From positions 1,116,001 to 1,180,000 of the forward strand of contig NZ_BCAG01000003.1 of assembly GCF_001293685.1 (NCBI RefSeq): DNA of 64,000 nucleotides. The letters run 5' to 3'. The DNA comes from Desulfatitalea tepidiphila (lineage in GTDB: Bacteria > Desulfobacterota > Desulfobacteria > Desulfobacterales > Desulfosarcinaceae). The number at the start of each line of letters is the position of its first letter. Position 1 is the first letter of the stretch. The position numbers and the translations under genes were made by a program. The notes beneath the pieces were generated by a model. The model did not search any database, had not been told where the DNA came from, and saw nothing but the letters and a program-made list of their open reading frames with translations. This document shows positions 1-64,000 of this stretch, piece by piece.

Positions 1-37
1 CAAAGAGGGGGATTTGTTTTATCAGAGGTGACACACC

Positions 38-730
38 ATGTGCGGCCGTTTCGTAGGATTTCGGAACCTTGAGCAGCTCAAGCCATATTTCCCCATCGAT
101 GAAGCCATCGGCGGGGAGGCGGTGGCCAACTACAATGTGGCGCCCACCCAGGAGATCCTGGCTATCGTCAGGCACGACGGACGCAACATCCTGGACCGGT
201 ACCACTGGGGCCTGGTGCCCTTCTGGGCCAAGGACAAGTCCATCGGTTACAAGATGATCAACGCGCGGGTGGAAACCGTGGCCTCCAAGCCCAGCTTCCG
301 GGAGGCCTTTAAAAAACGGCGCTGCCTGATCGTGGCCGACGGCTTTTACGAGTGGGCGGGCAAGAAGGGCAGCCGGCAGCCGATGTACATCACCCTGCCG
401 GATGAAACGCCGTTTGCCTTTGCCGGGCTGTGGGAGATCTGGCACGACAGGGAAAAAGATGGGGAAGCCTATCGATCGTGCACGATCATCACCCGGCCGG
501 CCGCGGGGGGCATAGAGCGGCTGCATGACCGCATGCCGGTGATACTGTCTGCCCAGGCCTACGATCCCTGGCTCGATCCCGGCAACCAGGATGCGGCGCT
601 GCTGGGCCGGTTGCTGGAAGAAAAGGCGCTGACCGAATTGACGTTTCACCCCGTGACCCGGGAGGTGAACTCGGTCGGGCACAACGATCCTTCCAACCTT
701 GCGCCGGTGCAGATGGAGTTCGGGTTTTAG
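38..730 (+). CDS. SRAP-domain protein (YedK/HMCES family)
   Basis: Family proteins cross-link covalently to abasic sites in single-stranded DNA through Cys2 and shield them from cleavage. The 230-residue protein has the expected hallmarks: Cys2 directly after the initiator Met, the NYNVAPTQ motif (Asn31 to Gln38), Glu105 in GFYEW and His163 in LHDRMPV. These are the catalytic or DNA-contacting residues of the family. Length is normal for a bacterial SRAP protein. The start is supported by an AGAGGTGA ribosome site seven bases upstream. It lies just beyond the terminator of prophage 1 and points towards it, next to hicBA. It may be prophage cargo or a host gene; the window edge prevents a decision. 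Confidence 0.93.
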   Translation: MCGRFVGFRNLEQLKPYFPIDEAIGGEAVANYNVAPTQEILAIVRHDGRNILDRYHWGLVPFWAKDKSIGYKMINARVETVASKPSFREAFKKRRCLIVADGFYEWAGKKGSRQPMYITLPDETPFAFAGLWEIWHDREKDGEAYRSCTIITRPAAGGIERLHDRMPVILSAQAYDPWLDPGNQDAALLGRLLEEKALTELTFHPVTREVNSVGHNDPSNLAPVQMEFGF

Positions 731-796
731 CGCGATGGCCCGCCGTTCCAACCACTTTTTACTTGAACCGCTTGCAATTCAGGCATGATGATTCTA

Positions 797-811
797 AATG
801 ATTCAATCATT
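797..811. promoter_or_regulatory. 15-bp palindrome upstream of hicBA, candidate operator
   Basis: AATGAT-TCA-ATCATT is a perfect palindrome centred about 45 bases before the hicB start. HicB antitoxins autoregulate their operons by binding such palindromes, so this is the likely operator. The binding itself is inferred. Confidence 0.5.
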
Positions 812-847
812 CGCAGCCCATTTTCATGTGTTTCGGGAAGATAAACG

Positions 848-1054
848 ATGAGAGAGTTCAGCGTGATCATCGAAAAGGACGAGGATGGCTACTTTGTAGG
901 CACCGTTCCGGCGCTCCGGGGTTGCCACACCCAGGCAAGGTCGCTGGATGTCCTGATGAAGCGGATCAAGGAGGCGATCGAGCTTTGCCTGGAGCTGCAA
1001 GAACCGGTTTCAAACGAGTTCATCGGCGTTCAAAAGGTGGCGGTCAATTCGTGA
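848..1054 (+). CDS. hicB: HicB family antitoxin
   Basis: A 68-residue protein with the HicB partial RNase H-like fold signature: EFSVIIEKDEDGYFVGTVPA at residues 3-22, then GCHTQARS and a helix of the type LDVLMKRIKEAIELCLE. HicB binds and neutralises the HicA RNase and represses the operon. No C-terminal ribbon-helix-helix or HTH domain is evident, so this is the short form. The stop codon overlaps the hicA GTG start by four bases (GTGA), indicating translational coupling. The gene order is hicB then hicA. A palindrome lies upstream. Confidence 0.88.
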   Translation: MREFSVIIEKDEDGYFVGTVPALRGCHTQARSLDVLMKRIKEAIELCLELQEPVSNEFIGVQKVAVNS

Positions 1055-1275
1055 CCACAGTCCCATCGAGTACCGGCAGCCGGCTTGTCCGGGACTTGCG
1101 CAAATTCGGATTTGAAGTGGTGCGCGCCAAGGGCAGCCAGCATTTCCTTCAACACGCAGACGGCCGGTGCACGGTCGTTCCCATCCATAAAGGCGAGACC
1201 ATCGGGCGTGGACTTCTTGCGCAAATATTGCGCGATTGCGACCTGGATGGAGAAGAGCTCCAAAAGAAATTATAA
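1051..1275 (+). CDS. hicA: HicA family mRNA interferase toxin
   Basis: The GTG-start gene gives 74 residues with the dsRBD-like HicA fold: RLVRDLRKFGFEVVRAKGSQH (residues 11-31) and later VVPIHKGETIGRGLLAQILRD. His31 corresponds to the catalytic His of the family, where GSHH is usual and GSQH is seen here. HicA cleaves mRNA when free of HicB. The frame stays open upstream to about 826, but the four-base overlap with hicB and the family length support the start at 1051. The gene ends just before a hairpin whose T-tract serves the opposite strand. Confidence 0.87.
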   Translation: MTTVPSSTGSRLVRDLRKFGFEVVRAKGSQHFLQHADGRCTVVPIHKGETIGRGLLAQILRDCDLDGEELQKKL

Positions 1276-1277
1276 AA

Positions 1278-1299
1278 GGGCGGCAAGATCATGCCGCCC
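1278..1299 (-). terminator. Intrinsic terminator of the prophage 1 late operon
   Basis: GGGCGGCA and TGCCGCCC form an 8-bp GC-rich stem with a 6-base loop. On the minus strand the stem is followed by a T-rich run (CTTTTATAATTTCTTTT), as needed for termination of minus-strand transcripts. On the plus strand no T-run follows, so it probably does not terminate hicBA. Confidence 0.8.
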
Positions 1300-1331
1300 A
1301 GGAGTATTCCGCGTATTTCAAATCCCGCCGA

Positions 1332-1523
1332 TTAACCTGTCTCCACCTCATTCAAAGCCGCCCGCCGCTCCTCCTCCAGGATCTTCGATCGCACTTCCTC
1401 ATCGGCGATGGCCGCGTCCAGGTCGGCCACGGTGACCCTGCGGCCGGTGGCCAGGGCGAGCACGTCGGTGAGCAGTTTGAGGCCCGCGGCCCACAGGGCG
1501 GCCTCTTCCTTGGTCATTGCCAT
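1332..1523 (-). CDS. Small phage protein of unknown function
   Basis: A 63-residue, mostly helical protein (MAMTKEEAALWAAGLKLL...) with an acidic C-terminal helix. An AAAGGAGA ribosome site precedes the start. It is the last gene of the late operon, 33 bases upstream of the terminator region and 22 bases after the preceding membrane-protein gene. Nothing in the sequence identifies a family. Position among small membrane proteins suggests lysis or virion accessory roles, but that is inference only. Confidence 0.6.
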   Translation of the reverse strand: MAMTKEEAALWAAGLKLLTDVLALATGRRVTVADLDAAIADEEVRSKILEEERRAALNEVETG

Positions 1524-1545
1524 GGGGGTTCTCCTTTCGATGGGG

Positions 1546-2244
1546 TTAGTTTTGGGTCAGCAGCACGAAGCCCGCGTCGATGAGCTGGTTTTTGGCCTTG
1601 CGGAACGCTTCCCGTTCGAACGTGTCGACGCGGCTCAGGGCCAGGGTGGCGCCCCAAAGATCCAGCGCCCGGCCCACGTCGTCGAGCAGGGCGTTGAACC
1701 GGCGGCGCTGATCGATGGCAAGGGACGCCTGGCTGTCGATGAAGCCTTGCTGGGCCTGGTTGTACCAGGTGCGCGCATCCAGGTAGACGGCTTTGGCTAT
1801 AGCGTGGGGGTGGGAGGTTTCGCTCATGATCTGGGAGGTTGCGGTCTGGTTGGGGGCGCAACCGCAAAACGAGAGGGCCACGGCGCCGGCCACGAGCAGG
1901 GCGAGCACCAGGGGCAGGGCGATCGCTCCGGCCTGGCCGGTTTTTTTGGCTTTGGCCTTCTGGCGGTACTTGCTCACGATGGCCATGAGCACGCCGGCGG
2001 CGGCCAGGACGGATTCCACGGCGCCGAAGGCGGCCTGCTGGTCGTCGGGGCCGAACTCGATGCCCCGGCCCTGGAGGATGAAGGCGGTGAGCACCAGGGC
2101 GGTGCCGCCGATGCGGCCCCACAGCACGCTGCCGATCCATGGGTCAGTTTTTTGGGGGTCTGTTTTAGGGGGATCGGTTTTTGGGAGATCTGTTTTTACG
2201 GGATCTGGTTGGGCAAGATTGGATTTCAGCGGTGCGGTTTTCAT
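1546..2244 (-). CDS. Phage membrane protein, holin or spanin candidate
   Basis: The 232-residue protein begins with a repetitive linker in which KTD and P recur (KTDLPKTDPPKTDPQKTDP, residues 18-36). A hydrophobic segment follows around residues 45-60, another around 75-90, a basic stretch RQKAKAKKTGQ, then a strong hydrophobic helix (residues about 106-128) ending in a Cys-rich FCGCAP. The C-terminal 100 residues are soluble and helical. AAAGGAG lies upstream of the start. Late position and membrane segments fit a lysis protein, and the FCGC motif after a hydrophobic helix recalls a lipid-modified spanin, but the lipobox match is weak. No endolysin was recognised beside it. Confidence 0.6.
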   Translation of the reverse strand: MKTAPLKSNLAQPDPVKTDLPKTDPPKTDPQKTDPWIGSVLWGRIGGTALVLTAFILQGRGIEFGPDDQQAAFGAVESVLAAAGVLMAIVSKYRQKAKAKKTGQAGAIALPLVLALLVAGAVALSFCGCAPNQTATSQIMSETSHPHAIAKAVYLDARTWYNQAQQGFIDSQASLAIDQRRRFNALLDDVGRALDLWGATLALSRVDTFEREAFRKAKNQLIDAGFVLLTQN

Positions 2245-2328
2245 GGCTTGGGCTTCTCCTTTGACGGGCTGCGGGTTGAAGGGTTTGACCGGCCGTTAAC
2301 ACCTGGGGGCCCGGCCGGGTAAAGTTCG

Positions 2329-2544
2329 TTATTTTTCCTGGGGCGAACCTGCCCGGGCCCGCCGCAGGGCCCTGTCCTTGGCCGATGCGATCTTGCGCAG
2401 GACGGCCGGGTCCATGTCGAAGGCGATGTGGCACCGGGCGCACAGGCAGGTCTTGGCCTGGATGCGGACGCCGCAGTAGGGGCAGATGCCGGTGATAGAC
2501 TCGCCCCGGGGGCCTTTCATGGCGCTGTCCGGGACGGGTCTCAT
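2329..2544 (-). CDS. Small zinc-ribbon protein
   Basis: A 71-residue protein with two CxxC-type pairs: CPYCG at residues 21-25 and CLCARC at 33-38, spaced as in a zinc ribbon. The Arg/Lys-rich C-terminus follows. The ATG overlaps the stop of the upstream gene by four bases (ATGA), which fixes the start although the frame stays open far upstream. Function is unknown. DnaK suppressor-like or nucleic-acid-binding roles are possible for such small zinc proteins in phage genomes. Confidence 0.6.
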   Translation of the reverse strand: MRPVPDSAMKGPRGESITGICPYCGVRIQAKTCLCARCHIAFDMDPAVLRKIASAKDRALRRARAGSPQEK

Positions 2545-2882
2545 TGTTTCACCCCGGCATCGACGTTGAGCATCTTCAAGGCGAAGCGGATGCCGATCCA
2601 CAGGAGGGTGCCGAAGCCCCCGGCGATGGAGACGGCGATGAAGCACGCCACCGCCCCGCCGATCTTTTCTCCCCGGCGCCGGATTTTGATCCAGGCCTTG
2701 ATCGCGTCGCTGGCCTCCTCGATGCCCTTGTTCAGGTTGCCGTCGCCCATGTCGCGGAACCGGCCGACGAGGTGGCCCATCTCGGCCTGGGAGGATGCGG
2801 CCAGGCCGCACATGCAGCTTCCCTGCATGGTCTTTTCGATGATCCGCGCGATCTCTTTTTTGTCGTCATCGGACAAGGCCAT
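2541..2882 (-). CDS. Phage membrane protein, holin-like
   Basis: This 113-residue protein has an N-terminal helical soluble part with CMCG at residues 23-26, a basic region (KIRRRGEK, residues 67-74), then one long hydrophobic segment, about residues 76-97 (GGAVACFIAVSIAGGFGTLL), and a short tail. A single C-terminal membrane helix after an amphipathic helix fits a class III holin or an accessory lysis protein. It is translationally coupled to the zinc-ribbon gene downstream. No family was identified. Confidence 0.55.
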   Translation of the reverse strand: MALSDDDKKEIARIIEKTMQGSCMCGLAASSQAEMGHLVGRFRDMGDGNLNKGIEEASDAIKAWIKIRRRGEKIGGAVACFIAVSIAGGFGTLLWIGIRFALKMLNVDAGVKQ

Positions 2883-2916
2883 GGGCCTTTACTCCTCGCT
2901 TCTGCTTATAGATGGA

Positions 2917-3003
2917 TCATCCGCCATAGACGGCGATGGCAAGCGCCATGGCCAGGTCGACCAGCACCAGGATCAGCAGCGCCAGGCGCACCCGCGTGAT
3001 CAT
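2917..3003 (-). CDS. 28-residue single-helix membrane peptide
   Basis: A very short reading frame (MITRVRL...AVYGG) that is almost entirely one hydrophobic helix of about 20 residues with a basic N-terminus. It fills the gap between the DUF2793 gene (stop at 3014) and the membrane protein at 2541-2882. A weak GAGG-type ribosome site precedes it. Small membrane peptides of this sort occur in phage lysis cassettes. It is plausible but unproven. Confidence 0.4.
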   Translation of the reverse strand: MITRVRLALLILVLVDLAMALAIAVYGG

Positions 3004-3013
3004 GGCGGGCGCC

Positions 3014-3496
3014 TCAGCTCCAGGCGGCGACGGCCGCCCGCACCCAGGTATCGGCGGCCACGCAGAGGTAAAGATAGCCGGCGTCAAAGGCCATCTGGCC
3101 CGGGATGCCCGGATCGGCGGCCGACGCGGGCGGGTCCACCCATTGGGGCCGGCTGACCAGTTCCCAGGAGGATGGGCCGCGCACGGCCTCGGCGTTTTGA
3201 TCCTGCACCCAGGCCCGCCAGCCGAAAGAGGGCGTGTGGTACTCCCAGGCGCCCGCCACGCGCACGGCGATCTCTCCCGCGTGGGCGGACCAGTCGCCGG
3301 TGGCGCCTGCGGGGATGATGTAGCGGTCGCCGTTGGCGGGCGAGGCCGGCGGGGCGGCGGTCTCCATGCTGATCACCGACAGGTGGACGACGGCGCCGAG
3401 TTTCTTTAGATTGGCGTCCATGCCGGCCTTCCAGCCGGATTCGCGGAAGTCCCAGCCGTAAAAAAGGTTCAGGTTCGGGTCGTTTTGTGCGGCCAT
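3014..3496 (-). CDS. DUF2793-like phage tail protein
   Basis: The 160-residue protein resembles DUF2793 proteins found behind tail-tip genes of GTA-like and lambdoid phages: an N-terminal FYGWDFRESGW, then TAAPPASPANGDRYIIP and later WEYHTPSFGWRAWVQDQNA. Such proteins are thought to sit at the tail tip or in fibres. The start at 3496 has GGAGAG eight bases upstream and is five bases after the stop of the tail-tip gene. The frame remains open upstream but only as an overlap into the tail-tip gene. Confidence 0.7.
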   Translation of the reverse strand: MAAQNDPNLNLFYGWDFRESGWKAGMDANLKKLGAVVHLSVISMETAAPPASPANGDRYIIPAGATGDWSAHAGEIAVRVAGAWEYHTPSFGWRAWVQDQNAEAVRGPSSWELVSRPQWVDPPASAADPGIPGQMAFDAGYLYLCVAADTWVRAAVAAWS

Positions 3497-3501
3497 GGTT
3501 T

Positions 3502-5730
3502 TTACTCTCCGTAGTGGTCGCCGTAGAACATGCCGTAGCCCCGGCACTCGGCGATGGTGTGGTCGTGGGTCTGCCAGCTGTTCCAGCCCCCGCGCTGGGC
3601 GTCGAGCACGAAGCGAAGCGATTCGTTGGGACGGCCCAGGGCGCCGCTGTCGGCGATCTCCTGGGCGATGGTATAAAGCTGGGAGGTGCCGACGATCCCG
3701 GTATAGGTGCGAAGCAGGGCGCCGGTCTCGCCATAGATCCTTAAGCGGTAGGTGACCCCCGGCTCGGGGCCGATGTTGCCCTCGTCCTGCTCCACGATGT
3801 AGGCGGTCTGCTGGATGCGGTCGCGGTGGGCCCAGGTGAGGGACAGGGCCCCGGCGATGGCAACCGGATAGGGCTCGGCGTTGACCTGGACGTTTCCCGG
3901 CGGATAGGGGCGGATGGCCCGGGCGCCGTAGGTCATGGTGTCCGTGGGGGCGGCGGCGATGTCAAGCTCGCCCTTGCCGGTGATCGGGCACCCCCGGGTC
4001 GTGGCCACATCACCCGATTCGAGCACCCGGGCGTCGGTGCCGTGGCGGCCGTCGGCGAACCAGATCCGCGTGCCGGCCGCGTGATCGGCGGGCACGGTGT
4101 CGAGCACGCCCCGGGCGATGGCGCACACGCCGGAGACCGGGTTGACGGTGAGCATCTTGACGAGCTCGTCTCCGATATAGGCGTAAGAGTCTTCTGCCAC
4201 CAGGTCCACGTCGAGCATGTTCTCGAGCCGGATCTCGCCGTCCGTCTTGCCGATGGGATCGACCAGCAGGGCCGAGGGGGCAAAGGCGAAGGTGCCCCGG
4301 TCCATGTAGGTGGGGATGAGCGACCGGCCATAGGGCTGAAGGGTCCACAGGCGGTAGGAAAAGGCATCGTCCGTGGGCTTGACATAGAGCGTACCCACGA
4401 TGCCGGACGTCTCCTCGAACCCGTCCCAGAACGTGGTGCTCTCGCCATAGAGGCGCACCAAAGAATAATAGGGAATCTCGACCAGGCGGCGGTAGGGCGA
4501 CGGGGCGGGCAGGTTGACCGGATCGACCCAGCCGCTTTGGGGAACCTCCACGTAGCTGGCCTCCGGGGTGGCGTAGATGTCCTGCATGGCGGTGACGCGC
4601 ACCTTGCCGGAAGACAGCGTGCCCCAGTCGATGGTGACCACTCGCATGACTTCTTGCTGTATGCCGTACTTGGGCCAGGAAAAGACAAAGGGCGAGCCCT
4701 CGCGCAGGCCCTGCACGGCGCCCACGGGCAGGGCCACGAGGGTGGCCGACGACAGATCGCTCGACGCGCTTTTAAGCTCCCTTGCGGCGACCTTGGCGGC
4801 CAGGGCCGCGCGGGAAATGCCGTGGTAGTTGATCGCCTTGTGGATGGTCTGGCCCAACCTCTGGATCATGGCCGTGTGGTGCACGGTGATCGACTCTTCC
4901 CGGTCGCCGGTCGCCGTGTGCTTCTGGTATTTTAACACCACGGCGTTGATCATCTCGGCCTGGGTGAGGCGCTTGTAGCTCTCCACCGATACGATGTTGG
5001 ACGGATCGAGCACGGGCAGGTTTTCGATGTCGTAGTCGTCTCGAAGCAGGTGAAGCTCCCATTTGCCGGTGGTGCGCTCGACATACAGCACGGCATCGAT
5101 GTGGCGCTTGATCTCGTCGATGAAGTCCTCGATGGAGATCGCCCGGTCCCAGATCATCGACAGGCCGAAGCCCTCGGCATACAGGGTTTGGGCCGCGGCG
5201 GAAAACGACGCGTCGTCCACGTCGCTTTCTAAGTACCCCATGCCCCATACCGTGTTAACGATGCAGGCCCGGATCATGTGGGCCGGGTTGGCGTCGCCCG
5301 AGATATTGGCGTTGCCCGGGTTCCAGCCCGGGGCCAGGCGGGCGCAGTTTCTCACCCGAAACGACCAGGGCTTAAGATAATGGCTGTCGCCCAGGTAGCA
5401 GCGGCGCAGCACGAACTGGAGCACGCCCCGGAAGGCGGGCGTCACCGGTCCGAACCGGGAAGTCAGGTAGCTGTTCTGGCCCTGGTCCGCGTCGCCGAAC
5501 TCGATGTCGATGTCTCCGACCACGCCGCCCTCCTTGCTCGATCCGCCGTACAGCTCGGGCTGGTTGACGTGGATTTGGGAAGTAGAAGAAACGGCGCCGC
5601 TCCATACGATGTAGTCGTCGGTGCGCATGCCCAGCACCGCGTCCACCGGGCCGTGGCAGGCCACCATCTGGATGCCCAGGGAGTACTTGTAGCCGACGAC
5701 ATAGGTGACGCACTCGCTCTTGCTACCCAT
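3502..5730 (-). CDS. Phage tail tip protein (gpJ-like / GTA TIM-barrel-type tail protein)
   Basis: At 742 residues this is the largest tail gene. The N-terminal GSKSECVTYVVGYKYSLGIQ, the central baseplate-hub-like region and the C-terminal fibronectin-like segment (YRLRIYGETGALLRTYTG, near residue 670) match tail-tip proteins that follow BR0599-type and small assembly genes. These proteins form the distal end of the siphophage tail and contact the receptor. The eight-base overlap with the upstream 68-residue gene indicates coupling. The counterpart is missing from prophage 2. Receptor and host range cannot be told from sequence. Confidence 0.82.
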   Translation of the reverse strand: MGSKSECVTYVVGYKYSLGIQMVACHGPVDAVLGMRTDDYIVWSGAVSSTSQIHVNQPELYGGSSKEGGVVGDIDIEFGDADQGQNSYLTSRFGPVTPAFRGVLQFVLRRCYLGDSHYLKPWSFRVRNCARLAPGWNPGNANISGDANPAHMIRACIVNTVWGMGYLESDVDDASFSAAAQTLYAEGFGLSMIWDRAISIEDFIDEIKRHIDAVLYVERTTGKWELHLLRDDYDIENLPVLDPSNIVSVESYKRLTQAEMINAVVLKYQKHTATGDREESITVHHTAMIQRLGQTIHKAINYHGISRAALAAKVAARELKSASSDLSSATLVALPVGAVQGLREGSPFVFSWPKYGIQQEVMRVVTIDWGTLSSGKVRVTAMQDIYATPEASYVEVPQSGWVDPVNLPAPSPYRRLVEIPYYSLVRLYGESTTFWDGFEETSGIVGTLYVKPTDDAFSYRLWTLQPYGRSLIPTYMDRGTFAFAPSALLVDPIGKTDGEIRLENMLDVDLVAEDSYAYIGDELVKMLTVNPVSGVCAIARGVLDTVPADHAAGTRIWFADGRHGTDARVLESGDVATTRGCPITGKGELDIAAAPTDTMTYGARAIRPYPPGNVQVNAEPYPVAIAGALSLTWAHRDRIQQTAYIVEQDEGNIGPEPGVTYRLRIYGETGALLRTYTGIVGTSQLYTIAQEIADSGALGRPNESLRFVLDAQRGGWNSWQTHDHTIAECRGYGMFYGDHYGE

Positions 5731-5929
5731 GGCGCACCGCCTTCAATAACCGCCGGCACATGGCGTCGTCGATGCCTTCCAGCCGGGCGGCCTCGATGCC
5801 GTTTTTGACAAAATCGTTCCAATCGATGCCCCGGGCCGCGGCCCAGCGCCGCACCCCGCCGTGGCAGTAGCGCATGCGGCGGATGTCGCTCAGATAGATT
5901 CTGTCGGCCGAACGGTCGATCATGTGCAT
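5723..5929 (-). CDS. Small conserved tail-assembly-locus protein
   Basis: A 68-residue protein, MHMIDRSADRIYLSDIRR..., with the pattern RYCHGGVRRWAAARGIDWNDF (residues 20-40 region), which recurs in proteins encoded beside tail-tip genes of many Mu-like and lambdoid prophages. Role unknown; probably tail assembly. It overlaps the tail-tip gene by eight bases and the upstream membrane-protein gene by ten. The longer in-frame start at 5971 would lie deep in the upstream gene and is rejected. Confidence 0.65.
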   Translation of the reverse strand: MHMIDRSADRIYLSDIRRMRYCHGGVRRWAAARGIDWNDFVKNGIEAARLEGIDDAMCRRLLKAVRHG

Positions 5930-6288
5930 GTCTTTTCCTTCTTTTCTTCCACCCGCAGGTGGCCGTACCACACCACGTTGGGCGAATCGATCCAGCGGGT
6001 GCCGAACACCACGGGGATCTCCCGGCCGGCGGAGGCCGTGGGCACCTTGAACTCGTCGATGCCGTAGGGGTCCGGCGCCTCGGGGGTGGTGGGCTTGGGC
6101 TTGGGGATGAGCACGTAGCTCAAGATGGCGATCACAAGGAAGATGATGATCTCGGCGGCCAGGCCCAGGACCCCGGCCAGGTGGATATCGGGATTGCCGG
6201 CGGCCATGATGCCGGAAAAGGCCCAGCCGATGGCCACGATGGCCACCAGGAACACGATGCGAAGCATTTTTGGATCAAAATTGCGCAT
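5920..6288 (-). CDS. Tail assembly membrane-associated protein
   Basis: About 122 residues with two hydrophobic segments, residues 8-28 (MLRIVFLVAIVAIGWAFSGI) and about 38-60, followed by PKPKPTTPEAPDPYGID and EFKVPTASAGREIPVVFGT. The last motif is typical of the gene just before the gpJ-like tail-tip gene (TipJ-associated protein). It probably acts in assembly of the tail tip. The start is uncertain: ATG at 6300, 6288 or 6267 are all possible and none has a strong ribosome site. It overlaps the BR0599 gene. Confidence 0.65.
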   Translation of the reverse strand: MRNFDPKMLRIVFLVAIVAIGWAFSGIMAAGNPDIHLAGVLGLAAEIIIFLVIAILSYVLIPKPKPTTPEAPDPYGIDEFKVPTASAGREIPVVFGTRWIDSPNVVWYGHLRVEEKKEKTCT

Positions 6289-7063
6289 GGGGCGAAGCAT
6301 TGGGGCCGGAGATGAACGCCTGGCCGCCGGAAAAGGGTGTCCTTCCCGGTGTCATGGGAAAGCCGCCGTAGTTTAAGATGTTGTCGAACTTGGCATGGCA
6401 CGTTGCCATCCAATGATCGCAGCCCGGATAGAGGTACGCCTGGCCGTAGCCGGTGACGCGCCGGTCGGTGACGAGCGTCTCTGCCGCGTGGGTGGCGATC
6501 ATTATATATTGGCCCTGGTAGACGAGATAGCCGTTGTCGAAGTAGCCGTCGGCAAAGCCGGCCGCGGCCGGGACGGTGAGCGTGTGGCCGTCGTAGGCGG
6601 TGATGGCGGCGGTGACGCGCCAAGCCTCGGCGGACAGATTGCACCCCGGCTGATATAGGCCGTGGCGGCAGATGATCTGGTACATGGCCCGCAGGCCGGG
6701 CCGGCCAAGAGAAGTGAAGATCGACTCGCAGGCGATGGCGGCCGTGCTGTCCTTCAGCCCCACGCCCACGATGCGGCCCTTCCAGATCAGGTTGACTTCC
6801 GTTACCGGATAATCTGCTTCGAAGATCGACGCCGATACGATGGACTCGGGCCGCGTGCCCATAAACAACGCCACCAGGTCGTTGTCGCGCGGGGCGGTGA
6901 TCTCGAGATCCGCCTTGTGGATCGATCCCATGGAGCGCAGATTGCCCCGCGACAGGCCCGGCACGGCGATGTAGGTGTTGGGGCCGTGGACGATGTTGCG
7001 GTCCGCCGACGTGTAGCGCCAGTTCTCGGATGCGGACTGAAAATGGTAGAGTTCAACTTTCAT
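6275..7063 (-). CDS. BR0599/DUF2163-type minor tail protein
   Basis: A 262-residue protein with the C-terminal BR0599 signature CDHWMATCHAKFDN followed by NYGGFPMTPG (about residues 213-240) and an N-terminal DUF2163-like part (VELYHFQSASENWRYTSADR). This family sits between the tape measure and tail tip in GTA-like and Mu-like phages and probably forms a tail-tip or hub component. The start overlaps the stop of the upstream gene by about ten bases. Family membership is clear from motif and context; the molecular role is inferred from position. Confidence 0.82.
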   Translation of the reverse strand: MKVELYHFQSASENWRYTSADRNIVHGPNTYIAVPGLSRGNLRSMGSIHKADLEITAPRDNDLVALFMGTRPESIVSASIFEADYPVTEVNLIWKGRIVGVGLKDSTAAIACESIFTSLGRPGLRAMYQIICRHGLYQPGCNLSAEAWRVTAAITAYDGHTLTVPAAAGFADGYFDNGYLVYQGQYIMIATHAAETLVTDRRVTGYGQAYLYPGCDHWMATCHAKFDNILNYGGFPMTPGRTPFSGGQAFISGPNASPHAQF

Positions 7064-8720
7064 GGTCCGGGTCCAATCCGGTCAATCCGATGGAAGATGC
7101 GCCGCACCCCACGCGGGCCCACTCGATCTCCACGCGGTCGGCGGACAGGCGGCACAGGGGCATGAAGCTGATGCGGTCAAAGTCGGCGCCCGTGCCGTCG
7201 AACCCCAGGGCCGCGTCGAGGGTGAGCCATTCGGCGGCGGTCACCTCCTGGGCGTTTGCGATCTGCCGCAAGAGGACCTCGCCGGTGGTCCGGAACAGCG
7301 CCAGGTGCCGGAACTGGGGATTGACAAAGAGCATCTGGGTGTAACGGATGGGGGATATGACCAGCACGGTGTCGGCGGCGGCAAAGGGCTCGATGATCTC
7401 GATGTCCCGCTCGAAGGTGGGCACCCATACGGGCCGCAGGCGGCCGGCCCGGCGGTGGAGCCATTGGCGGTACTGCCAGGCCCCGGCCTTGGACCGAGTT
7501 TTAAAATGGGCCTCCTCAAAGGCCAGGCGGCCCCAGTCACCCCGGGGATCGACCAGGACCTTGCCGGTCTGGCCGTCGATGGTCTCGGCCGGCCGGATCA
7601 CCTGGCGGGCGGAAAGCTGGCCCGGGGCGCCGTAGGGGGTAAGCCACGTATCGAACCCCAGGTACTGGGTGGCCGACGGTTCGGCCTCGAGCGGGTCGTT
7701 GTCCTCCACGGCAAAGCCCAGGTCCGCCTCGGTGTAGGCGGCGGCCTCGGTGTATTTGGGCGTGCCGTCCATGCGGGCGATGCGCACGGGCATGATCGAG
7801 GCCCGGGGGTAGGCGTTGTCCACGGGCAGCATGAGGGTGATCCCATCCGGCTGGATGTCCAGGATCGCCCGCAGTTCGCCCTGGCCCCAGGCGCCGCCCG
7901 CGATGTAGCAGTAGCCGCCCGCCTTGTACGAGGCATGGTCGGTATCGAAGCCGATCCACTGCTGGCCGGCGGCGATGGCCCCGATGTAGGCGGCCTCGAT
8001 CCACACCGGGTAGCCGAAGTAGCGCATCTGCCAGCCGGTGGCGATGGCCTTGAGTGTCGCCCGGCCGGCGGCGGTGCCGATGCGATACTGGGCGTGAAAG
8101 GACTGGCGGGGGGCGATGCGAAGCTGTTCGCGCGTCTCGGGGCCGTCGTAGGCCTCGTTGACGTCGGTGAGCCAGGCGAGGACCTCTTTTAGGCCGGACC
8201 GGGGCCTAAAGGGAAAGGGGATGGAGCGGGTGCCCGTGCAGGTAAGATTTGGAACCTGGGCGCTGTCGAACACCAGATCGAACCGGGCATCGATGCCGGG
8301 CGGGCCGGCCATTTCGGTGACCAGGGTGGCCACGGCGTCTTTCATCGGTTCGATGGCAAGGGGCAGTGCGCCGGCGGTCAGCAGCATGCCCGCTGCGTTG
8401 ACCGGATCGACGGACAAAAGCGTGCGCTCATCGGTCAGATGGGCATTGCAGACCAGGATCGTGTCCTCGCGACGGGCGAGCAGAAAACCGAAGTCCAGGG
8501 CGTCTGGCACCAGGTGCACCCATCCGAAGTACAGATCGCCCCAGGAGGCGGCCCGCAGGCCGGTCTTGCTCAATCCGGGTTCGGTGACCGGCTGGGTGTC
8601 GGTCTTTGCCCCGGCGCCGGGGGATGCGGCCGCAGGGGCCGACTGCGGCAGGGGGGCAATCGCCTCCCAGGCCGGAAAGTCGCGGTAGTACGCGAGTATG
8701 GGTTCGGCTAAAAGGCTCAT
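7053..8720 (-). CDS. Phage minor tail protein, unknown family
   Basis: A 555-residue protein, MSLLAEPILAYYRDFP at the N-terminus, lacking membrane segments or signal. The ATG overlaps the preceding stop (ATGA), so the much longer open frame upstream to 9260 is a shadow. Mixed beta-rich composition and position between two paralogous structural proteins and the BR0599 gene indicate a tail or tail-tip structural protein. I do not recognise a family. It ends in a ten-base overlap with the next gene. Confidence 0.65.
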   Translation of the reverse strand: MSLLAEPILAYYRDFPAWEAIAPLPQSAPAAASPGAGAKTDTQPVTEPGLSKTGLRAASWGDLYFGWVHLVPDALDFGFLLARREDTILVCNAHLTDERTLLSVDPVNAAGMLLTAGALPLAIEPMKDAVATLVTEMAGPPGIDARFDLVFDSAQVPNLTCTGTRSIPFPFRPRSGLKEVLAWLTDVNEAYDGPETREQLRIAPRQSFHAQYRIGTAAGRATLKAIATGWQMRYFGYPVWIEAAYIGAIAAGQQWIGFDTDHASYKAGGYCYIAGGAWGQGELRAILDIQPDGITLMLPVDNAYPRASIMPVRIARMDGTPKYTEAAAYTEADLGFAVEDNDPLEAEPSATQYLGFDTWLTPYGAPGQLSARQVIRPAETIDGQTGKVLVDPRGDWGRLAFEEAHFKTRSKAGAWQYRQWLHRRAGRLRPVWVPTFERDIEIIEPFAAADTVLVISPIRYTQMLFVNPQFRHLALFRTTGEVLLRQIANAQEVTAAEWLTLDAALGFDGTGADFDRISFMPLCRLSADRVEIEWARVGCGASSIGLTGLDPDHES

Positions 8721-9712
8721 GCGCCGGTCACCCTGATGGCGATGCCGTATGGGTAGGCCGCGTCGGCCCGGTTGCACGGCAGCACCACGAAGTCCTCGCC
8801 GCCCACGGCGATCTGCTGGCCCACGGCAAAGCCGCCCATGTGCGTGACGCGCGCCAGGGCAAAATGGCCGATGGGCAGCCGGTAGCCGGAGTACTCCACG
8901 CCGATCTGGGCGGGCAGCAGCGGGGCGAGCCCGCCGATATCGGCCGGCATGGATGACAGCAGCCCGTGCATGTAACCCCAATAGGAAGAGCTTTCGGAGG
9001 ATATCGCGTATCCCTGCCCCAGCGACGAGATGGGGTGGATCACGAGGCCGACCGGCGATCCGCCGCTGTAGGCCCAGGCGTCGGCGAACCGCACGGTGCA
9101 GTTGGGGTAGTAGGAGTTGATCTGGTTGTGGGCAAAAATCCGCCGCATGTCGGCCGGGCCCAGGCCGTTGCCGCCCACGCCGAGGCTCGCGCATAAATAA
9201 AAGCCGTTGGGGGCCGCGCCGATCGCGCCATAGGGGGCAAGCGTGCCGAAGGCGACCCACCGGAAATCGCCCGCCGCTATCTCCATGGCGCAGATGAAGT
9301 TGTCGCCGTCGGCCGCCATGTGGTAGCTGGCCACCGCGCCGGTCATGTCCGCCACGGCGCAGGCAAAGATGTTGTCGGCATAGGCCATCAGGCCCGTGCT
9401 GCCGCGCGAAAACGCGCCGGGCATGTTCTTCCAGGCCTTGGCGCCCGTGGGCGATGCGCTATAGCCCGTGGAGGGCGAAAAGGCGATGCCGCTCATGCGG
9501 TAGGTGGTGCTGGTCCACGCGTTGGTGGTGATGGGGTCGGACTCGATGGTGGAGAAAAGGTTCACGCAGATCGCGCCCATTGAAAGATGCAGGCGGTGGC
9601 CGTAGGTCTCGGTGACAAAGCCGTTCTGGGTCCAGCCGTTTGCGACCAGGAAAAGCCGGATCTTTTCCAGCATGTCGTGGGCGTCCGTGGCCGATCCGAT
9701 CTCGTAGTCCAT
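8717..9712 (-). CDS. Virion structural protein, paralogue A
   Basis: 331 residues. The N-terminus MDYEIGSATDAHDMLEKIRL...VANGWTQNGFV resembles that of the upstream gene product (SIGTATDYLDLLDRLRTF...ANGW), indicating a tandem duplication followed by divergence. The rest is rich in Gly, Ser, Tyr and Ala with beta-type patterns, as in tail-fibre or receptor-contacting domains. The gene starts ten bases after its paralogue stops and overlaps the next start by four bases. Function is inferred from location just after the tape measure. Confidence 0.65.
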   Translation of the reverse strand: MDYEIGSATDAHDMLEKIRLFLVANGWTQNGFVTETYGHRLHLSMGAICVNLFSTIESDPITTNAWTSTTYRMSGIAFSPSTGYSASPTGAKAWKNMPGAFSRGSTGLMAYADNIFACAVADMTGAVASYHMAADGDNFICAMEIAAGDFRWVAFGTLAPYGAIGAAPNGFYLCASLGVGGNGLGPADMRRIFAHNQINSYYPNCTVRFADAWAYSGGSPVGLVIHPISSLGQGYAISSESSSYWGYMHGLLSSMPADIGGLAPLLPAQIGVEYSGYRLPIGHFALARVTHMGGFAVGQQIAVGGEDFVVLPCNRADAAYPYGIAIRVTGA

Positions 9713-9721
9713 CTTTGCTTC

Positions 9722-10657
9722 CTATGCGAGTTTGACGGCGCAGTAGTCGCCGATGGTGTTGCGGTAGACGTTTTGCACCACCAGGTAGCTGTCCGCGCCG
9801 ATGGTGACGATGTTCTCCACCGCGTTAGAAAACCCGGACACGTGATGGATCCCGGCCAGCTCGCCGAACACACACCTGGACGGCGAAGTGAAGTCGATGA
9901 TCACCGGGGTGAGCACGTAGCCGTCGTCGTTGGGGTTGGTGCGCATTTGCGAGTAGTGGTAGCCGCCGTTGGTGGCATAGGGCCAGATGTGCTTCCAGCG
10001 CGTGGCATTGGACAGCGAGCTGTTGTAGTAGTTCTGAACGCCGTGCCACTCGCCGAACCAGAACCGGGCGGACGATCGGGGGTTGGTCAAAATGGTGTTC
10101 TCCGTGCTCGATCCGTTGGCGCACACCGGCTGCATGACGCCGAACGAGTGGGTGTCGTGCACCGTGCTCCAGCGGCTGCCGTTGGATGCCGTGGAGGTGC
10201 CCGCGACGAGCAGGGGATAGGGCATGTTGGTGGCCGGAAGGTACGGGTTGATCCACCCCAGGTAGGCCAGTTGATAGATGGTGGAGATCTTGGCCACCAC
10301 GACCACACGCCGGGGATTGACCACGAACCAGTAGGGGATCGCGCTGTTCCACAGGTGCAGCCGGGGAAAATGGGGCGCCGCGCTGTAACCGATGTTGCCC
10401 GGCTGGGCGGCGAAGGCCTGGCCCGCCTCGAACCCGGTCATACCGTTTAACTGCCAGTTGAACCAGTCCGCGCCGGCATCCGCTTCGGCCTTGATGCCGA
10501 CAAAGATCGAATCCGTTCCGCCCAGGCCCTCGCCCTCGGCGATCAGCTCGGACCCGCCGTCGAAGCGCAACGACGCCCAGCCGTTGGCCAGCATGAAGGT
10601 GCGCAGCCGGTCGAGCAGATCGAGGTAGTCGGTGGCGGTGCCGATGGAAACGGCCAT
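9722..10657 (-). CDS. Virion structural protein, paralogue B
   Basis: 311 residues, N-terminus MAVSIGTATDYLDLLDRL, homologous at its first 30 residues to the protein encoded just downstream. It follows the tape measure gene directly. The C-terminal region has aromatic-rich segments (FWFGEWHGVQNYYN, YATNGGYHYSQM) suggestive of a carbohydrate or receptor-binding surface, which is inference only. The open frame of the tape measure overlaps its first 115 bases, but that overlap results from a one-base frame disruption. Confidence 0.65.
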   Translation of the reverse strand: MAVSIGTATDYLDLLDRLRTFMLANGWASLRFDGGSELIAEGEGLGGTDSIFVGIKAEADAGADWFNWQLNGMTGFEAGQAFAAQPGNIGYSAAPHFPRLHLWNSAIPYWFVVNPRRVVVVAKISTIYQLAYLGWINPYLPATNMPYPLLVAGTSTASNGSRWSTVHDTHSFGVMQPVCANGSSTENTILTNPRSSARFWFGEWHGVQNYYNSSLSNATRWKHIWPYATNGGYHYSQMRTNPNDDGYVLTPVIIDFTSPSRCVFGELAGIHHVSGFSNAVENIVTIGADSYLVVQNVYRNTIGDYCAVKLA

Positions 10658-10658
10658 G

Positions 10659-12594
10659 TCACTGGTTCCTTCTCATGACGTTTTAAGATCACTCGCTCGC
10701 CGGACGGCGAGTTGGCCCACTCCTCGACGACGGACGGGTCCAGCACGTTGATGTTGCGCAGGTGGACCGCCACGCCCTGGCCGCCCTCCTTTAGCGGTTC
10801 GACGTACCCGCCCTGGTTGCCGCCCATCATCAAATACTGCTTGCCGCCGGTGCGCAGGATTTCGGGCACGCCGATCTCGTACAAGCCGCCGGGGGCGACG
10901 GGCCCGCCGGAATCGCGCGAGGCTGCGGCCACCACCAGGTTGACCAGGGACCCGACCCAGCCGTAGTTGCCCCCACCGCCGCCACCCCCCGAACTGCCGG
11001 AACTGCTGGCCGCCTGGCCGATGGCCTGCTGGATCAGGATCTGGGAGAGGGCTTCTGCGGCCATCTTCGCCATGGATTTCCAGAAGGCGGCCCAGTAGTC
11101 CTCGAAGCTCTTTAACTCGCCGGTGATGGCGTCGAAGAAAAAGTCGCTCAAGGCGCTTTGCATCTGCTCGGCGGTGTACTGGGTGATCTTGAGCAGCTCG
11201 TCGTTGCCCTTTTGCATCAGGGCGTTGCGCTTCTTGATCATCTCCTCGATGTCGCGGTAGCTGCGTTCGGCTGTATCGTCGGGCAGGTTGAGACTGACCA
11301 TGTCGGCGATGTCGATGCCCAAGTCCTTGTCGGAGATGCGGATTTGAGCTGCGATCATCTGGCGGTAGTTTTCGATGGCGGCATCCAGCTCGGCCTGGAA
11401 GATCCGGGCGCTGTTGTCGAAGGGGACCGGTGCGGGTGGCGGCGTGGGGGTTGGGCTTGGCGCCGGGGCGGCTTTGGCCCTGCCGGCTTCGGCGCTGGCA
11501 AAATCCTCGGCCGAATAGCCCGGGATGGCGTTGATCCTGGCCTGCTTGGCCAGGATGTCGTCGACCATGCGCTGGCGTTCCAAAAAGCTTGCGTCGGCAA
11601 AGGCCTTCAGATCGATCAGGCCCTTCTTTGCAAGTCCAACGCCCTGGTCCCAAGTGGTGAGCACGCTGCGCAGGCCGGCGTATTTGGCAATGCCGGCCAG
11701 GGCATCGAGCACGGCCACGGCGGCGCCGGCGAGGGCGTTTAAATTTTCCGCAAAGTTGGATACCCAGGCGGCCATGTCCTGAGCCAGTAGATCGCCGTTG
11801 CGCTCGATCCACTCGTTGATCTTGGTGATCAGGGCGGTCTTGGCGGGGATCAGGTGCTTGCCGATCTTGGCCCGCAGGTCTTCCATGCGGCCCCCGAGCT
11901 CGCGCTGCTGGTTGGCGAGCCCCCCGCTGGTGCGGGCGTAGTCGCCGGCGGCCACTCCCGCCTCGCGGGTGATCACGGCCACGGCGGCCATGGTTTTGTC
12001 CAGTTGTGTCAGCTCGTCCTTGCTCTTTTTGCCTGTGCGGGCCAGGGCCTCGAGCTCGACGGCCGCCGCGTTGATGGTGCCGATGTACTTCTGGATGGGG
12101 TCGTATTCTCCCCGGAAGGCGCTATGCATGTCGGCGAGCACCTGGTTGGCGCCGCCGGCCACGTTGTTGAACGAGGCGATGTCGGCGGACAGCTGCACCA
12201 GGCGCTGGCTGGTGCCCACGGCCTGGCCGCTGTTGGCCCCGATCTGCTGGAACATGTAGCCCAGGGTGCCGGCGGCCTCCAGGGCCTGCCGCTTGGCCAG
12301 GCCCATGGCGTCGGCCGCCCCTTCGGCCCAGCGGTCGAGGGTGACGGATAGATCCTGCCCGAACACTTCGCGCACCTTGTTGGCCGTCTCTTCAAGGTCG
12401 CTGGCCGAATCGGTCAGACTGTTGAATCCCCGCACGATGCCGGCGATGGAGGCGCCGGCCAAGGCGCCGGCCAGGGCCCCCTTGAGCAGGGTGGAGGCCT
12501 TGGTCAGGCCGCTGATCTGGCTTTTGACCTGGTTGAAGGCCGCGTCGGCCATGTTCTTTGCGGCGAGCAGGATTTCAAGCTTGGCGTCGGCCAT
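10659..12594 (-). CDS. Tail tape measure protein, frame disrupted near the 3' end
   Basis: About 644 residues. The protein has an N-terminal MADAKLEILLAAKNMADAAF, long helical and coiled-coil stretches, an Ala-rich hydrophobic region (residues 35-52), a Gly-rich linker and the C-terminal DSGGPVAPGGLYEIGVPEIL motif usual in tape measures. It sets tail length and passes through the tube. The published frame runs on to 10543, but at the A4 run near 10684 a one-base shift would give the common ending GERVILNVMRRNQ and a stop at 10659-10661, two bases before the next start. This is either an insertion in a homopolymer or a sequencing error. Prophage 2 has a related protein. Confidence 0.85.
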
Positions 12595-12597
12595 GGG

Positions 12598-13260
12598 TCA
12601 GATATATTCTCCGCGCATCTTGCGCCGGGTGTTGACCAGTATGTTGCGAATGGCGGCCGCCCGGTTCGCCCGCCAGAACGGCTCGATCATGGGCCGGGCC
12701 GGGGTGCGCAGCGTCGTGGTGCTTGCCCGCAGGAAAAACACCTTGCGCCGCAGGGTCTTTGTGCCGCCGTAGATCTTGTAGTTGACCTTGGCGCCCTCGC
12801 GCGCGAAAAGCTCGCGGATGGTCACGTTGCGCCGCGTTCTTCTGAAATAGGGCGCATCGGCGCTGGTGGTAAAGCCGCGCTGGTGCTTTTGGGCCATCTT
12901 GCGCCAGGTGGAAGAAGAGGCCGGGCCGACGAATCCGATCTTCAGGACATAGGGGGATTTGTCCAGGACCTCGTAGCCGATTCTCGATCCGAACCGGTAA
13001 AGGGGATTGTTCGCGCGCAGGTTGCCGACCTCATCCCATCTTTTGTAAATGCCCATCATGGTGCGCTGAATGATCGACAGCGGGGCAAAGCGCTGCCCGC
13101 CCGGGGCGCCGGCCCGGATCTCTTCGCGAAGCTTACGCATCAGGCGGAAGCCTTCAACGCGGACGGCGGTATTTTGGGCCTTGAGCATGCGCTCCTTGGC
13201 TTTCATCAAGCCATTGACCGCTCCTTTCGCGCCCTTGATCGTCGCCTCGACCGATATCAT
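12598..13260 (-). CDS. Minor tail protein (gpZ-like), shared with prophage 2
   Basis: 220 residues starting MISVEATIKGAKGAVNGLMK, with AVRVEGFRLMRKLREEIRAG, then FVGPASSSTWRKMAQKHQRG and TPARPMIEPFW near the end. The prophage 2 protein at 40470-41030 has the same blocks (LKVEAFRLSKELKAEIRAG, KVSASWKRIAQRQQEG, TPARPIIDPF), so they are homologues. Position between the chaperone and tape measure genes fits a tail completion or minor tail protein. GGAGG lies nine bases before the ATG. The gene overlaps the extended chaperone reading frame by 107 bases. Confidence 0.75.
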   Translation of the reverse strand: MISVEATIKGAKGAVNGLMKAKERMLKAQNTAVRVEGFRLMRKLREEIRAGAPGGQRFAPLSIIQRTMMGIYKRWDEVGNLRANNPLYRFGSRIGYEVLDKSPYVLKIGFVGPASSSTWRKMAQKHQRGFTTSADAPYFRRTRRNVTIRELFAREGAKVNYKIYGGTKTLRRKVFFLRASTTTLRTPARPMIEPFWRANRAAAIRNILVNTRRKMRGEYI

Positions 13261-13854
13261 CGCTTTTTTCCTCCCGCTCCATCTGGAACCGTTCCAGGGC
13301 CAGCATCTTGCGCCACAGGCCGGCGGTCCACCTGACGCCCAGGTCGCGCGCGATGGCCCGCACGGCGCAGTAGTCCAGACCGATAAGCGCAAAGCCAGCC
13401 GCCCGCCATTGCGTGTTGACGTGCAGCCATAAATCCAGGGCCTCCCGATTGGCCGGCCATAGCGGCGTGGCGGATGTCGTCCACGCACACGAGGAGCACG
13501 GCACCGGACGGCCTTCCTGTTTTGCGGATGCTACGCATGTTCGGCAGTACTCCCTTCGGGTGCGGTCTGATCGCTCGGACCAGACCGCGGTGAGTTTTTT
13601 TCCTCTTCCTCGCTGGAAAAGCTTTCCTTGATGATCTGATTGAAAATTTTGAGCAGGTCGGCATTTTCCAGGTCCTGGTCCTTGAACTGGGTGTCGACCA
13701 CGGCATCGATGGCTTCTTCTTTTTGATCTTCGGGCAGATCGAAGATATTGCAGCGCATGTATCCGATGCCATACTTGGAAAGCGATTTGATCTCGCTGCG
13801 GCGCAGGCCGCGCACGGTGACCATTTCTCCGGTGGATAATACTACTTCCCGCAT
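13154..13854 (-). CDS. Tail assembly chaperone, frameshift product (gpGT-like)
   Basis: A -1 slip at A AAA AAC (13600-13594) joins the 87 residues of the upstream frame to 146 residues of an overlapping frame that lacks its own start. The second part contains REYCRTC and later CSSC, a possible zinc knuckle, followed by ALDLWLHVNTQWRAAGFALI and GLDY. The prophage 2 frameshift product has the same layout (QYCQTC, CEDC, ALELWLAVQTQWRAG, GLDY). In lambda the analogous G/GT ratio is needed for tail assembly; the GT part recruits the tube protein. The frame ends 107 bases inside the next gene. Confidence 0.8.
13531..13854 (-). CDS. Tail assembly chaperone, unshifted product (gpG-like)
   Basis: 107 residues, MREVVLSTGEMVTVRGLRRSEIK..., acidic C-terminus (SSEEEEKNS). 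Directly follows the tail tube gene, as does gpG in lambda. It coats the tape measure during tail assembly. N-terminus matches the prophage 2 protein MREVKLTDSKIIEVHALTRG. Ribosome site AAGGAGAGATC precedes the ATG. The slippery heptamer lies 60 bases before the stop codon. Confidence 0.82.
   Translation of the reverse strand: MREVVLSTGEMVTVRGLRRSEIKSLSKYGIGYMRCNIFDLPEDQKEEAIDAVVDTQFKDQDLENADLLKIFNQIIKESFSSEEEEKNSPRSGPSDQTAPEGSTAEHA
13594..13600 (-). promoter_or_regulatory. Programmed -1 frameshift site A AAA AAC
   Basis: On the minus strand codons read GAA AAA AAC; the heptamer A AAA AAC is in the correct phase for tandem slippage. A GC-rich sequence follows directly (CTCACCGCGGTCTGGTCCGAG), and the repeats GGTCTGGTCCGAGCG could form a stimulating hairpin. 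The same heptamer occurs at the same place in prophage 2. Confidence 0.85.
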
Positions 13855-13866
13855 GATCTCTCCTTG

Positions 13867-14814
13867 TTAGGCGTGGGCGTCGGCGTTGGTCAGCCGGGCC
13901 ACGATGGCCGAGCCGGCCGCGCCGTCGTCGTGGTAGGCCTGAAAATCGAGGGTCACGCGCAGGCCCTGGGGGCCGGGCACCTCGGGGCCGTTGACGGCAT
14001 AGTTGATCTCGGGCATCTCCAGCTCGAAGATGCTGCTGGCATTGCCGGTGACGGTGATTTTCAAGGCGCTCTCGGCGCTGTCAATGGCCTTGACCAGCAG
14101 GGTGTCGTCTTTAAAGAGCGTGGTGACCGATCCGCCGACGGAAAGAATGCCTTCGTTGATGTCGCCGCGCACGCCGCCCCCGCCGATGACAAAGGTGTCG
14201 GCATCCAGGCCCATGTCGATGTTGAGCTCGATCTGGGGGGAGTTGGAAAGCGTTGCACCCCCTTCGGTGACCGCGGCCTGGAAGTTGTGGACCCGGGAGA
14301 GGCCAATGGGCGTGGGCGAGGCCGCAAAGGAGCTGGCGGCGATCTCAAAATCCGCGCCCACCACGGTCAGGGTCATGATCAGCTCACCGTCTCCGCCCAC
14401 GGTGATGGCGGCGGTCGAGATCTTGCACCCCTTGTAGCGGATGTAGCGCGGGGCGGCGAGGCTGCCCATCTGCTCTTCGATGGTGAGCGACGGCTGGAGC
14501 TCCGGGACGGTGAAGGTGTGAAGATACGGGGCGGCACTGCCGGTGGTGACGGGCAGGCCGAACATGGCCCGCAGCCAGTACCACATGGCGCGGGTGTCGA
14601 CCGGGATAACGATCTGGCCGCCCACGTCCTTGTTGCCCCGGAAGGGCTGGACCGGGTTGCGGGTGCCGGTGAGGGTGGCGGCCGCGTTGATGGCCTGGGC
14701 GGGCTTTAAGGTGGTGCTGTTGATCGGCAGGATGAAGCCCTCTGTGGGGGGCGTGGCGAAGGTCTCCTCGAAGCCGACCACGATCTTGACGGTTGCGCCG
14801 CGTTGTTGTGCCAT
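13867..14814 (-). CDS. Major tail tube protein
   Basis: 315 residues, the same length as the prophage 2 tube protein at 38928-39875. Shared blocks include FILPINSTTL against IVLPINRYSL, LTGTRNPVQPFRGN against LNGSRNPVKPINGN, and VPGPQGLRVTLDFQAYHDDG against IEGPQGILISLPFVAYTDDD. The protein is beta-rich without membrane segments, as for the phage tail tube 2 family. It precedes the chaperone gene. It stacks as rings to make the tail tube. Confidence 0.85.
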   Translation of the reverse strand: MAQQRGATVKIVVGFEETFATPPTEGFILPINSTTLKPAQAINAAATLTGTRNPVQPFRGNKDVGGQIVIPVDTRAMWYWLRAMFGLPVTTGSAAPYLHTFTVPELQPSLTIEEQMGSLAAPRYIRYKGCKISTAAITVGGDGELIMTLTVVGADFEIAASSFAASPTPIGLSRVHNFQAAVTEGGATLSNSPQIELNIDMGLDADTFVIGGGGVRGDINEGILSVGGSVTTLFKDDTLLVKAIDSAESALKITVTGNASSIFELEMPEINYAVNGPEVPGPQGLRVTLDFQAYHDDGAAGSAIVARLTNADAHA

Positions 14815-14854
14815 GGTCTGTATCCTTACTTAAAAAGGGTTTGCTCCTCGGTTT

Positions 14855-15331
14855 TTAATCGAGCGGGTCCTGGCCGATGGTCAGCCGCTCGAGCAGGCCG
14901 GCCTGGAAATAGCCGTGCACCTGGTCGCCGGCGCCCAGGGTGTCGGCCGCGGTCTCGAAGTTTGAAAGCACGATGTCGCCGGGCAGCGCCGCGCAGATGG
15001 CGTCGCGCACCAGGGTCAGGGCCTGGGCGATCTGCTCGATGCCGGCCGGCTCGATGACGTTGGGGAGCGAATCGGCGCGCATCCGGCCGCACGACAGGCC
15101 GATCCAACCGGAGAGCTCGTAGTCGATGGTGCTGTCTTCCATGCCCCGGCGGTCGGCCGGATCGCCGAGCACCACGAAGGGTCCGTCGTCGTCGGGATAG
15201 GGCATGCGGCTGCCGGAAAGGCCGGCGAACACGGTCACGTTTTTGGAGAATCGGGCGGCGGCCCAGGCGGCAAGCTGCGCGTCCTGGGCCACGCCGTCGC
15301 GGATGGCCGAATAAAGAGCGTAAAGGTTCAT
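14855..15331 (-). CDS. Tail terminator-like protein (gpU-like)
   Basis: 158 residues, MNLYALYSAIRDGVAQDAQL..., with the pattern of tail-completion proteins: N-terminal helix, FAGLSGSRMPYPDDDGPFVVLGDP, then a helix NVIEPAGIEQIAQAL. The prophage 2 counterpart at 38445 begins MNINTLLGNLATAIS, contains DHRNPPGDSDCPFVTLYP and occupies the same slot before the tube gene. Such proteins cap the tail and join it to the head. The ATG at 15331 was chosen because longer frames overlap the neighbouring gene. Confidence 0.65.
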   Translation of the reverse strand: MNLYALYSAIRDGVAQDAQLAAWAAARFSKNVTVFAGLSGSRMPYPDDDGPFVVLGDPADRRGMEDSTIDYELSGWIGLSCGRMRADSLPNVIEPAGIEQIAQALTLVRDAICAALPGDIVLSNFETAADTLGAGDQVHGYFQAGLLERLTIGQDPLD

Positions 15332-15347
15332 GTGCGGTCGGCTCCTT

Positions 15348-15743
15348 TTAGGCCGGGATGACGTACTCCAGGGCCACAACGATCTTGCCGGCGGTGATGG
15401 CCGCCACCGACGGAGTGAAGATCAGGGTGGTCAGGTTGGCGGTCAGGCGGATCCAGGTGGCGGCGGTCTGGGGCACCGGGACCACGGCCCGCAGAGCGTT
15501 TTCGGTCAGGTTGGCGACTTCGGTGGCCGCCAGGATGTCGCCGGCGCCAACAGCCCGCACGGCCATGAAGCCGCCCGAGCCGGCCAGGCCCTTTTTGACG
15601 TAGACCATTCCACCGGTGATGACCGCGCCGGCGGGCAGGGCCTCGCCGCCTACGGGGATGTCGCCGATGAGGCCGCCGTGCTTCTCAAAGTCCCATTCGA
15701 AGTAGGCGACGTTTTTGTATGACTCCAGTCCGGATGCTTGCAT
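15348..15743 (-). CDS. Head-associated structural protein, possible capsid decoration or fibre
   Basis: 131 residues, beta-rich and Gly/Val/Ala-rich (GGLIGDIPVGGEALPAGAVITGGMVYV, residues 23-49), ending TAGKIVVALEYVIPA. It follows the capsid gene, where phages usually place decoration or stabilising proteins. AGGAG precedes the ATG. I do not recognise a definite family. It does not resemble the gpD-like gene of prophage 2 closely. Confidence 0.55.
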   Translation of the reverse strand: MQASGLESYKNVAYFEWDFEKHGGLIGDIPVGGEALPAGAVITGGMVYVKKGLAGSGGFMAVRAVGAGDILAATEVANLTENALRAVVPVPQTAATWIRLTANLTTLIFTPSVAAITAGKIVVALEYVIPA

Positions 15744-15811
15744 GGTGTGTCTCCTTCGTATGCTTCAAGGGGGGCGGGCCCGGGGGTGGACCCGCCCGGT
15801 GGATTTAGGGC

Positions 15812-17920
15812 CTATGCGCCGTTGTTCCTGAACAGCCCGCGCCAGTCCATGGCCTTGGCGCCGGCATCGATGCGCACCTTGTACTCCACGCCGTCCACGG
15901 TCCAGCCGGCCTGCATCTCCATGTAGGGCTGCTGCACGCCGTCGAGGAAAAAGACGGTGACCGTGCGCCGGCGCCCCTTTTCGGCGGCGGCGTACCAGGC
16001 GGTCTCGCTGTCGTCGTCCAGGCGGCCGTCGTAGACGCGCTGGAAGGTGTCGCCCGAGTAGATGTTGCGCCGGGTGGCGGCGAGCGAACTGTCGGTGGCT
16101 TCCGCCACGGAATCCGCATAGCGCTCGCTCTGGAAAAAGACTTCCGAGGTGCCTTTAAGGGCCATTGGCTGGATGATATAGCGGGGCTTGATGTTCAGGC
16201 GGCGCTTTCCGCGCAGATCCTTCTGGGTGCCCATCTTCCGATCGCACTCGGCCATGGTCTCCATGGCCGGGGCCCCGGCTGCGGACGCCTGGTTGAAGTG
16301 CTTGGCGGCATCGAACAGGGCCACGCCGTCGCCCATGGCGGCGTTGCCGGTGAGCACGGCATAGGGCAGGTCGCCCACCTTGCGGGCGGCCATCTCGCCG
16401 TGGCTGCGGGGGATGACCACCAGGGCGTCTAAGTCGTCGTTGATGATGGTGTGGCGGGTGATGGCCTCGATCTTGCCGTAGGTGGCGATGGAGTAGGTCT
16501 CCTGGGTCTCGGTGCGCTCGCCGTACTTGTACTTGCCTTTGTCCGGGATCTGATCCAGGTCGTCGCCTTCGGACAGGCGCGGGGAGTGGTGGGTCTTAAA
16601 ATCGCTCACCGACCCCACGTCGCACCAGATGCGCCAGGTCTCGTCGGCCCCTTCCCAGCCGTCAAACAGGGATTTGTTGGCCACGTTGGCCAGAATGAAG
16701 GGCAGGTCCGAGGTGGTCAGGGCACGGCCCACCATCTCCATGGCATGGCCCCGGTCCGATACCCCGGCATTGCGCAGGCAGTGGCGGGCGAGCTCGCGAA
16801 GCGAATAGCCGCGCAGCTCGTCGGTGCCCGGGGCGGGTTCGGAGATGATCACCCCGCCGCGCAGCAGCATAGCATGGCCGGCCGCGGACCGGAACTTGTC
16901 GCGGGAGTCGGCGCCGAGCTCCACGGGGGTGCGGTGGCCGTAGCCGCCGCCGTTTTCGATGGAGGACAGCACGCGCTCTATCACCTCTTCGCGCACCTGG
17001 TCGACGGGGGTGCCCTCGGCGATAAAGCTGCGGGCCAGCTCTTCGCACCCGGCCCGCTGGCAGATGGCGTCGATGCTCACGATGCGCTCGCGCTCGGCGC
17101 CCACGGCCTGGCGGCGCAGCTGGTCGACGTCGACGTCGGGATCGGCGCCCGGATCGGCCGGGGGCGGTTGGGCGGCGCGCGCCTGGGCAGCGGCCGCGTC
17201 GTCGGTTCGCAGTTGATCGAAAAAGGCCCAGGCCGCCGCTTCGTCGGCATCCTTGGCCAGTCCTCGGGACTCCAGATAGGCTCTCAATCGAGGGTCCATG
17301 GTCTTTTGCTCCTTGTGGTTGGGAGAATTGGGGGGTTGTTTGCTTCTGGCCTTGGCCGCCTCGTCGGCCCCGATGGGGCAGATGGAAAGCTCCTTGACCC
17401 GCCAGCGGGTGGTGACGCGCACCGGGCCTTCGAAGACCCGGCCCCGGATGGTGGCCTTCTGGCCCTTGTCCACCCACTGGCTTTCGATGACGCGGTACCC
17501 GACGCTGAAATCGGTCAGGTGGCCCTCGCGGGCCTTGGTAAAGGGGCTTTCGGCCTCGGCCGTATGGGAAAAGAATACGCGCCCCACAAGCTGGCCCTTA
17601 TCGACGCTCATCTGTCGGTAGGACCCCAATACGCTGGCGGTATCCCAACGGTTGTGCGTGTCCAGCAGCGGCACCTGGCGGTTGCCGGGCATCTCGCAGC
17701 CGTCCATGAGAAGGATCTCGGGCACGACTTCGTAGCGATCGTAGTCAAACACCTCGACGGGCGCCTCGGTGGCCCCGACCACCTCGAACGAGCGGCTCTC
17801 GGCATCGAGGCTGGCCGGCGTGCCGTCGCCTGAAAGACGCAGGCTCATGGTGCGGTAGGCCATGTCCCGGGGTTGCGGCGGGGTGCGCATGGTCAGCGGT
17901 GAAAAGAGGGAAGGGGTCAT
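15812..17920 (-). CDS. Prohead protease / major capsid protein fusion
   Basis: 702 residues. Residues about 1-190 form a U35-type prohead protease: VPLLDTHNRWDTASVLGSYR supplies the likely catalytic His, and GHLTDFSVGYRV the Ser. A disordered Gln/Pro/Lys-rich linker (SKQPPNSPNHKEQKT) follows, then a helical scaffold-like stretch and the capsid domain to the C-terminus (VVIPRSHGEMAARKVGD, PRYIIQPMALKG, WYAAAEKGRRRTVTVFFLDG). Protease/MCP fusions of this kind are known in phages. The ATG at 17920 overlaps the portal stop (ATGA) and has AGGAGG upstream. An internal in-frame ATG at 17299 may give the capsid part alone. The longer open frame to 18412 is a shadow. Confidence 0.85.
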   Translation of the reverse strand: MTPSLFSPLTMRTPPQPRDMAYRTMSLRLSGDGTPASLDAESRSFEVVGATEAPVEVFDYDRYEVVPEILLMDGCEMPGNRQVPLLDTHNRWDTASVLGSYRQMSVDKGQLVGRVFFSHTAEAESPFTKAREGHLTDFSVGYRVIESQWVDKGQKATIRGRVFEGPVRVTTRWRVKELSICPIGADEAAKARSKQPPNSPNHKEQKTMDPRLRAYLESRGLAKDADEAAAWAFFDQLRTDDAAAAQARAAQPPPADPGADPDVDVDQLRRQAVGAERERIVSIDAICQRAGCEELARSFIAEGTPVDQVREEVIERVLSSIENGGGYGHRTPVELGADSRDKFRSAAGHAMLLRGGVIISEPAPGTDELRGYSLRELARHCLRNAGVSDRGHAMEMVGRALTTSDLPFILANVANKSLFDGWEGADETWRIWCDVGSVSDFKTHHSPRLSEGDDLDQIPDKGKYKYGERTETQETYSIATYGKIEAITRHTIINDDLDALVVIPRSHGEMAARKVGDLPYAVLTGNAAMGDGVALFDAAKHFNQASAAGAPAMETMAECDRKMGTQKDLRGKRRLNIKPRYIIQPMALKGTSEVFFQSERYADSVAEATDSSLAATRRNIYSGDTFQRVYDGRLDDDSETAWYAAAEKGRRRTVTVFFLDGVQQPYMEMQAGWTVDGVEYKVRIDAGAKAMDWRGLFRNNGA
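17297..17312 (-). promoter_or_regulatory. Internal start and ribosome site inside the protease/capsid gene
   Basis: On the minus strand AAGGAGCAAAAGACC precedes an in-frame ATG (MDPRLRAYLESRGLAK), with GGAG nine bases upstream. This would yield a 495-residue scaffold-capsid protein without the protease. The position right at the protease/linker boundary makes chance less likely, but expression is inferred. Confidence 0.55.
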
Positions 17921-19452
17921 GACGATGCCTCCTGTGCGGCCGTCTGGGCCGGTTGCTTGGCGGTGGATGCCGTCTGGGCGGCGGCGGGCAGGCCGAGCTC
18001 TTCGGCCAGGGCGTTGGCGTCGGCGATCTCCCGGTAGACGTCTTCGAGCTCCCGGCCCCGGCCGCGCACGATCTCCTGGGGAGAGCGCAAGAGGCTTGCC
18101 ACCGCCTCGGCCTGGGCCTTGCCCTCGCGCTGGGGATCGAGCGACTCCATGCCCGGGGGCTGCCACTCGCTTCGAAAATAGCGCTGGGGATCGGACGCAA
18201 AGCCGGGCAGGGCAAGGCGGCCGGCGAGCCAGGCCTCGCCGATGACATTGCGCACGATGGGCTGGGCGAACTGCAGCACGTGGCGCCGGCACACCGGGCG
18301 CAGCTGGTGGGAGAAGTCGTTTCTGATGGTGCGGGCCGTGGAGTAGTTGATGTCCTCGTAGTTGCCGGACAAAAGCTCGTAGGGGATGCCGGCCGTGACG
18401 GCCAGCATGCACAGCACCAGGCGCACGAACGGCGGAAAGTTGTCCCCGGGCCGCGGGTTCTGGGCGAAGGTGACCTCTTCTCCGGGCCGCAGGTACTGGA
18501 TGATGGCGTTTTCCAGCTCCTCGATCTTCTTGTTGGTCTCCTTGTCCAGGGCCGCGCCCACCCCGGCCTGAAAGGTCATGGGGGTGGGGGTCTTGATCAG
18601 GGCCAGATACTTTGAGGCCATCTTGGCGGCATCGATCTCGGCCTCCATGTACTCGCGCAGGCTGTGGGCCACGAGCACCGCGGGGGCCAGCGGCGAGATG
18701 CCGCGCAGCTGGCCGGGCCGCAGCATGTCAAAGCCGTGGATCACTTTATCGGCCGGGATGCGCCGGGTTTTGCCCCAGCTGTCCGGATCGGTGAAATGAA
18801 AGGCCGCCACCCGGCCGGTGGCGGCGTTGAACTCGATGCCTTGCTCCACTTCGTTGCCGGCGGAAACGTCGCGCAGGGTGTTGGAAGAGAGCCAGTCGGC
18901 CTCGTAGGCCTGCAGGCAAAAGGGAAGAAATCGCCTGCGGTCGTCCGAGCGGGTCTTGACCAGCAGAAACTCGCCGCTTTCCACGTCCTGGCGCTTGGCA
19001 AGGCGCATCAGCTCGTAAAAGTGCAGCTTGCCTGAGATGTCCGCCTCGTCGGCCCAGCGGGCAAAGACGTCTTCGATGCGCTGGTTGGTCTTGCGGTCGA
19101 GCTTGCCCGATCCGTCCTGGACCCGGGCCTGGTAGACGATGCCGGCGCCCACCACATAGTCCACGATGATGTTCACGGCCCGGGCAAAGTAGGGAAAGTC
19201 GCGCACCAGCTGGCGCACCCGCGCCCGTACGGTGGAAGAAGATGCCCCGATGATGTCGTTGACATTGGTGTTGCCGGGCGACCAGGGCCCGACCAGGCGG
19301 TTGCTTTTGGCCGCGGCATAGGTCTCGCGCCGGATCCGGTCAAGGCGCCGGGCACGGCCCATCACCTCCCGGGCCAGCATGCGCCGAACGCCGCGCTCGG
19401 GCGAAATGAGCCCGATCAGGGCGTCGATGCCCCGTGGCAGGGACGTGATCAC
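17917..19452 (-). CDS. Portal protein, lambda gpB family
   Basis: 511 residues from a GTG start that overlaps the gpW stop (GTGA). Family features include the early VGPWSPGNTNVNDIIG, RLVRDFPYFARAVNIIVDYVVGAGI (residues about 80-105), QAYEADWL and the late SGNYEDINYSTARTIRNDF. The portal forms the dodecameric DNA gate at one capsid vertex and docks the terminase. The C-terminal 40 residues are low-complexity Ala/Gln/Thr. The prophage 2 portal shares GLTYEKLSGDLSGVNYSSIR in place of the last motif, so the two are homologues. Confidence 0.93.
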   Translation of the reverse strand: MITSLPRGIDALIGLISPERGVRRMLAREVMGRARRLDRIRRETYAAAKSNRLVGPWSPGNTNVNDIIGASSSTVRARVRQLVRDFPYFARAVNIIVDYVVGAGIVYQARVQDGSGKLDRKTNQRIEDVFARWADEADISGKLHFYELMRLAKRQDVESGEFLLVKTRSDDRRRFLPFCLQAYEADWLSSNTLRDVSAGNEVEQGIEFNAATGRVAAFHFTDPDSWGKTRRIPADKVIHGFDMLRPGQLRGISPLAPAVLVAHSLREYMEAEIDAAKMASKYLALIKTPTPMTFQAGVGAALDKETNKKIEELENAIIQYLRPGEEVTFAQNPRPGDNFPPFVRLVLCMLAVTAGIPYELLSGNYEDINYSTARTIRNDFSHQLRPVCRRHVLQFAQPIVRNVIGEAWLAGRLALPGFASDPQRYFRSEWQPPGMESLDPQREGKAQAEAVASLLRSPQEIVRGRGRELEDVYREIADANALAEELGLPAAAQTASTAKQPAQTAAQEASS

Positions 19453-19664
19453 GAGGCGGCTCCCGCGTTTTTGGCGTAGGTGCGCAGGCACGCCGTGCCC
19501 AGCTCGGTCTCGGCCGCGGCGATGGCCGCATCCAGGTCGGCGATCTTGACGGCTTGGAACTCAAGGGTCTTTCCCGCCACTTCCGAACGGACCACGCGCT
19601 TGCCCTGGAGCAAAGACATCTTCATCGCGTGGAGGGTGGTCAGGTCTTCCTGGGTGTATGCCAT
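19449..19664 (-). CDS. gpW-like head-tail joining protein
   Basis: 71 residues, MAYTQEDLTTLHAMKMSLLQ..., with RVVRSEVAGKTLEFQAVKIADLDAAIAAAETEL as in the gpW family, which plugs and stabilises the portal for tail attachment. It directly precedes the portal gene with a four-base overlap. The prophage 2 counterpart carries RVTRLTIAGKSIEYGQADLVALQKLEADT in the same place. Upstream lies a repeat array, not another phage gene. Confidence 0.85.
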   Translation of the reverse strand: MAYTQEDLTTLHAMKMSLLQGKRVVRSEVAGKTLEFQAVKIADLDAAIAAAETELGTACLRTYAKNAGAAS

Positions 19665-19734
19665 TTAAAAACCCCATGTGTGGTGTGGTGGATGTTACAG
19701 GGCCACGGTAACATGGGGTTTTGGGGGGTCGGGG

Positions 19735-19794
19735 TGTTTAGGGGTATTTAGGGTTTTTTGTGCCCTATTTAGGGTTATTTAGGGATATTTAGGG
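19735..19794. repeat. Phased TATTTAGGG array, five copies
   Basis: TGTTTAGGG at 19735, then TATTTAGGG at 19745, 19766, 19776 and 19786. Start-to-start distances are 10, 21, 10 and 10 bases, that is one or two helical turns, so all copies face the same side of DNA. It lies in the 5' leader region of the gpW-portal operon on the minus strand (read as CCCTAAATA). This is probably a protein-binding operator array; no protein partner is identified. Confidence 0.7.
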
Positions 19795-19877
19795 TTTTAT
19801 AAGGTTGACAGGGGTCTTTGGCATCTGAATGGAAGGCAGGGATCGAGATCGGATTCTGCTAAGGCTATAAAACACCC

Positions 19878-19920
19878 GCGGTGAAAAGCAGAGCGAGGAA
19901 CGGGCGCCGCTTTTCACCGC
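19878..19920. terminator. Perfect 12-bp inverted repeat after the moron
   Basis: GCGGTGAAAAGC (19878-19889) and GCTTTTCACCGC (19909-19920) are exact inverted repeats separated by 19 bases, 26 bases beyond the stop of the 19947-20534 gene. The stem would form a strong hairpin. No clear T-run follows on the minus strand, so it could be a factor-dependent terminator or an insertion boundary. Confidence 0.45.
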
Positions 19921-19946
19921 TCGAGTGCATTTATCTTGTTAGGTAA

Positions 19947-20534
19947 TTATTCGATTGTTGCCCATTTAAGCTCTTCGCCTGTTTGCGGATCATAGTTATA
20001 GTAACTGGGCCAAACACGTTTGGTCGTGGGGTTGAGTCTTACTTCGCCTACGTCATCCGAAAAAACCACTTTATTAACATACTTACCCTCCCGGGTATGC
20101 CAATGAAACTTAAGGCTTGTAATTTCATTGGTAAGTGGATTTATTTTATCTCCGGCAATTTCTTCCATGCCATTTTTGACAATCACAATAAAATTTTTTC
20201 CATTCCTGAGCTTGATATCAAAGTGATATTCCTTGCATCCGTAATACACACTGGTTGAACAGCCATCACGATGGTGAACTTTTACAATTGTCATTTCCTG
20301 AATATCACTGACCGGCACTTTCAATTTTTCACCTTTGAGATGAACCTCAAGGAGGTCTCTGTTTTTAGCGACGTTGTATCCCGGGGCAGAAGTAACAGAG
20401 ATAAATTTGCTGGTCGAACCATCACTAAAATAGAGGGTTGCCCCAAAACCCTTTATGTCTTTTGCCTGAACTGACGGCACTAACAGTGCAGCAAGGACCA
20501 ATATCGGCAGCATGCCCAGACTTGCTTTACTCAT
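19947..20534 (-). CDS. Secreted protein of unknown function, prophage moron
   Basis: 195 residues with a clear signal peptide: MSKASLGMLPILVLAALLVPSVQA followed by KDIKG, predicted cleavage after VQA. The mature part is beta-rich with an extended KVHHRDGCSTSVYYGCKEYHF segment (two Cys that could pair in the periplasm). It is markedly AT-rich compared with the phage genes around it. AAAAGGAGA lies upstream of the ATG. It follows a lipoprotein gene by 72 bases, probably one operon. Placement between terminase and gpW suggests a lysogenic conversion gene. Function is unknown; superinfection exclusion in the envelope is a guess. Confidence 0.65.
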   Translation of the reverse strand: MSKASLGMLPILVLAALLVPSVQAKDIKGFGATLYFSDGSTSKFISVTSAPGYNVAKNRDLLEVHLKGEKLKVPVSDIQEMTIVKVHHRDGCSTSVYYGCKEYHFDIKLRNGKNFIVIVKNGMEEIAGDKINPLTNEITSLKFHWHTREGKYVNKVVFSDDVGEVRLNPTTKRVWPSYYNYDPQTGEELKWATIE

Positions 20535-20606
20535 TATGAATGTCTCCTTTTATTTGCCCTACGTCGAGGGTTGAATGCAGAACCAGTCAAAAGTCGGTCC
20601 CATATT

Positions 20607-22187
20607 TCATCTGCATATTGAAGAAATTGGTCTGCGCCCGAACACAACATCCTCGACGCGATCCGAGATGTCCCACTTTTTTCTTTCGTATACGCTGCAC
20701 ACCCTTGTTAGTTTGGATGCTCTTGAATACTTTGTGGCTATAGCGGAATATGGATCTTCGGTCTCTATCGATGCAATAATTGAGTCGTTCAACACGGCAA
20801 GTGCATACAACGAATCACTTGTCGAAAGTACAAAATTTTCTATGTCGGACATGGCTCTATAATATTCTTTATATCTTCTGAGCTTGAATAATACCACATG
20901 GGTGTAGGCTGGCCCGCCACTGTTAGGCGTCACATGGCCAATTTGATAATAATCAATAACGCCCCGATTGCCTCCATTGTACTTGTTAGCGCTATGGTTG
21001 TATGGCGACGTTCTGTTGCTGCTATTGTCGCGCACAATTTCCCAATCATGATCAACTCTATTAGATTGTTTTTTAGAGATAACTCTTTCATTCGAATTAT
21101 GATTGTCTATCTTAGCTAACGCGGGCTTTGTGTCATAATATTGGAGGACAAGTTCATGGTGTTGCCCATTGTCTGCAAAAAATTTCACGACGCCGCTGGA
21201 TCTCTTAATTGAACTGCTATATTGTGCAAATTTTGCTGGAATGCGATTCATGGCAGACTTTTCGGAAAAATATTCGTCGTTGCTTTTCAGGCTAATTATA
21301 AATTCATTGCTTTTCTTTCCTTCCACCACATGGAAAGTATCAGAATTGGCGGGGCGAAACTTGATATGATCCAAACGCTTTTTTTGCATATCATTTCTTA
21401 CGAAATGAGGATAATTTTTAAGAATAGTCGCGACAATCTTTCTTCTTTTTGTATCATCCATTAATGTCTTAAAACGTTCCTTTTTGGATTTACCGAATAA
21501 GTTTAAATACATATCTTCTGTTTGATGTTCTGGATCACCATCCTTATAAAGATTGTAATTTCTGCCATTGCGTCTGATATATGGAGTATAAGAAGCACTT
21601 CCAGGAAGTCCCTCACTGAATTCGTATTCATTAGCATCATATAAATCAAACCCCAAGAGACCTTCACATAGTTGAGCATCTGATCTCTTCCAAGACCAAG
21701 ACCATCCAAAGCTGATAATTAGCCTCGGTTGTGACAATTCGGGTTTGTCAATTTCTTTGCCTATATACTGAAAGTATACACCGGATACATTTTTAGGCAA
21801 CTCGGCAGTATAAGTCGGCGGTAAATAGACATAATCCATGTCGCTTAAATCAAATGTTTTAGGTTCTCTTCTATAGAAATAAAAGGTACTAATATGTTGT
21901 CTTCTGTAATAGACTTCTCTAAAGGCAATCTCTCCTTCCGAAATAGTTTCAAAGGCATGAAGTACAGTTTTAAAACGAGTATCAGAAACTTGTTTTAGTG
22001 TGGATTCAATGGATTGTTCAACTTTTTTAATTGGAAAGGACTCAATTCTATCTGAAATCACTGTTGGGTCTTTAGTATCATTCCGTATTCCTTTTAATCC
22101 ACAGGATTGTAGAATAGGTAACAATAAAACCAAAGTGAGCGCCATGAGCCATTTCTTCGCTGAAATTTGGGAGCTTTTACCTAACAT
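20607..22187 (-). CDS. Large lipoprotein of unknown function, prophage moron
   Basis: 526 residues. The N-terminus KKWLMALTLVLLLPILQSCG is a lipoprotein signal with lipobox LQSC (Cys about residue 29), so the mature protein is probably anchored in the outer membrane or periplasmic face. The rest is soluble, rich in Tyr, Asn, Ser and Lys, with SFGWSWSWKRSD near residue 160. I recognise no family. Codon use and base composition are AT-rich, unlike the neighbouring phage genes. GAAAGGA lies before the ATG. It sits at the locus where prophage 2 keeps its excisionase, integrase and cargo. Confidence 0.65.
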   Translation of the reverse strand: MLGKSSQISAKKWLMALTLVLLLPILQSCGLKGIRNDTKDPTVISDRIESFPIKKVEQSIESTLKQVSDTRFKTVLHAFETISEGEIAFREVYYRRQHISTFYFYRREPKTFDLSDMDYVYLPPTYTAELPKNVSGVYFQYIGKEIDKPELSQPRLIISFGWSWSWKRSDAQLCEGLLGFDLYDANEYEFSEGLPGSASYTPYIRRNGRNYNLYKDGDPEHQTEDMYLNLFGKSKKERFKTLMDDTKRRKIVATILKNYPHFVRNDMQKKRLDHIKFRPANSDTFHVVEGKKSNEFIISLKSNDEYFSEKSAMNRIPAKFAQYSSSIKRSSGVVKFFADNGQHHELVLQYYDTKPALAKIDNHNSNERVISKKQSNRVDHDWEIVRDNSSNRTSPYNHSANKYNGGNRGVIDYYQIGHVTPNSGGPAYTHVVLFKLRRYKEYYRAMSDIENFVLSTSDSLYALAVLNDSIIASIETEDPYSAIATKYSRASKLTRVCSVYERKKWDISDRVEDVVFGRRPISSICR

Positions 22188-22483
22188 AAGTAATCCTTTC
22201 TACTCTACATGAAAACATCTGGTCGCAAATCCATCCCGGTTCCGTGGAAGGGCCACCTCGCAAACTCCTCCGCACACTTGGACGAGCTTTTTTCGTTTAT
22301 CATTCATCTCCCATTGAGCCAACCTTAAAATTACCCAGTTATCCACCAAACCCAATCGATAAAAAAGTGCGGCCTGCTTGGACTGTGTTTGACATAGGCG
22401 GTCGGTATCATTCTAAATCCAGGATTGACCATCATTTTAATTGTTCAAGGAGGAAATAGGGGATGAAGCAATTGCCAGTTATT
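22188..22483. other. Moron promoter region with a 10-codon plus-strand frame
   Basis: 296 bases without a convincing longer gene. On the plus strand TTGACA (about 22390) with a 17-base spacer and TCTAAA is promoter-like. Downstream AAGGAGGAAATAGGGG precedes an ATG at 22462 that opens only MKQLPVILGR before a stop, overlapping the 3' end of the HTH gene. The promoter of the minus-strand lipoprotein must also lie here but I could not define it. Confidence 0.3.
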
Positions 22484-22729
22484 TTAGGTCGATAATTTTC
22501 TAAGATGGTTTTTTGCTTCGGCATATGCCTCAAGATTATCAGTGACAAAGTAACTCCACCAGTGGACCATTTCCTCGCGCATAGTAGTCCATTGGCCCTT
22601 GATTTTCCGCATCGGCATGGATGGGAACTCGCGCTTCCATTTCAGGATCGTACTTTCGCTGGCGCCGCCCAGTACCGGTTGAATCTCCTTGATGCCAATC
22701 AAAATATCATCGTTAATTTGTTTTGCCAT
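22484..22729 (-). CDS. Small HTH DNA-binding protein (excisionase-position)
   Basis: 81 residues from ATG at 22729 (GTG at 22738 is also possible). Residues such as DDILIGIKEIQPVLGGASES and TILKWKREFPSMPMRKIKGQW fit a MerR/AlpA-type winged HTH used by excisionases and small regulators. It begins three bases after the large terminase stop, exactly where prophage 2 has its excisionase-like gene. Whether it acts in excision, transcription or packaging is not shown. No integrase follows it. Confidence 0.55.
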   Translation of the reverse strand: MAKQINDDILIGIKEIQPVLGGASESTILKWKREFPSMPMRKIKGQWTTMREEMVHWWSYFVTDNLEAYAEAKNHLRKLST

Positions 22730-22731
22730 TT

Positions 22732-24694
22732 TCACCACATCCTTGCCTTTTCAGGTTTATCGTCAAGCTGGCGCTTCCGGGTCTCAGTTTGCTGAGCTTC
22801 CGCACCGTCCGGCCGCGGCCAGAACTTCACGCCCAGGATCTCACGGGCGGCCATGATCAGCACCGAACAGTCCCAGCCGTGATTCGCCCGCCCGGCAGTG
22901 ATCGGCTCCCATAGCCCTTTTTCGTTGATGCCTTCGGCTACCATGTGGCGGGCCCACTCGATGCTAAGCTCCGCGTGGAAGTGCCAGGCGCCGGGATCCC
23001 CGGCCTTGATCTTGAGTTTCCCGTCGAGCTGGTTTTTAAAGTAGTTTGTGTCCACCTTGACCAGTTGCAGGCCGCCGGGGATGGGAACGCGGCGCCCCTT
23101 GGCATCCGGTGGAAAATATTCCAATGTGGTGAACGAGACCGGCACGGCCTGGCGCACCTTGCCCTGGGAGGGCAGAATTCGGCCGCGGTGGCCCATGCAG
23201 AAGGTATAGACATCGGCCGTGCGGTGGCCCATGGCGTCCTGGATGGCCAAGTGCACGGGGTAGGGGGTGCCGGCTGAGTCGGTATACACATCCTGCCACA
23301 GGACCCGCTCCAGGACCTCGAAGCTCTGGACAAACCCGCAGCGCACCCCCCAGGAGTCCCACGATTCAAGGCCGTAGCCCACGGCCCGGATCTCGAACCA
23401 GAACCCGTCGTCCTGGGTGTCGATGCCGGCAAGCAGACACGCAACCTCGCCGCTTCCGGGCACGCTGCCCTCGGGCCGATCGTCGCACAGCTCGAGGGAT
23501 GGTATTCTCCGCGCGGTCCGAAGCGGTCGCCCGCCAAGGCCTGGCCGCAAAGCCGTTGTTAAAGTCGCGCAGCTTGATCAGATAATCGGGCTGCCCTTTC
23601 TGGGCCTTTAAAAAAGCCGCCGCGCACTCCCACATGTCGACAAACGGCGATACCCAGGCCGGGGCATGAAAGCCGATCCTGAGCGGCCGCACGGCCTCCA
23701 GGGCCTCCTGGACCGGGCGCCGTTTCTTGCGGTCCCGCCACTGGCCGGCCCGCACGGCCTTTTTGCGCTGGCCGTCGTCCCATTTGCTTTTACAATGGAT
23801 GCACTCGTACCAGACATCGCGCGTGGCCTCGATGACCATGGGATGGCGCACGCCGGCGCTCCACTTGATCTGTTCGAAGGCCATCAGCTGCTCGTGGCCG
23901 CAATGGGGGCAGACGGCATAATAGTCGAAGATCAGGTGGCAGTTGTTCAGCGCCACCCAGATGGCGCCGTCCTCGACCGTGGGGGTGCTCGCCCGAAACA
24001 TCTTTCGCATGTGCTTGTAGGTGCGCATGCGCTTTTCAGCCAGGGCATGGGGAGAGGACTCCTTTTTGCCCACCGTGGGCGGGTACTTGTCCTCTTCGTC
24101 CAGGAACACATAGGGCAGGGGACGGTTGGCCAGGCGGGCGGCAGACGTTGCCCAGGCCATGGTGATGCGCATATGCTGCAGGGTGATCTTGATCCCGGTC
24201 TCGTCGTCGGCATAGCCGGTGCGGTACGATTTGAGCCGCGGCGAGTCGTTGAACATGGGGGTGATGCGGTCGCCGGCATTGTCCTTGGCGTCGATCTCGT
24301 TGGGAAAGACTACCAGCCAGTTACCGGGCTTTCTGTCCGCCGTGTAGCCCATGCAGGTGTAGACGATCTCGGTCTTGGCGCCCTGGGGGGCAAAGCACAG
24401 CACGATCTCCTGCACTGAGGGGTAAAAGGCCGCGTCCATAATGGCCGGCGCATAGGGCACGGTGCTGTTTTTCCAGCGGCCGGGGACCGCGGCATCCCGG
24501 GGAAGATAGCGGTGCTTTTCTGCCCACACGCTGGGGGCGATTTTTTTGCGCTTGCGAAGCACCCGCTTTTCCTGGCGGGAGAATTTGATCCGGGCGGTGC
24601 CGCCCCCAGGGCCGATGGGGTAGCGGGTCAGGGCCTCGAGGTCGCCGATGGCCAGCAGCCATTTGGGATCGATAGGCAGGGGTTGGGGGATCAT
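22732..24694 (-). CDS. Terminase large subunit (GpA family), frameshifted
   Basis: Two frames make up one protein of about 653 residues. The first (to about 23510) has SRQEKRVLRKRKKIAPSVWA, the ATPase loop FAPQGAKTE, VFLDEEDKYPP (Walker B) and a zinc pair CPHCGH with CIHC. The second has LLAGIDTQDDGFWFEIRAVG, the nuclease domain, to the C-terminus. They join around 23501-23525, where removing one base (for example one G of GCGCGG) would restore ASDRARIPSLELC. This is a one-base insertion or a sequence error. The enzyme cuts and pumps DNA into the prohead. If the indel is real packaging should be abolished. Confidence 0.85.
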
Positions 24695-24697
24695 TGG

Positions 24698-25441
24698 CTA
24701 TCGCTCCGGCCCGGCCGGCTGCAGTGCGATCTGCAGCTCGTCGAAGTTGCAAAACTCATTCATCAAGGCGTCAATCTCTTCGAAAATGGTGCCTTGCAGG
24801 TCTTCGGAGAGCTTGGGATCCCCGCCCACCGACTCGATCCACTCCACCAGGTTGACGGCGATCAGGTTCTTGACGCCGGCCTCGATGGCCCCCAGTTTCA
24901 TGGCCAGCTCGGCCCGCACGTCGGCCTTGGGCAGGTAAAGCCCCATCTCGCGCTCGTGCTCGAAGCGCAGCTTGGCCTCACGGGCCCGCAACAGGTCCAG
25001 CTCGGCCGAGGCCTTGTCGGCAAAGATTCGATCGTCGACCTTTGTGCTTTTTTCCGGGGTCTTTTCAAGGCCGGCCCGGACCGCATAGGCAAGCACATCG
25101 CTTTCGAGCACGCTGCGGTCCTCCTGGACGGCCAGGATCCCGCGCTGGGCGTCGGCGTACATCTTGGACTTGGCGATCTTGTAGCCCTGCGCCTTTAGGA
25201 ACTCGAGGGCCTCCTTGACGTTGGCAAAGGACTGCGGTTTTCCGAAGTGCCTGGACTCAAGGTCGGAGAGCATTTGATCCAGGGCCGATGAGGCGGCCTG
25301 GTGGTCGCGCAGCCTGGCCGCCGAATTGTCCGCCTTGTAGGCGGCCAGGGTATCGGCGGCGGCTTTCTGCAGCGTCGAAAGGATCTCTTTCTGGTCGTCG
25401 CCGACCACGGCGAACAGTTTTTCGATTCTGGAAGCGGTCAC
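24698..25441 (-). CDS. Terminase small subunit-like DNA packaging protein
   Basis: 247 residues. The N-terminal half is helical, including an HTH-like FANVKEALEFLKAQGYKIAK. The C-terminal ASAELDLLRAREAKLRFEHE with LPKADVRAELAMKLG matches the pattern of Nu1-type small subunits (compare prophage 2 HHLAELRRLELEEKKGMLVP). The small subunit recognises the packaging site and stimulates the large subunit. It ends three bases before the large terminase and overlaps the parB-like stop by four bases. Confidence 0.75.
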   Translation of the reverse strand: MTASRIEKLFAVVGDDQKEILSTLQKAAADTLAAYKADNSAARLRDHQAASSALDQMLSDLESRHFGKPQSFANVKEALEFLKAQGYKIAKSKMYADAQRGILAVQEDRSVLESDVLAYAVRAGLEKTPEKSTKVDDRIFADKASAELDLLRAREAKLRFEHEREMGLYLPKADVRAELAMKLGAIEAGVKNLIAVNLVEWIESVGGDPKLSEDLQGTIFEEIDALMNEFCNFDELQIALQPAGPER

Positions 25442-27174
25442 GCCAGGATCTCCGCGGGCACCTTGCCGGTCAGGTCGATGCCGGATTGTAAAAAGACCTT
25501 CATCAGCTCGGCCTTTTTGAGCTGGTGGAAGTTTGTATGGCCGTGGGCGGCCACGGTGTAGTTCATCACCTGGTCGTCTTCAAAGATCTCCAGGTCCTTG
25601 CCCATGGCCAGCATCTCGGCGATGGTTTTCTTTTTGAGATACGCTTCGGTGACGGCCCACTCGGCGGCCAGATCGATGCCGATCCGGTCGGCCAGGGCCC
25701 GGCGGATCACAGGAGAGGCATGCTTCATCACGATATCGATGGCGAGCTCGTGAAGGAGCTTATCGGCCTGCTCGTCATTCAAGGCAAAGACTTTTTCCAT
25801 TAACTTGTCGGTGTTCCAAAGGTCTTCCGTTTCGCTCAGGCCGAGGCGCTTGCGGATCCAGTCGTTTGCGCCGTAGTGAACGACGCTAAAGGCGATAATG
25901 GTGGCCTGGAGCACGGCCAGGTGGCCCGAGATCAGGTCCATGAACTTTTTTGGCAGGGCCTCGGCGTAAAACAGCTCCCTGAACTCGGTGCCGTGATTGG
26001 CGGCCCGGGTCTCGGCCTTGGCCTGGGCGGCGTTTTGCGGATCGGCATCGTCTTCGCCTGAGGTTGACTTCGCTCGGTAGATGCCTTTGAGGCATGCCTT
26101 GTCGCCGGTGCACACGCGCTTTCTGTGGGATTGCACGCTGCCGTCAATCTCGACGACGGTCACCAGGTGGGGGCATTTTTTGCAGGCCGCCCGGATTTTG
26201 GCATCGATCCGCTCGTAATCGTTCCAGCTGATATTCGACTCGAAGACAAAGCCGTTGGTGCCGTACTGGGGCTTAAACTCTTCATCCCAGTGGGCGAGCA
26301 GGTGGTTGTTCACCTGCTGCTTGTAGCATTTGAGATTGAGGCATTTAAGATCGTCATCCTCGTCGGAAGCAAAGAGTTTTTTCTGCACGCTGCTGTTGCT
26401 GTAGCACTGCCGGCAGCCGGCCTGCTTCTGATCGAAGATTGTCTCCTTGAGACTGGGCGACTCCATATCGATATCGTGCTTGAGCTCGCGCACGGTCATG
26501 GCACCTTCCCACCCATCGGTGTCGGACGCGCGGTGGACGATCTGGGCGACAAAGCGGGCGATCTGCTTTTTGTCCTTGAGCCGTCGCAGCTGCTCCAGGT
26601 GCCCGTAGGTCATCTGGCCCCGCTGCCAGGCCTTTAGCGCCGGTTGCGGAAGGTCCAACACGGCCACGCGCCGGCGGATGTACGATTCGCTCACACCGAT
26701 GCGGTCGGCCAGGTCGGCCGCGGCATCGTCGCCGCGTTTTTGCAAAAATTGCTTGAATGACTGGGCCTCTTCCAGGGGGTTTAGATCCTGGCGCTGCAGG
26801 TTTTCGATGATGGTCAGGTCGAAGGCCTCGTCATCGGTCAGGCGACGGACCAGGGAAAGAATCGTATTCTTCGCCGGCCCGCCGTTTTTATTGGCGATGG
26901 CAAGGCAGGCTTTGAAGCGCCGCTCGCCGCACACGATCTCATGGTCCACGCCGTTGTTTTCTTCCACCGGCCGCACCACCACGGGCTGGATCAGGCCCTT
27001 TTTCTCGATGGAGGCGACCAGCTCCTCGAACTCCCGGCCGCAGTAGCGGGACCGGGATTTGGTGTTCCAGGGGTTGGGCTTGATCCTGGACAGCGCCATG
27101 GCCGTCAGCTTGTCGCCGGCGGCGCTATTGGTTTTGCGTGATGCGGTTAGTTTGATCAGGCTCTGTTTACCCAT
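25438..27174 (-). CDS. ParB/Spo0J-like nuclease-domain protein
   Basis: 578 residues. The N-terminal ParB domain has IKPNPWNTKSRSR, FEELVASIEKKGLIQPVVVRP and IVCGERRFKAC (GERR motif), residues about 30-100. A central HTH (ADLADRIGVSESYIRRRVAVL) and a Cys-rich region follow (CRQCYSN, CLNLKC, CKKCPH, CTGDKAC), likely zinc-binding. The C-terminal 200 residues are helical and unassigned. Members bind DNA and often CTP. In this phage it lies between primase and terminase genes, so replication, partition or regulation are all possible. It overlaps the primase gene by eight bases. Confidence 0.82.
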   Translation of the reverse strand: MGKQSLIKLTASRKTNSAAGDKLTAMALSRIKPNPWNTKSRSRYCGREFEELVASIEKKGLIQPVVVRPVEENNGVDHEIVCGERRFKACLAIANKNGGPAKNTILSLVRRLTDDEAFDLTIIENLQRQDLNPLEEAQSFKQFLQKRGDDAAADLADRIGVSESYIRRRVAVLDLPQPALKAWQRGQMTYGHLEQLRRLKDKKQIARFVAQIVHRASDTDGWEGAMTVRELKHDIDMESPSLKETIFDQKQAGCRQCYSNSSVQKKLFASDEDDDLKCLNLKCYKQQVNNHLLAHWDEEFKPQYGTNGFVFESNISWNDYERIDAKIRAACKKCPHLVTVVEIDGSVQSHRKRVCTGDKACLKGIYRAKSTSGEDDADPQNAAQAKAETRAANHGTEFRELFYAEALPKKFMDLISGHLAVLQATIIAFSVVHYGANDWIRKRLGLSETEDLWNTDKLMEKVFALNDEQADKLLHELAIDIVMKHASPVIRRALADRIGIDLAAEWAVTEAYLKKKTIAEMLAMGKDLEIFEDDQVMNYTVAAHGHTNFHQLKKAELMKVFLQSGIDLTGKVPAEILA

Positions 27175-28684
27175 GTTGGTTCCCTCCTTGATTTGCGGTG
27201 TTCGGCGCCAGGGATCCGCCGATGAGATAGTTGTGGCCGTGGACCAGCTCTTCCGGATGATTGAACAGGTGCGCCCGGCAGTCCGGATCGAAAAAGACCA
27301 GGGTTGATATGCGTTTTTCTGCGGCATCGTTTCTGAACTGGCTTGGCTTTTCGATGGCGGTGCGCTTTTCGGTGTTGATGATCCGGACCGGGTACCGCCG
27401 CAGCAGGTCGCCCAGCTCGATGACGGTTGCGGCAAGGCCGCGGCCCTGGGGCTGCGCCGGCGGCGGCTCGGGGGCCGGGACAGGGACGCTTTGCGGTGCC
27501 GGTGGTGGCGGTTCCGGATCCGGATCAGGGGCAGGCGCGTTTTGCGATTGTGGCGGCGCCTGGGCTTCGGCTCGTTTGAGGCCCTGGGCCGCAAACGGCG
27601 ATATTTGGACATGCCAGGCGGGCGGCAGGCCGGCCAGCACCCAGGCCCGGATGTCCACGCCGGCACGGCAGGCGTCGCCGGGGTCTTTGCCGACCGGTAC
27701 CGGCCAGCGCTCGGCCTGGGGATAGGCCGCCTGCCACTTGGGCCAGGCCTTGCCCCCGGCCTGGTCAAAATCAAGGGCGTTTAAGATCACCAGGGCCTCG
27801 GCAAGGTGCTGGTGGCAGTAGTCGTCGGGCATGTTGGACGCAGCGCCCAGCGACAACACGCCCACCAGGTCGCAGGCCTCCTGGTCGACCAGCAGGCCGT
27901 CGAGCTCGGTTTCGATCACGATGTAGGCCCGGCGCTTTTCCCCGATCAGCCAGGGCATGCCCGAGGAACCAGGGAGCATGTAGTAGCGCGGGTCCTTTTC
28001 GCTTCGCAGGTGCTCTTTTGGCCGGCGGATCCGGATGCGCTGGAGCACGCCATCCCGTCGGTAGGGGATCACCAGGCCCCGGGGGATCCACAGCTTCTTT
28101 TTCTTGCCGTCCTTTTCGACGATCTCAAGGCCCCAGGCCTCCCGAGCCCGGAACAGGTCCTTGCCGTCGTTGCCGGGGTTATAGCCCAGGCCCCAGCGCA
28201 GCACGGTGGACGGATCGATGCCCCGGCCGGCAAGGTAGCGCATCTGATCCGGGTGGTGTTCGACGAGCTGCTCATGGGCCCAGGCGGCGAACTTTTCGGC
28301 ATGCTCGCGCCACTTGTCGGCCGGTTCCTGGTAGGTAGAGGCCGGCCGGTCGGGCGATGGGCGGTGCCGGCCGGAGGATCGAGGCTTGATGGGAACGGAT
28401 GGCGCTTCGGGCCTGTCGACGCCCAGGGCCGCGCAGGCCTCCTTGTAGGACAAACCGTCCATGGCCATCACCAGGGCGATGCGGTCGCCGCCCTTGTTTT
28501 CAACACGGCACCACCAGGATCCCTTGCCCTCATTTTGTGCCGGCCAGATATGGAATCGGTCCGACGCGGCGCCCTTGCCCCCGTCGCCGCAGATCGGGCA
28601 GCTGCTGTGCCACTCGCCGCCCTTGGCCGAGGATGCCCGCCGGGGTTCGATGCCTTTTCTGCGCACCAGGTCGATGACGTTCAT
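27167..28684 (-). CDS. DNA primase with CHC2 zinc finger and Toprim domain
   Basis: 505 residues. The N-terminal zinc finger is H26, C29, C32 (WHSSCPICGDGG) with WWC near residue 59. The Toprim fold follows, with YIVIETELDGLLVDQ near residue 270 and ILNALDFDQAGGKAW near 320. A Pro/Gln/Ala linker (PAPDPDPEPPPPAPQSVPVP, near 400) leads to a small C-terminal domain. It makes primers for phage replication together with the D5-type helicase upstream. The 310-base gap between the two genes is filled with repeats that look like the origin. Confidence 0.88.
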   Translation of the reverse strand: MNVIDLVRRKGIEPRRASSAKGGEWHSSCPICGDGGKGAASDRFHIWPAQNEGKGSWWCRVENKGGDRIALVMAMDGLSYKEACAALGVDRPEAPSVPIKPRSSGRHRPSPDRPASTYQEPADKWREHAEKFAAWAHEQLVEHHPDQMRYLAGRGIDPSTVLRWGLGYNPGNDGKDLFRAREAWGLEIVEKDGKKKKLWIPRGLVIPYRRDGVLQRIRIRRPKEHLRSEKDPRYYMLPGSSGMPWLIGEKRRAYIVIETELDGLLVDQEACDLVGVLSLGAASNMPDDYCHQHLAEALVILNALDFDQAGGKAWPKWQAAYPQAERWPVPVGKDPGDACRAGVDIRAWVLAGLPPAWHVQISPFAAQGLKRAEAQAPPQSQNAPAPDPDPEPPPPAPQSVPVPAPEPPPAQPQGRGLAATVIELGDLLRRYPVRIINTEKRTAIEKPSQFRNDAAEKRISTLVFFDPDCRAHLFNHPEELVHGHNYLIGGSLAPNTANQGGNQHG

Positions 28685-28702
28685 GGTGTTTTGGCCTTAT
28701 CA

Positions 28703-28992
28703 GGACCATTGGGCGATTTTGGGGACCATTTCGGCAATGGTCCAGCAATGGTCCTGCCAGGTTAAGAAGCTGTTATCTATTATTATTTTATATTTTTAGG
28801 ACCATAGGACCATCACTACATAAAAAAGAAAAACATTAGTACCCTCAAAACATTTGAAAATTTGGTGAGAAATGGTCCTATGGTCCTGCGCAGCTGTGCC
28901 GCGCTTAATTTTTTGTAACGTTTCAGCCGGTTAAAAGGCCGGCCGCCTCTGGACGAACATCAGGACCATCCGTCCAATGGTCCCAATGGTCC
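28703..28992. repeat. Eleven GGACCAT repeats, candidate prophage 1 replication origin
   Basis: GGACCAT occurs at 28703, 28723, 28799, 28807 and 28963, and its complement ATGGTCC at 28737, 28748, 28872, 28880, 28977 and 28986. AT-rich stretches lie between them (TTATCTATTATTATTTTATA near 28772-28791 and TTAATTTTTTGTAA near 28915). Repeat clusters plus AT-rich DNA between helicase and primase genes fit an iteron-type origin. One more copy lies at 30806. The region has no gene. Confidence 0.75.
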
Positions 28993-28994
28993 TG

Positions 28995-30617
28995 TTATGG
29001 ATCGTCTATGGTGGAGAGCAGGCCGACGCCGTAATAGCGATAGATGCCGCCGACCTTCTCGCTGCGGAAGCGCTTGCGCATGGCCTGGCCGAACTTCTTT
29101 TGTTTCATCGGGTAGTTGGACACGAACTTTTTCCACCAGGCCTCGAAGGCCTCGTAGAGCTGAGTTGCGCCGGCGTGCATCTGGTCGTTGTCTGGATCGA
29201 CCACACAGCAGTGATCTATAAAAGCGCCCACGTTATCTTCGTCGGCCTGGTACTGGGCGTTGGCCTCCAGCACCTGGGGCGGCGGCTTGAGCCCGATCTG
29301 CTGCCACTGCAAACACCCGCGCAACAGCCAGGCGAGGATGCCGGAGTCTTCTTTCAGCAGACGGGATTCAAGATCCGGATCCGCCATGCGCTCATTGTCG
29401 CGCTGCGGTTCGCGCTTGACGAAAGACAGCCGGAACGGCACCAGGTGCATGCGCTGCCAGAAGGCAAAGTCCTCGGCTGGCGCGATCGGCTTGCTGTTGG
29501 TCATTAAAAACAGGCTGTGGGTGGGGTGCCAGCTCACCTCGTACTTGTCGTGGGGGCTGCGGCCGGTGAGCTCGTCGCCGCCGGTCATCCACTTGACCCG
29601 GGAGGCCGACACCCGGCAGCCCTCGTCCGTCTCCGAGGCAAAGGCCACGCGAAGGCCGCGCAAGGCCATGATGTCCGGCGTGGGCCCGGCAGATGAGATG
29701 TTCCTGGATTGATCGAGCAGCATCTCGGATCGGACCGGCCCGGCCAGGTTGCCCAGGACGTGGATCAAAATGCGTTGGATGGTGCCCTTTCCGTTTCGGC
29801 CGGCGCCCTCGAACACGGCAAAGATGTGCTCGGCCGTCTCCCCCACGATGGCCTGGCCGAGCAGCCGCTGCATGAACTCACACATGGGCCGGCCCTCTTT
29901 GGGATCCAGGTGGTCTTCTTCCAGGATCTGGGCGAGGAACCGTTCCCACTCGGGGCATGGCTCGTCGATCCCTTTCCACTCGGCCGCGGCGTGCTTGTGC
30001 AAAAAGTCCTCGGGCCGACCGTCGCGGGACTTTCCGGTGCGCAGGTCGACCACGGCGTTTTTGCAGGCGAGAAGCCAGGGCTTGCGGTCGATCTCCTCGC
30101 CATGGATGGCGATGGCTTCCTCGCAGGTGTGGGCCATGCCCAGGCAGTTGTTGCGCCGGCGGGTGGTGCGCAGGGCCGAAATGCGCTGGTTGAGGGCATC
30201 GCGCAGGGCCCCCAGCGACCGCTCCCGGGCCGCGTCCTTGCCGTCAAGCTCCCGGATCTCGGCGCACACCCGCACCACCTCCCGGATGTACTTGGCCACC
30301 ACGTTTTCAACCGACATCTTGGCAAGCTCCATGGTGTCGATGTCCCAATAGTGGCCGGCCCAGATCATCCAGGCGTCCATGGCCTTGTTGAAGATGAACT
30401 TGCCCCGGTGCAACTCTCGGAACAGGATCCCGTCTCCGAGCTCGTTCATTTTCAGGCAGTCCCGGACGAATGCGCTCGAGACATCGTCGCCCCCGTCGTC
30501 ACCGCCGCCGTACTTTTCGGCCTCCTCGGCTTTTCTCGCCTCGACCTGGTCGCGGATTTCTGCCACCTTTTCCTTGCCGGCTGCCCGTTCGGCCAGCGGG
30601 ATCACATTGCTCTCCAT
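28995..30617 (-). CDS. D5/P4-type replicative helicase (phage/plasmid primase C-terminal family)
   Basis: 540 residues from the ATG at 30617, which has AAGGGGG upstream; an in-frame ATG at 30656 is less likely. The D5-N like region includes WDIDTMELAKMSVENVVAKY and CLGMAHTCEEA. The SF3 ATPase has Walker A FEGAGRNGKGT near residue 270, then LRGLRVAFASETDEG and FLMTNSKPIAP. It unwinds the origin for replication. The 5' end of the early operon lies upstream and the repeat field lies just downstream. Confidence 0.87.
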   Translation of the reverse strand: MESNVIPLAERAAGKEKVAEIRDQVEARKAEEAEKYGGGDDGGDDVSSAFVRDCLKMNELGDGILFRELHRGKFIFNKAMDAWMIWAGHYWDIDTMELAKMSVENVVAKYIREVVRVCAEIRELDGKDAARERSLGALRDALNQRISALRTTRRRNNCLGMAHTCEEAIAIHGEEIDRKPWLLACKNAVVDLRTGKSRDGRPEDFLHKHAAAEWKGIDEPCPEWERFLAQILEEDHLDPKEGRPMCEFMQRLLGQAIVGETAEHIFAVFEGAGRNGKGTIQRILIHVLGNLAGPVRSEMLLDQSRNISSAGPTPDIMALRGLRVAFASETDEGCRVSASRVKWMTGGDELTGRSPHDKYEVSWHPTHSLFLMTNSKPIAPAEDFAFWQRMHLVPFRLSFVKREPQRDNERMADPDLESRLLKEDSGILAWLLRGCLQWQQIGLKPPPQVLEANAQYQADEDNVGAFIDHCCVVDPDNDQMHAGATQLYEAFEAWWKKFVSNYPMKQKKFGQAMRKRFRSEKVGGIYRYYGVGLLSTIDDP

Positions 30618-30656
30618 CGATACCCCCTTGTCCTGATCGCCCCGATCGTCAGCCAT

Positions 30657-31218
30657 CGAGCGTCAACCCCGTCAAAAACGGCCACGTTTCCACGGCCATT
30701 CCATTTTCCGCGCCGAATTTATTTTTCACCTGGACGCACCGGGGGCGAGATGTGAAACCGCTCCTGGAAATCACCAGGAAGGACCCGCGACCCCTGTAGG
30801 CCATCGGACCATTGGCCTGTTTTTCTTTTGGCGGGGGTGCGGGGACGCGGCGACGGCGGTCGGGCACAAAAAAAAGCCGCGGGCGGCCGTCTCGAGCGAC
30901 CGTCAACGCGGCGATGCGTCAAGGGCAACGATGTAAAAGGAATGCTGTCGATTTGATGGTGGGCGGTATCGCATTCCGCGGCATCAAATAATGACATGGG
31001 GGTTGATTGCGATCGGTGAGCGCAGGGCACAAAAAAGGAAGGTGGCCCACTTGGATGCCGTCCAGGGGGATAGGTTCGATCATCCTGAACGTCAAAGTGC
31101 TGGCGAGTGGCGGCCCCAGGCCATTGATTTTGGACTCGTTTTGGACTCGCTATTTGCTTGCCTAAAGGTACCGGAGGGTGATAGAAGTATGCGAATTTAC
31201 AAGGTGTGGGGAGGGGAT
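30657..31218. other. Prophage 1 right-end region, no clear intact gene
   Basis: 562 bases. A 51-codon minus-strand frame (30649-30804, MAYRGRGSFLVISR...) could be a small gene but lacks a ribosome site. Inverted repeats GGAATGC/GCATTCC (30939-30945, 30971-30977) and ATTTGATG/CATCAAAT (30951-30958, 30982-30989) interleave. A tandem 11-bp repeat at 31128-31149 resembles an integrase arm site. The plus frame through it (DFGLVLDSLFACLK) could be the tail of a degraded integrase. Confidence 0.4.
31128..31149. repeat. Tandem TTTTGGACTCG repeat, possible arm-type site of a lost integrase
   Basis: Two exact 11-bp copies lie side by side, 70 bases left of the middle att. Prophage 2 has an 11-bp tandem repeat of different sequence inside its integrase 3' end, 40 bases from its att. 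The parallel suggests that this stretch belonged to another integrase gene reading towards the att. This is inference. Confidence 0.45.
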
Positions 31219-31247
31219 AAGTGGCGGAAGTGCATGGGAATCGAACC
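31219..31247. repeat. attL of prophage 2 (middle att copy)
   Basis: A 29-base exact direct repeat of 50706-50734, beginning AAGTGGCGG and ending ATCGAACC. The other copy contains the 3' end and CCA of tRNA-Sec. This fits integration of a tyrosine-recombinase element into the 3' end of selC. Confidence 0.92.
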
Positions 31248-31316
31248 GGCCAAAACCCCATTTTTAGGCAAAAAAAAGTATAACAATATCATGGTGATAA
31301 ATATTAATGAAATCAA

Positions 31317-31345
31317 GGTGTAAAATTCTATTTTACACCCTTTTT
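31317..31345 (+). terminator. Terminator just inside attL
   Basis: GGTGTAAAA (31317-31325) and TTTTACACC (31331-31339) form a perfect 9-bp stem with a 5-base loop, followed by CTTTTT. In the integrated state no plus-strand gene precedes it. In the excised circle it would lie about 100 bases after the integrase and att, so it probably ends the integrase transcript. Confidence 0.7.
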
Positions 31346-31390
31346 GTAACACAGATAAACACAGATAAAAGTAGGCATAGATATAAGATT

Positions 31391-31412
31391 TGTTGACCAA
31401 ATGTTGACCAAA
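31391..31412. repeat. Tandem TGTTGACCAAA repeat, integrase arm-type site, left end
   Basis: Two exact 11-bp copies (31391-31401, 31402-31412) match the repeats inside the integrase 3' end (50645-50666). A further GTTGACCA is at 31450. Matching short tandem repeats on both arms of the element are the usual layout of tyrosine-integrase arm sites. Confidence 0.7.
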
Positions 31413-31508
31413 AAGTGCATGGGATAAAATCCTATTAATAGACTGGACAGTTGACCATCGAATACCCAAAGAGCTGATTTAACCCGTACGCACTATAAAC
31501 AAAAGAAG

Positions 31509-31542
31509 GCCGGTCACTTGAATGTGATTGGCTCTTTTTTTT
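31509..31542 (+). terminator. Second terminator near the left end of prophage 2
   Basis: GCCGGTCAC (31509-31517) pairs with GTGATTGGC (31524-31532) using two G-U pairs, followed by TCTTTTTTTT. It is a good intrinsic terminator on the plus strand, isolating the cargo genes from transcripts crossing att. Confidence 0.75.
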
Positions 31543-31642
31543 GATAACAGCTTGACATAATTAAATCAAAAATACTAATCGATAGTCTGTCCATCAACAA
31601 ATTTGGAATTTCGGTTCTCTATCTGAACCCATTGGAGACATC

Positions 31643-32173
31643 ATGGATTGTCCTAATTGCGGTTTAGCGAACTCTGAATCAGCCCTTAGGTGTGATTGTG
31701 GATATGACTTTCAATCTGGCCAGATTGCAGAACCATATTTAAATAATCCAACAGAAAGACTGAATAGTATCGGTGGCTGGTTAATTTTACCAGCCGCTGG
31801 TTTAATTATTGGACCGATTATCACAGTCATTAAATTAATCCCGTTTCTAAAAATCTTGCCGGATGTAATCGGGGAAGACATTGCTGTCCCCTTTGCGTTT
31901 ATTTTAATACTGCTGCTTAGCGGCGTTATATTTATGATTTATACTGCAACTTTATTTTTTCGCAAAAAGAGAAAAACGCCTCGCATCTTTATCAATATGT
32001 TAATTTTCATTCTTTGTATAATTTTTATTGAATTGGCAATTCTATACATTATCGGAGATAAGTGGTCCTTAGCAGATTTTGGTCGAGACATGATTGGATC
32101 AATAATCGGAACTATAATTTGGATACGATATTTTCAGGTATCAAAACGCGTGAAGGCTACATTTATAAATTAA
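31643..32173 (+). CDS. Zinc-ribbon DUF2569-like membrane protein, prophage cargo
   Basis: 176 residues. The N-terminal zinc ribbon is MDCPNCGLANSESALRCDCG (four Cys at 3, 6, 17, 19). Four hydrophobic segments follow, about residues 44-62, 78-100, 114-138 and 148-165, and NSIGGWLILPAAGLIIGPII matches the DUF2569 start. AT-rich compared with the phage structural genes. It lies just inside attL, a usual site for cargo. Function is unknown; an inner-membrane role in host alteration or exclusion is possible. A TTGACA at 31553 may belong to its promoter. Confidence 0.75.
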   Translation: MDCPNCGLANSESALRCDCGYDFQSGQIAEPYLNNPTERLNSIGGWLILPAAGLIIGPIITVIKLIPFLKILPDVIGEDIAVPFAFILILLLSGVIFMIYTATLFFRKKRKTPRIFINMLIFILCIIFIELAILYIIGDKWSLADFGRDMIGSIIGTIIWIRYFQVSKRVKATFIN

Positions 32174-32381
32174 ATATCAGGAATTAAAGATTTTGAATAA
32201 TTTGGTTAAAAATTTTTCGAGGTTTAACTTTATAAAAGTCAATGATGCAAAAGAACAAACATAAGGGTGTAAAACTTTGTACAAAGTAGATTTAAATAGA
32301 TATTAAATAAATATGTTATGGTTTATTTTTGTACAAGAATAGTGCAAGGACTTCTTTTATTGATTTTGGAGCCGGTGGGAT

Positions 32382-33347
32382 ATGGTGATTAAGAAGCAGA
32401 GTAAAAAGCCAAATACCAAAACGAACGAAGGGTCTGAGTTACTAAACGCCATAAAAAACTATCCAATAAAGGTTAAAATATTAAATCGACAGCGCCTCGC
32501 ATTATGGGTATCTATCTTTTCAGTCATTATTGCATTAGGATCTTTTATAGTAGTTATTTACAAGGAATTTCTTCAGACGTATGATATTGCTGCGAATTAC
32601 TCCCAGATCATCATGGCGAAATTGCCGGAGGGTAACAGGCAAAAAATAATAAAAGACCATTTTGTCAATATACTTCTTTTTGGAGATGACTCGGAGAAAC
32701 AAAATGCTAGAAACAATATCAGATTAGAAGATTTGAAGCAGTTTCCTGATTTCTTTAAAGCGATTGAACGGAAGGACAAGGATAGATTAAACGAAATTTT
32801 TGAAAATATGAAGGTACAGAATTATAAACTGCCAGATGAAATTATAAAAAAATATATCGGATCTCAAGCTTTCTCGCCTACGTTTTGTATTCCCTTGGTC
32901 ATTTCGAATAAAGGCAGCAAGTTCGCGCATATTTCTTTAATTTATTTAATTTCCCGCGATGCTAAAAATACAAAAAAAAGATGGCTATTCAAATGTATGA
33001 CCGAAATGAATACGGAAAGTATAGTCCACCGAGAGAATACAACCGATGCTTCCAGGATTAGTGATATTTTCCCTGGAACTTCGGTAGGACCTAAAGAAAG
33101 ATTAAATATTTATCCCTATTTTTTTCCTATATGGGAATACGAGAACCAATCAATAGCCACTAATTCTATGGTGCCTGGTGAATATTTCATTCACCTTGAA
33201 GGATTAGGGCCAGATGGAGAACCAGTTTTCATCACAAAAACAGAAAAACTGGTTATTAAGGAAGAGAGCTTAGTCAAAATGTTTAAGGGGACCGACATGG
33301 CGCAGTATATAGAGCACGATTCATTTATGAAGGAATTTATTAAATAA
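32382..33347 (+). CDS. Membrane-anchored protein of unknown function, prophage cargo
   Basis: 321 residues. A basic N-terminus (MVIKKQSKKPNTKTNEG) leads to one membrane helix, about residues 39-60 (RLALWVSIFSVIIALGSFIV). The remaining 260 residues are soluble, probably periplasmic, with LLFGDDSEKQNARNNIRLED and a beta-rich C-terminal half. AT-rich. A strong terminator follows the stop codon. It does not match a family I recognise. Together with the DUF2569 gene it forms an envelope-directed cargo pair, analogous in location and topology to the prophage 1 moron. Confidence 0.65.
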   Translation: MVIKKQSKKPNTKTNEGSELLNAIKNYPIKVKILNRQRLALWVSIFSVIIALGSFIVVIYKEFLQTYDIAANYSQIIMAKLPEGNRQKIIKDHFVNILLFGDDSEKQNARNNIRLEDLKQFPDFFKAIERKDKDRLNEIFENMKVQNYKLPDEIIKKYIGSQAFSPTFCIPLVISNKGSKFAHISLIYLISRDAKNTKKRWLFKCMTEMNTESIVHRENTTDASRISDIFPGTSVGPKERLNIYPYFFPIWEYENQSIATNSMVPGEYFIHLEGLGPDGEPVFITKTEKLVIKEESLVKMFKGTDMAQYIEHDSFMKEFIK

Positions 33348-33379
33348 TCATTTATGTTCATTGGATATTCGGCGATTAA

Positions 33380-33418
33380 AGGCCGACCACAAATTACATA
33401 ATGTGGGCGGCCTTTTTT
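33380..33418 (+). terminator. Terminator after the 32382-33347 gene
   Basis: AGGCCGACCACA (33380-33391) pairs with TGTGGGCGGCCT (33402-33413) with one mismatch, followed by TTTTTTG. It is close to the cargo gene stop and also faces the small minus-strand gene that ends at 33424. Confidence 0.8.
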
Positions 33419-33423
33419 GTTTC

Positions 33424-33552
33424 TTACCCGATCAGCTTCTTCAACCTCTCATACCTTTCACGATCCGCTTTTGACCTATCCTTGTTTTTGACCACCTCAA
33501 TCGCCAAATTCATCAATTCTGAAATTTCATCGACCCGATTCCCGTCATCCAT
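33424..33552 (-). CDS. 42-residue charged protein of unknown function
   Basis: MDDGNRVDEISELMNLAIEV... is a short, highly charged, entirely helical product ending KKLIG. AAAGGGA lies eight bases before the ATG on the minus strand. It is the only minus-strand gene seen in prophage 2 and sits between cargo and head genes, a good place for a small regulator. Family unknown. Confidence 0.5.
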   Translation of the reverse strand: MDDGNRVDEISELMNLAIEVVKNKDRSKADRERYERLKKLIG

Positions 33553-33890
33553 TTTTTATCCCTTTCGTTGGAAGTATTGATTGAAAATTTATTCACCTTG
33601 ACCACCACCAAAAGGGGATTGCAAACAAAAAACGCGAATTATCACTACCGGTAATAATTGATCGGTAAAAGCGACAATTTTCTTACCTTCAGTAATGTTA
33701 TTTCCTGCCATTTTTAGGTGTCACCAAGCCAAGGTGACAAAAAAAACTTGCCGAATAAGCCGAATAAGCCCGATTAGGCCCCTTCTCTTTTTTTAAATCT
33801 CATGCAAATGCTAGTATCGGTTCGGATATTTGGCCCCTTGTCGGGCAAGGCTGTGTCGAGCCGGCCTTGCCCGACGCCCTTCCATGAAAG
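33553..33890. other. Regulatory region before the prophage 2 head operon
   Basis: 338 bases without a longer gene. It holds palindromic ACTACCGGTAAT (about 33643-33654) and a nearby GATCGGTAAA. It also holds the short direct repeats CCGAATAAG CCGAATAAG (near 33754) and a GGTGTCACC / AGGTGACA pair. Finally there is a perfect 12-bp inverted repeat GTCGGGCAAGGC / GCCTTGCCCGAC (33840-33851, 33864-33875) just before gpW. These look like operator, processing or packaging signals; I cannot assign them. Confidence 0.45.
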
Positions 33891-33899
33891 ATGAATTTT

Positions 33900-34178
33900 A
33901 TGGCTTTCAATCATGACGATGGCCTTTTTATAGCAACCGATTTTCGCAGTGCAGCATTAGAAGAGCGTGCCGAGGCCATTCATGGCGCCATTGCCGAATT
34001 GCTTGCTGGCCAACGTGTCACCAGATTGACCATAGCGGGCAAGAGCATTGAATACGGCCAGGCCGACCTGGTAGCACTTCAAAAATTAGAGGCCGACACG
34101 CTCGCTGAACTGCGAAGATATCAGGGCTTGTATCCAAGCTATAAATGCTTGAGGGCTTCGACCAGCAAGGGTTTTTGA
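33900..34178 (+). CDS. gpW-like head-tail joining protein
   Basis: 92 residues from ATG at 33900, which has GAAAG nine bases upstream; ATG at 33891 is the alternative. The gpW-like core is ELLAGQRVTRLTIAGKSIEY with QADLVALQKLEADTLAELRR. It stabilises the packaged head and connects it to the tail. It stands directly before the portal gene, as in prophage 1 and lambda. The C-terminal extension (YQGLYPSYKCLRASTSKGF) is longer than in prophage 1. Confidence 0.75.
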   Translation: MAFNHDDGLFIATDFRSAALEERAEAIHGAIAELLAGQRVTRLTIAGKSIEYGQADLVALQKLEADTLAELRRYQGLYPSYKCLRASTSKGF

Positions 34179-34183
34179 TCAAT

Positions 34184-35662
34184 ATGGCCTACCTGAAAAT
34201 TTTAGACCCACACGGCAACAGGATCAAAGCACAAAGCAGCACCTATGAGGCCGCAGGCTTCACCAGGCGCCTGAACCTGTGGGGCACTTCAACCCTGGGG
34301 CCTGACGCTTCGCTCTATGGCAGCCTGGCGACCCTTCGCGCGCGATCCCGTGAGCTTGTACGCAACGATCCTCTGGCCGGCGCCGGTCTTGACACCCTGG
34401 TGTCAAACCTGGTCGGCAGCGGCATATCGCCACGATGGCAGCTATCCGATGCCACATTGAAGGCACAGCTTCAACAGCTGTGGGCCGACTGGGCCATGCA
34501 GTGCGATCATGACGGCATCGCCGACTTTTACGGCATGCAGGCGCTTGCGGCACGCTCCATGATCGAATCAGGCGAAGTGCTCATTCGCTTCTTACCTCAG
34601 CGGCCGGGGCGCATGGCCGTGCCTCTTAAAATCCAGATAATCGAGGCCGACCACCTGGACGAAACCTACTCGACCACACTGGACAACGGCCGAGAGATCC
34701 GTATGGGCATCGAGTTCGACGCATCCGGCCGGCGTGTTGCTTATCACCTGTTTAAAGACCATCCAGGCGAGGCTTTTATAACGGCCGACACCGTGACCCG
34801 CGTTCGAATCCCGGCAAGCGAGATCCTTCACGTCTACCGGCCTTTACGACCCGGCCAGAAACGCGGCCGGCCGTGGTTATCTGCCGTCATCACCACACTG
34901 CATGAGCTGAATAAATACCTCGATGCGGAGCAGGTGCGTAAGTCTTCGACGGCGATGTTCGGCGGATTCGTGACCGTACCGCCTGAGGGCATCGACAGCG
35001 TTCCTGACATCCTGGGGCAGTCTGGCATAGACGCCACAGGGCAAGAGGTCTTGGCCCTTGAACCGGGCAGCTTTCCCACATTACCGCCGGGCATGGACGT
35101 GAAATTTTCAGAACCCGCCGACGTAGGCGGCAGCTATGAGGCGTTCGTCAAACACATGGAACGGCGCATAGCGCGCGGCTTCGGCGGCCTGACCTATGAA
35201 AAATTGTCCGGCGATCTTTCCGGCGTGAACTACTCTTCGATCCGTGCCGGAAACCTGGAATTTCAACGCTTTTGCCTTCAAATCATCGGCAATGTGCTGG
35301 CCTTTCAACTCTGTCAGCCTGTGGCGCGCTACTGGATCGACCAGGCTGTGCTATCGGGCGCTGTCAAAATCATCGATTTTATCGAGCACCGTCAGCAGTA
35401 TTACCGCATCAAGTGGTGCCCTGACGGCTGGCCCTGGGTAGATCCCGAAAAGGACCTGAAAGCCGAACAGATGGCCATTCGCAGCGGCTTGAAATCCCGT
35501 GCCGAGGCAGTGGCCGAGCGAGGCCGCGACGTCGAAGAGGTTGACATGGAGCAGGCCGAAGACAATTGGCGCACCGATGCCCTGGGCCTTTCCTATGACA
35601 GCGACGGCCGGCGCGCCAAGGATGCCGGCATCCCCACACAGGAACCGAGCAACAATGAATGA
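34184..35662 (+). CDS. Portal protein, lambda gpB family
   Basis: 492 residues. The N-terminal RLNLWGTSTLGPDASLYGSL, DPLAGAGLDTLVSNLVGSGI and the late YEKLSGDLSGVNYSSIRAGN are portal motifs shared with prophage 1. It forms the DNA entry channel. The ATG at 34184 lies five bases after gpW and begins MAYLKILDPHG, a normal portal start; the frame is open to 34145. It overlaps the protease gene by eight bases. Acidic C-terminus (VEEVDMEQAEDNW). Confidence 0.92.
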   Translation: MAYLKILDPHGNRIKAQSSTYEAAGFTRRLNLWGTSTLGPDASLYGSLATLRARSRELVRNDPLAGAGLDTLVSNLVGSGISPRWQLSDATLKAQLQQLWADWAMQCDHDGIADFYGMQALAARSMIESGEVLIRFLPQRPGRMAVPLKIQIIEADHLDETYSTTLDNGREIRMGIEFDASGRRVAYHLFKDHPGEAFITADTVTRVRIPASEILHVYRPLRPGQKRGRPWLSAVITTLHELNKYLDAEQVRKSSTAMFGGFVTVPPEGIDSVPDILGQSGIDATGQEVLALEPGSFPTLPPGMDVKFSEPADVGGSYEAFVKHMERRIARGFGGLTYEKLSGDLSGVNYSSIRAGNLEFQRFCLQIIGNVLAFQLCQPVARYWIDQAVLSGAVKIIDFIEHRQQYYRIKWCPDGWPWVDPEKDLKAEQMAIRSGLKSRAEAVAERGRDVEEVDMEQAEDNWRTDALGLSYDSDGRRAKDAGIPTQEPSNNE

Positions 35663-36743
35663 TTTAATGATCGATCCGATTTTTTTAGCTTCCCCATACC
35701 GCCAGGGCGCAGCATTGGAAAAATCTTTCACCACACATTCCAAAGCCCTGGCGGTCATATCCATCCATGGGCCGCTATCGCACCGGGCGCAGGGGGGCTT
35801 CTTGTCGATGCTGTTCGGCGACACGGCCACATATGACCAGATCCGAGCGGCCTTTCAATCCGCCCTGGCCGACGATGCCGTGGGCGCTATCGTCTTTGAC
35901 ATCGACAGCGCCGGGGGCGAGGTGGCCGGGTGCTTCGATCTGGTGGATGAGATCTACCAGGCGCGCGGCACAAAGCCCATCTACGCGATAGCCAATGAGG
36001 CCGCCTTATCGGCCGCCTACGCGATTGCGAGCGCAGCGGATAGAGTCTACCTGACCCGAACGGCTGCGGTCGGCAGCGTGGGCGTCATGGCGGTTCATGT
36101 GGATCAATCCGGCCTGGATGCAAAGACCGGCCTCAAGTATACCGCGATCCATGCCGGCAGTAAAAAGACCGACGGCAACCCACACGAAGCCTTGAGCAAA
36201 GAGGCCGCCGACGCCATCCAGGCGCGCGTCAATGCCACCTATGATCTGTTTTGCGCCACCGTGGCCCGCAACCGTGGCCTTTCCGAGCAGACCGTCAAGG
36301 TAACAGAGGCGGCCATCTACACAGGCGCCGACGCAGTGGCGGCCGGCCTGGCCGATGCCGTCCAATCATATGAGCAGTTCATTCAAACCATCATCGAGGG
36401 TAACAACATGACTTTAAAAACCGATCTACGGGCACTTATCGCAGGCAAAAAGCCCGAAGAGATTGCCGAGGCCATGGCGGCCTGTGGCTTCATGCCGGCC
36501 GATCATAAGCCGGTCGAAGGCATTCTTGAACTGTGTGACATGATGGGCGTCTCCGACGTCGGCTTCATCAAGGCCGTGGTCAAAGACGGCCTGAACGTCG
36601 AGCAGGTCAAGGCGGCGATCCTTGCGGCCAGGGCCGAAAATTCAAAAACTATCTTTTCTACCGTCTCAGCGACCGGCACAGGTGAAGTCAATCCCCTGCT
36701 TGCCGACGCCAAGCGCCGGGCCGGCATCAATGGAGGTGCATAA
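35655..36743 (+). CDS. S49 family head maturation protease with C-terminal scaffold (gpC/Nu3-like)
   Basis: 362 residues. The protease part has AVISIHGPLSHRAQ, IVFDIDSAGGEVAGC and AIANEAALSAAYAIASAADR, the last containing the probable catalytic Ser (about residue 120), then AAVGSVGVMAVHVD. It matures the prohead. From ATG 36408 a 111-residue scaffold-like tail (MTLKTDLRALIAGKKPEEI) has its own ribosome site. The same arrangement is known in lambda C/Nu3. The start overlaps the portal stop by eight bases. Confidence 0.9.
   Translation: MNDLMIDPIFLASPYRQGAALEKSFTTHSKALAVISIHGPLSHRAQGGFLSMLFGDTATYDQIRAAFQSALADDAVGAIVFDIDSAGGEVAGCFDLVDEIYQARGTKPIYAIANEAALSAAYAIASAADRVYLTRTAAVGSVGVMAVHVDQSGLDAKTGLKYTAIHAGSKKTDGNPHEALSKEAADAIQARVNATYDLFCATVARNRGLSEQTVKVTEAAIYTGADAVAAGLADAVQSYEQFIQTIIEGNNMTLKTDLRALIAGKKPEEIAEAMAACGFMPADHKPVEGILELCDMMGVSDVGFIKAVVKDGLNVEQVKAAILAARAENSKTIFSTVSATGTGEVNPLLADAKRRAGINGGA
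36399..36410 (+). promoter_or_regulatory. Internal ribosome site and start for a Nu3-like scaffold
   Basis: GAGGG (36396-36400) precedes ATG 36408 by seven bases, in frame with the protease gene. The product would be 111 residues, helical and charged, matching a scaffold. Internal start expression is inferred from the lambda C/Nu3 precedent. Confidence 0.6.
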
Positions 36744-36745
36744 TC

Positions 36746-37120
36746 ATGGCCATTACCGAGGGCAACTACAATTCTGATTGGTTGGCTTGGGAACAGGATA
36801 ACGACTACAGCCGGAAAAAGGTCACCATCGCCGAGTCGCAGACCATCACCAAGGGCGAAGTGCTGGGCGTCGTGACCGCTTCCGGTCAATACGCGGCTTT
36901 CAACCAGGACGGCGATGACGGCACCGAGTCGGCCGCCGGCATCTCTTTGGGCGACTACGCCACAGCCGCAAGTGAAACCGCCTCAGGCGTGGCCCTGGTG
37001 CGCGACGCCATCGTCATCGAAGACAATTTGACCTTTCCCAGTGATATTACTTCAGGCGAACAGGCCACTGCCATGGCCAGTCTTCTGGCCCTGGGCATCA
37101 TCACGAAAACGGAGGCTTAA
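36746..37120 (+). CDS. Head decoration protein (gpD-like)
   Basis: 124 residues. MAITEGNYNSDWLAWEQDND, then VTIAESQTITKGEVLGVVTA and LGDYATAASETASGVALVRD match the HDPD/gpD family, which forms trimers on the expanded capsid to stabilise it. It lies between the protease and the gpE-like capsid gene as in lambda. GGAGGTG precedes the ATG. Length is normal. Confidence 0.88.
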   Translation: MAITEGNYNSDWLAWEQDNDYSRKKVTIAESQTITKGEVLGVVTASGQYAAFNQDGDDGTESAAGISLGDYATAASETASGVALVRDAIVIEDNLTFPSDITSGEQATAMASLLALGIITKTEA

Positions 37121-37123
37121 TCC

Positions 37124-38134
37124 ATGCTGAACCCATTTGAAACCAACGACGCCTTTTCCATGGTGTCTTTGACCAAGGCTATCAACCTGCTTCCGAACAA
37201 CTACGGCCGCTTGAAGCAGATGAACCTCATGCCGGGCAAGGGCGTTCGGACCCGCTCCATTGTGGTCGAAGAGCGTGCCGGGGTGCTGACCCTGCTTCCC
37301 ACACAGCCTGTGGGCGCGCCTGGCCTGCAAAACGCCATGGGCAAGCGAACCGTTCGAACCTTTGTCATCCCGCATATCCCGCTCGATGACACCATCTTGC
37401 CCGATGAGTACCAGGGCATCCGGGCCTTTGGCCAGGAAGACGGCACGGCCGCCTTGGCGCAAGTGGTCAATGATCACCTGCAAACCATGCGCAACAAGCA
37501 CGCCATCACCTTGGAGCACCTTCGCATGGGCGCCTTGAAGGGCATCATCTACGATGCCGACGGCTCAACCGTGCTTTACAATCTTTATACCGAGTTCGGC
37601 ATTACGGCCAAAACCATTGACTTTGTGCTTGATAACTCTGCCACCAATGTGGGCGGCAAGTGCCGGGAGTCCGTGCGTCACATCGAGGACAACCTCAAGG
37701 GCGACGTGATGAGTGGCGTGCACTGCCTGTGTGACGAAAATTTCTTCGATGCGCTTGTCAGCCATGACAACGTGAAAGAAGCCTATATGTATCACTCAGA
37801 GGCTTCCCAACGCCTGGGCGAAGACAATCGAAAGGGTTTTCGCTTCAACGGCATCACCTTTGAAGAGTATCGCGCAAGCGCCACAGGCAGCGCCGGCAGC
37901 ACCGTAGCATTTATTCCGGCCAATACGGGCTACATTTTTCCCGTGGGCGGGCAGAGCACCTTCGAAACGTTATTTGCCCCTGCCGACTTCACCGAGACGG
38001 CCAATACCCTTGGCCTTGAGCTGTACGCCAAACAGGAACCGCGCAAGTTCAACCGTGGCGTTGACCTTCACACGCAGAGCAACCCCTTGCCGATCTGCTA
38101 CCGGCCGGGTGTGATTGTGACAGCGACCATCTAA
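37124..38134 (+). CDS. Major capsid protein (gpE-like)
   Basis: 336 residues. MLNPFETNDAFSMVSLTKAI, RTRSIVVEERAGVLTLLP and TVRTFVIPHIPLDDTILPDE are hallmark parts of the lambda E-type capsid family. The C-terminal YAKQEPRKFNRGVDLHTQSN and YRPGVIVTATI are also typical. It makes the HK97-fold shell. It is unrelated at sequence level to the prophage 1 protease/capsid fusion, so the two elements carry different heads on related portals. The stop overlaps the next start by one base (TAATGA). Confidence 0.93.
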   Translation: MLNPFETNDAFSMVSLTKAINLLPNNYGRLKQMNLMPGKGVRTRSIVVEERAGVLTLLPTQPVGAPGLQNAMGKRTVRTFVIPHIPLDDTILPDEYQGIRAFGQEDGTAALAQVVNDHLQTMRNKHAITLEHLRMGALKGIIYDADGSTVLYNLYTEFGITAKTIDFVLDNSATNVGGKCRESVRHIEDNLKGDVMSGVHCLCDENFFDALVSHDNVKEAYMYHSEASQRLGEDNRKGFRFNGITFEEYRASATGSAGSTVAFIPANTGYIFPVGGQSTFETLFAPADFTETANTLGLELYAKQEPRKFNRGVDLHTQSNPLPICYRPGVIVTATI

Positions 38135-38448
38135 TGAACCTTGACGATGCCAAATCGGCCGCCCTGGCGGTCTGGTTCGATACCGGTATCGCCGAATCGA
38201 TCACTTACAACGGTTCGGCAATACCGGGGCATATCTCTTATAGTGAACCGGGCAAGGCGGCCTATGCCAACCATGCCGTGCTTACCGTGAGGCGCAGCGA
38301 CGTGCCGGCGCCGGCCTACCGCGACACGGTAGTCATCGACGGGGCGACGTGGCGAGTCTACCAGGATGACGGCCAGGCGCCGATCTGTGGCGGCGATGAA
38401 CTGACGTGGGATATCCCCATCATGCGAGGGGAAAGGCGCGCCATATGA
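38134..38448 (+). CDS. Head-tail connector-like protein (gpFII position)
   Basis: 104 residues, MNLDDAKSAALAVWFDTGIA..., beta-rich C-terminal half (DTVVIDGATWRVYQDDGQAP). Position between capsid and tail terminator matches lambda gpFII, which completes heads for tail joining. The sequence match to that family is by pattern only. It overlaps the next gene by four bases (ATGA). Confidence 0.7.
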   Translation: MNLDDAKSAALAVWFDTGIAESITYNGSAIPGHISYSEPGKAAYANHAVLTVRRSDVPAPAYRDTVVIDGATWRVYQDDGQAPICGGDELTWDIPIMRGERRAI

Positions 38449-38912
38449 ATATCAACACACTACTTGGCAACCTGGCGACAGCCATCAGCACCAACGCGGC
38501 ACTTACCACATGGTGCAACACGACCTATGGCCATGCGCACAAGGTCTTTGTCAACCTGGATCACCGCAACCCGCCAGGTGACAGCGATTGCCCCTTTGTG
38601 ACGCTCTATCCGATCAGCAAGAGCGCCGGCCTGGGGGTGAGCACCAAGCGCCACGCCTTCGAAGTGGATTGCTGCATTTATGACGACACCACACGCACCA
38701 CCGGCCAGGTGCTCGAATACAATTCGATCCGGCGTGTCGAAGAGTTCAGGAAATTGATTGAATCGGCCATCATGGGCATCGATACGGGCAACGCTCTGAT
38801 TGAGACGGTCGAAATTGAGTACAGCGTGGTCGAGGCTTTCCCCTTTGCCTGGGCCGGCATGGTCATCGAAATAAACGAGCACTTCATTTTGGGGTCAGAT
38901 CCCCTTGAATAA
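38445..38912 (+). CDS. Tail terminator / minor tail protein (gpU-like)
   Basis: 155 residues, MNINTLLGNLATAISTNAAL..., with CPFVTLYPISKSAGLGV and the C-terminal GMVIEINEHFILGSDPLE. It holds the same slot as the 158-residue prophage 1 gene. Proteins of this type cap the tail and bind the head connector. GAGGGGAAAGG lies before the ATG, and the frame upstream of 38445 overlaps the preceding gene and is rejected. Confidence 0.65.
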   Translation: MNINTLLGNLATAISTNAALTTWCNTTYGHAHKVFVNLDHRNPPGDSDCPFVTLYPISKSAGLGVSTKRHAFEVDCCIYDDTTRTTGQVLEYNSIRRVEEFRKLIESAIMGIDTGNALIETVEIEYSVVEAFPFAWAGMVIEINEHFILGSDPLE

Positions 38913-38927
38913 TACGAGGTAAAAAAA

Positions 38928-39875
38928 ATGGCACAAGTACTAGGTTACAAATCCCGCCTGGTAGCCGACTTTGAAACCACTTGGGGTCAAGACCCGGCAT
39001 CACCGGCCGGCATCGTACTGCCGATCAACCGTTATTCATTGGCAGCACGCCAGAATAAAATTCATGCCCAGACCTTGAACGGCAGCCGGAACCCTGTCAA
39101 GCCGATCAACGGCAATTTGGAAGTATCAGGCGAGGCGATAGTGCCCCTTTGTGTGAACAGCATAGGCTATTGGTTCAAGGCCATGTTTGGCGCACCGACC
39201 ACCACCGGGGTGGGGCCATATCAGCATGTTTTCAAAGTCGGCGATGGCCAGCTGTCCATGGTCAATGACTTGCGCTATGCCAATGCCGCGACCGTGGTCA
39301 CCTATGCGAAGTATTCGGGCGTCAAAACGTCGGGCTTTTCGATGGATCTGAGCGACGGTGATACTGAATTGATGGCCAAGATCGGGCTTGAGGCCGCAAA
39401 CGAAACGCTCTCGACCAGTGCATACGGCGGCACACTCACAACGCCTTCACTGCTCGCATTGAGTAACTTTGATGCAACCATCGAAGAGGGCGGCAGCACA
39501 CTGGCGAAGTGCACGGCCATCGATTTTTCGATAAATTTTAATCTGCTCAGCTACTACGCGGTCGGCAGCGGCATCCGGGCAGGTATCAGTGAAGGTATCC
39601 TGGGTGTTTCGGGCAACGTAACTACAATTTTTGAAGACTTGACCCTGCTCAACAAGGCGATCAATAGCACCGAAAGCAGTATCGTGATTGAGTTTGCTTC
39701 GGGCACCAATGTGCTTGAAATAGCATTTAACGAAGTGATTTTTGAGCGCAACACGCCGGGCATCGAGGGGCCACAGGGGATTTTGATCAGTCTGCCCTTT
39801 GTTGCCTATACCGATGACGATGCGGCTGCATCATGTGTGGTGGCCACACTGACAAATGGCGTCGCAAGCTATTAA
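38928..39875 (+). CDS. Major tail tube protein
   Basis: 315 residues, homologous along its length to prophage 1's tube protein. Markers: GIVLPINRYSLAARQNKIHA, QTLNGSRNPVKPINGN, FKAMFGAPTTTGVGPYQHVF and IEGPQGILISLPFVAYTDDD. It polymerises in hexameric rings around the tape measure. ACGAGG is eleven bases before the start. The equal length of both proteins suggests compatible tubes, a point relevant to possible sharing of tail parts. Confidence 0.87.
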   Translation: MAQVLGYKSRLVADFETTWGQDPASPAGIVLPINRYSLAARQNKIHAQTLNGSRNPVKPINGNLEVSGEAIVPLCVNSIGYWFKAMFGAPTTTGVGPYQHVFKVGDGQLSMVNDLRYANAATVVTYAKYSGVKTSGFSMDLSDGDTELMAKIGLEAANETLSTSAYGGTLTTPSLLALSNFDATIEEGGSTLAKCTAIDFSINFNLLSYYAVGSGIRAGISEGILGVSGNVTTIFEDLTLLNKAINSTESSIVIEFASGTNVLEIAFNEVIFERNTPGIEGPQGILISLPFVAYTDDDAAASCVVATLTNGVASY

Positions 39876-39896
39876 AAAATCGTAGCGGGGTAAAAA

Positions 39897-40166
39897 ATGC
39901 GCGAAGTCAAATTGACCGATAGTAAAATCATCGAAGTCCATGCCCTGACCCGTGGCCAGGTCAAAGACCTTCGCCGTCAGGGCTTCAACCTCATGGCACT
40001 GACCAAAGACCAGGCAGAGGAAGCGATGGACGCGGCCTTTGCCATGGTCTTGGCGCCTGAAGAGATCGAAGAGCTAAACGGCCTGGCCTATCCCGTGGCT
40101 CTTGCTGTCTGGCGGGCGATCCTGGCCGAAACCTATGGAGCGCCGGGCGAGGAAAAAAACTCTTAG
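39897..40166 (+). CDS. Tail assembly chaperone, unshifted product (gpG-like)
   Basis: 89 residues, MREVKLTDSKIIEVHALTRG..., ending GEEKNS. The N-terminus matches the prophage 1 chaperone. It follows the tube gene by 21 bases. The gene's last codons contain the A AAA AAC slippery heptamer. It coats the tape measure during tail building. Confidence 0.82.
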   Translation: MREVKLTDSKIIEVHALTRGQVKDLRRQGFNLMALTKDQAEEAMDAAFAMVLAPEEIEELNGLAYPVALAVWRAILAETYGAPGEEKNS

Positions 40167-40567
40167 AGGTCTGGCGGTCCCTGGCCGACGCGCAGCGCCG
40201 GCAATACTGCCAGACCTGCTTCAAAGCCAACAGCGGCAACCCGCCATGCGAGGATTGCGAGTGGCAACCACCTGCCTTACTGCCCGAAAATCAAGACGCT
40301 TTAGAATTGTGGCTTGCCGTGCAGACGCAGTGGCGGGCCGGTCCGATGGGTGTCATCGGCCTGGACTACAACGTCTTGTATCAAGAGGCCATACGCCTGG
40401 GAATAGATCTGTCACCGGGCGTCATGAAAAAGATCCGGACCTTAGAGGCGGCCACACTGGAAAAGGTCTATGGAAGTCACACTAAAGGGCGCGCCGGAAC
40501 TTCAACGAGCACTCAAGTCACACCAGGCGAACGCCATCAAGGCCCTGCAAACGGCGCTCAAAGTTGA
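39897..40567 (+). CDS. Tail assembly chaperone, frameshift product (gpGT-like)
   Basis: A -1 slip at 40154-40160 adds 135 residues to the first 88. The added part reads LLEVWRSLADAQRRQYCQTC, then CEDCEW, ALELWLAVQTQWRAG and IGLDYNVL, a probable zinc knuckle followed by a helical domain. The domain has no separate start codon with a good ribosome site, and the same extension exists in prophage 1. The frame ends 98 bases inside the next gene, also as in prophage 1. The T part is expected to bind the tube protein. Confidence 0.8.
40154..40160 (+). promoter_or_regulatory. Programmed -1 frameshift site A AAA AAC
   Basis: Zero-frame codons are GAA AAA AAC TCT TAG, so the stop lies only three bases after the slippery heptamer. 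A ribosome slipping by one continues through CTC TTA GAG. The closeness of the stop may itself promote slipping, and the GC-rich GGTCTGGCGG that follows may help. Confidence 0.87.
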
Positions 40568-41030
40568 AGCCTTCAGGCTATCTAAAGAGCTAAAGGCAGA
40601 GATCCGGGCCGGCGACCGCTTCGCACCTCTAACCTTCCTGGCACGTCGCCGAAATAAATCCACACGACCAAATAGGCCACTTCAACGCCTGGCGATCCCG
40701 ATCCGCTATCACATGGTCGATGATATGACCGTGGCCATCGGTTGGACCGGACCGAAGGTGTCGGCATCTTGGAAGCGCATCGCGCAGCGGCAGCAAGAGG
40801 GCTTCACATCGCAGGTGACCGAACGGCGCCGGCGCTTTTTTCGGCACAAGGCCGACAATTTGAGCGAGCGTTCGGCAAATCGAAAGTTTCTCTTTTTGCG
40901 CGACACCACACGTGCCTTGAAGACACCGGCGCGGCCGATCATCGATCCCTTTTATGAGCGCCACCACATCCAGGCATGGCGCAATATCCAGGCAAACTTC
41001 CGGCGAAAATTGGCGGGTGAAAGAATATGA
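40470..41030 (+). CDS. Minor tail protein (gpZ-like), shared with prophage 1
   Basis: 186 residues, MEVTLKGAPELQRALKSHQA... Conserved with the prophage 1 protein in LKVEAFRLSKELKAEIRAG, VSASWKRIAQRQQEGFTS and ALKTPARPIIDPFY. It is rich in Arg and Lys. Position before the tape measure suggests a tail completion role. The first 98 bases overlap the extended chaperone frame, and its stop overlaps the tape measure start by four bases (ATGA). Confidence 0.75.
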   Translation: MEVTLKGAPELQRALKSHQANAIKALQTALKVEAFRLSKELKAEIRAGDRFAPLTFLARRRNKSTRPNRPLQRLAIPIRYHMVDDMTVAIGWTGPKVSASWKRIAQRQQEGFTSQVTERRRRFFRHKADNLSERSANRKFLFLRDTTRALKTPARPIIDPFYERHHIQAWRNIQANFRRKLAGERI

Positions 41031-42994
41031 CCGATCACAAACTTGAAATCATCCTATCTGCAAAAAATATGGCCACCGGGGCCTTTGACAGTATCGGGGC
41101 GCAGGTCACCAACTTGACCAGGACCTTTTCAGGATTGCAGGGCGCCATGGCAGCGGCGGCCGGCGTGGCGGGCTTCGGGCTTCTGGTCAAGGGCGCCATC
41201 GACTCGACGGCCGAGATCAAGCGCAACGCAGAGATGGCCGGCGTGAGTGCCGAAGCCTACCAGGAATTGACCTATGCGGCGAAGCAATACCAGGTGACGG
41301 CCGACGCCTTGACCGATGGCTTGAAAGAATTGAACTTGCGTGCCGATGAGTTCGCAGTGACCGGCGCCGGCAGTGCTGCCGAAGCCTTTCAACGCCTGGG
41401 CTACACACAAGAAGAGGTCAACGCCAAGCTATCCGATACACCAGGATTGCTTCTTGAGATCACCGACCGCATCCAGGGCCTTGGCCGGGCCGCTCAGATA
41501 CGCATCGCCGATGAATTATTCGGCGGGCAGGGCGGCGAGCAGTTCGTGGCGATGCTTCGGGCCGGTTCGGGCGAAATCGAGCGACTACGCGACCGCGCGC
41601 GATCACTGGGATTAGTTTTAGACAGCCACCTGGTGGACCAGGCGGCCGAGGCCAAGGCAAAACTTGACACACTCGTGGATGTGCTTGGCGTGCAATTCAA
41701 AGGCGTGCTTGTGACCTTGGCGCCATCGATCACGAATGTGGCCGACCGCTTCACCACCTGGATCGAAGAAAATCAGAACTTGATCGATCAGAATTTGCCC
41801 CAGTACATCGAAAGCCTTGGCAGTGCCCTTGAAGGTGCAGCCGGCGTGGCGGCACGCCTGGCGGGCTATATTGCCAAGATTGCCTCTGTGGGGGCGCAGT
41901 TCGAAGAGTTTCACGGCATCATGGAGCGGGCCGGCGAGTATGCAAGGCGGGGCCTGTTTGACTTTTCACAGCTGGCCGGCCTGGATACCGACGCGGCACT
42001 TGCAAAGACCCGTGAGATTGTCGAAATGCTCGACCGCACCGTTCGCATCACGGAAAACGGCGAGATCCGCTATAAGATAGGCGTGCACACCGAGGGCTTC
42101 GAAAAGTTCAAGGCCGACTATGAGCAGTGGATTGCTTCACTTCATACGACAGACAAGACAAAGCCTGTGGCGCCTCTGCCCTTGGTGCCGGCATTGCCCA
42201 CACCACCACCGGTCAACGTGAGTTCAAATACTGCCGATTGGGTATCTATCAATACGCCAGGCGATGAGGCCGACCAGGGCTACAGCGAGATTGAAGAGCT
42301 ACTGAGCAAGCGCAACGAGCTTTTCCAGACTAAAAACGATGAGCTTACCGGCATGACAGAGCGTACCGCCTGGGCGATGCAGGAAAATTTTTCGAATCTA
42401 TTCTATGACGCGATGACCGGCAAGCTTGATTCGTTCGAAGACTATGCCAGTTCAATATTCGACTCAATCGTTCGGGCTTGGTCGGATATGATTGGCCAGA
42501 TGGCAGCCAAGGCCATCGCCAACAATATCATCGGCGGCATGTTTTCCACAAATAGTACAAGCGTATCACTTGGCACAAACAGCCAAACAGGTGCCCTGGC
42601 GAATTGGGGCGCCAAGGGCCTGGTCTATGATCGGCACGGCATCAAGTGGCATGCTTCGGGCGATATACTTTCAAGCCCGACAGTATTCCCACTCACAAAC
42701 GGCCAGTGGATTGGCGCCGGTGAGGCCGGAACCGAGGCCATCATGCCCTTGCGTCGTGGCGCGGACGGCCGCCTGGGTGTGGAAGCAAATGGTAGTAAAA
42801 ACAACACAGTAGTAAATGTGTATAACTCTTCGGGGGTGGAAGCACGGACAGAAGAGCGAGACGGGCCCGGAGGCCTGGAAATAGATGTGATCATCGATAG
42901 GGCCTTCGCGCAAAAAATCGCACAGAGGGGCAGCGTCACCGAAAAAACGCTTAGAATGCAGACCAACTATCGCAAGCCCTTGACATTACGATAA
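41027..42994 (+). CDS. Tail tape measure protein
   Basis: 655 residues. The N-terminal MTDHKLEIILSAKNMATGAF matches the prophage 1 protein (ADAKLEILLAAKNMADAAF). An Ala/Gly-rich hydrophobic stretch (MAAAAGVAGFGLLVKGAID, residues 41-59) and long helices follow. The C-terminal GAGEAGTEAIMPLRRGADG is a typical tape-measure ending motif. The length is close to that of prophage 1, so predicted tail lengths are similar. The frame is intact. It is the last morphogenetic gene of the element. Confidence 0.88.
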   Translation: MTDHKLEIILSAKNMATGAFDSIGAQVTNLTRTFSGLQGAMAAAAGVAGFGLLVKGAIDSTAEIKRNAEMAGVSAEAYQELTYAAKQYQVTADALTDGLKELNLRADEFAVTGAGSAAEAFQRLGYTQEEVNAKLSDTPGLLLEITDRIQGLGRAAQIRIADELFGGQGGEQFVAMLRAGSGEIERLRDRARSLGLVLDSHLVDQAAEAKAKLDTLVDVLGVQFKGVLVTLAPSITNVADRFTTWIEENQNLIDQNLPQYIESLGSALEGAAGVAARLAGYIAKIASVGAQFEEFHGIMERAGEYARRGLFDFSQLAGLDTDAALAKTREIVEMLDRTVRITENGEIRYKIGVHTEGFEKFKADYEQWIASLHTTDKTKPVAPLPLVPALPTPPPVNVSSNTADWVSINTPGDEADQGYSEIEELLSKRNELFQTKNDELTGMTERTAWAMQENFSNLFYDAMTGKLDSFEDYASSIFDSIVRAWSDMIGQMAAKAIANNIIGGMFSTNSTSVSLGTNSQTGALANWGAKGLVYDRHGIKWHASGDILSSPTVFPLTNGQWIGAGEAGTEAIMPLRRGADGRLGVEANGSKNNTVVNVYNSSGVEARTEERDGPGGLEIDVIIDRAFAQKIAQRGSVTEKTLRMQTNYRKPLTLR

Positions 42995-43020
42995 AAAAAC
43001 AAAATCCCTGCCTTTTTAAA

Positions 43021-43041
43021 GTGTAAAATCCCGCTTTACAC
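43021..43041 (+). terminator. Hairpin after the tape measure gene
   Basis: GTGTAAA (43021-43027) and TTTACAC (43035-43041) form a 7-bp stem with loop ATCCCGC. No long T-run follows, so termination strength is doubtful. It marks the end of the structural operon. Confidence 0.4.
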
Positions 43042-43179
43042 ACTGAAATAATTTAAAAAAAATCAAAAAATGACCTTGTTCGAGGCCAAAAATTGAATTA
43101 TATGGAATCCAGCTTAATGCAGTAAAGACCCAAAAGACAGGGTTTAACAAGATTAACAACCCACACATGGAGCATCAAA

Positions 43180-43602
43180 ATGAACCGAACATTTACCAAC
43201 CGCGATCTTGCCTTCATTACCGGTAAAAGCATAGGCACCATTAGGGCCTTGCCATCGACCACACTGTGCTTGCCCAGTTATCCGCCAAGAGAGCCCGACT
43301 TCATTACTCGCTGGTCATTCGATGACCTGGTGGGGGTTTATCTCTTTTTCACAATTGTTCAAGGCGGCATTTCACGCGAATACGCAGGCGAGGCCATTAA
43401 CGGCACGGATGTCATCAAAGCGTTTCAAATAGATAGCCCCCCTGATTTTGTAATATTTATTGAAAAAGATGGCGGCGAGTGGGCGCCAAGGGTAACTGCC
43501 GAAGGCATGGCCCTGCTTTCCAAATTTCAATATGCTCAAGCCAGGGTGTTCAATTTAAAGTACTACAAACAGGCATTCGAAGAGCGTATCGCCAAACTAT
43601 AA
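43180..43602 (+). CDS. MerR-like winged-helix regulator candidate
   Basis: 140 residues, MNRTFTNRDLAFITGKSIGT..., where FTNRDLAFITGKSIGTIRAL could be a winged HTH recognition unit. WSFDDLVGVYLFFTIVQGGI and a C-terminal helix KYYKQAFEERIAK follow. Starts 185 bases after the tape measure, in an AT-rich stretch, and leads the replication genes. It may control the early operon. Family assignment is tentative. Confidence 0.5.
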   Translation: MNRTFTNRDLAFITGKSIGTIRALPSTTLCLPSYPPREPDFITRWSFDDLVGVYLFFTIVQGGISREYAGEAINGTDVIKAFQIDSPPDFVIFIEKDGGEWAPRVTAEGMALLSKFQYAQARVFNLKYYKQAFEERIAKL

Positions 43603-43616
43603 TTAGAGGTGCAACA

Positions 43617-43868
43617 ATGAATATCCGACCAGAAAACCCTATAGATCACGCTTTAGCCGAAGCATTACTGATTTTTATCCAGTCAACCGGTCCGACTGAA
43701 TATCATCGATTAGCAGAAGTTCTATGTTGCAAATCATCGACAGCTAAAAGGATGACGGTCGATGAGTTGAAAAGGGCACTCAATATCCTTGCGGCAAATG
43801 GCTTGATAAATCTCAAGCCACTAAGCAACGCGGGTATATTGATCGACGTTCAGCGGGGGGTGGCTTGA
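43617..43868 (+). CDS. Small winged-helix protein of unknown function
   Basis: 83 residues. LAEVLCCKSSTAKRMTVDELKRALNILAANGLINLKPL has the layout of a winged HTH. AGAGGTGC precedes the ATG at 43617; the longer open frame overlaps the preceding gene. Its stop overlaps the TTG start of the replication gene by three bases, so the two are probably translated together and this protein may help replication initiation. Confidence 0.5.
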   Translation: MNIRPENPIDHALAEALLIFIQSTGPTEYHRLAEVLCCKSSTAKRMTVDELKRALNILAANGLINLKPLSNAGILIDVQRGVA

Positions 43869-46276
43869 TCGGTGAATTTTTTGCAACGTTCTTTAGCCAC
43901 AAAGAGGAATGCCTCTATTTTCACCTGTGGCGAAGCCGTAGCAAAATATCCACATGGTTCACCGATCCGGCCGATGCAGCCGCATCGGTCAAGGCCGATG
44001 ATACCAACGTATATTTCGGAATGGGGCTATCAAGAAAAGACCTTGGACCCCACAAGAGATTGACCGCTGACACCACAGCTGGGATAGTCGGCCTGGGCAT
44101 CGATCTTGATATCGCCGGGCCGGGCCATCAGAAGAAAAACCTGCCACCTGATATCAATGCTGCCCGAAAGATTATCGATGGGTTTCCTCTACGGCCTACC
44201 ATGATCATTCATTCAGGACATGGCCTGCAAGCCTTCTGGATTTTTAAAGAGCCATGGATTTTTGAGTCTGAAAATGAACGTGAACAGGCCCAAATCTTAG
44301 CGCGTCGGTTCAACGGCACCTTTCAAAAAAAGTACAACCTGAAATATGAAATCGACAGCACCTTCGACCTAAGTCGGGTTTATCGTGTGGCCGGCACGAT
44401 CAACAGCAAGCCCGGATGCCCGGATGTAAGGGCAGAAATTGTCGAGGTCAACGACTACTATTATAATATAGATAGCTTCGAAGCATTTCTGCTTCCCATC
44501 GATCAGATCGAAAATAGGCCGTCCGGCAAAGCCGATTGCAAGCCTGTCACAATCGATCCGAATCAAGTGGTCGATCCCGGTTTGACCGAACTGCTTTCAC
44601 AGGCTTCTGACAAATTCCAGGCGACTTGGAATCATCAACGTCCTGACCTACCATCGCCGAGCGAGTATGATCTTGCGCTTGCATCACAGGCGATTAATTG
44701 CGGCATCGACGAAGAGAATATTGGCCCGTTAATTCTTGCATTCAGGCGAAAGCATCATTTAGAGCCTCAAAAGGCGCTTCGTGTGGATTATATCCAGCGC
44801 ACCATTGCCAGGGCAAAGCAGAGCATTGCCAACGGCCAGACATTAAAGAGCTATCCCCTGACCGATACCGGGTTAGCTGAACGCTTCGCAGAACAGTACC
44901 GCGATCAAGTGAGATACTGTCACACTATGGGCAAGTGGTTCATATGGAACGGCCGGCAATGGGCACCTGACAATGGTGGAAAAATAAAAAGCCTTGCAAA
45001 AAATGTTGTCAGAAAAATCTATGGTGAAGCACAATCGGAAAACGATCCTGACCAAAGAAAGAAAATCGTGCAATTTGCTGTGAAAAGTGAATCCAAAAGA
45101 GCACGAAATGACATGATCGATCTGGCGCAGAGTGAAGACGGGGTGCCGGTTCGGGCAGAAGAGCTTGACGCTAACCCGTGGCTGCTCAATTTGAAAAACG
45201 GTACGCTCAATTTAAAGACCGATGTGCTTCAATTACACAATCCGGGTGACATGATCACAAAAATGGCGCCCGTGGCCTATGATCCGAGCGCCACAGCGCC
45301 GACCTGGATCAAGTATCTATCCGATGTGTTGGCGCCAGAAGATGCAGCTTTTGTTCAACGGGCGGCCGGATACAGCCTGACCGGGGACACTTCCGAGCAG
45401 TGCCTTTTCTTTCTTTATGGCGATGGAAGCAACGGCAAGAGCGTCTTTGTCAACACATTGCGCAAAATTTTGGGCGATTTAGCTATCCAATCGGACTTTG
45501 GCGCATTTTTGGTCAAAAGAGGATCGAGCGTCCCAAATGACATTGCCAGATTGGCGGGCGCCCGAATGGTAATTGCCAACGAACTGGCAGAGGGTGAGCA
45601 GTTGAACGAGGTGTTCGTAAAAACCGTCACCGGAAATGACACAATTGCAGCCAGGTTTCTGCATCAAGAATTTTTTGAATTCGAACCGCTTTGTAAAATC
45701 CTGCTTGTCGGCAACCACCTGCCGAGAATCACCGGCACTGACCATGCAATCTGGCGACGCATCAAATTGGTCAATTTTCCGAACCGCATTGCCGACCACA
45801 TGCAGGACAAGCGCCTTGAACAGAAGCTAAGCCGCGAATTGCCCGGCATATTGAATTGGGCGCTTGAGGGCTTGCGGCAGTGGCGGAAAAGCGGCCTGCA
45901 ACCGCCTCAGAGCGTTCAGGTTAACACAGATCAGTATCGGGCTATCAGCGATTCGGTTCAGCTGTTCATCAATGAGCAGTGCGCCCTTAGCCAAGGGGCC
46001 TGGGTCGTAAAGGCCGACTTGTATGCAGCCTATTCAAAGTGGTGTCAGGACAGCGAGATTGAATGCCTATCTGATAATTTGTTCAGCCGTAGGGTGAAAA
46101 ATTGTGGTGTGTCCGATAGTCACTCGCGCGTCAATGGCACACCTAAACGAATTTGGACCGGAATAGAGCTTTCCGATGAAGATGGCAAAAATGCGTTAAC
46201 AAAAACCAAATGCGTTAACAAATGCGTAACAGCGGAAGTTATTGAATTAAAATCAAAAATGACACAGTTCGACTGA
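43865..46276 (+). CDS. PrimPol-D5 replication protein (AEP-like primase plus SF3 helicase)
   Basis: 803 residues from a TTG start. An archaeo-eukaryotic primase-like N-terminal part includes GIVGLGIDLDIAGPGH, PTMIIHSGHGLQAFWIFK and STFDLSRVYRVAGTINSK. A D5-type region follows with TLNLKTDVLQLHNPGDMIT, then the SF3 helicase with Walker A FLYGDGSNGKSVF around residue 515, and GARMVIANELAEGEQ. The C-terminal wHTH is KWCQDSEIECLSDNLFSRRV. It can both prime and unwind. Iterons begin inside its 3' end. Not homologous in domain content to the separate primase and helicase of prophage 1. Confidence 0.9.
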   Translation: MIGEFFATFFSHKEECLYFHLWRSRSKISTWFTDPADAAASVKADDTNVYFGMGLSRKDLGPHKRLTADTTAGIVGLGIDLDIAGPGHQKKNLPPDINAARKIIDGFPLRPTMIIHSGHGLQAFWIFKEPWIFESENEREQAQILARRFNGTFQKKYNLKYEIDSTFDLSRVYRVAGTINSKPGCPDVRAEIVEVNDYYYNIDSFEAFLLPIDQIENRPSGKADCKPVTIDPNQVVDPGLTELLSQASDKFQATWNHQRPDLPSPSEYDLALASQAINCGIDEENIGPLILAFRRKHHLEPQKALRVDYIQRTIARAKQSIANGQTLKSYPLTDTGLAERFAEQYRDQVRYCHTMGKWFIWNGRQWAPDNGGKIKSLAKNVVRKIYGEAQSENDPDQRKKIVQFAVKSESKRARNDMIDLAQSEDGVPVRAEELDANPWLLNLKNGTLNLKTDVLQLHNPGDMITKMAPVAYDPSATAPTWIKYLSDVLAPEDAAFVQRAAGYSLTGDTSEQCLFFLYGDGSNGKSVFVNTLRKILGDLAIQSDFGAFLVKRGSSVPNDIARLAGARMVIANELAEGEQLNEVFVKTVTGNDTIAARFLHQEFFEFEPLCKILLVGNHLPRITGTDHAIWRRIKLVNFPNRIADHMQDKRLEQKLSRELPGILNWALEGLRQWRKSGLQPPQSVQVNTDQYRAISDSVQLFINEQCALSQGAWVVKADLYAAYSKWCQDSEIECLSDNLFSRRVKNCGVSDSHSRVNGTPKRIWTGIELSDEDGKNALTKTKCVNKCVTAEVIELKSKMTQFD

Positions 46277-46438
46277 TTTGTTACGCGTTACGCTTTTTTC
46301 GGAGTTTAGTCCTAGGAAAAAACATATGTAAAGGTAGTTTCAAAATATGCGTAACCGTTAACAAATTGAGATAACATATTGAAAATTATAAAAATAAATG
46401 CGTAACACAATTAAAAAAATGCGTAACAATGCGTTAAC
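46191..46438. repeat. Nine ATGCGT(T)AAC iterons, candidate prophage 2 origin
   Basis: Copies at 46191, 46210, 46222, 46347, 46398, 46419 and 46429 read ATGCGTAAC or ATGCGTTAAC; two inverted GTTACGC copies stand back to back at 46280 and 46287. The intervening DNA is very AT-rich. It starts in the last codons of the replication gene and ends before the packaging genes. This is the pattern of an iteron origin for the PrimPol/D5 protein. Confidence 0.78.
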
Positions 46439-46517
46439 AGCCTGATAACACACTGAAAATAAATATAAAAACATAAAAACGCGTGTTCTGTGGTAGGCAC
46501 TGTGAAAGGCGGCAGTT

Positions 46518-46757
46518 GTGCACAAAAAGATACAGGGCCAAATAGAGCAAGTCCAGCAGATCGCCGAGCAACTTCTGTGGGTACAACGCCAGATCCCGAA
46601 GCGGTCACCTGCCCGGAAACGATCCGAAGCAGCTGTGTTCGAACTCGTTCAGCTGATGGCCGAATTAGAGCGCCAGTTGGGTCCTTCCGGGCCGAAGAGC
46701 TATCGAGGTCGCGCCCAGCCCGATAGCCATCCAGGAATAGGGGCCAAAAACCTATAA
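46518..46757 (+). CDS. Small helical protein before the terminase
   Basis: 79 residues from a GTG start with AAAGG nine bases upstream. GQIEQVQQIAEQLLWVQRQI and VFELVQLMAELERQL are amphipathic coiled-coil segments. Directly precedes the small terminase gene, ending 22 bases before it. Family unknown; a packaging accessory role is a guess. Confidence 0.5.
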   Translation: MHKKIQGQIEQVQQIAEQLLWVQRQIPKRSPARKRSEAAVFELVQLMAELERQLGPSGPKSYRGRAQPDSHPGIGAKNL

Positions 46758-46779
46758 AGATATCAGGAAGATAGCTAAT

Positions 46780-47253
46780 ATGAACGCAGCAAATTACGCA
46801 AAGCACCGCCAGGTGACCCCATCGCAGGTTACAGCATGGATCAAAAAGGGCCTGCTTGGCAACGCCTGCCAAAAAGTGGGCGCGCGCTACGTCATAGACC
46901 CTGTGGCAGCCGACGCGGCCTTAGAGGGCGGCCTGCATCCGTCATACGATCCAGGCGATACCGGTCCATCCTTCGCCGAGGCCAGGCGCCAAAAAGAGCA
47001 CCACCTGGCAGAGCTTCGACGGCTGGAACTGGAAGAAAAAAAGGGCATGCTCGTGCCGGCCGCAGAGGTGCAGGGCCTGCTTGAAAAACTCATCATGCAG
47101 GCGCGCACCAGACTGCTTGGCATCAAGGCGCAGGTGGCCCCACTGGTGCATGAGGCCATCGCCGACGCGGCACAGCGTGAGCGCCTGCTTTTCACTGTGG
47201 AAGAGATCATCGAGGGAACTCTGAAAGATTTGAGCGATGCAAAAATTCAGTAG
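46780..47253 (+). CDS. Terminase small subunit (Nu1-like)
   Basis: 157 residues. The N-terminal wHTH MNAANYAKHRQVTPSQVTAW with IDPVAADAALEGGLHPS is followed by a helix AEARRQKEHHLAELRRLELE and LVPAAEVQGLLEKLI, as in Nu1-type small subunits. It recognises the packaging site. GGAAGATAG precedes the ATG. Its stop lies inside the large subunit gene (17-base overlap). Confidence 0.82.
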   Translation: MNAANYAKHRQVTPSQVTAWIKKGLLGNACQKVGARYVIDPVAADAALEGGLHPSYDPGDTGPSFAEARRQKEHHLAELRRLELEEKKGMLVPAAEVQGLLEKLIMQARTRLLGIKAQVAPLVHEAIADAAQRERLLFTVEEIIEGTLKDLSDAKIQ

Positions 47254-49111
47254 TGCGGCCATCGATATATGGAACCAAGCCATCACCGCATGGCGGCCAC
47301 CGCCTAAAATGACGCTCAGCCAGTGGGCCGACACGTACGCGTATCTATCCCCGGAATCGAGCGCAGAGGCCGGAAAATGGCGCTCCTTGCCTTACCAGGC
47401 GGGCATTATGGATGCCATCACCGACCCCTGTGTGGAGCGCATCACCATCATGAAATCCGCTCGTGTGGGATACACAAAAATAATCAACCACACCATCGGC
47501 TATCACGTGCACCAGGACCCGGCACCGATCCTTGTGGTGCAACCGACCATCGAGGATGCCGAGGGGTATTCCAAAGACGAAATCGCTCCAATGTTGCGCG
47601 ATACGCCATGCCTGGCCGGCCTGGTGGCCGATGCCAGAACGCGCTACTCAAACAACACCATCCTGAAAAAATCTTTTCCAGGTGGCACGCTCATCATGGT
47701 GGGCGCCAACAGCCCGCGTGGTTTCCGGCGCATATCGGCACGCGTCGTGCTCTTCGATGAGACAGACGGTTACCCGCCAGGTGGCGCCGGCGCAGAGGGC
47801 GATCAGATCATGCTTGGCATCCGGCGCACTGAATATTTTTGGAATCGAAAAATCGTGCTTGGATCGACGCCAACCATCAGCGGTCTAAGTCGCATCGAGG
47901 ACAGCTTCAACCAAAGCGATCAGCGGCGCTACTTTGTACCATGCCCGCACTGTGGCCACATGCAGGTGCTTAAGTGGCAACGCCTGACCTGGCCGAAGGG
48001 GCAACCCGAACAGGCGGCCTACCAGTGCGAGTCATGCGAAAAACTCATTGCACACAGTCACAAGCGATGGATGATTGAACGCGGAGAATGGCGGGCGACA
48101 AAGCCCTTCAACGGCCATGCCGGTTTCCACATTTGGGCCGCGTACAGCTACAGCCCAAATGCCACCTGGGCCAAACTGGCCGAAGAGCGCGAATCCATCG
48201 GCAAAAATCGCGACAAGTTAAAGACCTTCATCAATACCGTGCTGGGTGAGTGCTGGGAGGATCGAGGCAGCCAACCCGCCTGGGAAAACCTACACACACG
48301 CTGCGAACCATATCCGTTCATGGAAGTGCCGGCCGGCGCCTACCTGCTTACCTGTGGCACCGATGTGCAACACGACCGCCTTGCCGTGGTCATTCGGGCC
48401 TGGGGCCGTGGCGAGGCGTCATACCTGGTGTTCTGGGGCGAGCTATACGGCGACACCTCACAGCCCGAAGTGTGGGGGCAGCTGGATCAATTATTAAATC
48501 GAAATTACCGACACGCATCGGGCGCCGATCTGCAAATAGTCAGTGCTGCTATCGACAGCGGCGACGGCAACCGAACGCAGGTGGTCTATAACTTTGTCCG
48601 AACGCGCGGGCCGCGATGTTTTGCGGTCAAGGGCCAGTCGCAACCGGGCAAGCCGATCATCGGCCGGCCGCATGCTGTGGACGTGAGTTATCGAGGCACC
48701 ACCATCAAGGCCGGCGTGCAAGTCTGGCCTGTGGGCAGCGACACAGGCAAATCAACGATTTACTCCCGCCTGCAGCAGACCAATGGGCAAGGCGTCTACC
48801 ATTGGCCGATCGGCCTGGATGCCGACTACTTTCAACAGCTGACAGCCGAAAAACAGATCACAAAATATCACAAGGGCTATCCGGTCCTTGAGTGGCAAAA
48901 AATCCGCAGCAAAAACGAGGCGCTCGACTGTGAGGTATACGCCTACGCGGCAGCGATCCGGGCGGGGCTTCAAAGGATCAATTTTGAGCAATTAGAGCAA
49001 CAGACCAGGGCCACAAAAACCACCACCACCAACACGGCACCATCGCGCCAGGCGCAGAGCACCAGATCTGCCCGGCCGGCAGTTTCTAGATCAAATTGGA
49101 TGCAGAGGTAA
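47237..49111 (+). CDS. Terminase large subunit (GpA family)
   Basis: 624 residues in one intact frame. WRSLPYQAGIMDAITDP, the atypical Walker A IMKSARVGYTK, VVLFDETDGYPPGG (Walker B), zinc pair CPHCGH with CESCEK, and FINTVLGECWEDRG, LLTCGTDVQHDRLAV (start of the nuclease) all match GpA. It translocates and cuts DNA. The C-terminus is low-complexity Thr/Ser/Ala. Contrast with the prophage 1 copy, which is frameshifted. In the circular form it would be joined to int, att, cargo and gpW. Confidence 0.93.
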   Translation: MQKFSSAAIDIWNQAITAWRPPPKMTLSQWADTYAYLSPESSAEAGKWRSLPYQAGIMDAITDPCVERITIMKSARVGYTKIINHTIGYHVHQDPAPILVVQPTIEDAEGYSKDEIAPMLRDTPCLAGLVADARTRYSNNTILKKSFPGGTLIMVGANSPRGFRRISARVVLFDETDGYPPGGAGAEGDQIMLGIRRTEYFWNRKIVLGSTPTISGLSRIEDSFNQSDQRRYFVPCPHCGHMQVLKWQRLTWPKGQPEQAAYQCESCEKLIAHSHKRWMIERGEWRATKPFNGHAGFHIWAAYSYSPNATWAKLAEERESIGKNRDKLKTFINTVLGECWEDRGSQPAWENLHTRCEPYPFMEVPAGAYLLTCGTDVQHDRLAVVIRAWGRGEASYLVFWGELYGDTSQPEVWGQLDQLLNRNYRHASGADLQIVSAAIDSGDGNRTQVVYNFVRTRGPRCFAVKGQSQPGKPIIGRPHAVDVSYRGTTIKAGVQVWPVGSDTGKSTIYSRLQQTNGQGVYHWPIGLDADYFQQLTAEKQITKYHKGYPVLEWQKIRSKNEALDCEVYAYAAAIRAGLQRINFEQLEQQTRATKTTTTNTAPSRQAQSTRSARPAVSRSNWMQR

Positions 49112-49115
49112 AATA

Positions 49116-49316
49116 ATGAAAGAAAGGCAGCAATATATACAGGTTTCGAAAGCTGCAAAAATGCTTGATTGCAGCGCCGAGTATGTCCACAAACTGATTG
49201 CAGACCGGCACCTGACAGCCATCAATGTTGGGGCTCGTATGACGCGCGTCAGTGTTGAGTCTCTAATGAATTTTATCAGGCGGTCAAGGGTCGATCCGGA
49301 TAGCTATGCTCAGTGA
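49116..49316 (+). CDS. HTH excisionase-family protein
   Basis: 66 residues, MKERQQYIQVSKAAKMLDCS then AEYVHKLIADRHLTAINVGA, the MerR-like excisionase domain pattern. Starts four bases after the terminase stop and stands immediately upstream of the integrase, as excisionases do. It may bend DNA at att for excision. The prophage 1 HTH at 22484 has the equivalent position relative to terminase. Confidence 0.75.
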   Translation: MKERQQYIQVSKAAKMLDCSAEYVHKLIADRHLTAINVGARMTRVSVESLMNFIRRSRVDPDSYAQ

Positions 49317-49460
49317 TCAAAGATGCCAGGTATTGCCATAAACAATCAAATCGGGATACAAAGTGACACCCACAGGATAGGGTCGCTCCCGAAAAGCCGG
49401 AAACCCTTTGCCGGCCTGCCTGTGGGCATATTCAAAGGGGCAGCCAAAAAGGGGGCTAAG

Positions 49461-50678
49461 ATGGCAATTTTACAAGAATGTCCGGCCTGCAAGCGCAAAC
49501 AATCCGTGAAAAAAAAGCGATGTGTTTCTTGTGGCCTGGAATTGGATGAGTTAAAAAAATCCCGACTGGTCAAATACTGGATTGATTTTAGATATCGCGA
49601 TCCAAAGACCGGCAAGACCGTACAACGACGTGAGAGCGTCGAGGCCATGGAGGGGCTTCAAGGAAATTCCATTGCCGATGCACGCACAGCCCTTGCAAAG
49701 CGGTCGGTTCAGAAAGCAGAAAACCGGGTGCTCGATATCCTGCCTGAACACAAACTCACATTTTCAGAACTGGCCGATTGGTACTTGGCGTTAGAGTCTG
49801 TAAAAACACTAAAATCATACAAAACGGTAAAGGGATACATTAACAAATTCAAAGAGGCTTACGGGCAACGAATTGTGGCCGATATTTTACCGGCTGACCT
49901 TGAGGATTTGCAAGCCAAGCGCCTGGGGCAAAATTTAAAATTAAAAACCATTGACGATGAAATAAATTACGTCAAAACGATGGTCATCAAGGGCTTCGAT
50001 AACGGCAAGGTCGGGGGTGATGCCCTTCGCTCTTTCCGGCGCGTCAAAAAATTGTTAAAGGGTCATGCCAATGCTCGAGACAGATATTTGACCATCGATG
50101 AATTTGCCCGGCTTCTTGAGGCCAGTCCGAACCATCTTAAAAATATTTTGACGATCGGGTATTGGTCCGGTATGCGCAAAGGTGAAATTACGGCGTTGAC
50201 CTGGGATAAAATCGATATGAAGGGCCGCATGATCCGGCTTGAGGCCGAAGACACCAAAGAGGGGAAGGCCAAGTCGATCCCGATGGCAGAGGCCGTCTAT
50301 CGGGTTATCCAGTCAATTCCAAGGTCTATTCACGATCCCCATGTGTTTCTCTATTACAGCAAGCCGATCACCAGGAATTTTAGCCAGGGGCTTAAATCTG
50401 CCTGCAAAAATGCGGGCATTGCCTGGGGGCGTGACGTGAAAGGCGGCTTTATTTTCCATGATCTACGGCACACCTTCGTCACTGATATGAGGCGAGCAGG
50501 TGTTGACCGTACCGTTCGAATGGCGATCACCGGTCACGCCATCCACGATATGGATCAGCGGTATGATGTGGTCGAAGAGTCGGATAAACTGGAAGCGATC
50601 AGGCGGCTTGAAAAGTATCGTTCGAAGGTGGCCTGTTTAACGAATGTTGACCAAACGTTGACTAAATCGGGTTTTTAA
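49461..50678 (+). CDS. int: Tyrosine site-specific integrase
   Basis: 405 residues from the ATG at 49461 with AAGGGGG upstream. A zinc ribbon occurs at the N-terminus (Cys7, Cys10, Cys21, Cys24). The SAM-like core-binding domain is around residues 100-180. Catalytic residues are Arg239 (GMRKGE), His333-x-x-Arg336 (HDLRH), His359 (ITGHA) and Tyr368 (QRYDVV). It integrates into the 3' end of selC. The last 12 codons contain an 11-bp tandem repeat that probably doubles as its arm site. It reads towards attR 28 bases away. All expected residues are present. Confidence 0.93.
   Translation: MAILQECPACKRKQSVKKKRCVSCGLELDELKKSRLVKYWIDFRYRDPKTGKTVQRRESVEAMEGLQGNSIADARTALAKRSVQKAENRVLDILPEHKLTFSELADWYLALESVKTLKSYKTVKGYINKFKEAYGQRIVADILPADLEDLQAKRLGQNLKLKTIDDEINYVKTMVIKGFDNGKVGGDALRSFRRVKKLLKGHANARDRYLTIDEFARLLEASPNHLKNILTIGYWSGMRKGEITALTWDKIDMKGRMIRLEAEDTKEGKAKSIPMAEAVYRVIQSIPRSIHDPHVFLYYSKPITRNFSQGLKSACKNAGIAWGRDVKGGFIFHDLRHTFVTDMRRAGVDRTVRMAITGHAIHDMDQRYDVVEESDKLEAIRRLEKYRSKVACLTNVDQTLTKSGF
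50645..50666. repeat. Tandem TGTTGACCAAA / CGTTGACTAAA, integrase arm site at the right end
   Basis: Two 11-bp copies with two differences, inside the integrase 3' end. They match the pair at 31391-31412 at the other end of the element. Likely recognised by the integrase amino-terminal domain. Confidence 0.7.
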
Positions 50679-50705
50679 TTTTTAACTTATTGATTTTAAA
50701 GGAAA

Positions 50706-50734
50706 AAGTGGCGGAAGTGCATGGGAATCGAACC
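50706..50734. repeat. attR of prophage 2 at the 3' end of selC
   Basis: Exact 29-base match to 31219-31247. It covers the tRNA 3' acceptor strand with CCA and most of the T-arm, so the tRNA stays whole after integration. Confidence 0.92.
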
Positions 50735-50806
50735 CACCCGGGACGGTTTTAGCGCCCCACACCGGATTTGAAGTCCGGGAGCCCCACCAGTGAGCTGTCC
50801 ACTTCC
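50709..50806 (-). tRNA. selC: tRNA-Sec (anticodon UCA)
   Basis: 98 bases including an encoded CCA. On the minus strand it reads GGAAGTGGACAGCTCACTGG at the 5' end. The anticodon loop ACTTCAAATC contains TCA. A long variable arm, T-arm GGGTTCGATTCCC and acceptor CACTTCC-GCCA follow. The extended acceptor and variable arms are typical of selenocysteine tRNA. It implies that the host makes selenoproteins. Confidence 0.95.
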
Positions 50807-50824
50807 GCAGATTTTTCGTGCGCT

Positions 50825-50852
50825 ATATTAACCCTGCGAAAAAAATTGTCAA
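50825..50852 (-). promoter_or_regulatory. Sigma-70 promoter of selC
   Basis: On the minus strand TTGACA (50852-50847), a 16-base spacer and TAATAT (50830-50825) precede the tRNA by about 19 bases. This is a good match to the consensus. Confidence 0.75.
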
Positions 50853-50880
50853 CCGCTAATGGAATAGGAGCTTCCCTGGC

Positions 50881-52059
50881 ATGAGTCTGGCCTATTTTGA
50901 CTGTTTCTCCGGTATCAGTGGGGACATGGCCTTGGGGGCGCTGGTTCACCTGGGGGTACCGGTCGACTGGCTCAAGGAACAGATACGCGCGCTGCCTTTG
51001 GATGGATTTGACATTCGATCCCAGGCGGTGTCGAGGCACGGAATTGCAGCGGCCCAGGTGGCGGTGGTTTCCGAAGAGACCCATCACCACCGGGATTACC
51101 AGTCTATCCAATCGCTTATAGAGAAAAGTCCGCTTTCCGATAGAGTCAAGACGATGAGCTTGGCGATTTTCGATCGCATTGCCGCGGCCGAAGCTCGGAT
51201 TCACGGCTGCGACAAGGCTTCGGTGCATTTCCACGAGGTGGGCGGGGTCGATGCCATTGTGGATATCGTTGGGAGCTGTTTGGGGCTGGAGTGGTTGGGA
51301 GTGGAGACCGTGGTTGCCTCCGCGCTGCCCATGGGCGGTGGTTTTGTGCGCTGCGCCCACGGTGTTTTGCCGGTGCCGGCGCCGGCCACTGTGGAGATCC
51401 TCAAAGGCCTGCCGGTGTACGGCAATGGGATCGAAAAGGAGTTGGTGACGCCGACCGGTGCGGCCATTGTGGCTGGCAGCGCCGGACACTTCGGGCCGAT
51501 GCCGGTGATGCGCGTGCGGCAGGTCGGCTATGGGGCCGGGACGACCGAGCTGGAGAGTCAGCCCAACCTGCTGCGGGTGATGCTGGGCGAGGTCGAAAAC
51601 ACATGGAAAATTGATGGTGCCCAGCGATTGGTCATGATCGAGACCAATATCGATGATATGAATCCGGAGATTTTCGGATATCTGATGGAACGCCTTTTTG
51701 AAGACGGTGCGCTGGATGTTTTTTGGGTGCCGGTCTTCATGAAAAAGAATCGGCCGGGCACCATGGTCCAGGTGCTTTGCGGGCCGATAGATCGCGAGCG
51801 GGTCGTTGGGCGCATCCTGGCAGAGACCTCATCGCTGGGGGTTCGATTTTACGAGGTGTATCGCACGGCGCTGGAGAGGGAATTGGTGGAGATGCCATCA
51901 CCCTTTGGTCCGGTGAGGGTGAAAAAGATCAAGGGGTTTGCCGGTGGGGATCGCATTGTGCCTGAATACGAGGTATGCAGATCCATCGCCAGGGAGCGCC
52001 AATTGCCGCTGCAGGAGGTGTATGCGGCGATTTTGAAGGCTGCGGCAGACCAAAAATAG
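50881..52059 (+). CDS. larC: Nickel pincer cofactor biosynthesis protein LarC
   Basis: 392 residues. The N-terminal YFDCFSGISGDMALGALVHL, VHFHEVGGVDAIVDIVGSCL and LPMGGGFVRCAHGVLPVPAP are LarC hallmarks, with PTGAAI later. LarC is the CTP-dependent nickel insertase of the nickel pincer nucleotide used by lactate racemase-type enzymes. Here it is a single frame; in some species larC is split. AGGAGC precedes the ATG. No larA, larB or larE lies in the window, so its client enzyme is not visible. Confidence 0.92.
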   Translation: MSLAYFDCFSGISGDMALGALVHLGVPVDWLKEQIRALPLDGFDIRSQAVSRHGIAAAQVAVVSEETHHHRDYQSIQSLIEKSPLSDRVKTMSLAIFDRIAAAEARIHGCDKASVHFHEVGGVDAIVDIVGSCLGLEWLGVETVVASALPMGGGFVRCAHGVLPVPAPATVEILKGLPVYGNGIEKELVTPTGAAIVAGSAGHFGPMPVMRVRQVGYGAGTTELESQPNLLRVMLGEVENTWKIDGAQRLVMIETNIDDMNPEIFGYLMERLFEDGALDVFWVPVFMKKNRPGTMVQVLCGPIDRERVVGRILAETSSLGVRFYEVYRTALERELVEMPSPFGPVRVKKIKGFAGGDRIVPEYEVCRSIARERQLPLQEVYAAILKAAADQK

Positions 52060-52204
52060 TCGGATGGCTCGTCGGATGAACCGTCGTTTGAGTAGACCGG
52101 CATTCGTCGGATCGCAACCGGTGGGATTTAAAAATAGTGTTTTTGCGCCTACTTGCCGTCAACAGCACCTTGACAAAAGTCGAAGCAACCGGTAGAAGCG
52201 GGCC

Positions 52205-52666
52205 ATGCTTTTAAGGCGCCGGGTGGTCATATTTTTGGCGACAGGTGGCTATATCGGTCGTGCGCCGACGGCACCGGGAACATTCGGAGCCTTGCTGGGG
52301 TTGCCGCTTGCGTTTGTCCTGTCGAGGGTAAGTTGGGTCGGGTCCCTGGCGATCATGCTTGTTTTGACCCTGGTAGCGGTCTGGAGCGCCGGCGAGGCTG
52401 CGCGCCATCTCGGGGACAAAGATCCGGGCTGCATCGTTATTGACGAAATTGCCGGCATGGCGGTGGCGCTGCTCGGCATGCCCTTTACTCCGGTGAATTG
52501 CCTCGCCGGTTTTATTTTGTTCAGGTTTTTTGACATCCTCAAACCGCCGCCGGTGCGGCAGCTCGATCGCAACCTGGGTGGGGGATGGGGCATCGTGCTC
52601 GACGACATCGCGGCCGGGATCCTGGCGAACATCGTGTTGCGGATCGGGAATGCCGTATTGAACTGA
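52205..52666 (+). CDS. pgpA: Phosphatidylglycerophosphatase A
   Basis: 153 residues. GRAPTAPGTFGALLGLPLAF, DPGCIVIDEIAGMAVALLG and FRFFDILKPPPVRQLDRNLG are the conserved PgpA blocks, with three or four membrane helices. It hydrolyses PGP to phosphatidylglycerol in the inner membrane. The start at 52205 has no strong ribosome site. 145 bases separate it from larC. Length is normal. Confidence 0.93.
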   Translation: MLLRRRVVIFLATGGYIGRAPTAPGTFGALLGLPLAFVLSRVSWVGSLAIMLVLTLVAVWSAGEAARHLGDKDPGCIVIDEIAGMAVALLGMPFTPVNCLAGFILFRFFDILKPPPVRQLDRNLGGGWGIVLDDIAAGILANIVLRIGNAVLN

Positions 52667-53037
52667 TCTGTTACATAAATGACATGATAAAAAAAGAGAA
52701 CAAAAGCAATTTGTTAAGATATAAAGTGTTAAGTTTTAAGTGCAAAGTCTAAAGTGAAGGAATTCTGCCTGTTTTGTGATAGGTTGTTGTTGCCGATAAC
52801 TGTCGTGATGGCCATGTGAAAAGTCGTTGCCGGACGGCGCCGTAAGCAGTTTGAGAGCAAGGCGCGCGACATTCCGTGGCATCATGCCGGGCTTCGGATC
52901 GTGGTCCGGGGACGCTTTTATCCGGCATACAGAACTGATTGAAAATGCTGGGTCCCGGGTTTCGCCGGGATGTCCGTAAGTGAACATCGAACCGCCCCGC
53001 TGACCGGGAATGGAATGCAACGAGGTAGAAAAACGAT
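52667..53037. other. Intergenic region with a dispersed inverted-repeat element
   Basis: 371 bases, no gene. An AAGTTTTAAGTG-rich stretch (52727-52758) has an inverted relative near 56085. From about 52881 to 52972 lies a repeat containing TCATGCCGGGCTTCGGATCG, TCGTGGTCCGGGG and CAGAACTGATTGAAAATGCT. It is related to 57595-57686. Both look like members of a REP-like family. Confidence 0.55.
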
Positions 53038-53685
53038 TTGAAAAAGGAATCCAACCAGGAAGCCGCTCCTTCATCCCGACCTGCAAAAGGTAAGCTTCGC
53101 GAAAATATCGAGGCCCTCGTTATTGCCATCATACTGGCCCTGTTTATTCGCACCTTTGTCGTCCAGGCGTTTAAAATCCCATCGGGCTCCATGCAGGACA
53201 CGCTGCTGATCGGAGACTACATTCTAGTCAATAAGTTCATTTATGGAATCAAGATCCCCTTCACCGACAAAACCCTCATTCCCATCAGCAAGCCGGAACC
53301 CGGCGACATCGTGGTATTCAAATATCCTGAGGACCCCAGCAAGGACTTTATCAAGCGGGTTGTGGCGGTCGGTGGCGACAAGGTGGAGATCAGAAACAAA
53401 AAAGTTTACGTGAATGGAGCGGTCCGCGAAAATCCACACGCCATTCATGTCGATTCCCGGGTTTTCCCCCGCGGGTATCAGCCCCGGGACAATTTCGGCC
53501 CGGTGACCGTCCCAGAGGGGAAGCTGTTCGTCATGGGCGACAATCGCGACGAGAGCAACGACAGCCGTTTCTGGGGGTTCGTGGATGAATCGGCCTTGCG
53601 CGGCAAGGCGTTCATGATCTATTGGTCCTGGGATCGGGACGAATTCAGCGTGCGTTGGGACCGACTGGCCGATATTATCCGTTAG
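53038..53685 (+). CDS. lepB: Signal peptidase I
   Basis: 215 residues from a TTG start with GAGG upstream. One membrane helix lies at residues 23-42. The catalytic Ser51 is in KIPSGSMQDTL and Lys106 in DFIKRVVAVGGD; FVMGDNRDESNDSRFWGFV is the conserved box E. It removes signal peptides from exported proteins at the inner membrane. The shorter, single-helix form is usual outside enterobacteria. Located between pgpA and pyrB without clear operon linkage. Confidence 0.94.
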   Translation: MKKESNQEAAPSSRPAKGKLRENIEALVIAIILALFIRTFVVQAFKIPSGSMQDTLLIGDYILVNKFIYGIKIPFTDKTLIPISKPEPGDIVVFKYPEDPSKDFIKRVVAVGGDKVEIRNKKVYVNGAVRENPHAIHVDSRVFPRGYQPRDNFGPVTVPEGKLFVMGDNRDESNDSRFWGFVDESALRGKAFMIYWSWDRDEFSVRWDRLADIIR

Positions 53686-53765
53686 ATTCATAATGATACA
53701 TAACACTATCTGATTGTTAGGAATTCATCCGGTACTTTTCCCTCGAACCGGGGTTCAGGTGGGCC

Positions 53766-54704
53766 ATGCCGCTGGAACGAAAAGACATCCTCGATATCGC
53801 CTCGCTGTCACGCCAGGAGATCCAGTTGATCCTGGATACGGCCGAGGGCATGAAAGAGATTTCCGAACGGCCCATCAAGAAGGTGCCCACCCTCAGGGGT
53901 AAAACCGTGGTGCTGTTCTTTTATGAGCCGAGCACCCGCACCCGCCTCTCGTTCGACCTGGCGGCCAAACGGCTCAGCGCCGACAGCCTGGCCATTTCGG
54001 CCGACATGAGCAGCCTGGTCAAGGGCGAAACCCTGCTGGACACGGCCCGCACCCTGGAGTCCATGCGGCCCGATGTGGTGGTGCTGCGTCACGCCTATTC
54101 TGGAGCGCCCCAGTTCCTGGCCGAACGCATCCAGGCATCGGTGATCAATGCCGGTGACGGCACCCATGCCCATCCCACCCAGGCGTTGCTGGATATGCTG
54201 ACCATCCGGCAGCACAAAAAGACCTTGTCCGGCCTGCGCATTGCCATTGTCGGCGATATCGCCCACAGTCGAGTGGCGCGCTCCAATATTGAAGGATTGA
54301 CCAAGATGGGGTCCAAGGTCGTGCTGGCCGGTCCGCCCACCATGATGCCCCGTGGTATCGAAGCGCTGGGGGCCGATGTGGCAGGGAGCATGGACGCTGC
54401 GATCGACGGCGCCGATGTGGTGATGATGCTGCGGATTCAGAAGGAGCGCCAGAAGCGTTTTACCATGGCGACCGAGCGCGAGTACGCTCGTCAGTATGGA
54501 TTGAATCGGGAACGTCTGGCCCTGGCCAAGCCTGATGCAGTGGTCATGCACCCCGGCCCGATCAATCGCGGCGTGGAAATTGCTCCGGATGTGGCCGATG
54601 GGCCCCATTCCCTTATTTTGAATCAAGTGACCAACGGAGTGGCCGTGCGCATGGCGCTCCTTTACCTGGTCCTGGGAGGCGGTCGCAATGCCGATGCTGA
54701 TTAG
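53766..54704 (+). CDS. pyrB: Aspartate carbamoyltransferase catalytic chain
   Basis: 312 residues. [20 protein letters not shown] holds the carbamoyl phosphate motif [22 protein letters not shown] and [12 protein letters not shown] are the aspartate-side motifs. It joins carbamoyl phosphate and aspartate in pyrimidine synthesis. It overlaps pyrC by 17 bases, an operon typical of bacteria in which PyrB and PyrC associate. No pyrI regulatory gene is near. Conserved active-site residues are present. Confidence 0.95.
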
Positions 54705-55998
54705 AGGCGCGCGGGTCATCGACCCGGGAAAACTGGACCAGGTGAGCGATGTCCTGATCGAAAAGGGGCGCATCGCCGCGGTGCAGCCGGTCGGCACACT
54801 GGATCGAGTGGGCGGCGAAAGCGAGATGCAGGTCATCGAAGCGCAGGGCTTATGGTTGACGCCGGGGCTCATCGACATGCATGTCCATTTTCGCGAGCCG
54901 GGACAGGAGTATAAAGAGACGATCCTCACCGGCAGCCGGGCCGCGGCGGCGGGCGGGTTCACGGCCGTAGCCACCATGCCCAACACCGATCCGGTGAACG
55001 ATGAACCGGCCATTACCGCCCTGATCCGCCAGCGAGGGGTCGAGGCGGGCCTGGTGCGGGTGCTGCCCGTGGCCGCCATCAGCAAGGGGATCAAGGGCGA
55101 GCAGTTGTGCGAATTCGGCGAGCTGAAGGCCGCCGGCGCCGTGGGTGTGAGCGATGACGGTCGGCCTGTGATGAATGCCCAGCTCATGCGACGTGCACTG
55201 GAATATGCGGCCGCGTTCGGCCTCCTGGTCGTCTCCCATTGCGAGGACTTGCATTTGGCAGAGGGCGGCGCCATGAACGAAGGGGTTACCGCCACCCGCA
55301 TGGGGTTGTCCGGTATTCCCAATGCCGCCGAAAGCGTCATGGTGATGCGCGACATCGCTCTGGCCCAGCTCACCGGGGCGCCGGTGCATATCGCCCATGT
55401 CAGTGCCCGCCAATCGGTGACCGCCATCCGGCGCGCCAAAGAAGAGGGTATTCGGGTGACGGCCGAAACCGCGCCGCACTACTTCACGCTCACCGACGCA
55501 GCCGTTGAGGGTTACAACACCCACGCCAAGATGAACCCACCCCTGAGATCCGAAGAGGATCGCGAGGCCGTCAGGCAGGGATTGGCCGACGGCACGCTGG
55601 ATGCCATCGCCACGGACCATGCCCCCCATTCGGTGATGGAAAAGGAGGTGGAGTTCGACCGGGCGGCCAACGGCATCATCGGCCTGGAGACCTCCCTGCC
55701 GCTGGGGTTGAAGTTGGTGCAGGAGGGGGTGTTGACCATCGATACGCTCATCACCCGCATGGCCGCGGCGCCGGCCCGCATCCTGGGGATGGAGAGCGGT
55801 GTGCGCGCTGGGCTGACGGCCGATTTGACGCTCATCGACCCGGAAAAAGTCTTCACGGTCAAGGCCGTCGATCTAAATTCCAAGAGCCGCAACACGCCCT
55901 TCGACGGATGGCAGCTCAAAGGCAAAGCCGTGATGACCATCCTGGGCGGCAAGATAACGTATCAAGATGTCGGCGCTGGGTCTTTGGGGCGGGGATAA
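54688..55998 (+). CDS. pyrC: Dihydroorotase, class I
   Basis: 436 residues. [17 protein letters not shown] has the zinc-binding HxH, and the ending DHAPHS has the active-site Asp; [20 protein letters not shown] and [12 protein letters not shown] are further family blocks. Catalyses reversible ring closure of carbamoyl aspartate. HxH is intact, so it is likely active and not a PyrC-like pseudo-enzyme of the kind found in some pyrBC operons. Reading is coupled to pyrB. Confidence 0.94.
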
Positions 55999-56078
55999 AA
56001 CCCGCCCCTTCGAGACCCCATTCATAAAAGCGGTCGCTGGTTTGATCTCGGATGTGTAGGGGCGGGCTTTGCGCCCGC
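55985..56078. repeat. GC-rich inverted repeats after pyrC
   Basis: GGGGCGGG ATAAAA CCCGCCCC (55986-56007) forms an 8-bp stem at the end of pyrC. A second unit GGGGCGGGC TTT GCGCCCGCCC follows at 56060-56078. They probably end or attenuate the pyrBC transcript. No T-run is seen, so they may also be REP-like. Confidence 0.5.
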
Positions 56079-56120
56079 CCACACTTTAAACTTAAAACTT
56101 CAAACTTTAGACTATCTCCT

Positions 56121-57521
56121 ATGACCCCATCCGATGCCCATCTGCTGATTGTCGACGACGAGCGGAGCATGCGCGAACTGCTCGAATACATGCTCTCCAA
56201 AGAAGGCTACCAGATCGACCTGGCCGAAAACGGCCGCAAGGCGATCGAGAAGATCCAGGCGACGGATTATGATCTGGTGCTCACCGACATCAAGCTGGGG
56301 GACCTTACCGGCCTGGATGTATTGCGCGCTGCAAAGCGGAAGAACCCCAACATCGTGGTCATCATGATTTCGGCCTTCGCCACCACCGAAACGGCGGTCG
56401 AAGCCATGAACGACGGGGCCTACGACTACGTTCCCAAGCCGTTCGACAACGACGAGCTCAAGGAGACCATCGCCAACGCCCTGGAGCGCAAGACCCTCGA
56501 TGCCGAGCGCGAGGCCATGGAAGACGAGCTGAAAAGCACGGTTCATTTCGATAAGATCGTGGGCGGCAGCCCCCGCATGCTGCACATCTACCAGATGGTG
56601 CGCCAGGTGGCCAAGACGCGCACCAATATATTGATTACCGGCGAAAGCGGCACCGGAAAAGAGCTCATCGCCCGGGCTATTCATGACAACAGCGACCGCG
56701 CCGACAAGGCCTTCATCCCCGTCAACTGCGGCGGCATTCCCGAAACCCTGGTGGAGAGTGAGTTTTTCGGCCACAAGAAGGGTGCCTTCACCGGCGCCAC
56801 CCAGGACAAGCAGGGCCTGCTCGAAGCGGCCCACGGCGGCACCATCTTCCTGGACGAGGTCGGTGAACTGAGCATCACCATGCAGGTCAAGCTGCTGCGG
56901 GCCGTGCAGGAGCGCAGTTTTCGCGCCGTGGGCGGCACCCGCGACATCAACGTGGATATTCGCATCATCTCGGCCACCAACAAGCGTCTAGAAGACGAGG
57001 TCATCGCAGGGCGTTTCCGCGAGGATCTGTTTTACCGACTCAACGTCATCGAGATCAAGGTGCCCCCCCTGCGCGAGCGCAAAGGCGACCTGAAGATCCT
57101 TACCCAGCACTTCATCGAGAAATTCAGCCGCGAGATGGGCAAAGAGGTGACCAAGGTTTCTTCTTACGCCATCGACCTGCTCAAAAAATACAACTTTCCC
57201 GGCAACGTGCGCGAGCTGGAAAACCTCATCGAACGCTCAGTGGCCCTCTCCTCCACCAACATTCTGTTGCCTGACAGCCTGGCCATGTCCATCCACAAGC
57301 GCCGCTGGATCGAGGGTGTTCAGAACAAGCGCTTCGATCTGGACGAAGTGCCCCACGGCGTCTCCCTGGACAACATCCTGGCCGACATCGAACAGGCCTA
57401 CCTTAAAAAGGCCTTGGAGTGCACCAGCGGCAACAAGAACAAGGCCGCCGAACTTCTCGGCATCACCTTCCGGTCGTTCCGCTATCGGTTGGACAAGCTG
57501 AATATCGAAGCGGCCGATTAG
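56121..57521 (+). CDS. pilR: Sigma-54-dependent response regulator, PilR/NtrC type
   Basis: 466 residues. The receiver domain has acidic Asp12 and Asp13 and phospho-acceptor Asp56 (VLTDIKLGD). The AAA+ domain has Walker A GESGTGKELIARAIH (near 175), KKGAFTGATQ (GAFTGA loop that contacts sigma-54) and GGTIFLDEVGEL. A Fis-type HTH closes the protein (NKNKAAELLGITFRSFRYRL). The start at 56121 begins the receiver directly. A sigma-54 promoter and pilA stand next downstream, so PilR is the likely identity. No partner kinase (PilS) is seen here; it may lie elsewhere. Confidence 0.88.
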   Translation: MTPSDAHLLIVDDERSMRELLEYMLSKEGYQIDLAENGRKAIEKIQATDYDLVLTDIKLGDLTGLDVLRAAKRKNPNIVVIMISAFATTETAVEAMNDGAYDYVPKPFDNDELKETIANALERKTLDAEREAMEDELKSTVHFDKIVGGSPRMLHIYQMVRQVAKTRTNILITGESGTGKELIARAIHDNSDRADKAFIPVNCGGIPETLVESEFFGHKKGAFTGATQDKQGLLEAAHGGTIFLDEVGELSITMQVKLLRAVQERSFRAVGGTRDINVDIRIISATNKRLEDEVIAGRFREDLFYRLNVIEIKVPPLRERKGDLKILTQHFIEKFSREMGKEVTKVSSYAIDLLKKYNFPGNVRELENLIERSVALSSTNILLPDSLAMSIHKRRWIEGVQNKRFDLDEVPHGVSLDNILADIEQAYLKKALECTSGNKNKAAELLGITFRSFRYRLDKLNIEAAD

Positions 57522-57594
57522 CGTCGCTCGCCTTCCTCATATAATATTCGTCAATTTTGTACTCCCTGGCCGGTCAAAAGAAGTCGCAGAGGTG

Positions 57595-57686
57595 TCATGC
57601 CGGAGCCGGGTCGTGGTCCGGGGCAGGCTTCGAATCGGCATCCAGAACTTATTGAAAATACCGGATTCCGGATTTCACCGGAATGA
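57595..57686. repeat. Second copy of the dispersed inverted-repeat element
   Basis: TCATGCCGGAGCCGGGTCGT, TGGTCCGGGG, CATCCAGAACTTATTGAAAA and GGATTTCACCGGAATGA resemble the sequence at 52881-52972. The ends are related as inverted repeats (TCATGCCGG and CCGGAATGA). It lies between pilR and the pilA promoter. Confidence 0.6.
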
Positions 57687-57801
57687 CTGCAAAACCTGAT
57701 TCCGGGCCTCTACGAAGCCATCAATATTAGATGAAAGCCAAATCGCCAGAGCATGTGGCTCGGCGGGTTGTGGTGTAATCGAAGATTTTTCAGCCGGGCA
57801 C

Positions 57802-57818
57802 TTGACGATTTTTGTCAA
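57802..57818. promoter_or_regulatory. TTGAC-N7-GTCAA palindrome, candidate PilR enhancer site
   Basis: A perfect palindrome 126 bases upstream of the sigma-54 promoter, within the range used by NtrC-family activators. Binding by PilR is inferred. Confidence 0.4.
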
Positions 57819-57943
57819 AGCGCGCGTAATTTGTTTGGCACACGGTTGCCGAGTGCTATCAAATTGACGGTACGTTTTGGTGGATAATCCAATAAGTGCC
57901 AAAAAACAGAGGGTTGCCGAAAATTCCATCCCGATTTAAAAAG

Positions 57944-57958
57944 TGGCACACCGATTGC
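57944..57958 (+). promoter_or_regulatory. Sigma-54 promoter of pilA
   Basis: TGGCAC-ACCGA-TTGC is an exact -24/-12 match with the GG and GC ten bases apart, about 150 bases before the pilA start. Together with PilR upstream it explains control of the pilin gene. Confidence 0.85.
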
Positions 57959-57964
57959 TTTATC

Positions 57965-58000
57965 CCTTCGCAACGAGAAACTGAAGCGCGAAGGAGGTGA
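57965..58000 (+). promoter_or_regulatory. Structured leader of pilA
   Basis: Just after the expected transcription start, CCTTCGC (57965-57971) pairs with GCGAAGG (57988-57994). The second arm overlaps AAGGAGGTGA (57991-58000), a perfect ribosome-binding sequence with no suitable start codon at normal distance (the nearest is GTG near 58017). The leader is about 140 bases and does not fit GEMM-type riboswitches by eye. Confidence 0.4.
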
Positions 58001-58111
58001 CACAGAGAGCGGCCCCTGTGGACCAAAAATTTGAAACAAAGTTTCAGTTCACCCTAAAACCCTTTTTTTAACCCAGCATTCTATTGTTGAAAGACCAAAG
58101 GAGGAAAGACC

Positions 58112-58720
58112 ATGTTTAAACGGAATCAAAAAGGTTTCACACTCATCGAACTTATGATCGTCATCGCCATCATCGGCATCCTGGCCGCCATCGCCATCCC
58201 GCAGTTTGCGGCCTACCGCATCCGCGGTTTCAACTCTTCGGCCCAGAGCGATATTCGCAATTTGTCCACGACGCAGGCCGCACTCTTCTCGGATTGGCAG
58301 ATGTTTGGCGGAACTGACGCCGTCCCCCAGGCCAATCCATTGGTCTTCAATGCTTTTGGTGGTGGAGCGGGTGTGCTTTTGACCGGACCGACCGGTGCTG
58401 TCGGCAACAACGTTCCTGTGGTCAACGTAACTGCCCAGGGTGACGACCGCGGCATCCAGCTTCCCTTGGGAAACAATGTCATGCTAGTTGCTGGTACGGA
58501 AGCTGCCGGTGGATTTGCTTCCTTTGCCGGAATTTCGAAACATATCAACGGAAACACCTACTTTGCGGTTGATAGCGATGTTACTGCAGTTTACTTCGAC
58601 GAAGCGCCCGGCACAGACGGTACATTGCTGGCAGCTGGGGATGACCCTGGCTCAACGGCCGGAACAGATGATCTTCAGGGCCAGAATGGACCGAGCGGAA
58701 ACCCCTGGGCTGTGAGATAA
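58112..58720 (+). CDS. pilA: Type IV pilin (PilA-like major pilin)
   Basis: 202 residues. The prepilin leader MFKRNQKG is cut after Gly8 before FTLIELMIVIAIIGILAAIA, with the needed Glu at mature position 5. The C-terminal globular domain is long for a deltaproteobacterial pilin and Gly/Asn/Ala-rich, with few aromatics, so it resembles attachment or motility pilins more than the very short nanowire-type ones. AGGAGG precedes the ATG. A strong terminator follows. Assembly depends on pilB, pilC and others not in the window. Confidence 0.92.
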   Translation: MFKRNQKGFTLIELMIVIAIIGILAAIAIPQFAAYRIRGFNSSAQSDIRNLSTTQAALFSDWQMFGGTDAVPQANPLVFNAFGGGAGVLLTGPTGAVGNNVPVVNVTAQGDDRGIQLPLGNNVMLVAGTEAAGGFASFAGISKHINGNTYFAVDSDVTAVYFDEAPGTDGTLLAAGDDPGSTAGTDDLQGQNGPSGNPWAVR

Positions 58721-58767
58721 TAGCCAAGTTTAAAAGAATCACTATCTATCAATATTTCTAAGAAAAA

Positions 58768-58795
58768 GGCGCCGGCATAATGCCGGCGCCTTTGT
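58768..58795. terminator. Bidirectional terminator after pilA
   Basis: GGCGCCGGCA (58768-58777) and TGCCGGCGCC (58781-58790) with a TAA loop, preceded by AAAAA and followed by TTTGTTTT. A very stable 10-bp stem. Confidence 0.9.
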
Positions 58796-59081
58796 TTTCC
58801 GACGAATAGGCAGTGCGGGAGAGTTGCTCTTGTGTCGTATTGAAAGAGCCAGTCTCGGTGGGCATTGTCCATTCAGATGGGGCATCAAATACTACGTGGT
58901 GATAGATATGGAAATTCATGCGCATTGATTTGGCTTTAGCATTGAAAAAAAATATAAATTCGGTCATATACATATTGTAGGGGTATGGTGATAGCGTTAT
59001 GAGATCATAGCCTGTGCATTTGTTTCAGTTCGCCGGAATGCAAAATTCCTGTTTTAGCGACAAAATGATCATAAAGGCCAC
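58796..59081. other. Intergenic region before the pil-linked ABC transporter
   Basis: No gene found. TTGAAA near 58942 followed by a TATACAT about 18 bases on may be a promoter for the ABC transporter operon. The TAG-rich and AT-rich stretch 58930-58990 has no other clear sites. Confidence 0.35.
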
Positions 59082-59846
59082 ATGATGACAATTGACATTC
59101 AACATTTGAGCAAAAAGTATCGAAAGGGGCTGCGAAACAGCAAGCCCGCAGTCAGTGATCTCAATCTTAAAATCAACAGCGGGGAGGTTTTCGGGTTCCT
59201 GGGGCCAAACGGGGCTGGTAAGAGTACGGTCATTAAGATTCTGATGGATTTTATCAGACCCAGTTCCGGAGAGGCCAAGGTCAATGGTCGCCCGGTCGAC
59301 GATCCTCTGGTGCGAAAGGATGTCGGTTATCTTCCGGAGAACCCCTTTTTTTACGACCATCTAACTGCTGAAGAAATCTTGACTTTTGGGGCCAAGGCGG
59401 CCCATATGAGCAAGAACGAATCTGTTCAGCGAATTGATGAACTGCTGGAAAATCTAAATCTTCTGCATGTCAAAAAACAGCGTTTGCGAACTTATTCCAA
59501 GGGGATGGTCCAGCGCACCGGCTTGGCTTTGGCTCTGATTCACAAGCCTGAGATCTGCATATTGGACGAACCCATGAGCGGTCTTGACCCCTTGGGGCGT
59601 CGATTGGTGGCCGACCTGATTCTGGAGTTGCGGAAAAATGGCCAGACCGTTTTTTTCAGCTCTCATATTCTGAGTGATATTGAAAGGGTCTGCGACCGCG
59701 TGGGGATCCTCAATCGTGGACGTCTTCTCTACTGTGGCGGCTTGAAGGATCTGACGCCCCAGGTCGGCGGGTTGGAGCAAGCTTTTGTTGATTTGATCAA
59801 ACAGGATGAGGGCAAAAGTCATGAAGCAGATCTGGTTATTGAGTAA
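59082..59846 (+). CDS. ABC transporter ATP-binding protein (PilH-like)
   Basis: 254 residues. GPNGAGKSTVIKILM is Walker A, YSKGMVQRTGLALALIHKPE the signature, CILDEPMSGLDP Walker B. It is a typical single-domain ATPase of an ABC-2 exporter. It leads a three-gene operon behind pilA, the order seen for pilGHI genes of Myxococcus, where an ABC transporter is required for pilus assembly. The start at 59082 lies after a weak ribosome site (CACATG). The substrate is unknown. Confidence 0.9.
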   Translation: MMTIDIQHLSKKYRKGLRNSKPAVSDLNLKINSGEVFGFLGPNGAGKSTVIKILMDFIRPSSGEAKVNGRPVDDPLVRKDVGYLPENPFFYDHLTAEEILTFGAKAAHMSKNESVQRIDELLENLNLLHVKKQRLRTYSKGMVQRTGLALALIHKPEICILDEPMSGLDPLGRRLVADLILELRKNGQTVFFSSHILSDIERVCDRVGILNRGRLLYCGGLKDLTPQVGGLEQAFVDLIKQDEGKSHEADLVIE

Positions 59847-60624
59847 GATCACATTCAAGGAAGGGGTTCGAAACCGCATTCTGCTTGGTATCCTCCTGGT
59901 GGCCGTTCTTTTCTCCGCTTTCAATATCGTTTTCACGCAGATGTTTGCGCATGACTTGAGCAAGGTTTCGGTCGACTTGGGTTTGTCCACCGTGTCCCTT
60001 TCCGGTCTGGCAGTCATTTTTTTCATGGGGATCAATCTGCTTTCAAGGGATTTTGAAAAAAGAACGATTTACATGATTCTTTCGCGTCCCATCGCACGAT
60101 GGCAATATGTGCTGGGAAAATTTTTCGGTTTGACATTCATGGTGGGCACCTCAGTTGCAATACTTGGTTTTTTTTCTGCCGCCGGTGTCAAAGCCACCAT
60201 GCTGATAGCGCCGCCATACGTTCCGCCCAACTATTCTTGGCTTATTTTCATACTGTCTATTTTCTTCAGTTATTTGAGTCTGATCATATTGACGGCCATA
60301 GCTCAGCTCTTCACCTGTTTGACCACGAGTTCCTACATTGCCCTCTTGATCACGGCATGTACTTATTTCATAGGACAGAATGTTGAAATTGTAAGAAATA
60401 TGTTCGATGATGGCAAGGGCGTTAATGAGATCTATGCTGGTTTGATCAGTGTGGTGACATGGGTTTTCCCCAACCTTCAAGCTTTCGATCTTAAAACCGC
60501 GGCTGGATATGGCCTTCCGCTTGAAACCGGCGCACTGATTTGGACCGCCGTTTATGGCCTTAGTTATGTGGTCATTGTTCTTGCTTTGACAATTCTCGTG
60601 TTTCAGCGCCGGGAGTTGTCATGA
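59821..60624 (+). CDS. ABC-2 type permease (PilI-like)
   Basis: 267 residues from ATG 59821, which has GAGGG upstream and overlaps the ATPase gene by 26 bases. Six hydrophobic segments: about residues 18-40, 55-72, 105-125, 140-165, 170-190 and 240-262. FEKRTIYMILSRPIARWQYVLGK is a typical ABC-2 permease motif. It forms the inner-membrane half of the transporter with the preceding ATPase. The pilus link is from context. Confidence 0.87.
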   Translation: MKQIWLLSKITFKEGVRNRILLGILLVAVLFSAFNIVFTQMFAHDLSKVSVDLGLSTVSLSGLAVIFFMGINLLSRDFEKRTIYMILSRPIARWQYVLGKFFGLTFMVGTSVAILGFFSAAGVKATMLIAPPYVPPNYSWLIFILSIFFSYLSLIILTAIAQLFTCLTTSSYIALLITACTYFIGQNVEIVRNMFDDGKGVNEIYAGLISVVTWVFPNLQAFDLKTAAGYGLPLETGALIWTAVYGLSYVVIVLALTILVFQRRELS

Positions 60625-61442
60625 AAAGAAAAACAATCATTTTGACTTCCGTTCTGATCGTTGCCATCGCACTGCATGTGTTGGCTCGTTTTAATACTGA
60701 CAACCATCGCACTGATTATGTCTACCGGTTGCACGCTTCCGTGCTGCCGTTCCCAACCGAGATGATCAAGGCACTTGCAGGCGAATTCAAGGGGATGGTG
60801 GCCAACTATCTCCTGCTGGAGGCCTCAGCTTTCATCGGCAGTGAGCAATCACCTGCGGCTGGTGCTGAAGAGTGGGATGCTGTAGCAAGATTGATGGACC
60901 AGAGCAGCCAACTTGACCCCTATTTCAAAAGCACCTATCGTCTGGCTCAGACAACCCTTCCCTGGGAAGTTCAAAAGTTTGACGAAACATTGGCCATACT
61001 GGAGCGCAGTAAAGAGCATCGACCCTGGGATTGGGAGCCGGGTTTTTTTATTGGGTTCGACTACTATTATTTTCTGAACGATCGCCTGAAGGCCTCTGAA
61101 AAATTAATGGAGGCATATACTGTTCCTGGTGCCCCGCCATTTCTCATAACACTGGCTTCAAGACTGGCATCTCAAGCGGGTCACACGCGAACCGCTATCG
61201 AATTCTTAACAGCCATTTATGAAAAAACCGATGATGAACGCCTGAAAAAGTCCCTGAGCGATAGAATAATGGCACTGGAGGGGGTGGTCTTGCTGCAATC
61301 AGCAGTAGATATCTTTCATTCGAAATACGATCGTTACCCTCATACGCTTGATGAGTTGGTGGAAAAATCGATTTTGCCCGATTTGCCGGTGCATCCTTAT
61401 AACCGAACCTACACGTTGAAAGACGGGAGAGTTGATTTTTAA
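60621..61442 (+). CDS. Membrane-anchored TPR-like protein (PilG-like position)
   Basis: 273 residues, ATGA overlap with the permease. An N-terminal membrane helix (residues about 5-22, TIILTSVLIVAIALHVLARF) anchors a helical periplasmic domain with repeat-like helices, for example QSSQLDPYFKSTYRLAQTTL and SRLASQAGHTRTAIEFLTA. A C-terminal segment FHSKYDRYPHTLDELVEKSI is found in pilin-processing-linked proteins. It is the third gene of the pil-linked ABC operon and so corresponds in position to the accessory subunit. The family name is uncertain. Confidence 0.65.
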   Translation: MKRKTIILTSVLIVAIALHVLARFNTDNHRTDYVYRLHASVLPFPTEMIKALAGEFKGMVANYLLLEASAFIGSEQSPAAGAEEWDAVARLMDQSSQLDPYFKSTYRLAQTTLPWEVQKFDETLAILERSKEHRPWDWEPGFFIGFDYYYFLNDRLKASEKLMEAYTVPGAPPFLITLASRLASQAGHTRTAIEFLTAIYEKTDDERLKKSLSDRIMALEGVVLLQSAVDIFHSKYDRYPHTLDELVEKSILPDLPVHPYNRTYTLKDGRVDF

Positions 61443-61561
61443 TCGAATACAACTGTTTTAGAAACTCTGATTGAATCACCCCGAATCTGTAACGGAACGA
61501 TGTTTTTACCCAAAATATGACATCATCATTTTCTTGAGATCTTAAACATCTGCCAAGGGCT

Positions 61562-62494
61562 ATGGCGAATCGAAAAATCTCCATCACCATTCCTGCCTAC
61601 AACGAGGATGCTTTTCTACGCCGATTAATTCCGGAGCTGAAACTTAAGTGCCGTTTCCATGAAGTGGTCCTTGTCAATGACGGCTCTACAGACCAATTTT
61701 GCGAAGCAACAGCTTTGCATGGGAATATCTTGGCGGTCCATCATCCCTATAACATCGGCAACGGTGCGGCCATCAAAACCGGCATTCGAATCGCTAAAGG
61801 CGACATCCTGGTGTTCATGGACGCCGACGGCCAGCACGACCCCGAAGACATCCCCAAGCTGTTGACCCACATGGACGGCTACGACATGGTGGTCGGCGCG
61901 CGCACGGATCGACAGCATTCCTCGCTGGGCCGGCGTTTGATGAACGCCGCATACAACCGGCTGGCTTCTTTTGTCACCGGTTTTCCTGTCAAGGATCTGA
62001 CTTCAGGCTTTCGGGCCGTGAGAGCCGATCTGGCCCGTGACATGCTGCCGCTTTTGCCCAACGGGTACTCGTGGCCTACGACCATGACGCTGGTGCTGTT
62101 GCGTAGCGGGTTCAGCGTGAAGTATGTGCCGATCAACGTCCGGCCGCGGCAGCATGGCCGCAGCCGCATCCGGCCGGTGCGCGACGGCATCCGCTTCTTC
62201 ATGATCATTTTGAAAATCTGCACGCTCTACTCGCCGCTGCGCATTTTTTTGCCGGTGTCCGGCGGAATCTTCCTGATGGGGTTGATCAACTATGCCTATA
62301 CTTATCTGACGGCCCATCGTTTCACCAACATGAGCGCGCTGCTGTTTTCCACGTCGGTGATCATCTTCATGATGGGACTGATCTCCGAGCAGATCAGCCA
62401 GATCAGCTTGCTAAGGCAACAGGTCAGGCCACCCGAAGGTCAAGCCTGCAAAAAAGACGGGCAAGAAGATCTCGATCCCAAGCATCGGGATTGA
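61562..62494 (+). CDS. Glycosyltransferase family 2, DPM1-like, with C-terminal membrane helices
   Basis: 310 residues. ISITIPAYNEDAFLRRLIPE is the nucleotide-binding start, LVNDGSTD and FMDADGQHDPEDIPKLLTHM hold the DxD motif, and DLTSGFRAVRADLARDM is typical of dolichol-phosphate mannose synthase-like members. Two hydrophobic helices near the C-terminus (about residues 225-250 and 258-277) anchor it. It probably makes a lipid-linked sugar for surface polysaccharide. Its stop overlaps the next start by four bases. Confidence 0.9.
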   Translation: MANRKISITIPAYNEDAFLRRLIPELKLKCRFHEVVLVNDGSTDQFCEATALHGNILAVHHPYNIGNGAAIKTGIRIAKGDILVFMDADGQHDPEDIPKLLTHMDGYDMVVGARTDRQHSSLGRRLMNAAYNRLASFVTGFPVKDLTSGFRAVRADLARDMLPLLPNGYSWPTTMTLVLLRSGFSVKYVPINVRPRQHGRSRIRPVRDGIRFFMIILKICTLYSPLRIFLPVSGGIFLMGLINYAYTYLTAHRFTNMSALLFSTSVIIFMMGLISEQISQISLLRQQVRPPEGQACKKDGQEDLDPKHRD

Positions 62495-63690
62495 CCATGC
62501 GGTTGCTGGTACTCACTACTTCTTTTCCTTCGTCGGTTTACCCCGCCAGCGGCGTATATATAAATAGGATGTTGCGCGAGTTGCCGAAGAGATTCGTAGT
62601 GACGGTGTTGACGCCGGCCTGTGATCGGTCGATGGATGGGCCTGCGGCATCACAGGGTATTCGAGTCAGGGCAATTCGCTATGCGCCCCAAATCTGGCAA
62701 ATCCTTTCTCATCGGCCGGGCGGCATCCCAGCGGTCCTGAACGAACACCGATGGGCATGGGCGTTGGTCCCTCTCTTCTTTGTCTCCCTGTTAGTTGCTA
62801 CCATTCGTCATGCCCGCAGAGCCGACCTGATACACGCCCACTGGTCGTTTGCGGGTTTGATTGGAGGGATTGCCGGCCGCTGGGTCGGGGTGCCGGTCAT
62901 CACGAGTCTGCACGGCAGTGATGTACGCCTGGCTGCCAAAAATCGGATCTTCAGGCGACTGATTCATTGGGCTTCGCGTCTGAATGATCGGATCGTCTGC
63001 GTGGGGAACGATCTGGCCGGCAGGGTTCGACCATGGGTGCCGGCCGGCCGCCGCGACATTCTGGTGATTCCCAATGGTGTGGAGATGACCTTTGGGAGAG
63101 CCGGGAAGACAATCGAGACCCCGTTCGTGGTCGCGGTAATCGGAAACCTCATTGCGCTTAAACAGGTCGATGTCGTCATCCGTGCGTTTGCGTCTCTTCC
63201 GGAAACGGTTGGCCGGCCCCAGTTGCTGATCATCGGAGACGGTCCGGAGATGGGACGGCTTCAATTCCTGGCAGACGAGCTTGGCATCGATTATCGCGTT
63301 CGATTCACGGGACAGGTGCCGCCCGAACAGGTGACCGATTACCTTGCAGCGAGCGATCTGCTGGTCCTGGCCAGTGCCGGCGAAGCGCGTTCCAGCGTCG
63401 TCATGGAGGCCATGGCCGCCGGGGTGCCGGTGGTGGCCAGCGATATCGAAGGGGTGCGGGAGTTGATCGCGGACGGCGAGCGGGGTTTGCTTTTTCCGGT
63501 GGGCGATGCGGCTCGTCTGGCCGCCTGTATGCAGCGCATCATGGATGACCCGGGGTTGGGCCGGCGATTGGCGGCCAATGCCGCCCAGTGGCTGCGGGCG
63601 GAGCAATTGACCTGGGAAAATTGTGCGGGGCGTTACGTAGAAATATACGAACAGGTATTGGCGGAATTCCATCAATGGACGGGGCGATGA
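62491..63690 (+). CDS. Glycosyltransferase family 4
   Basis: 399 residues. A GT-B fold enzyme: LTTSFPSSVYPASGVYINRM at the N-terminus, DLIHAHWSFAGLIGGIAGRW and ITSLHGSDVRLAAKNRIFRR, then GNLIALKQVDVVIRAFASLP, and GEARSSVVMEAMAAGVPVVA with the EX7E motif. It transfers a sugar from an NDP-sugar with retention. Coupled to the GT2 gene, so both act in one glycan pathway, probably envelope or exopolysaccharide. Confidence 0.92.
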   Translation: MTMRLLVLTTSFPSSVYPASGVYINRMLRELPKRFVVTVLTPACDRSMDGPAASQGIRVRAIRYAPQIWQILSHRPGGIPAVLNEHRWAWALVPLFFVSLLVATIRHARRADLIHAHWSFAGLIGGIAGRWVGVPVITSLHGSDVRLAAKNRIFRRLIHWASRLNDRIVCVGNDLAGRVRPWVPAGRRDILVIPNGVEMTFGRAGKTIETPFVVAVIGNLIALKQVDVVIRAFASLPETVGRPQLLIIGDGPEMGRLQFLADELGIDYRVRFTGQVPPEQVTDYLAASDLLVLASAGEARSSVVMEAMAAGVPVVASDIEGVRELIADGERGLLFPVGDAARLAACMQRIMDDPGLGRRLAANAAQWLRAEQLTWENCAGRYVEIYEQVLAEFHQWTGR

Positions 63691-64000
63691 GCCTTTGTCG
63701 CGTAAACCTGGTTCCCACCGATATGAATCTTGACTATTGCCTGGATTTATTATATTTTCACTTGGTAATACTAACCACCAGTCTCCCGGCCGACAGGCGG
63801 CATACCAGGGGGAGAGGTCCACTATGGACCAGGCACATTTTAGCGTTCTTTTCCGTAGCAAACTGCAATTAACGTTGATCGTGGATCAGGGCTAAGGCTG
63901 GATCAAGGCGAGATTGGAAACGGATCGAGTCAGGGCATAAAGCGACCTGCCGGCTTATTTTTGGGGATTCATCGGTTATGACCGGAACGAACACGACAAC
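63691..64000. other. Right edge, no gene recognised
   Basis: 310 bases to the end of the window. No ribosome site with a supported frame was found on either strand. It may be the promoter region of a gene that begins beyond the edge. Confidence 0.4.

Follow-up and report, generated by a model that had tools for sequence, protein, structure and literature searches.

A selC-integrated element of Desulfatitalea tepidiphila with head, tail tube and packaging genes and no recognisable tail tip or lysis module: a candidate phage satellite

The stretch of Desulfatitalea tepidiphila DNA analysed here (the window; 64,000 nucleotides, contig NZ_BCAG01000003.1, positions 1,116,001 to 1,180,000) carries a 19.5 kb element in selC, at window positions 31219-50734, flanked by exact 27-bp att repeats. 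Head, tail tube and packaging genes are present in this element, and a tail tip and a lysis module are absent from it; a preliminary description of the DNA had proposed this combination, and a scan against PHROGs and Pfam confirmed it. Judging from its gene content and relatives, we give an even chance to the reading that the element is an integrative phage satellite, which would build the head and the greater part of the tail itself, borrowing tip and lysis functions.

Boundaries and gene content

The att core, GTGGCGGAAGTGCATGGGAATCGAACC, occurs in exact copies at 31221 and 50708 (start-to-start distance, 19,487 bp), with none expected by chance. The right copy overlaps the 3' end of the tRNA-SeC gene (50709-50806, reverse strand). 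As an att-bounded integrative element with its own integrase and replication genes, it is in this respect like phage satellites in the broad sense. A third att copy, with one mismatch, lies about 46 kb to the left of the element at C3:1100970 and is adjoined by another integrase gene (L110:4068-5300, phrog_1). From this copy and this integrase it follows that the neighbouring prophage 1 is a separate tandem insertion of about 46 kb.

A single prophage of 65.7 kb, made of the element and prophage 1, was considered and ruled out, as three att copies and two integrases amount to two insertions. It is likewise very improbable that the element and prophage 1 are the two halves of one unit behaving as a prophage of about 65.7 kb. 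Such a unit would account for a public viral record, 65,611 bases long, that contains the element together with prophage 1 or at least its adjoining end. It would also give the element something to complement, for prophage 1 has tip and tail proteins (phrog_687, phrog_1082, phrog_778 and phrog_1101) and a large terminase frame that is interrupted in this assembly. However, each of the two insertions delimited by the att copies has one integrase, and prophage 1 and the element each have head and terminase genes of their own, which differ.

Twenty ORFs of the element were scanned against PHROGs and Pfam (E ≤ 0.001) and ten against NCBIfam, the latter being the one scan that covered the AlpA-like ORF. 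Families were identified for the portal, S49 protease, decoration protein D, major capsid protein (MCP; Phage_cap_E), FII-type joining protein, tape measure protein (TMP), primase, both terminase subunits (TerS and TerL) and integrase, and the tail tube was recognised by PF18906 (Table 1). The terminase is of the gpA family, which we take to be a cos-cutting type. As previously described, the TMP gene is followed by two small regulator genes, the primase gene and the terminase genes, after which come the AlpA-like and integrase genes. The 140-aa regulator gave no family match in PHROGs, Pfam or NCBIfam and the 83-aa winged-helix-like protein none in NCBIfam; the latter probably starts at the ATG at 43617, within an ORF of 43479-43868.

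Two membrane proteins at the left end are putative cargo. PADLOC returned neither a match nor a defence call for their genes, and the 321-aa protein has no family in PHROGs, Pfam, PADLOC or NCBIfam and no relative in plasmids. The GC content of this stretch is 35.5%, versus 56.8% for the head and tail genes.

Table 1. Features of the element (window coordinates)
Feature	Position	Strand	Basis
Left attachment site, copy of selC 3' end	31219..31247		Exact 27-bp repeat with 50708-50734
Palindrome GTGTAAA-N7-TTTACAC, candidate operator, left-end copy	31318..31338		Only two genome copies
DUF2569 membrane protein, probable cargo	31643..32173	+	PF10754, E 2e-22
321-aa protein, one N-terminal membrane helix (by eye), putative cargo	32382..33347	+	No family match
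Head-tail adaptor Ad1-like	33891..34178	+	phrog_75, E 2e-6
Portal protein	34145..35662	+	PF05136, E 2e-110
S49-type head maturation protease (ORF limits)	35499..36743	+	phrog_53, PF01343
Head decoration protein D	36746..37120	+	PF02924, E 4e-31
Major capsid protein, lambda gpE type	37124..38134	+	PF03864, E 8e-113; sister to G013 in tree, 99/93
FII-type head-tail joining protein	38134..38448	+	PF05354; NF049848 26.6 bits, cut-off 25
168-aa neck/tail protein	38406..38912	+	phrog_17431; syntenic with G013
Tail tube protein, 315 aa	38928..39875	+	PF18906, E 2e-45
Putative tail assembly chaperone, 89 aa	39897..40166	+	Tube-TMP position, as in many relatives; function from position
Tail completion/neck protein, 186 aa	40470..41030	+	phrog_222, E 9e-5; homologues in many syntenic loci
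Tape measure protein (TMP), 655 aa, mosaic	41027..42994	+	phrog_10574; segment comparisons
Palindrome GTGTAAA-N7-TTTACAC, candidate operator, TMP/early-gene junction	43021..43041		Only two genome copies
140-aa HTH-like regulator (HTH: preliminary description, by eye)	43180..43602	+	No family match
83-aa winged-helix-like protein (by eye)	43617..43868	+	No family match
D5-type primase/helicase, 803 aa	43865..46276	+	phrog_6088, PF08706
Terminase small subunit (TerS)	46780..47253	+	phrog_57, E 9e-21
Terminase large subunit (TerL), gpA type	47237..49111	+	PF05876, PF20454; sister to G013, 100/99
AlpA-like excisionase	49116..49316	+	TIGR01764, 28.0 bits, just under 28.8 cut-off
Tyrosine integrase	49323..50678	+	PF00589; 69% to G004 selC integrase
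Right attachment site in tRNA-SeC	50706..50734		Exact 27-bp repeat

The absent tip and the relatives of the element

Tip, fibre, holin and endolysin families found no match among the 20 ORFs (PHROGs and Pfam, E ≤ 0.001), and the gap of 185 bp between the TMP gene and the first regulator leaves no room for a tip gene. The head is complete by sequence, and connectors, tail tube and TMP are encoded as well. The distal tail, hub and lysis genes that would mark an autonomous siphophage are not recognised downstream of the TMP, nor is a peptidase or fibre gene recognised; in terms of recognisable families, the element resembles a satellite in lacking functions needed for an infectious particle.

Tip profiles were built from six queries. 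Two were named by PHROGs (phrog_1082 and phrog_687); Pfam named another two (DUF2460 and, slightly short of its cut-off, the gp84-N hub domain); the remaining two, ORFs of L160, presumably encode a BR0599-like and an NlpC-like protein. The profiles were scanned over 300 loci and the window, and the tip tally, the profiles and the trees described below refer to these first 300 loci. Where a tube gene and a TMP gene were paired and at least 3 kb lay beyond the latter, a tip gene was detected within 4 kb in 30 of 41 cases, a tally in which L044 and L055 represent the same contig, as do L029 and L155. Five of the eleven pairs without a tip gene (rows W, L002, L018, L019 and L221) are one and the same element, namely the present one, counted once from the window and four times from overlapping portions of a single public record. 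When the other six were inspected by eye, L175, L184, L207 and L208 proved to have ORFs sized like the usual tip genes, L042 had three tip candidates after the TMP (ORFs of 119, 160 and 1595 aa), and L143 was not readable. By this profile-based count, the absence of a tip is exceptional among the relatives.

These data bear on the suggestion that the element is a small autonomous phage with tip and lysis genes diverged beyond recognition, the left-end membrane proteins serving, for example, in lysis. The two proteins do have no assigned role, which leaves the suggestion some footing. We nevertheless consider it improbable: tip genes in relatives are mostly several and adjoin the TMP, where the element has no room for them; the low GC content around the membrane protein genes is of a kind often seen with cargo; and neither protein (31643-33347) has a homologue in the loci of G013, the closest relative.

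Searches with the tube protein found matches in two of 30 genomes of the family, the element's own and G013, and in 11 of a class sample of 389 genomes, its own included. Searches with the MCP found matches in 13 of 389 genomes of the order and, at E ≤ 1e-60, in three of 395 genomes of the phylum, again counting its own. G013, from the same bacterial family, is the closest (MCP 72%, TerL 69% and tube 56% identical); once the element's own record is set aside, viral contigs reach at most 70%, 58% and 48%, respectively. Both trees pair the element with G013 (supports in Table 1). After removal of copies and short rows, 34 of the 84 MCP profile hits and 34 of the 138 TerL hits went into them, and the tree program warns of long branches, that of the G013 TerL among them. 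The element's remaining genes had been described as intact, and this holds: their own frames are open, and none of the 12 genes compared with G013 (protease and Ad1 were left out) has a stop in the G013 frame.

The G013 element spans 20,645 bp between exact 32-base tRNA-Met repeats (C1:5948634 and 5969279). Its gene order is integrase, RepB-type primase, TerS, TerL, AlpA, Ad1, portal to TMP, tip, a 243-aa protein with sub-threshold sigma-70 matches only, and tRNA. The single tip gene lies directly after the TMP gene and encodes a 401-aa protein of phrog_1082. Common to the two elements are the att-bounded position at a tRNA gene, the order TerS-TerL-AlpA and the order Ad1-portal-to-TMP. The G013 element differs in having another integrase, a RepB-type primase, tRNA-Met as its site, one tip protein and the weakly sigma-like gene, and it has no integrase between AlpA and Ad1. 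A close relative with a full tip and lysis module after the TMP, named beforehand as a case that would speak against a satellite, was looked for and not found; the other such case, lone carriage with free particle formation, was not encountered either. G013 was the candidate for the full tip module and was dismissed, having yielded phrog_1082 and no match to the phrog_778 hub anywhere in its genome. It was the phrog_778 protein type that the preliminary description labelled BR0599.

The preliminary description had proposed searching other genomes for selC elements of like content and of about 20 kb. The G013 element is of nearly this size, is inserted in tRNA-Met and retains one tip gene. Reduced size among the relatives is represented by this one sister element of 20.6 kb, and only two members are known. 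The exact state without a tip is seen in one lineage only, G013 keeping its tip gene.

Integrase and primase led to other places. The integrase has matches at E ≤ 1e-40 in 32 of 359 class genomes, its own included, the best after its own genome being that of the congener G004 (69% identical), which also sits beside tRNA-SeC. The G004 island, of 9,736 bases between 31-base att repeats, holds DnaB, one MCP-protease gene (59% identical to that of the resident prophage 3 and 45% to annotated phage MCPs), genes that look regulator-like by eye and the integrase. It shares with the element the selC attachment site, the integrase type and a phage capsid gene, and differs from it in its 9.7 kb length and single MCP-protease gene; with local profiles, neither portal nor terminase nor tail genes were recognised in it. 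Three viral contigs of 8-10 kb, which may be incomplete, also have related integrases: L329, at tRNA-Leu, with one MCP gene (37% identical to an annotated phage MCP and without a useful match among solved structures), and L330 and L331, with a terminase. A fourth, L334 (integrase 30% identical), has a primase, a partial MCP and a TMP-profile match in a scan of 18 loci. No virion query matched, within the stretches examined, at six places with integrases at 38-46% identity in genomes G134, G223, G121, G226 and G280, from which we conclude that the integrase clade is not specific to satellites; the idea of using the integrase as a general satellite marker was dropped on the same ground. The best primase relatives outside the element's own genome are at two places in G199, one with an integrase, a DNA methylase and an excisionase-like gene, the other with an integrase, a methylase and a phrog_7043 tail-protein match. 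They tell little about the virion, since no head gene was recognised at either place.

The tape measure, its downstream junction and possible helpers

When up to one mismatch is allowed, the palindrome GTGTAAA-N7-TTTACAC is found at just two positions of the 5.6 Mb genome, both within the element; one copy starts 27 bp after the TMP gene. A reversed-pattern control found no match in the genome, and the palindrome is absent from G013 and G004. To judge by this motif, the TMP/early-gene junction resembles an organised site rather than a raw scar. The position of the junction copy argues against a fresh deletion and is still compatible with an old one.

The main rival to the satellite reading is decay. 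The element could descend from a complete small siphophage and have lost the tip and lysis genes recently, so that the remaining frames are still open. G013 has kept a tip gene where the element has none, and tip genes follow the TMP in those relatives of the same MCP family whose sequence extends beyond it (L029/L155, L044/L055, L048 and L153). The ratio pN/pS between the element and G013, 0.27-0.54 for eleven genes and 0.66 for the TMP, speaks for the satellite reading; with dS at about 1.3 or more and often saturated, it spans the whole time since the two split and is still compatible with a recent loss. Against decay, the 185-bp gap holds no space for a tip gene and contains an element-specific palindrome that recurs near the left end; the G013 sister, moreover, is itself reduced and of nearly equal size. 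We regard decay as rather unlikely, though a serious contender, and favour the satellite reading over it because of the reduced sister of similar size, the mosaic TMP and the organised junction.

The mosaic character of the TMP emerges from segment comparisons. Residues 261-390 and 529-608 are 57% and 54% identical, respectively, to prophage 3 and have no usable match in G013 or prophage 1. Residues 391-520 are about equally close to all three (prophage 3 41%, G013 45%, prophage 1 40%), the N-terminal 130 residues are 37% identical to G013, 32% to prophage 1 and 30% to prophage 3, and for the last 47 residues there is no match to any of the three. The C-terminal part thus appears to have been exchanged with a phage of the prophage 3 type, the very end being untraced. 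In phage 80alpha the tip protein Tal encloses the C-terminal 20 residues of the TMP, and Dit, Tal and TMP form, in the model that the authors support, the nucleus for assembly (PMC7048315). By analogy, the last 47 residues would be those in contact with the tip; as they match none of the three, and residues 391-520 are about equally close to all of them, the exchange points only weakly to a particular helper. That they match neither prophage 3 nor G013 also lowers the odds for a class of tip-borrowing satellites.

The preliminary description had suggested a helper such as prophage 1, whose tube protein, it stated correctly, is homologous to that of the element (38% identical) and like it 315 aa long. 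Prophage 3 may be a likelier choice than prophage 1, whose TerL frame is interrupted. In prophage 3 the TerL frame is open, and the TMP is followed by DUF2460 and a sub-threshold gp84-N hub domain. The tubes of prophage 3 and the element, however, are only 33% identical. A phage of the prophage 3 type may be the likeliest helper at present, its identity being a guess. Viral contig L151 has Ad1, portal, protease, D, MCP and FII proteins of the element's type (41-61% identity) and a tail of the prophage 1 type (tube 96% and tip protein 86% identical to prophage 1); a head of the element's type has therefore already been joined in nature to a prophage-1-type tail. No second tube of the element's family was found in the G013 genome at E ≤ 1e-10, and the tube search revealed no helper with the element's tube type in G013 or G004.

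The proposal of a satellite, as first put forward, is thus favoured by a sister element of similar size with a reduced tip, by the nearest integrase belonging to an MCP-carrying island at the same site in a congener, and by the palindrome at the junction; it is weakened by the fact that what is missing differs in G013 and that neither G013 nor G004 offers a helper with this tube type. In this reading, the element would excise after induction and replicate with its own primase, and its DNA would fill its own heads of about 20 kb capacity. Its tail tube would assemble on a tip complex made by the helper, into which the C-terminal part of the mosaic TMP would dock. The helper, in this scheme a phage of the prophage 3 type, would provide lysis as well. 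A broader idea, toward which we lean somewhat less than against it, is that such satellites form a class of their own, found in two genera or more, which makes head, neck, tube and ruler itself and borrows only the tip initiator plus lysis. Its members would adapt through exchange of the TMP C terminus and would gain the helper's host range while controlling their own particle.

Comparison with known satellites

PICI-type satellites have an integrase, an AlpA-like gene and a primase, and so does the element. A full-text literature search, followed at the level of titles and abstract openings, brought up no satellite with a tube and tape measure and without a tip, which is weak evidence. The cf-PICIs carry their own terminase, portal, protease, capsid and connectors and take the tail from the helper (PMC10690885). 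The element is like them in encoding its own capsid, protease, portal, connectors and both terminase subunits. Unlike them, it carries a tail tube (PF18906), a putative tail chaperone and a tape measure (phrog_10574), and it thus falls outside a definition of cf-PICIs as having no tail genes of their own. The HNH endonuclease of the cf-PICI packaging module found no match at E ≤ 0.001 among the 20 ORFs. At 19.5 kb, the element is also larger than the cf-PICI average of 14 kb (PMC10803314). The Streptomyces satellite viruses MulchRoom and MiniFlayer can be likened to the element in having their own capsid and packaging genes; they rely on a helper, as the element would. They are described without a primase, whereas the element has one, and the MulchRoom tail is thought to be made by the helper as a whole (PMC10690885).

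If the satellite reading is correct, a tail initiator could be supplied in trans across divergent tubes, and the element would offer a natural system for the study of TMP-tip recognition and of changes in satellite host range. Capsid-forming satellites, as known to date, rely on the helper for the tail; one that makes its own tube and ruler and borrows only the tip would be a new intermediate between satellite and phage.

Candidate sites inside the element

Several TGCGTAACA-like repeats lie between the primase and the terminase small subunit (TerS) genes of the element and are candidate origin iterons, only their clustering being suggestive; across the whole window, the number of such repeats with one mismatch is not above chance. 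Exact copies of TGTTGACCAAA near both element ends are possible integrase arm sites.

Features of the element, its relatives and the resident prophages (bare positions refer to the window)
Feature	Position	Details
TGCGTAACA-like repeats	46216-46430	three copies exact
TGTTGACCAAA, exact copies	31391-31412; 50645-50655	two, left; one, right
Prophage 1 large terminase	22732-24694 (-)	overlapping frames 23366-24694 and 22732-23550
Third prophage (L017, L050)	G000:C3:1409500-1429500	fused MCP-protease, tube, TMP, DUF2460, hub-like genes
selC island of congener (L316)	G004:C2:38346-48112	9.7 kb
Viral contig L329	L329:1-8122	
Second integrase, G013 locus (L036)	L036:9341-10528 (-)	phage-type

MCP, major capsid protein; TMP, tape measure protein.

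Islands with a coat protein and a neighbouring integrase

In the selC island found in a congener, DnaB is accompanied by one full-length MCP-protease gene, the only virion gene recognised there. The island is a candidate satellite that would supply its own coat protein only. A second possible island of this kind is the viral contig L329, itself perhaps incomplete, with one MCP gene, a related integrase adjoining tRNA-Leu and an ORF judged primase-like by eye. At the G013 locus, which holds the element's closest relative, the second integrase lies immediately beyond the right att repeat and perhaps marks an adjacent insertion that used the same tRNA.

Possible helper type and head/tail exchange

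The large terminase of prophage 1 is split over two frames; its reading frame is thus interrupted in this assembly, possibly through a sequencing error. The third prophage of the genome is the likeliest helper type. In another viral contig (L151), a prophage 1-type tail (tube 96%) is joined at the neck to an element-type head, a head/tail exchange that has occurred in nature.
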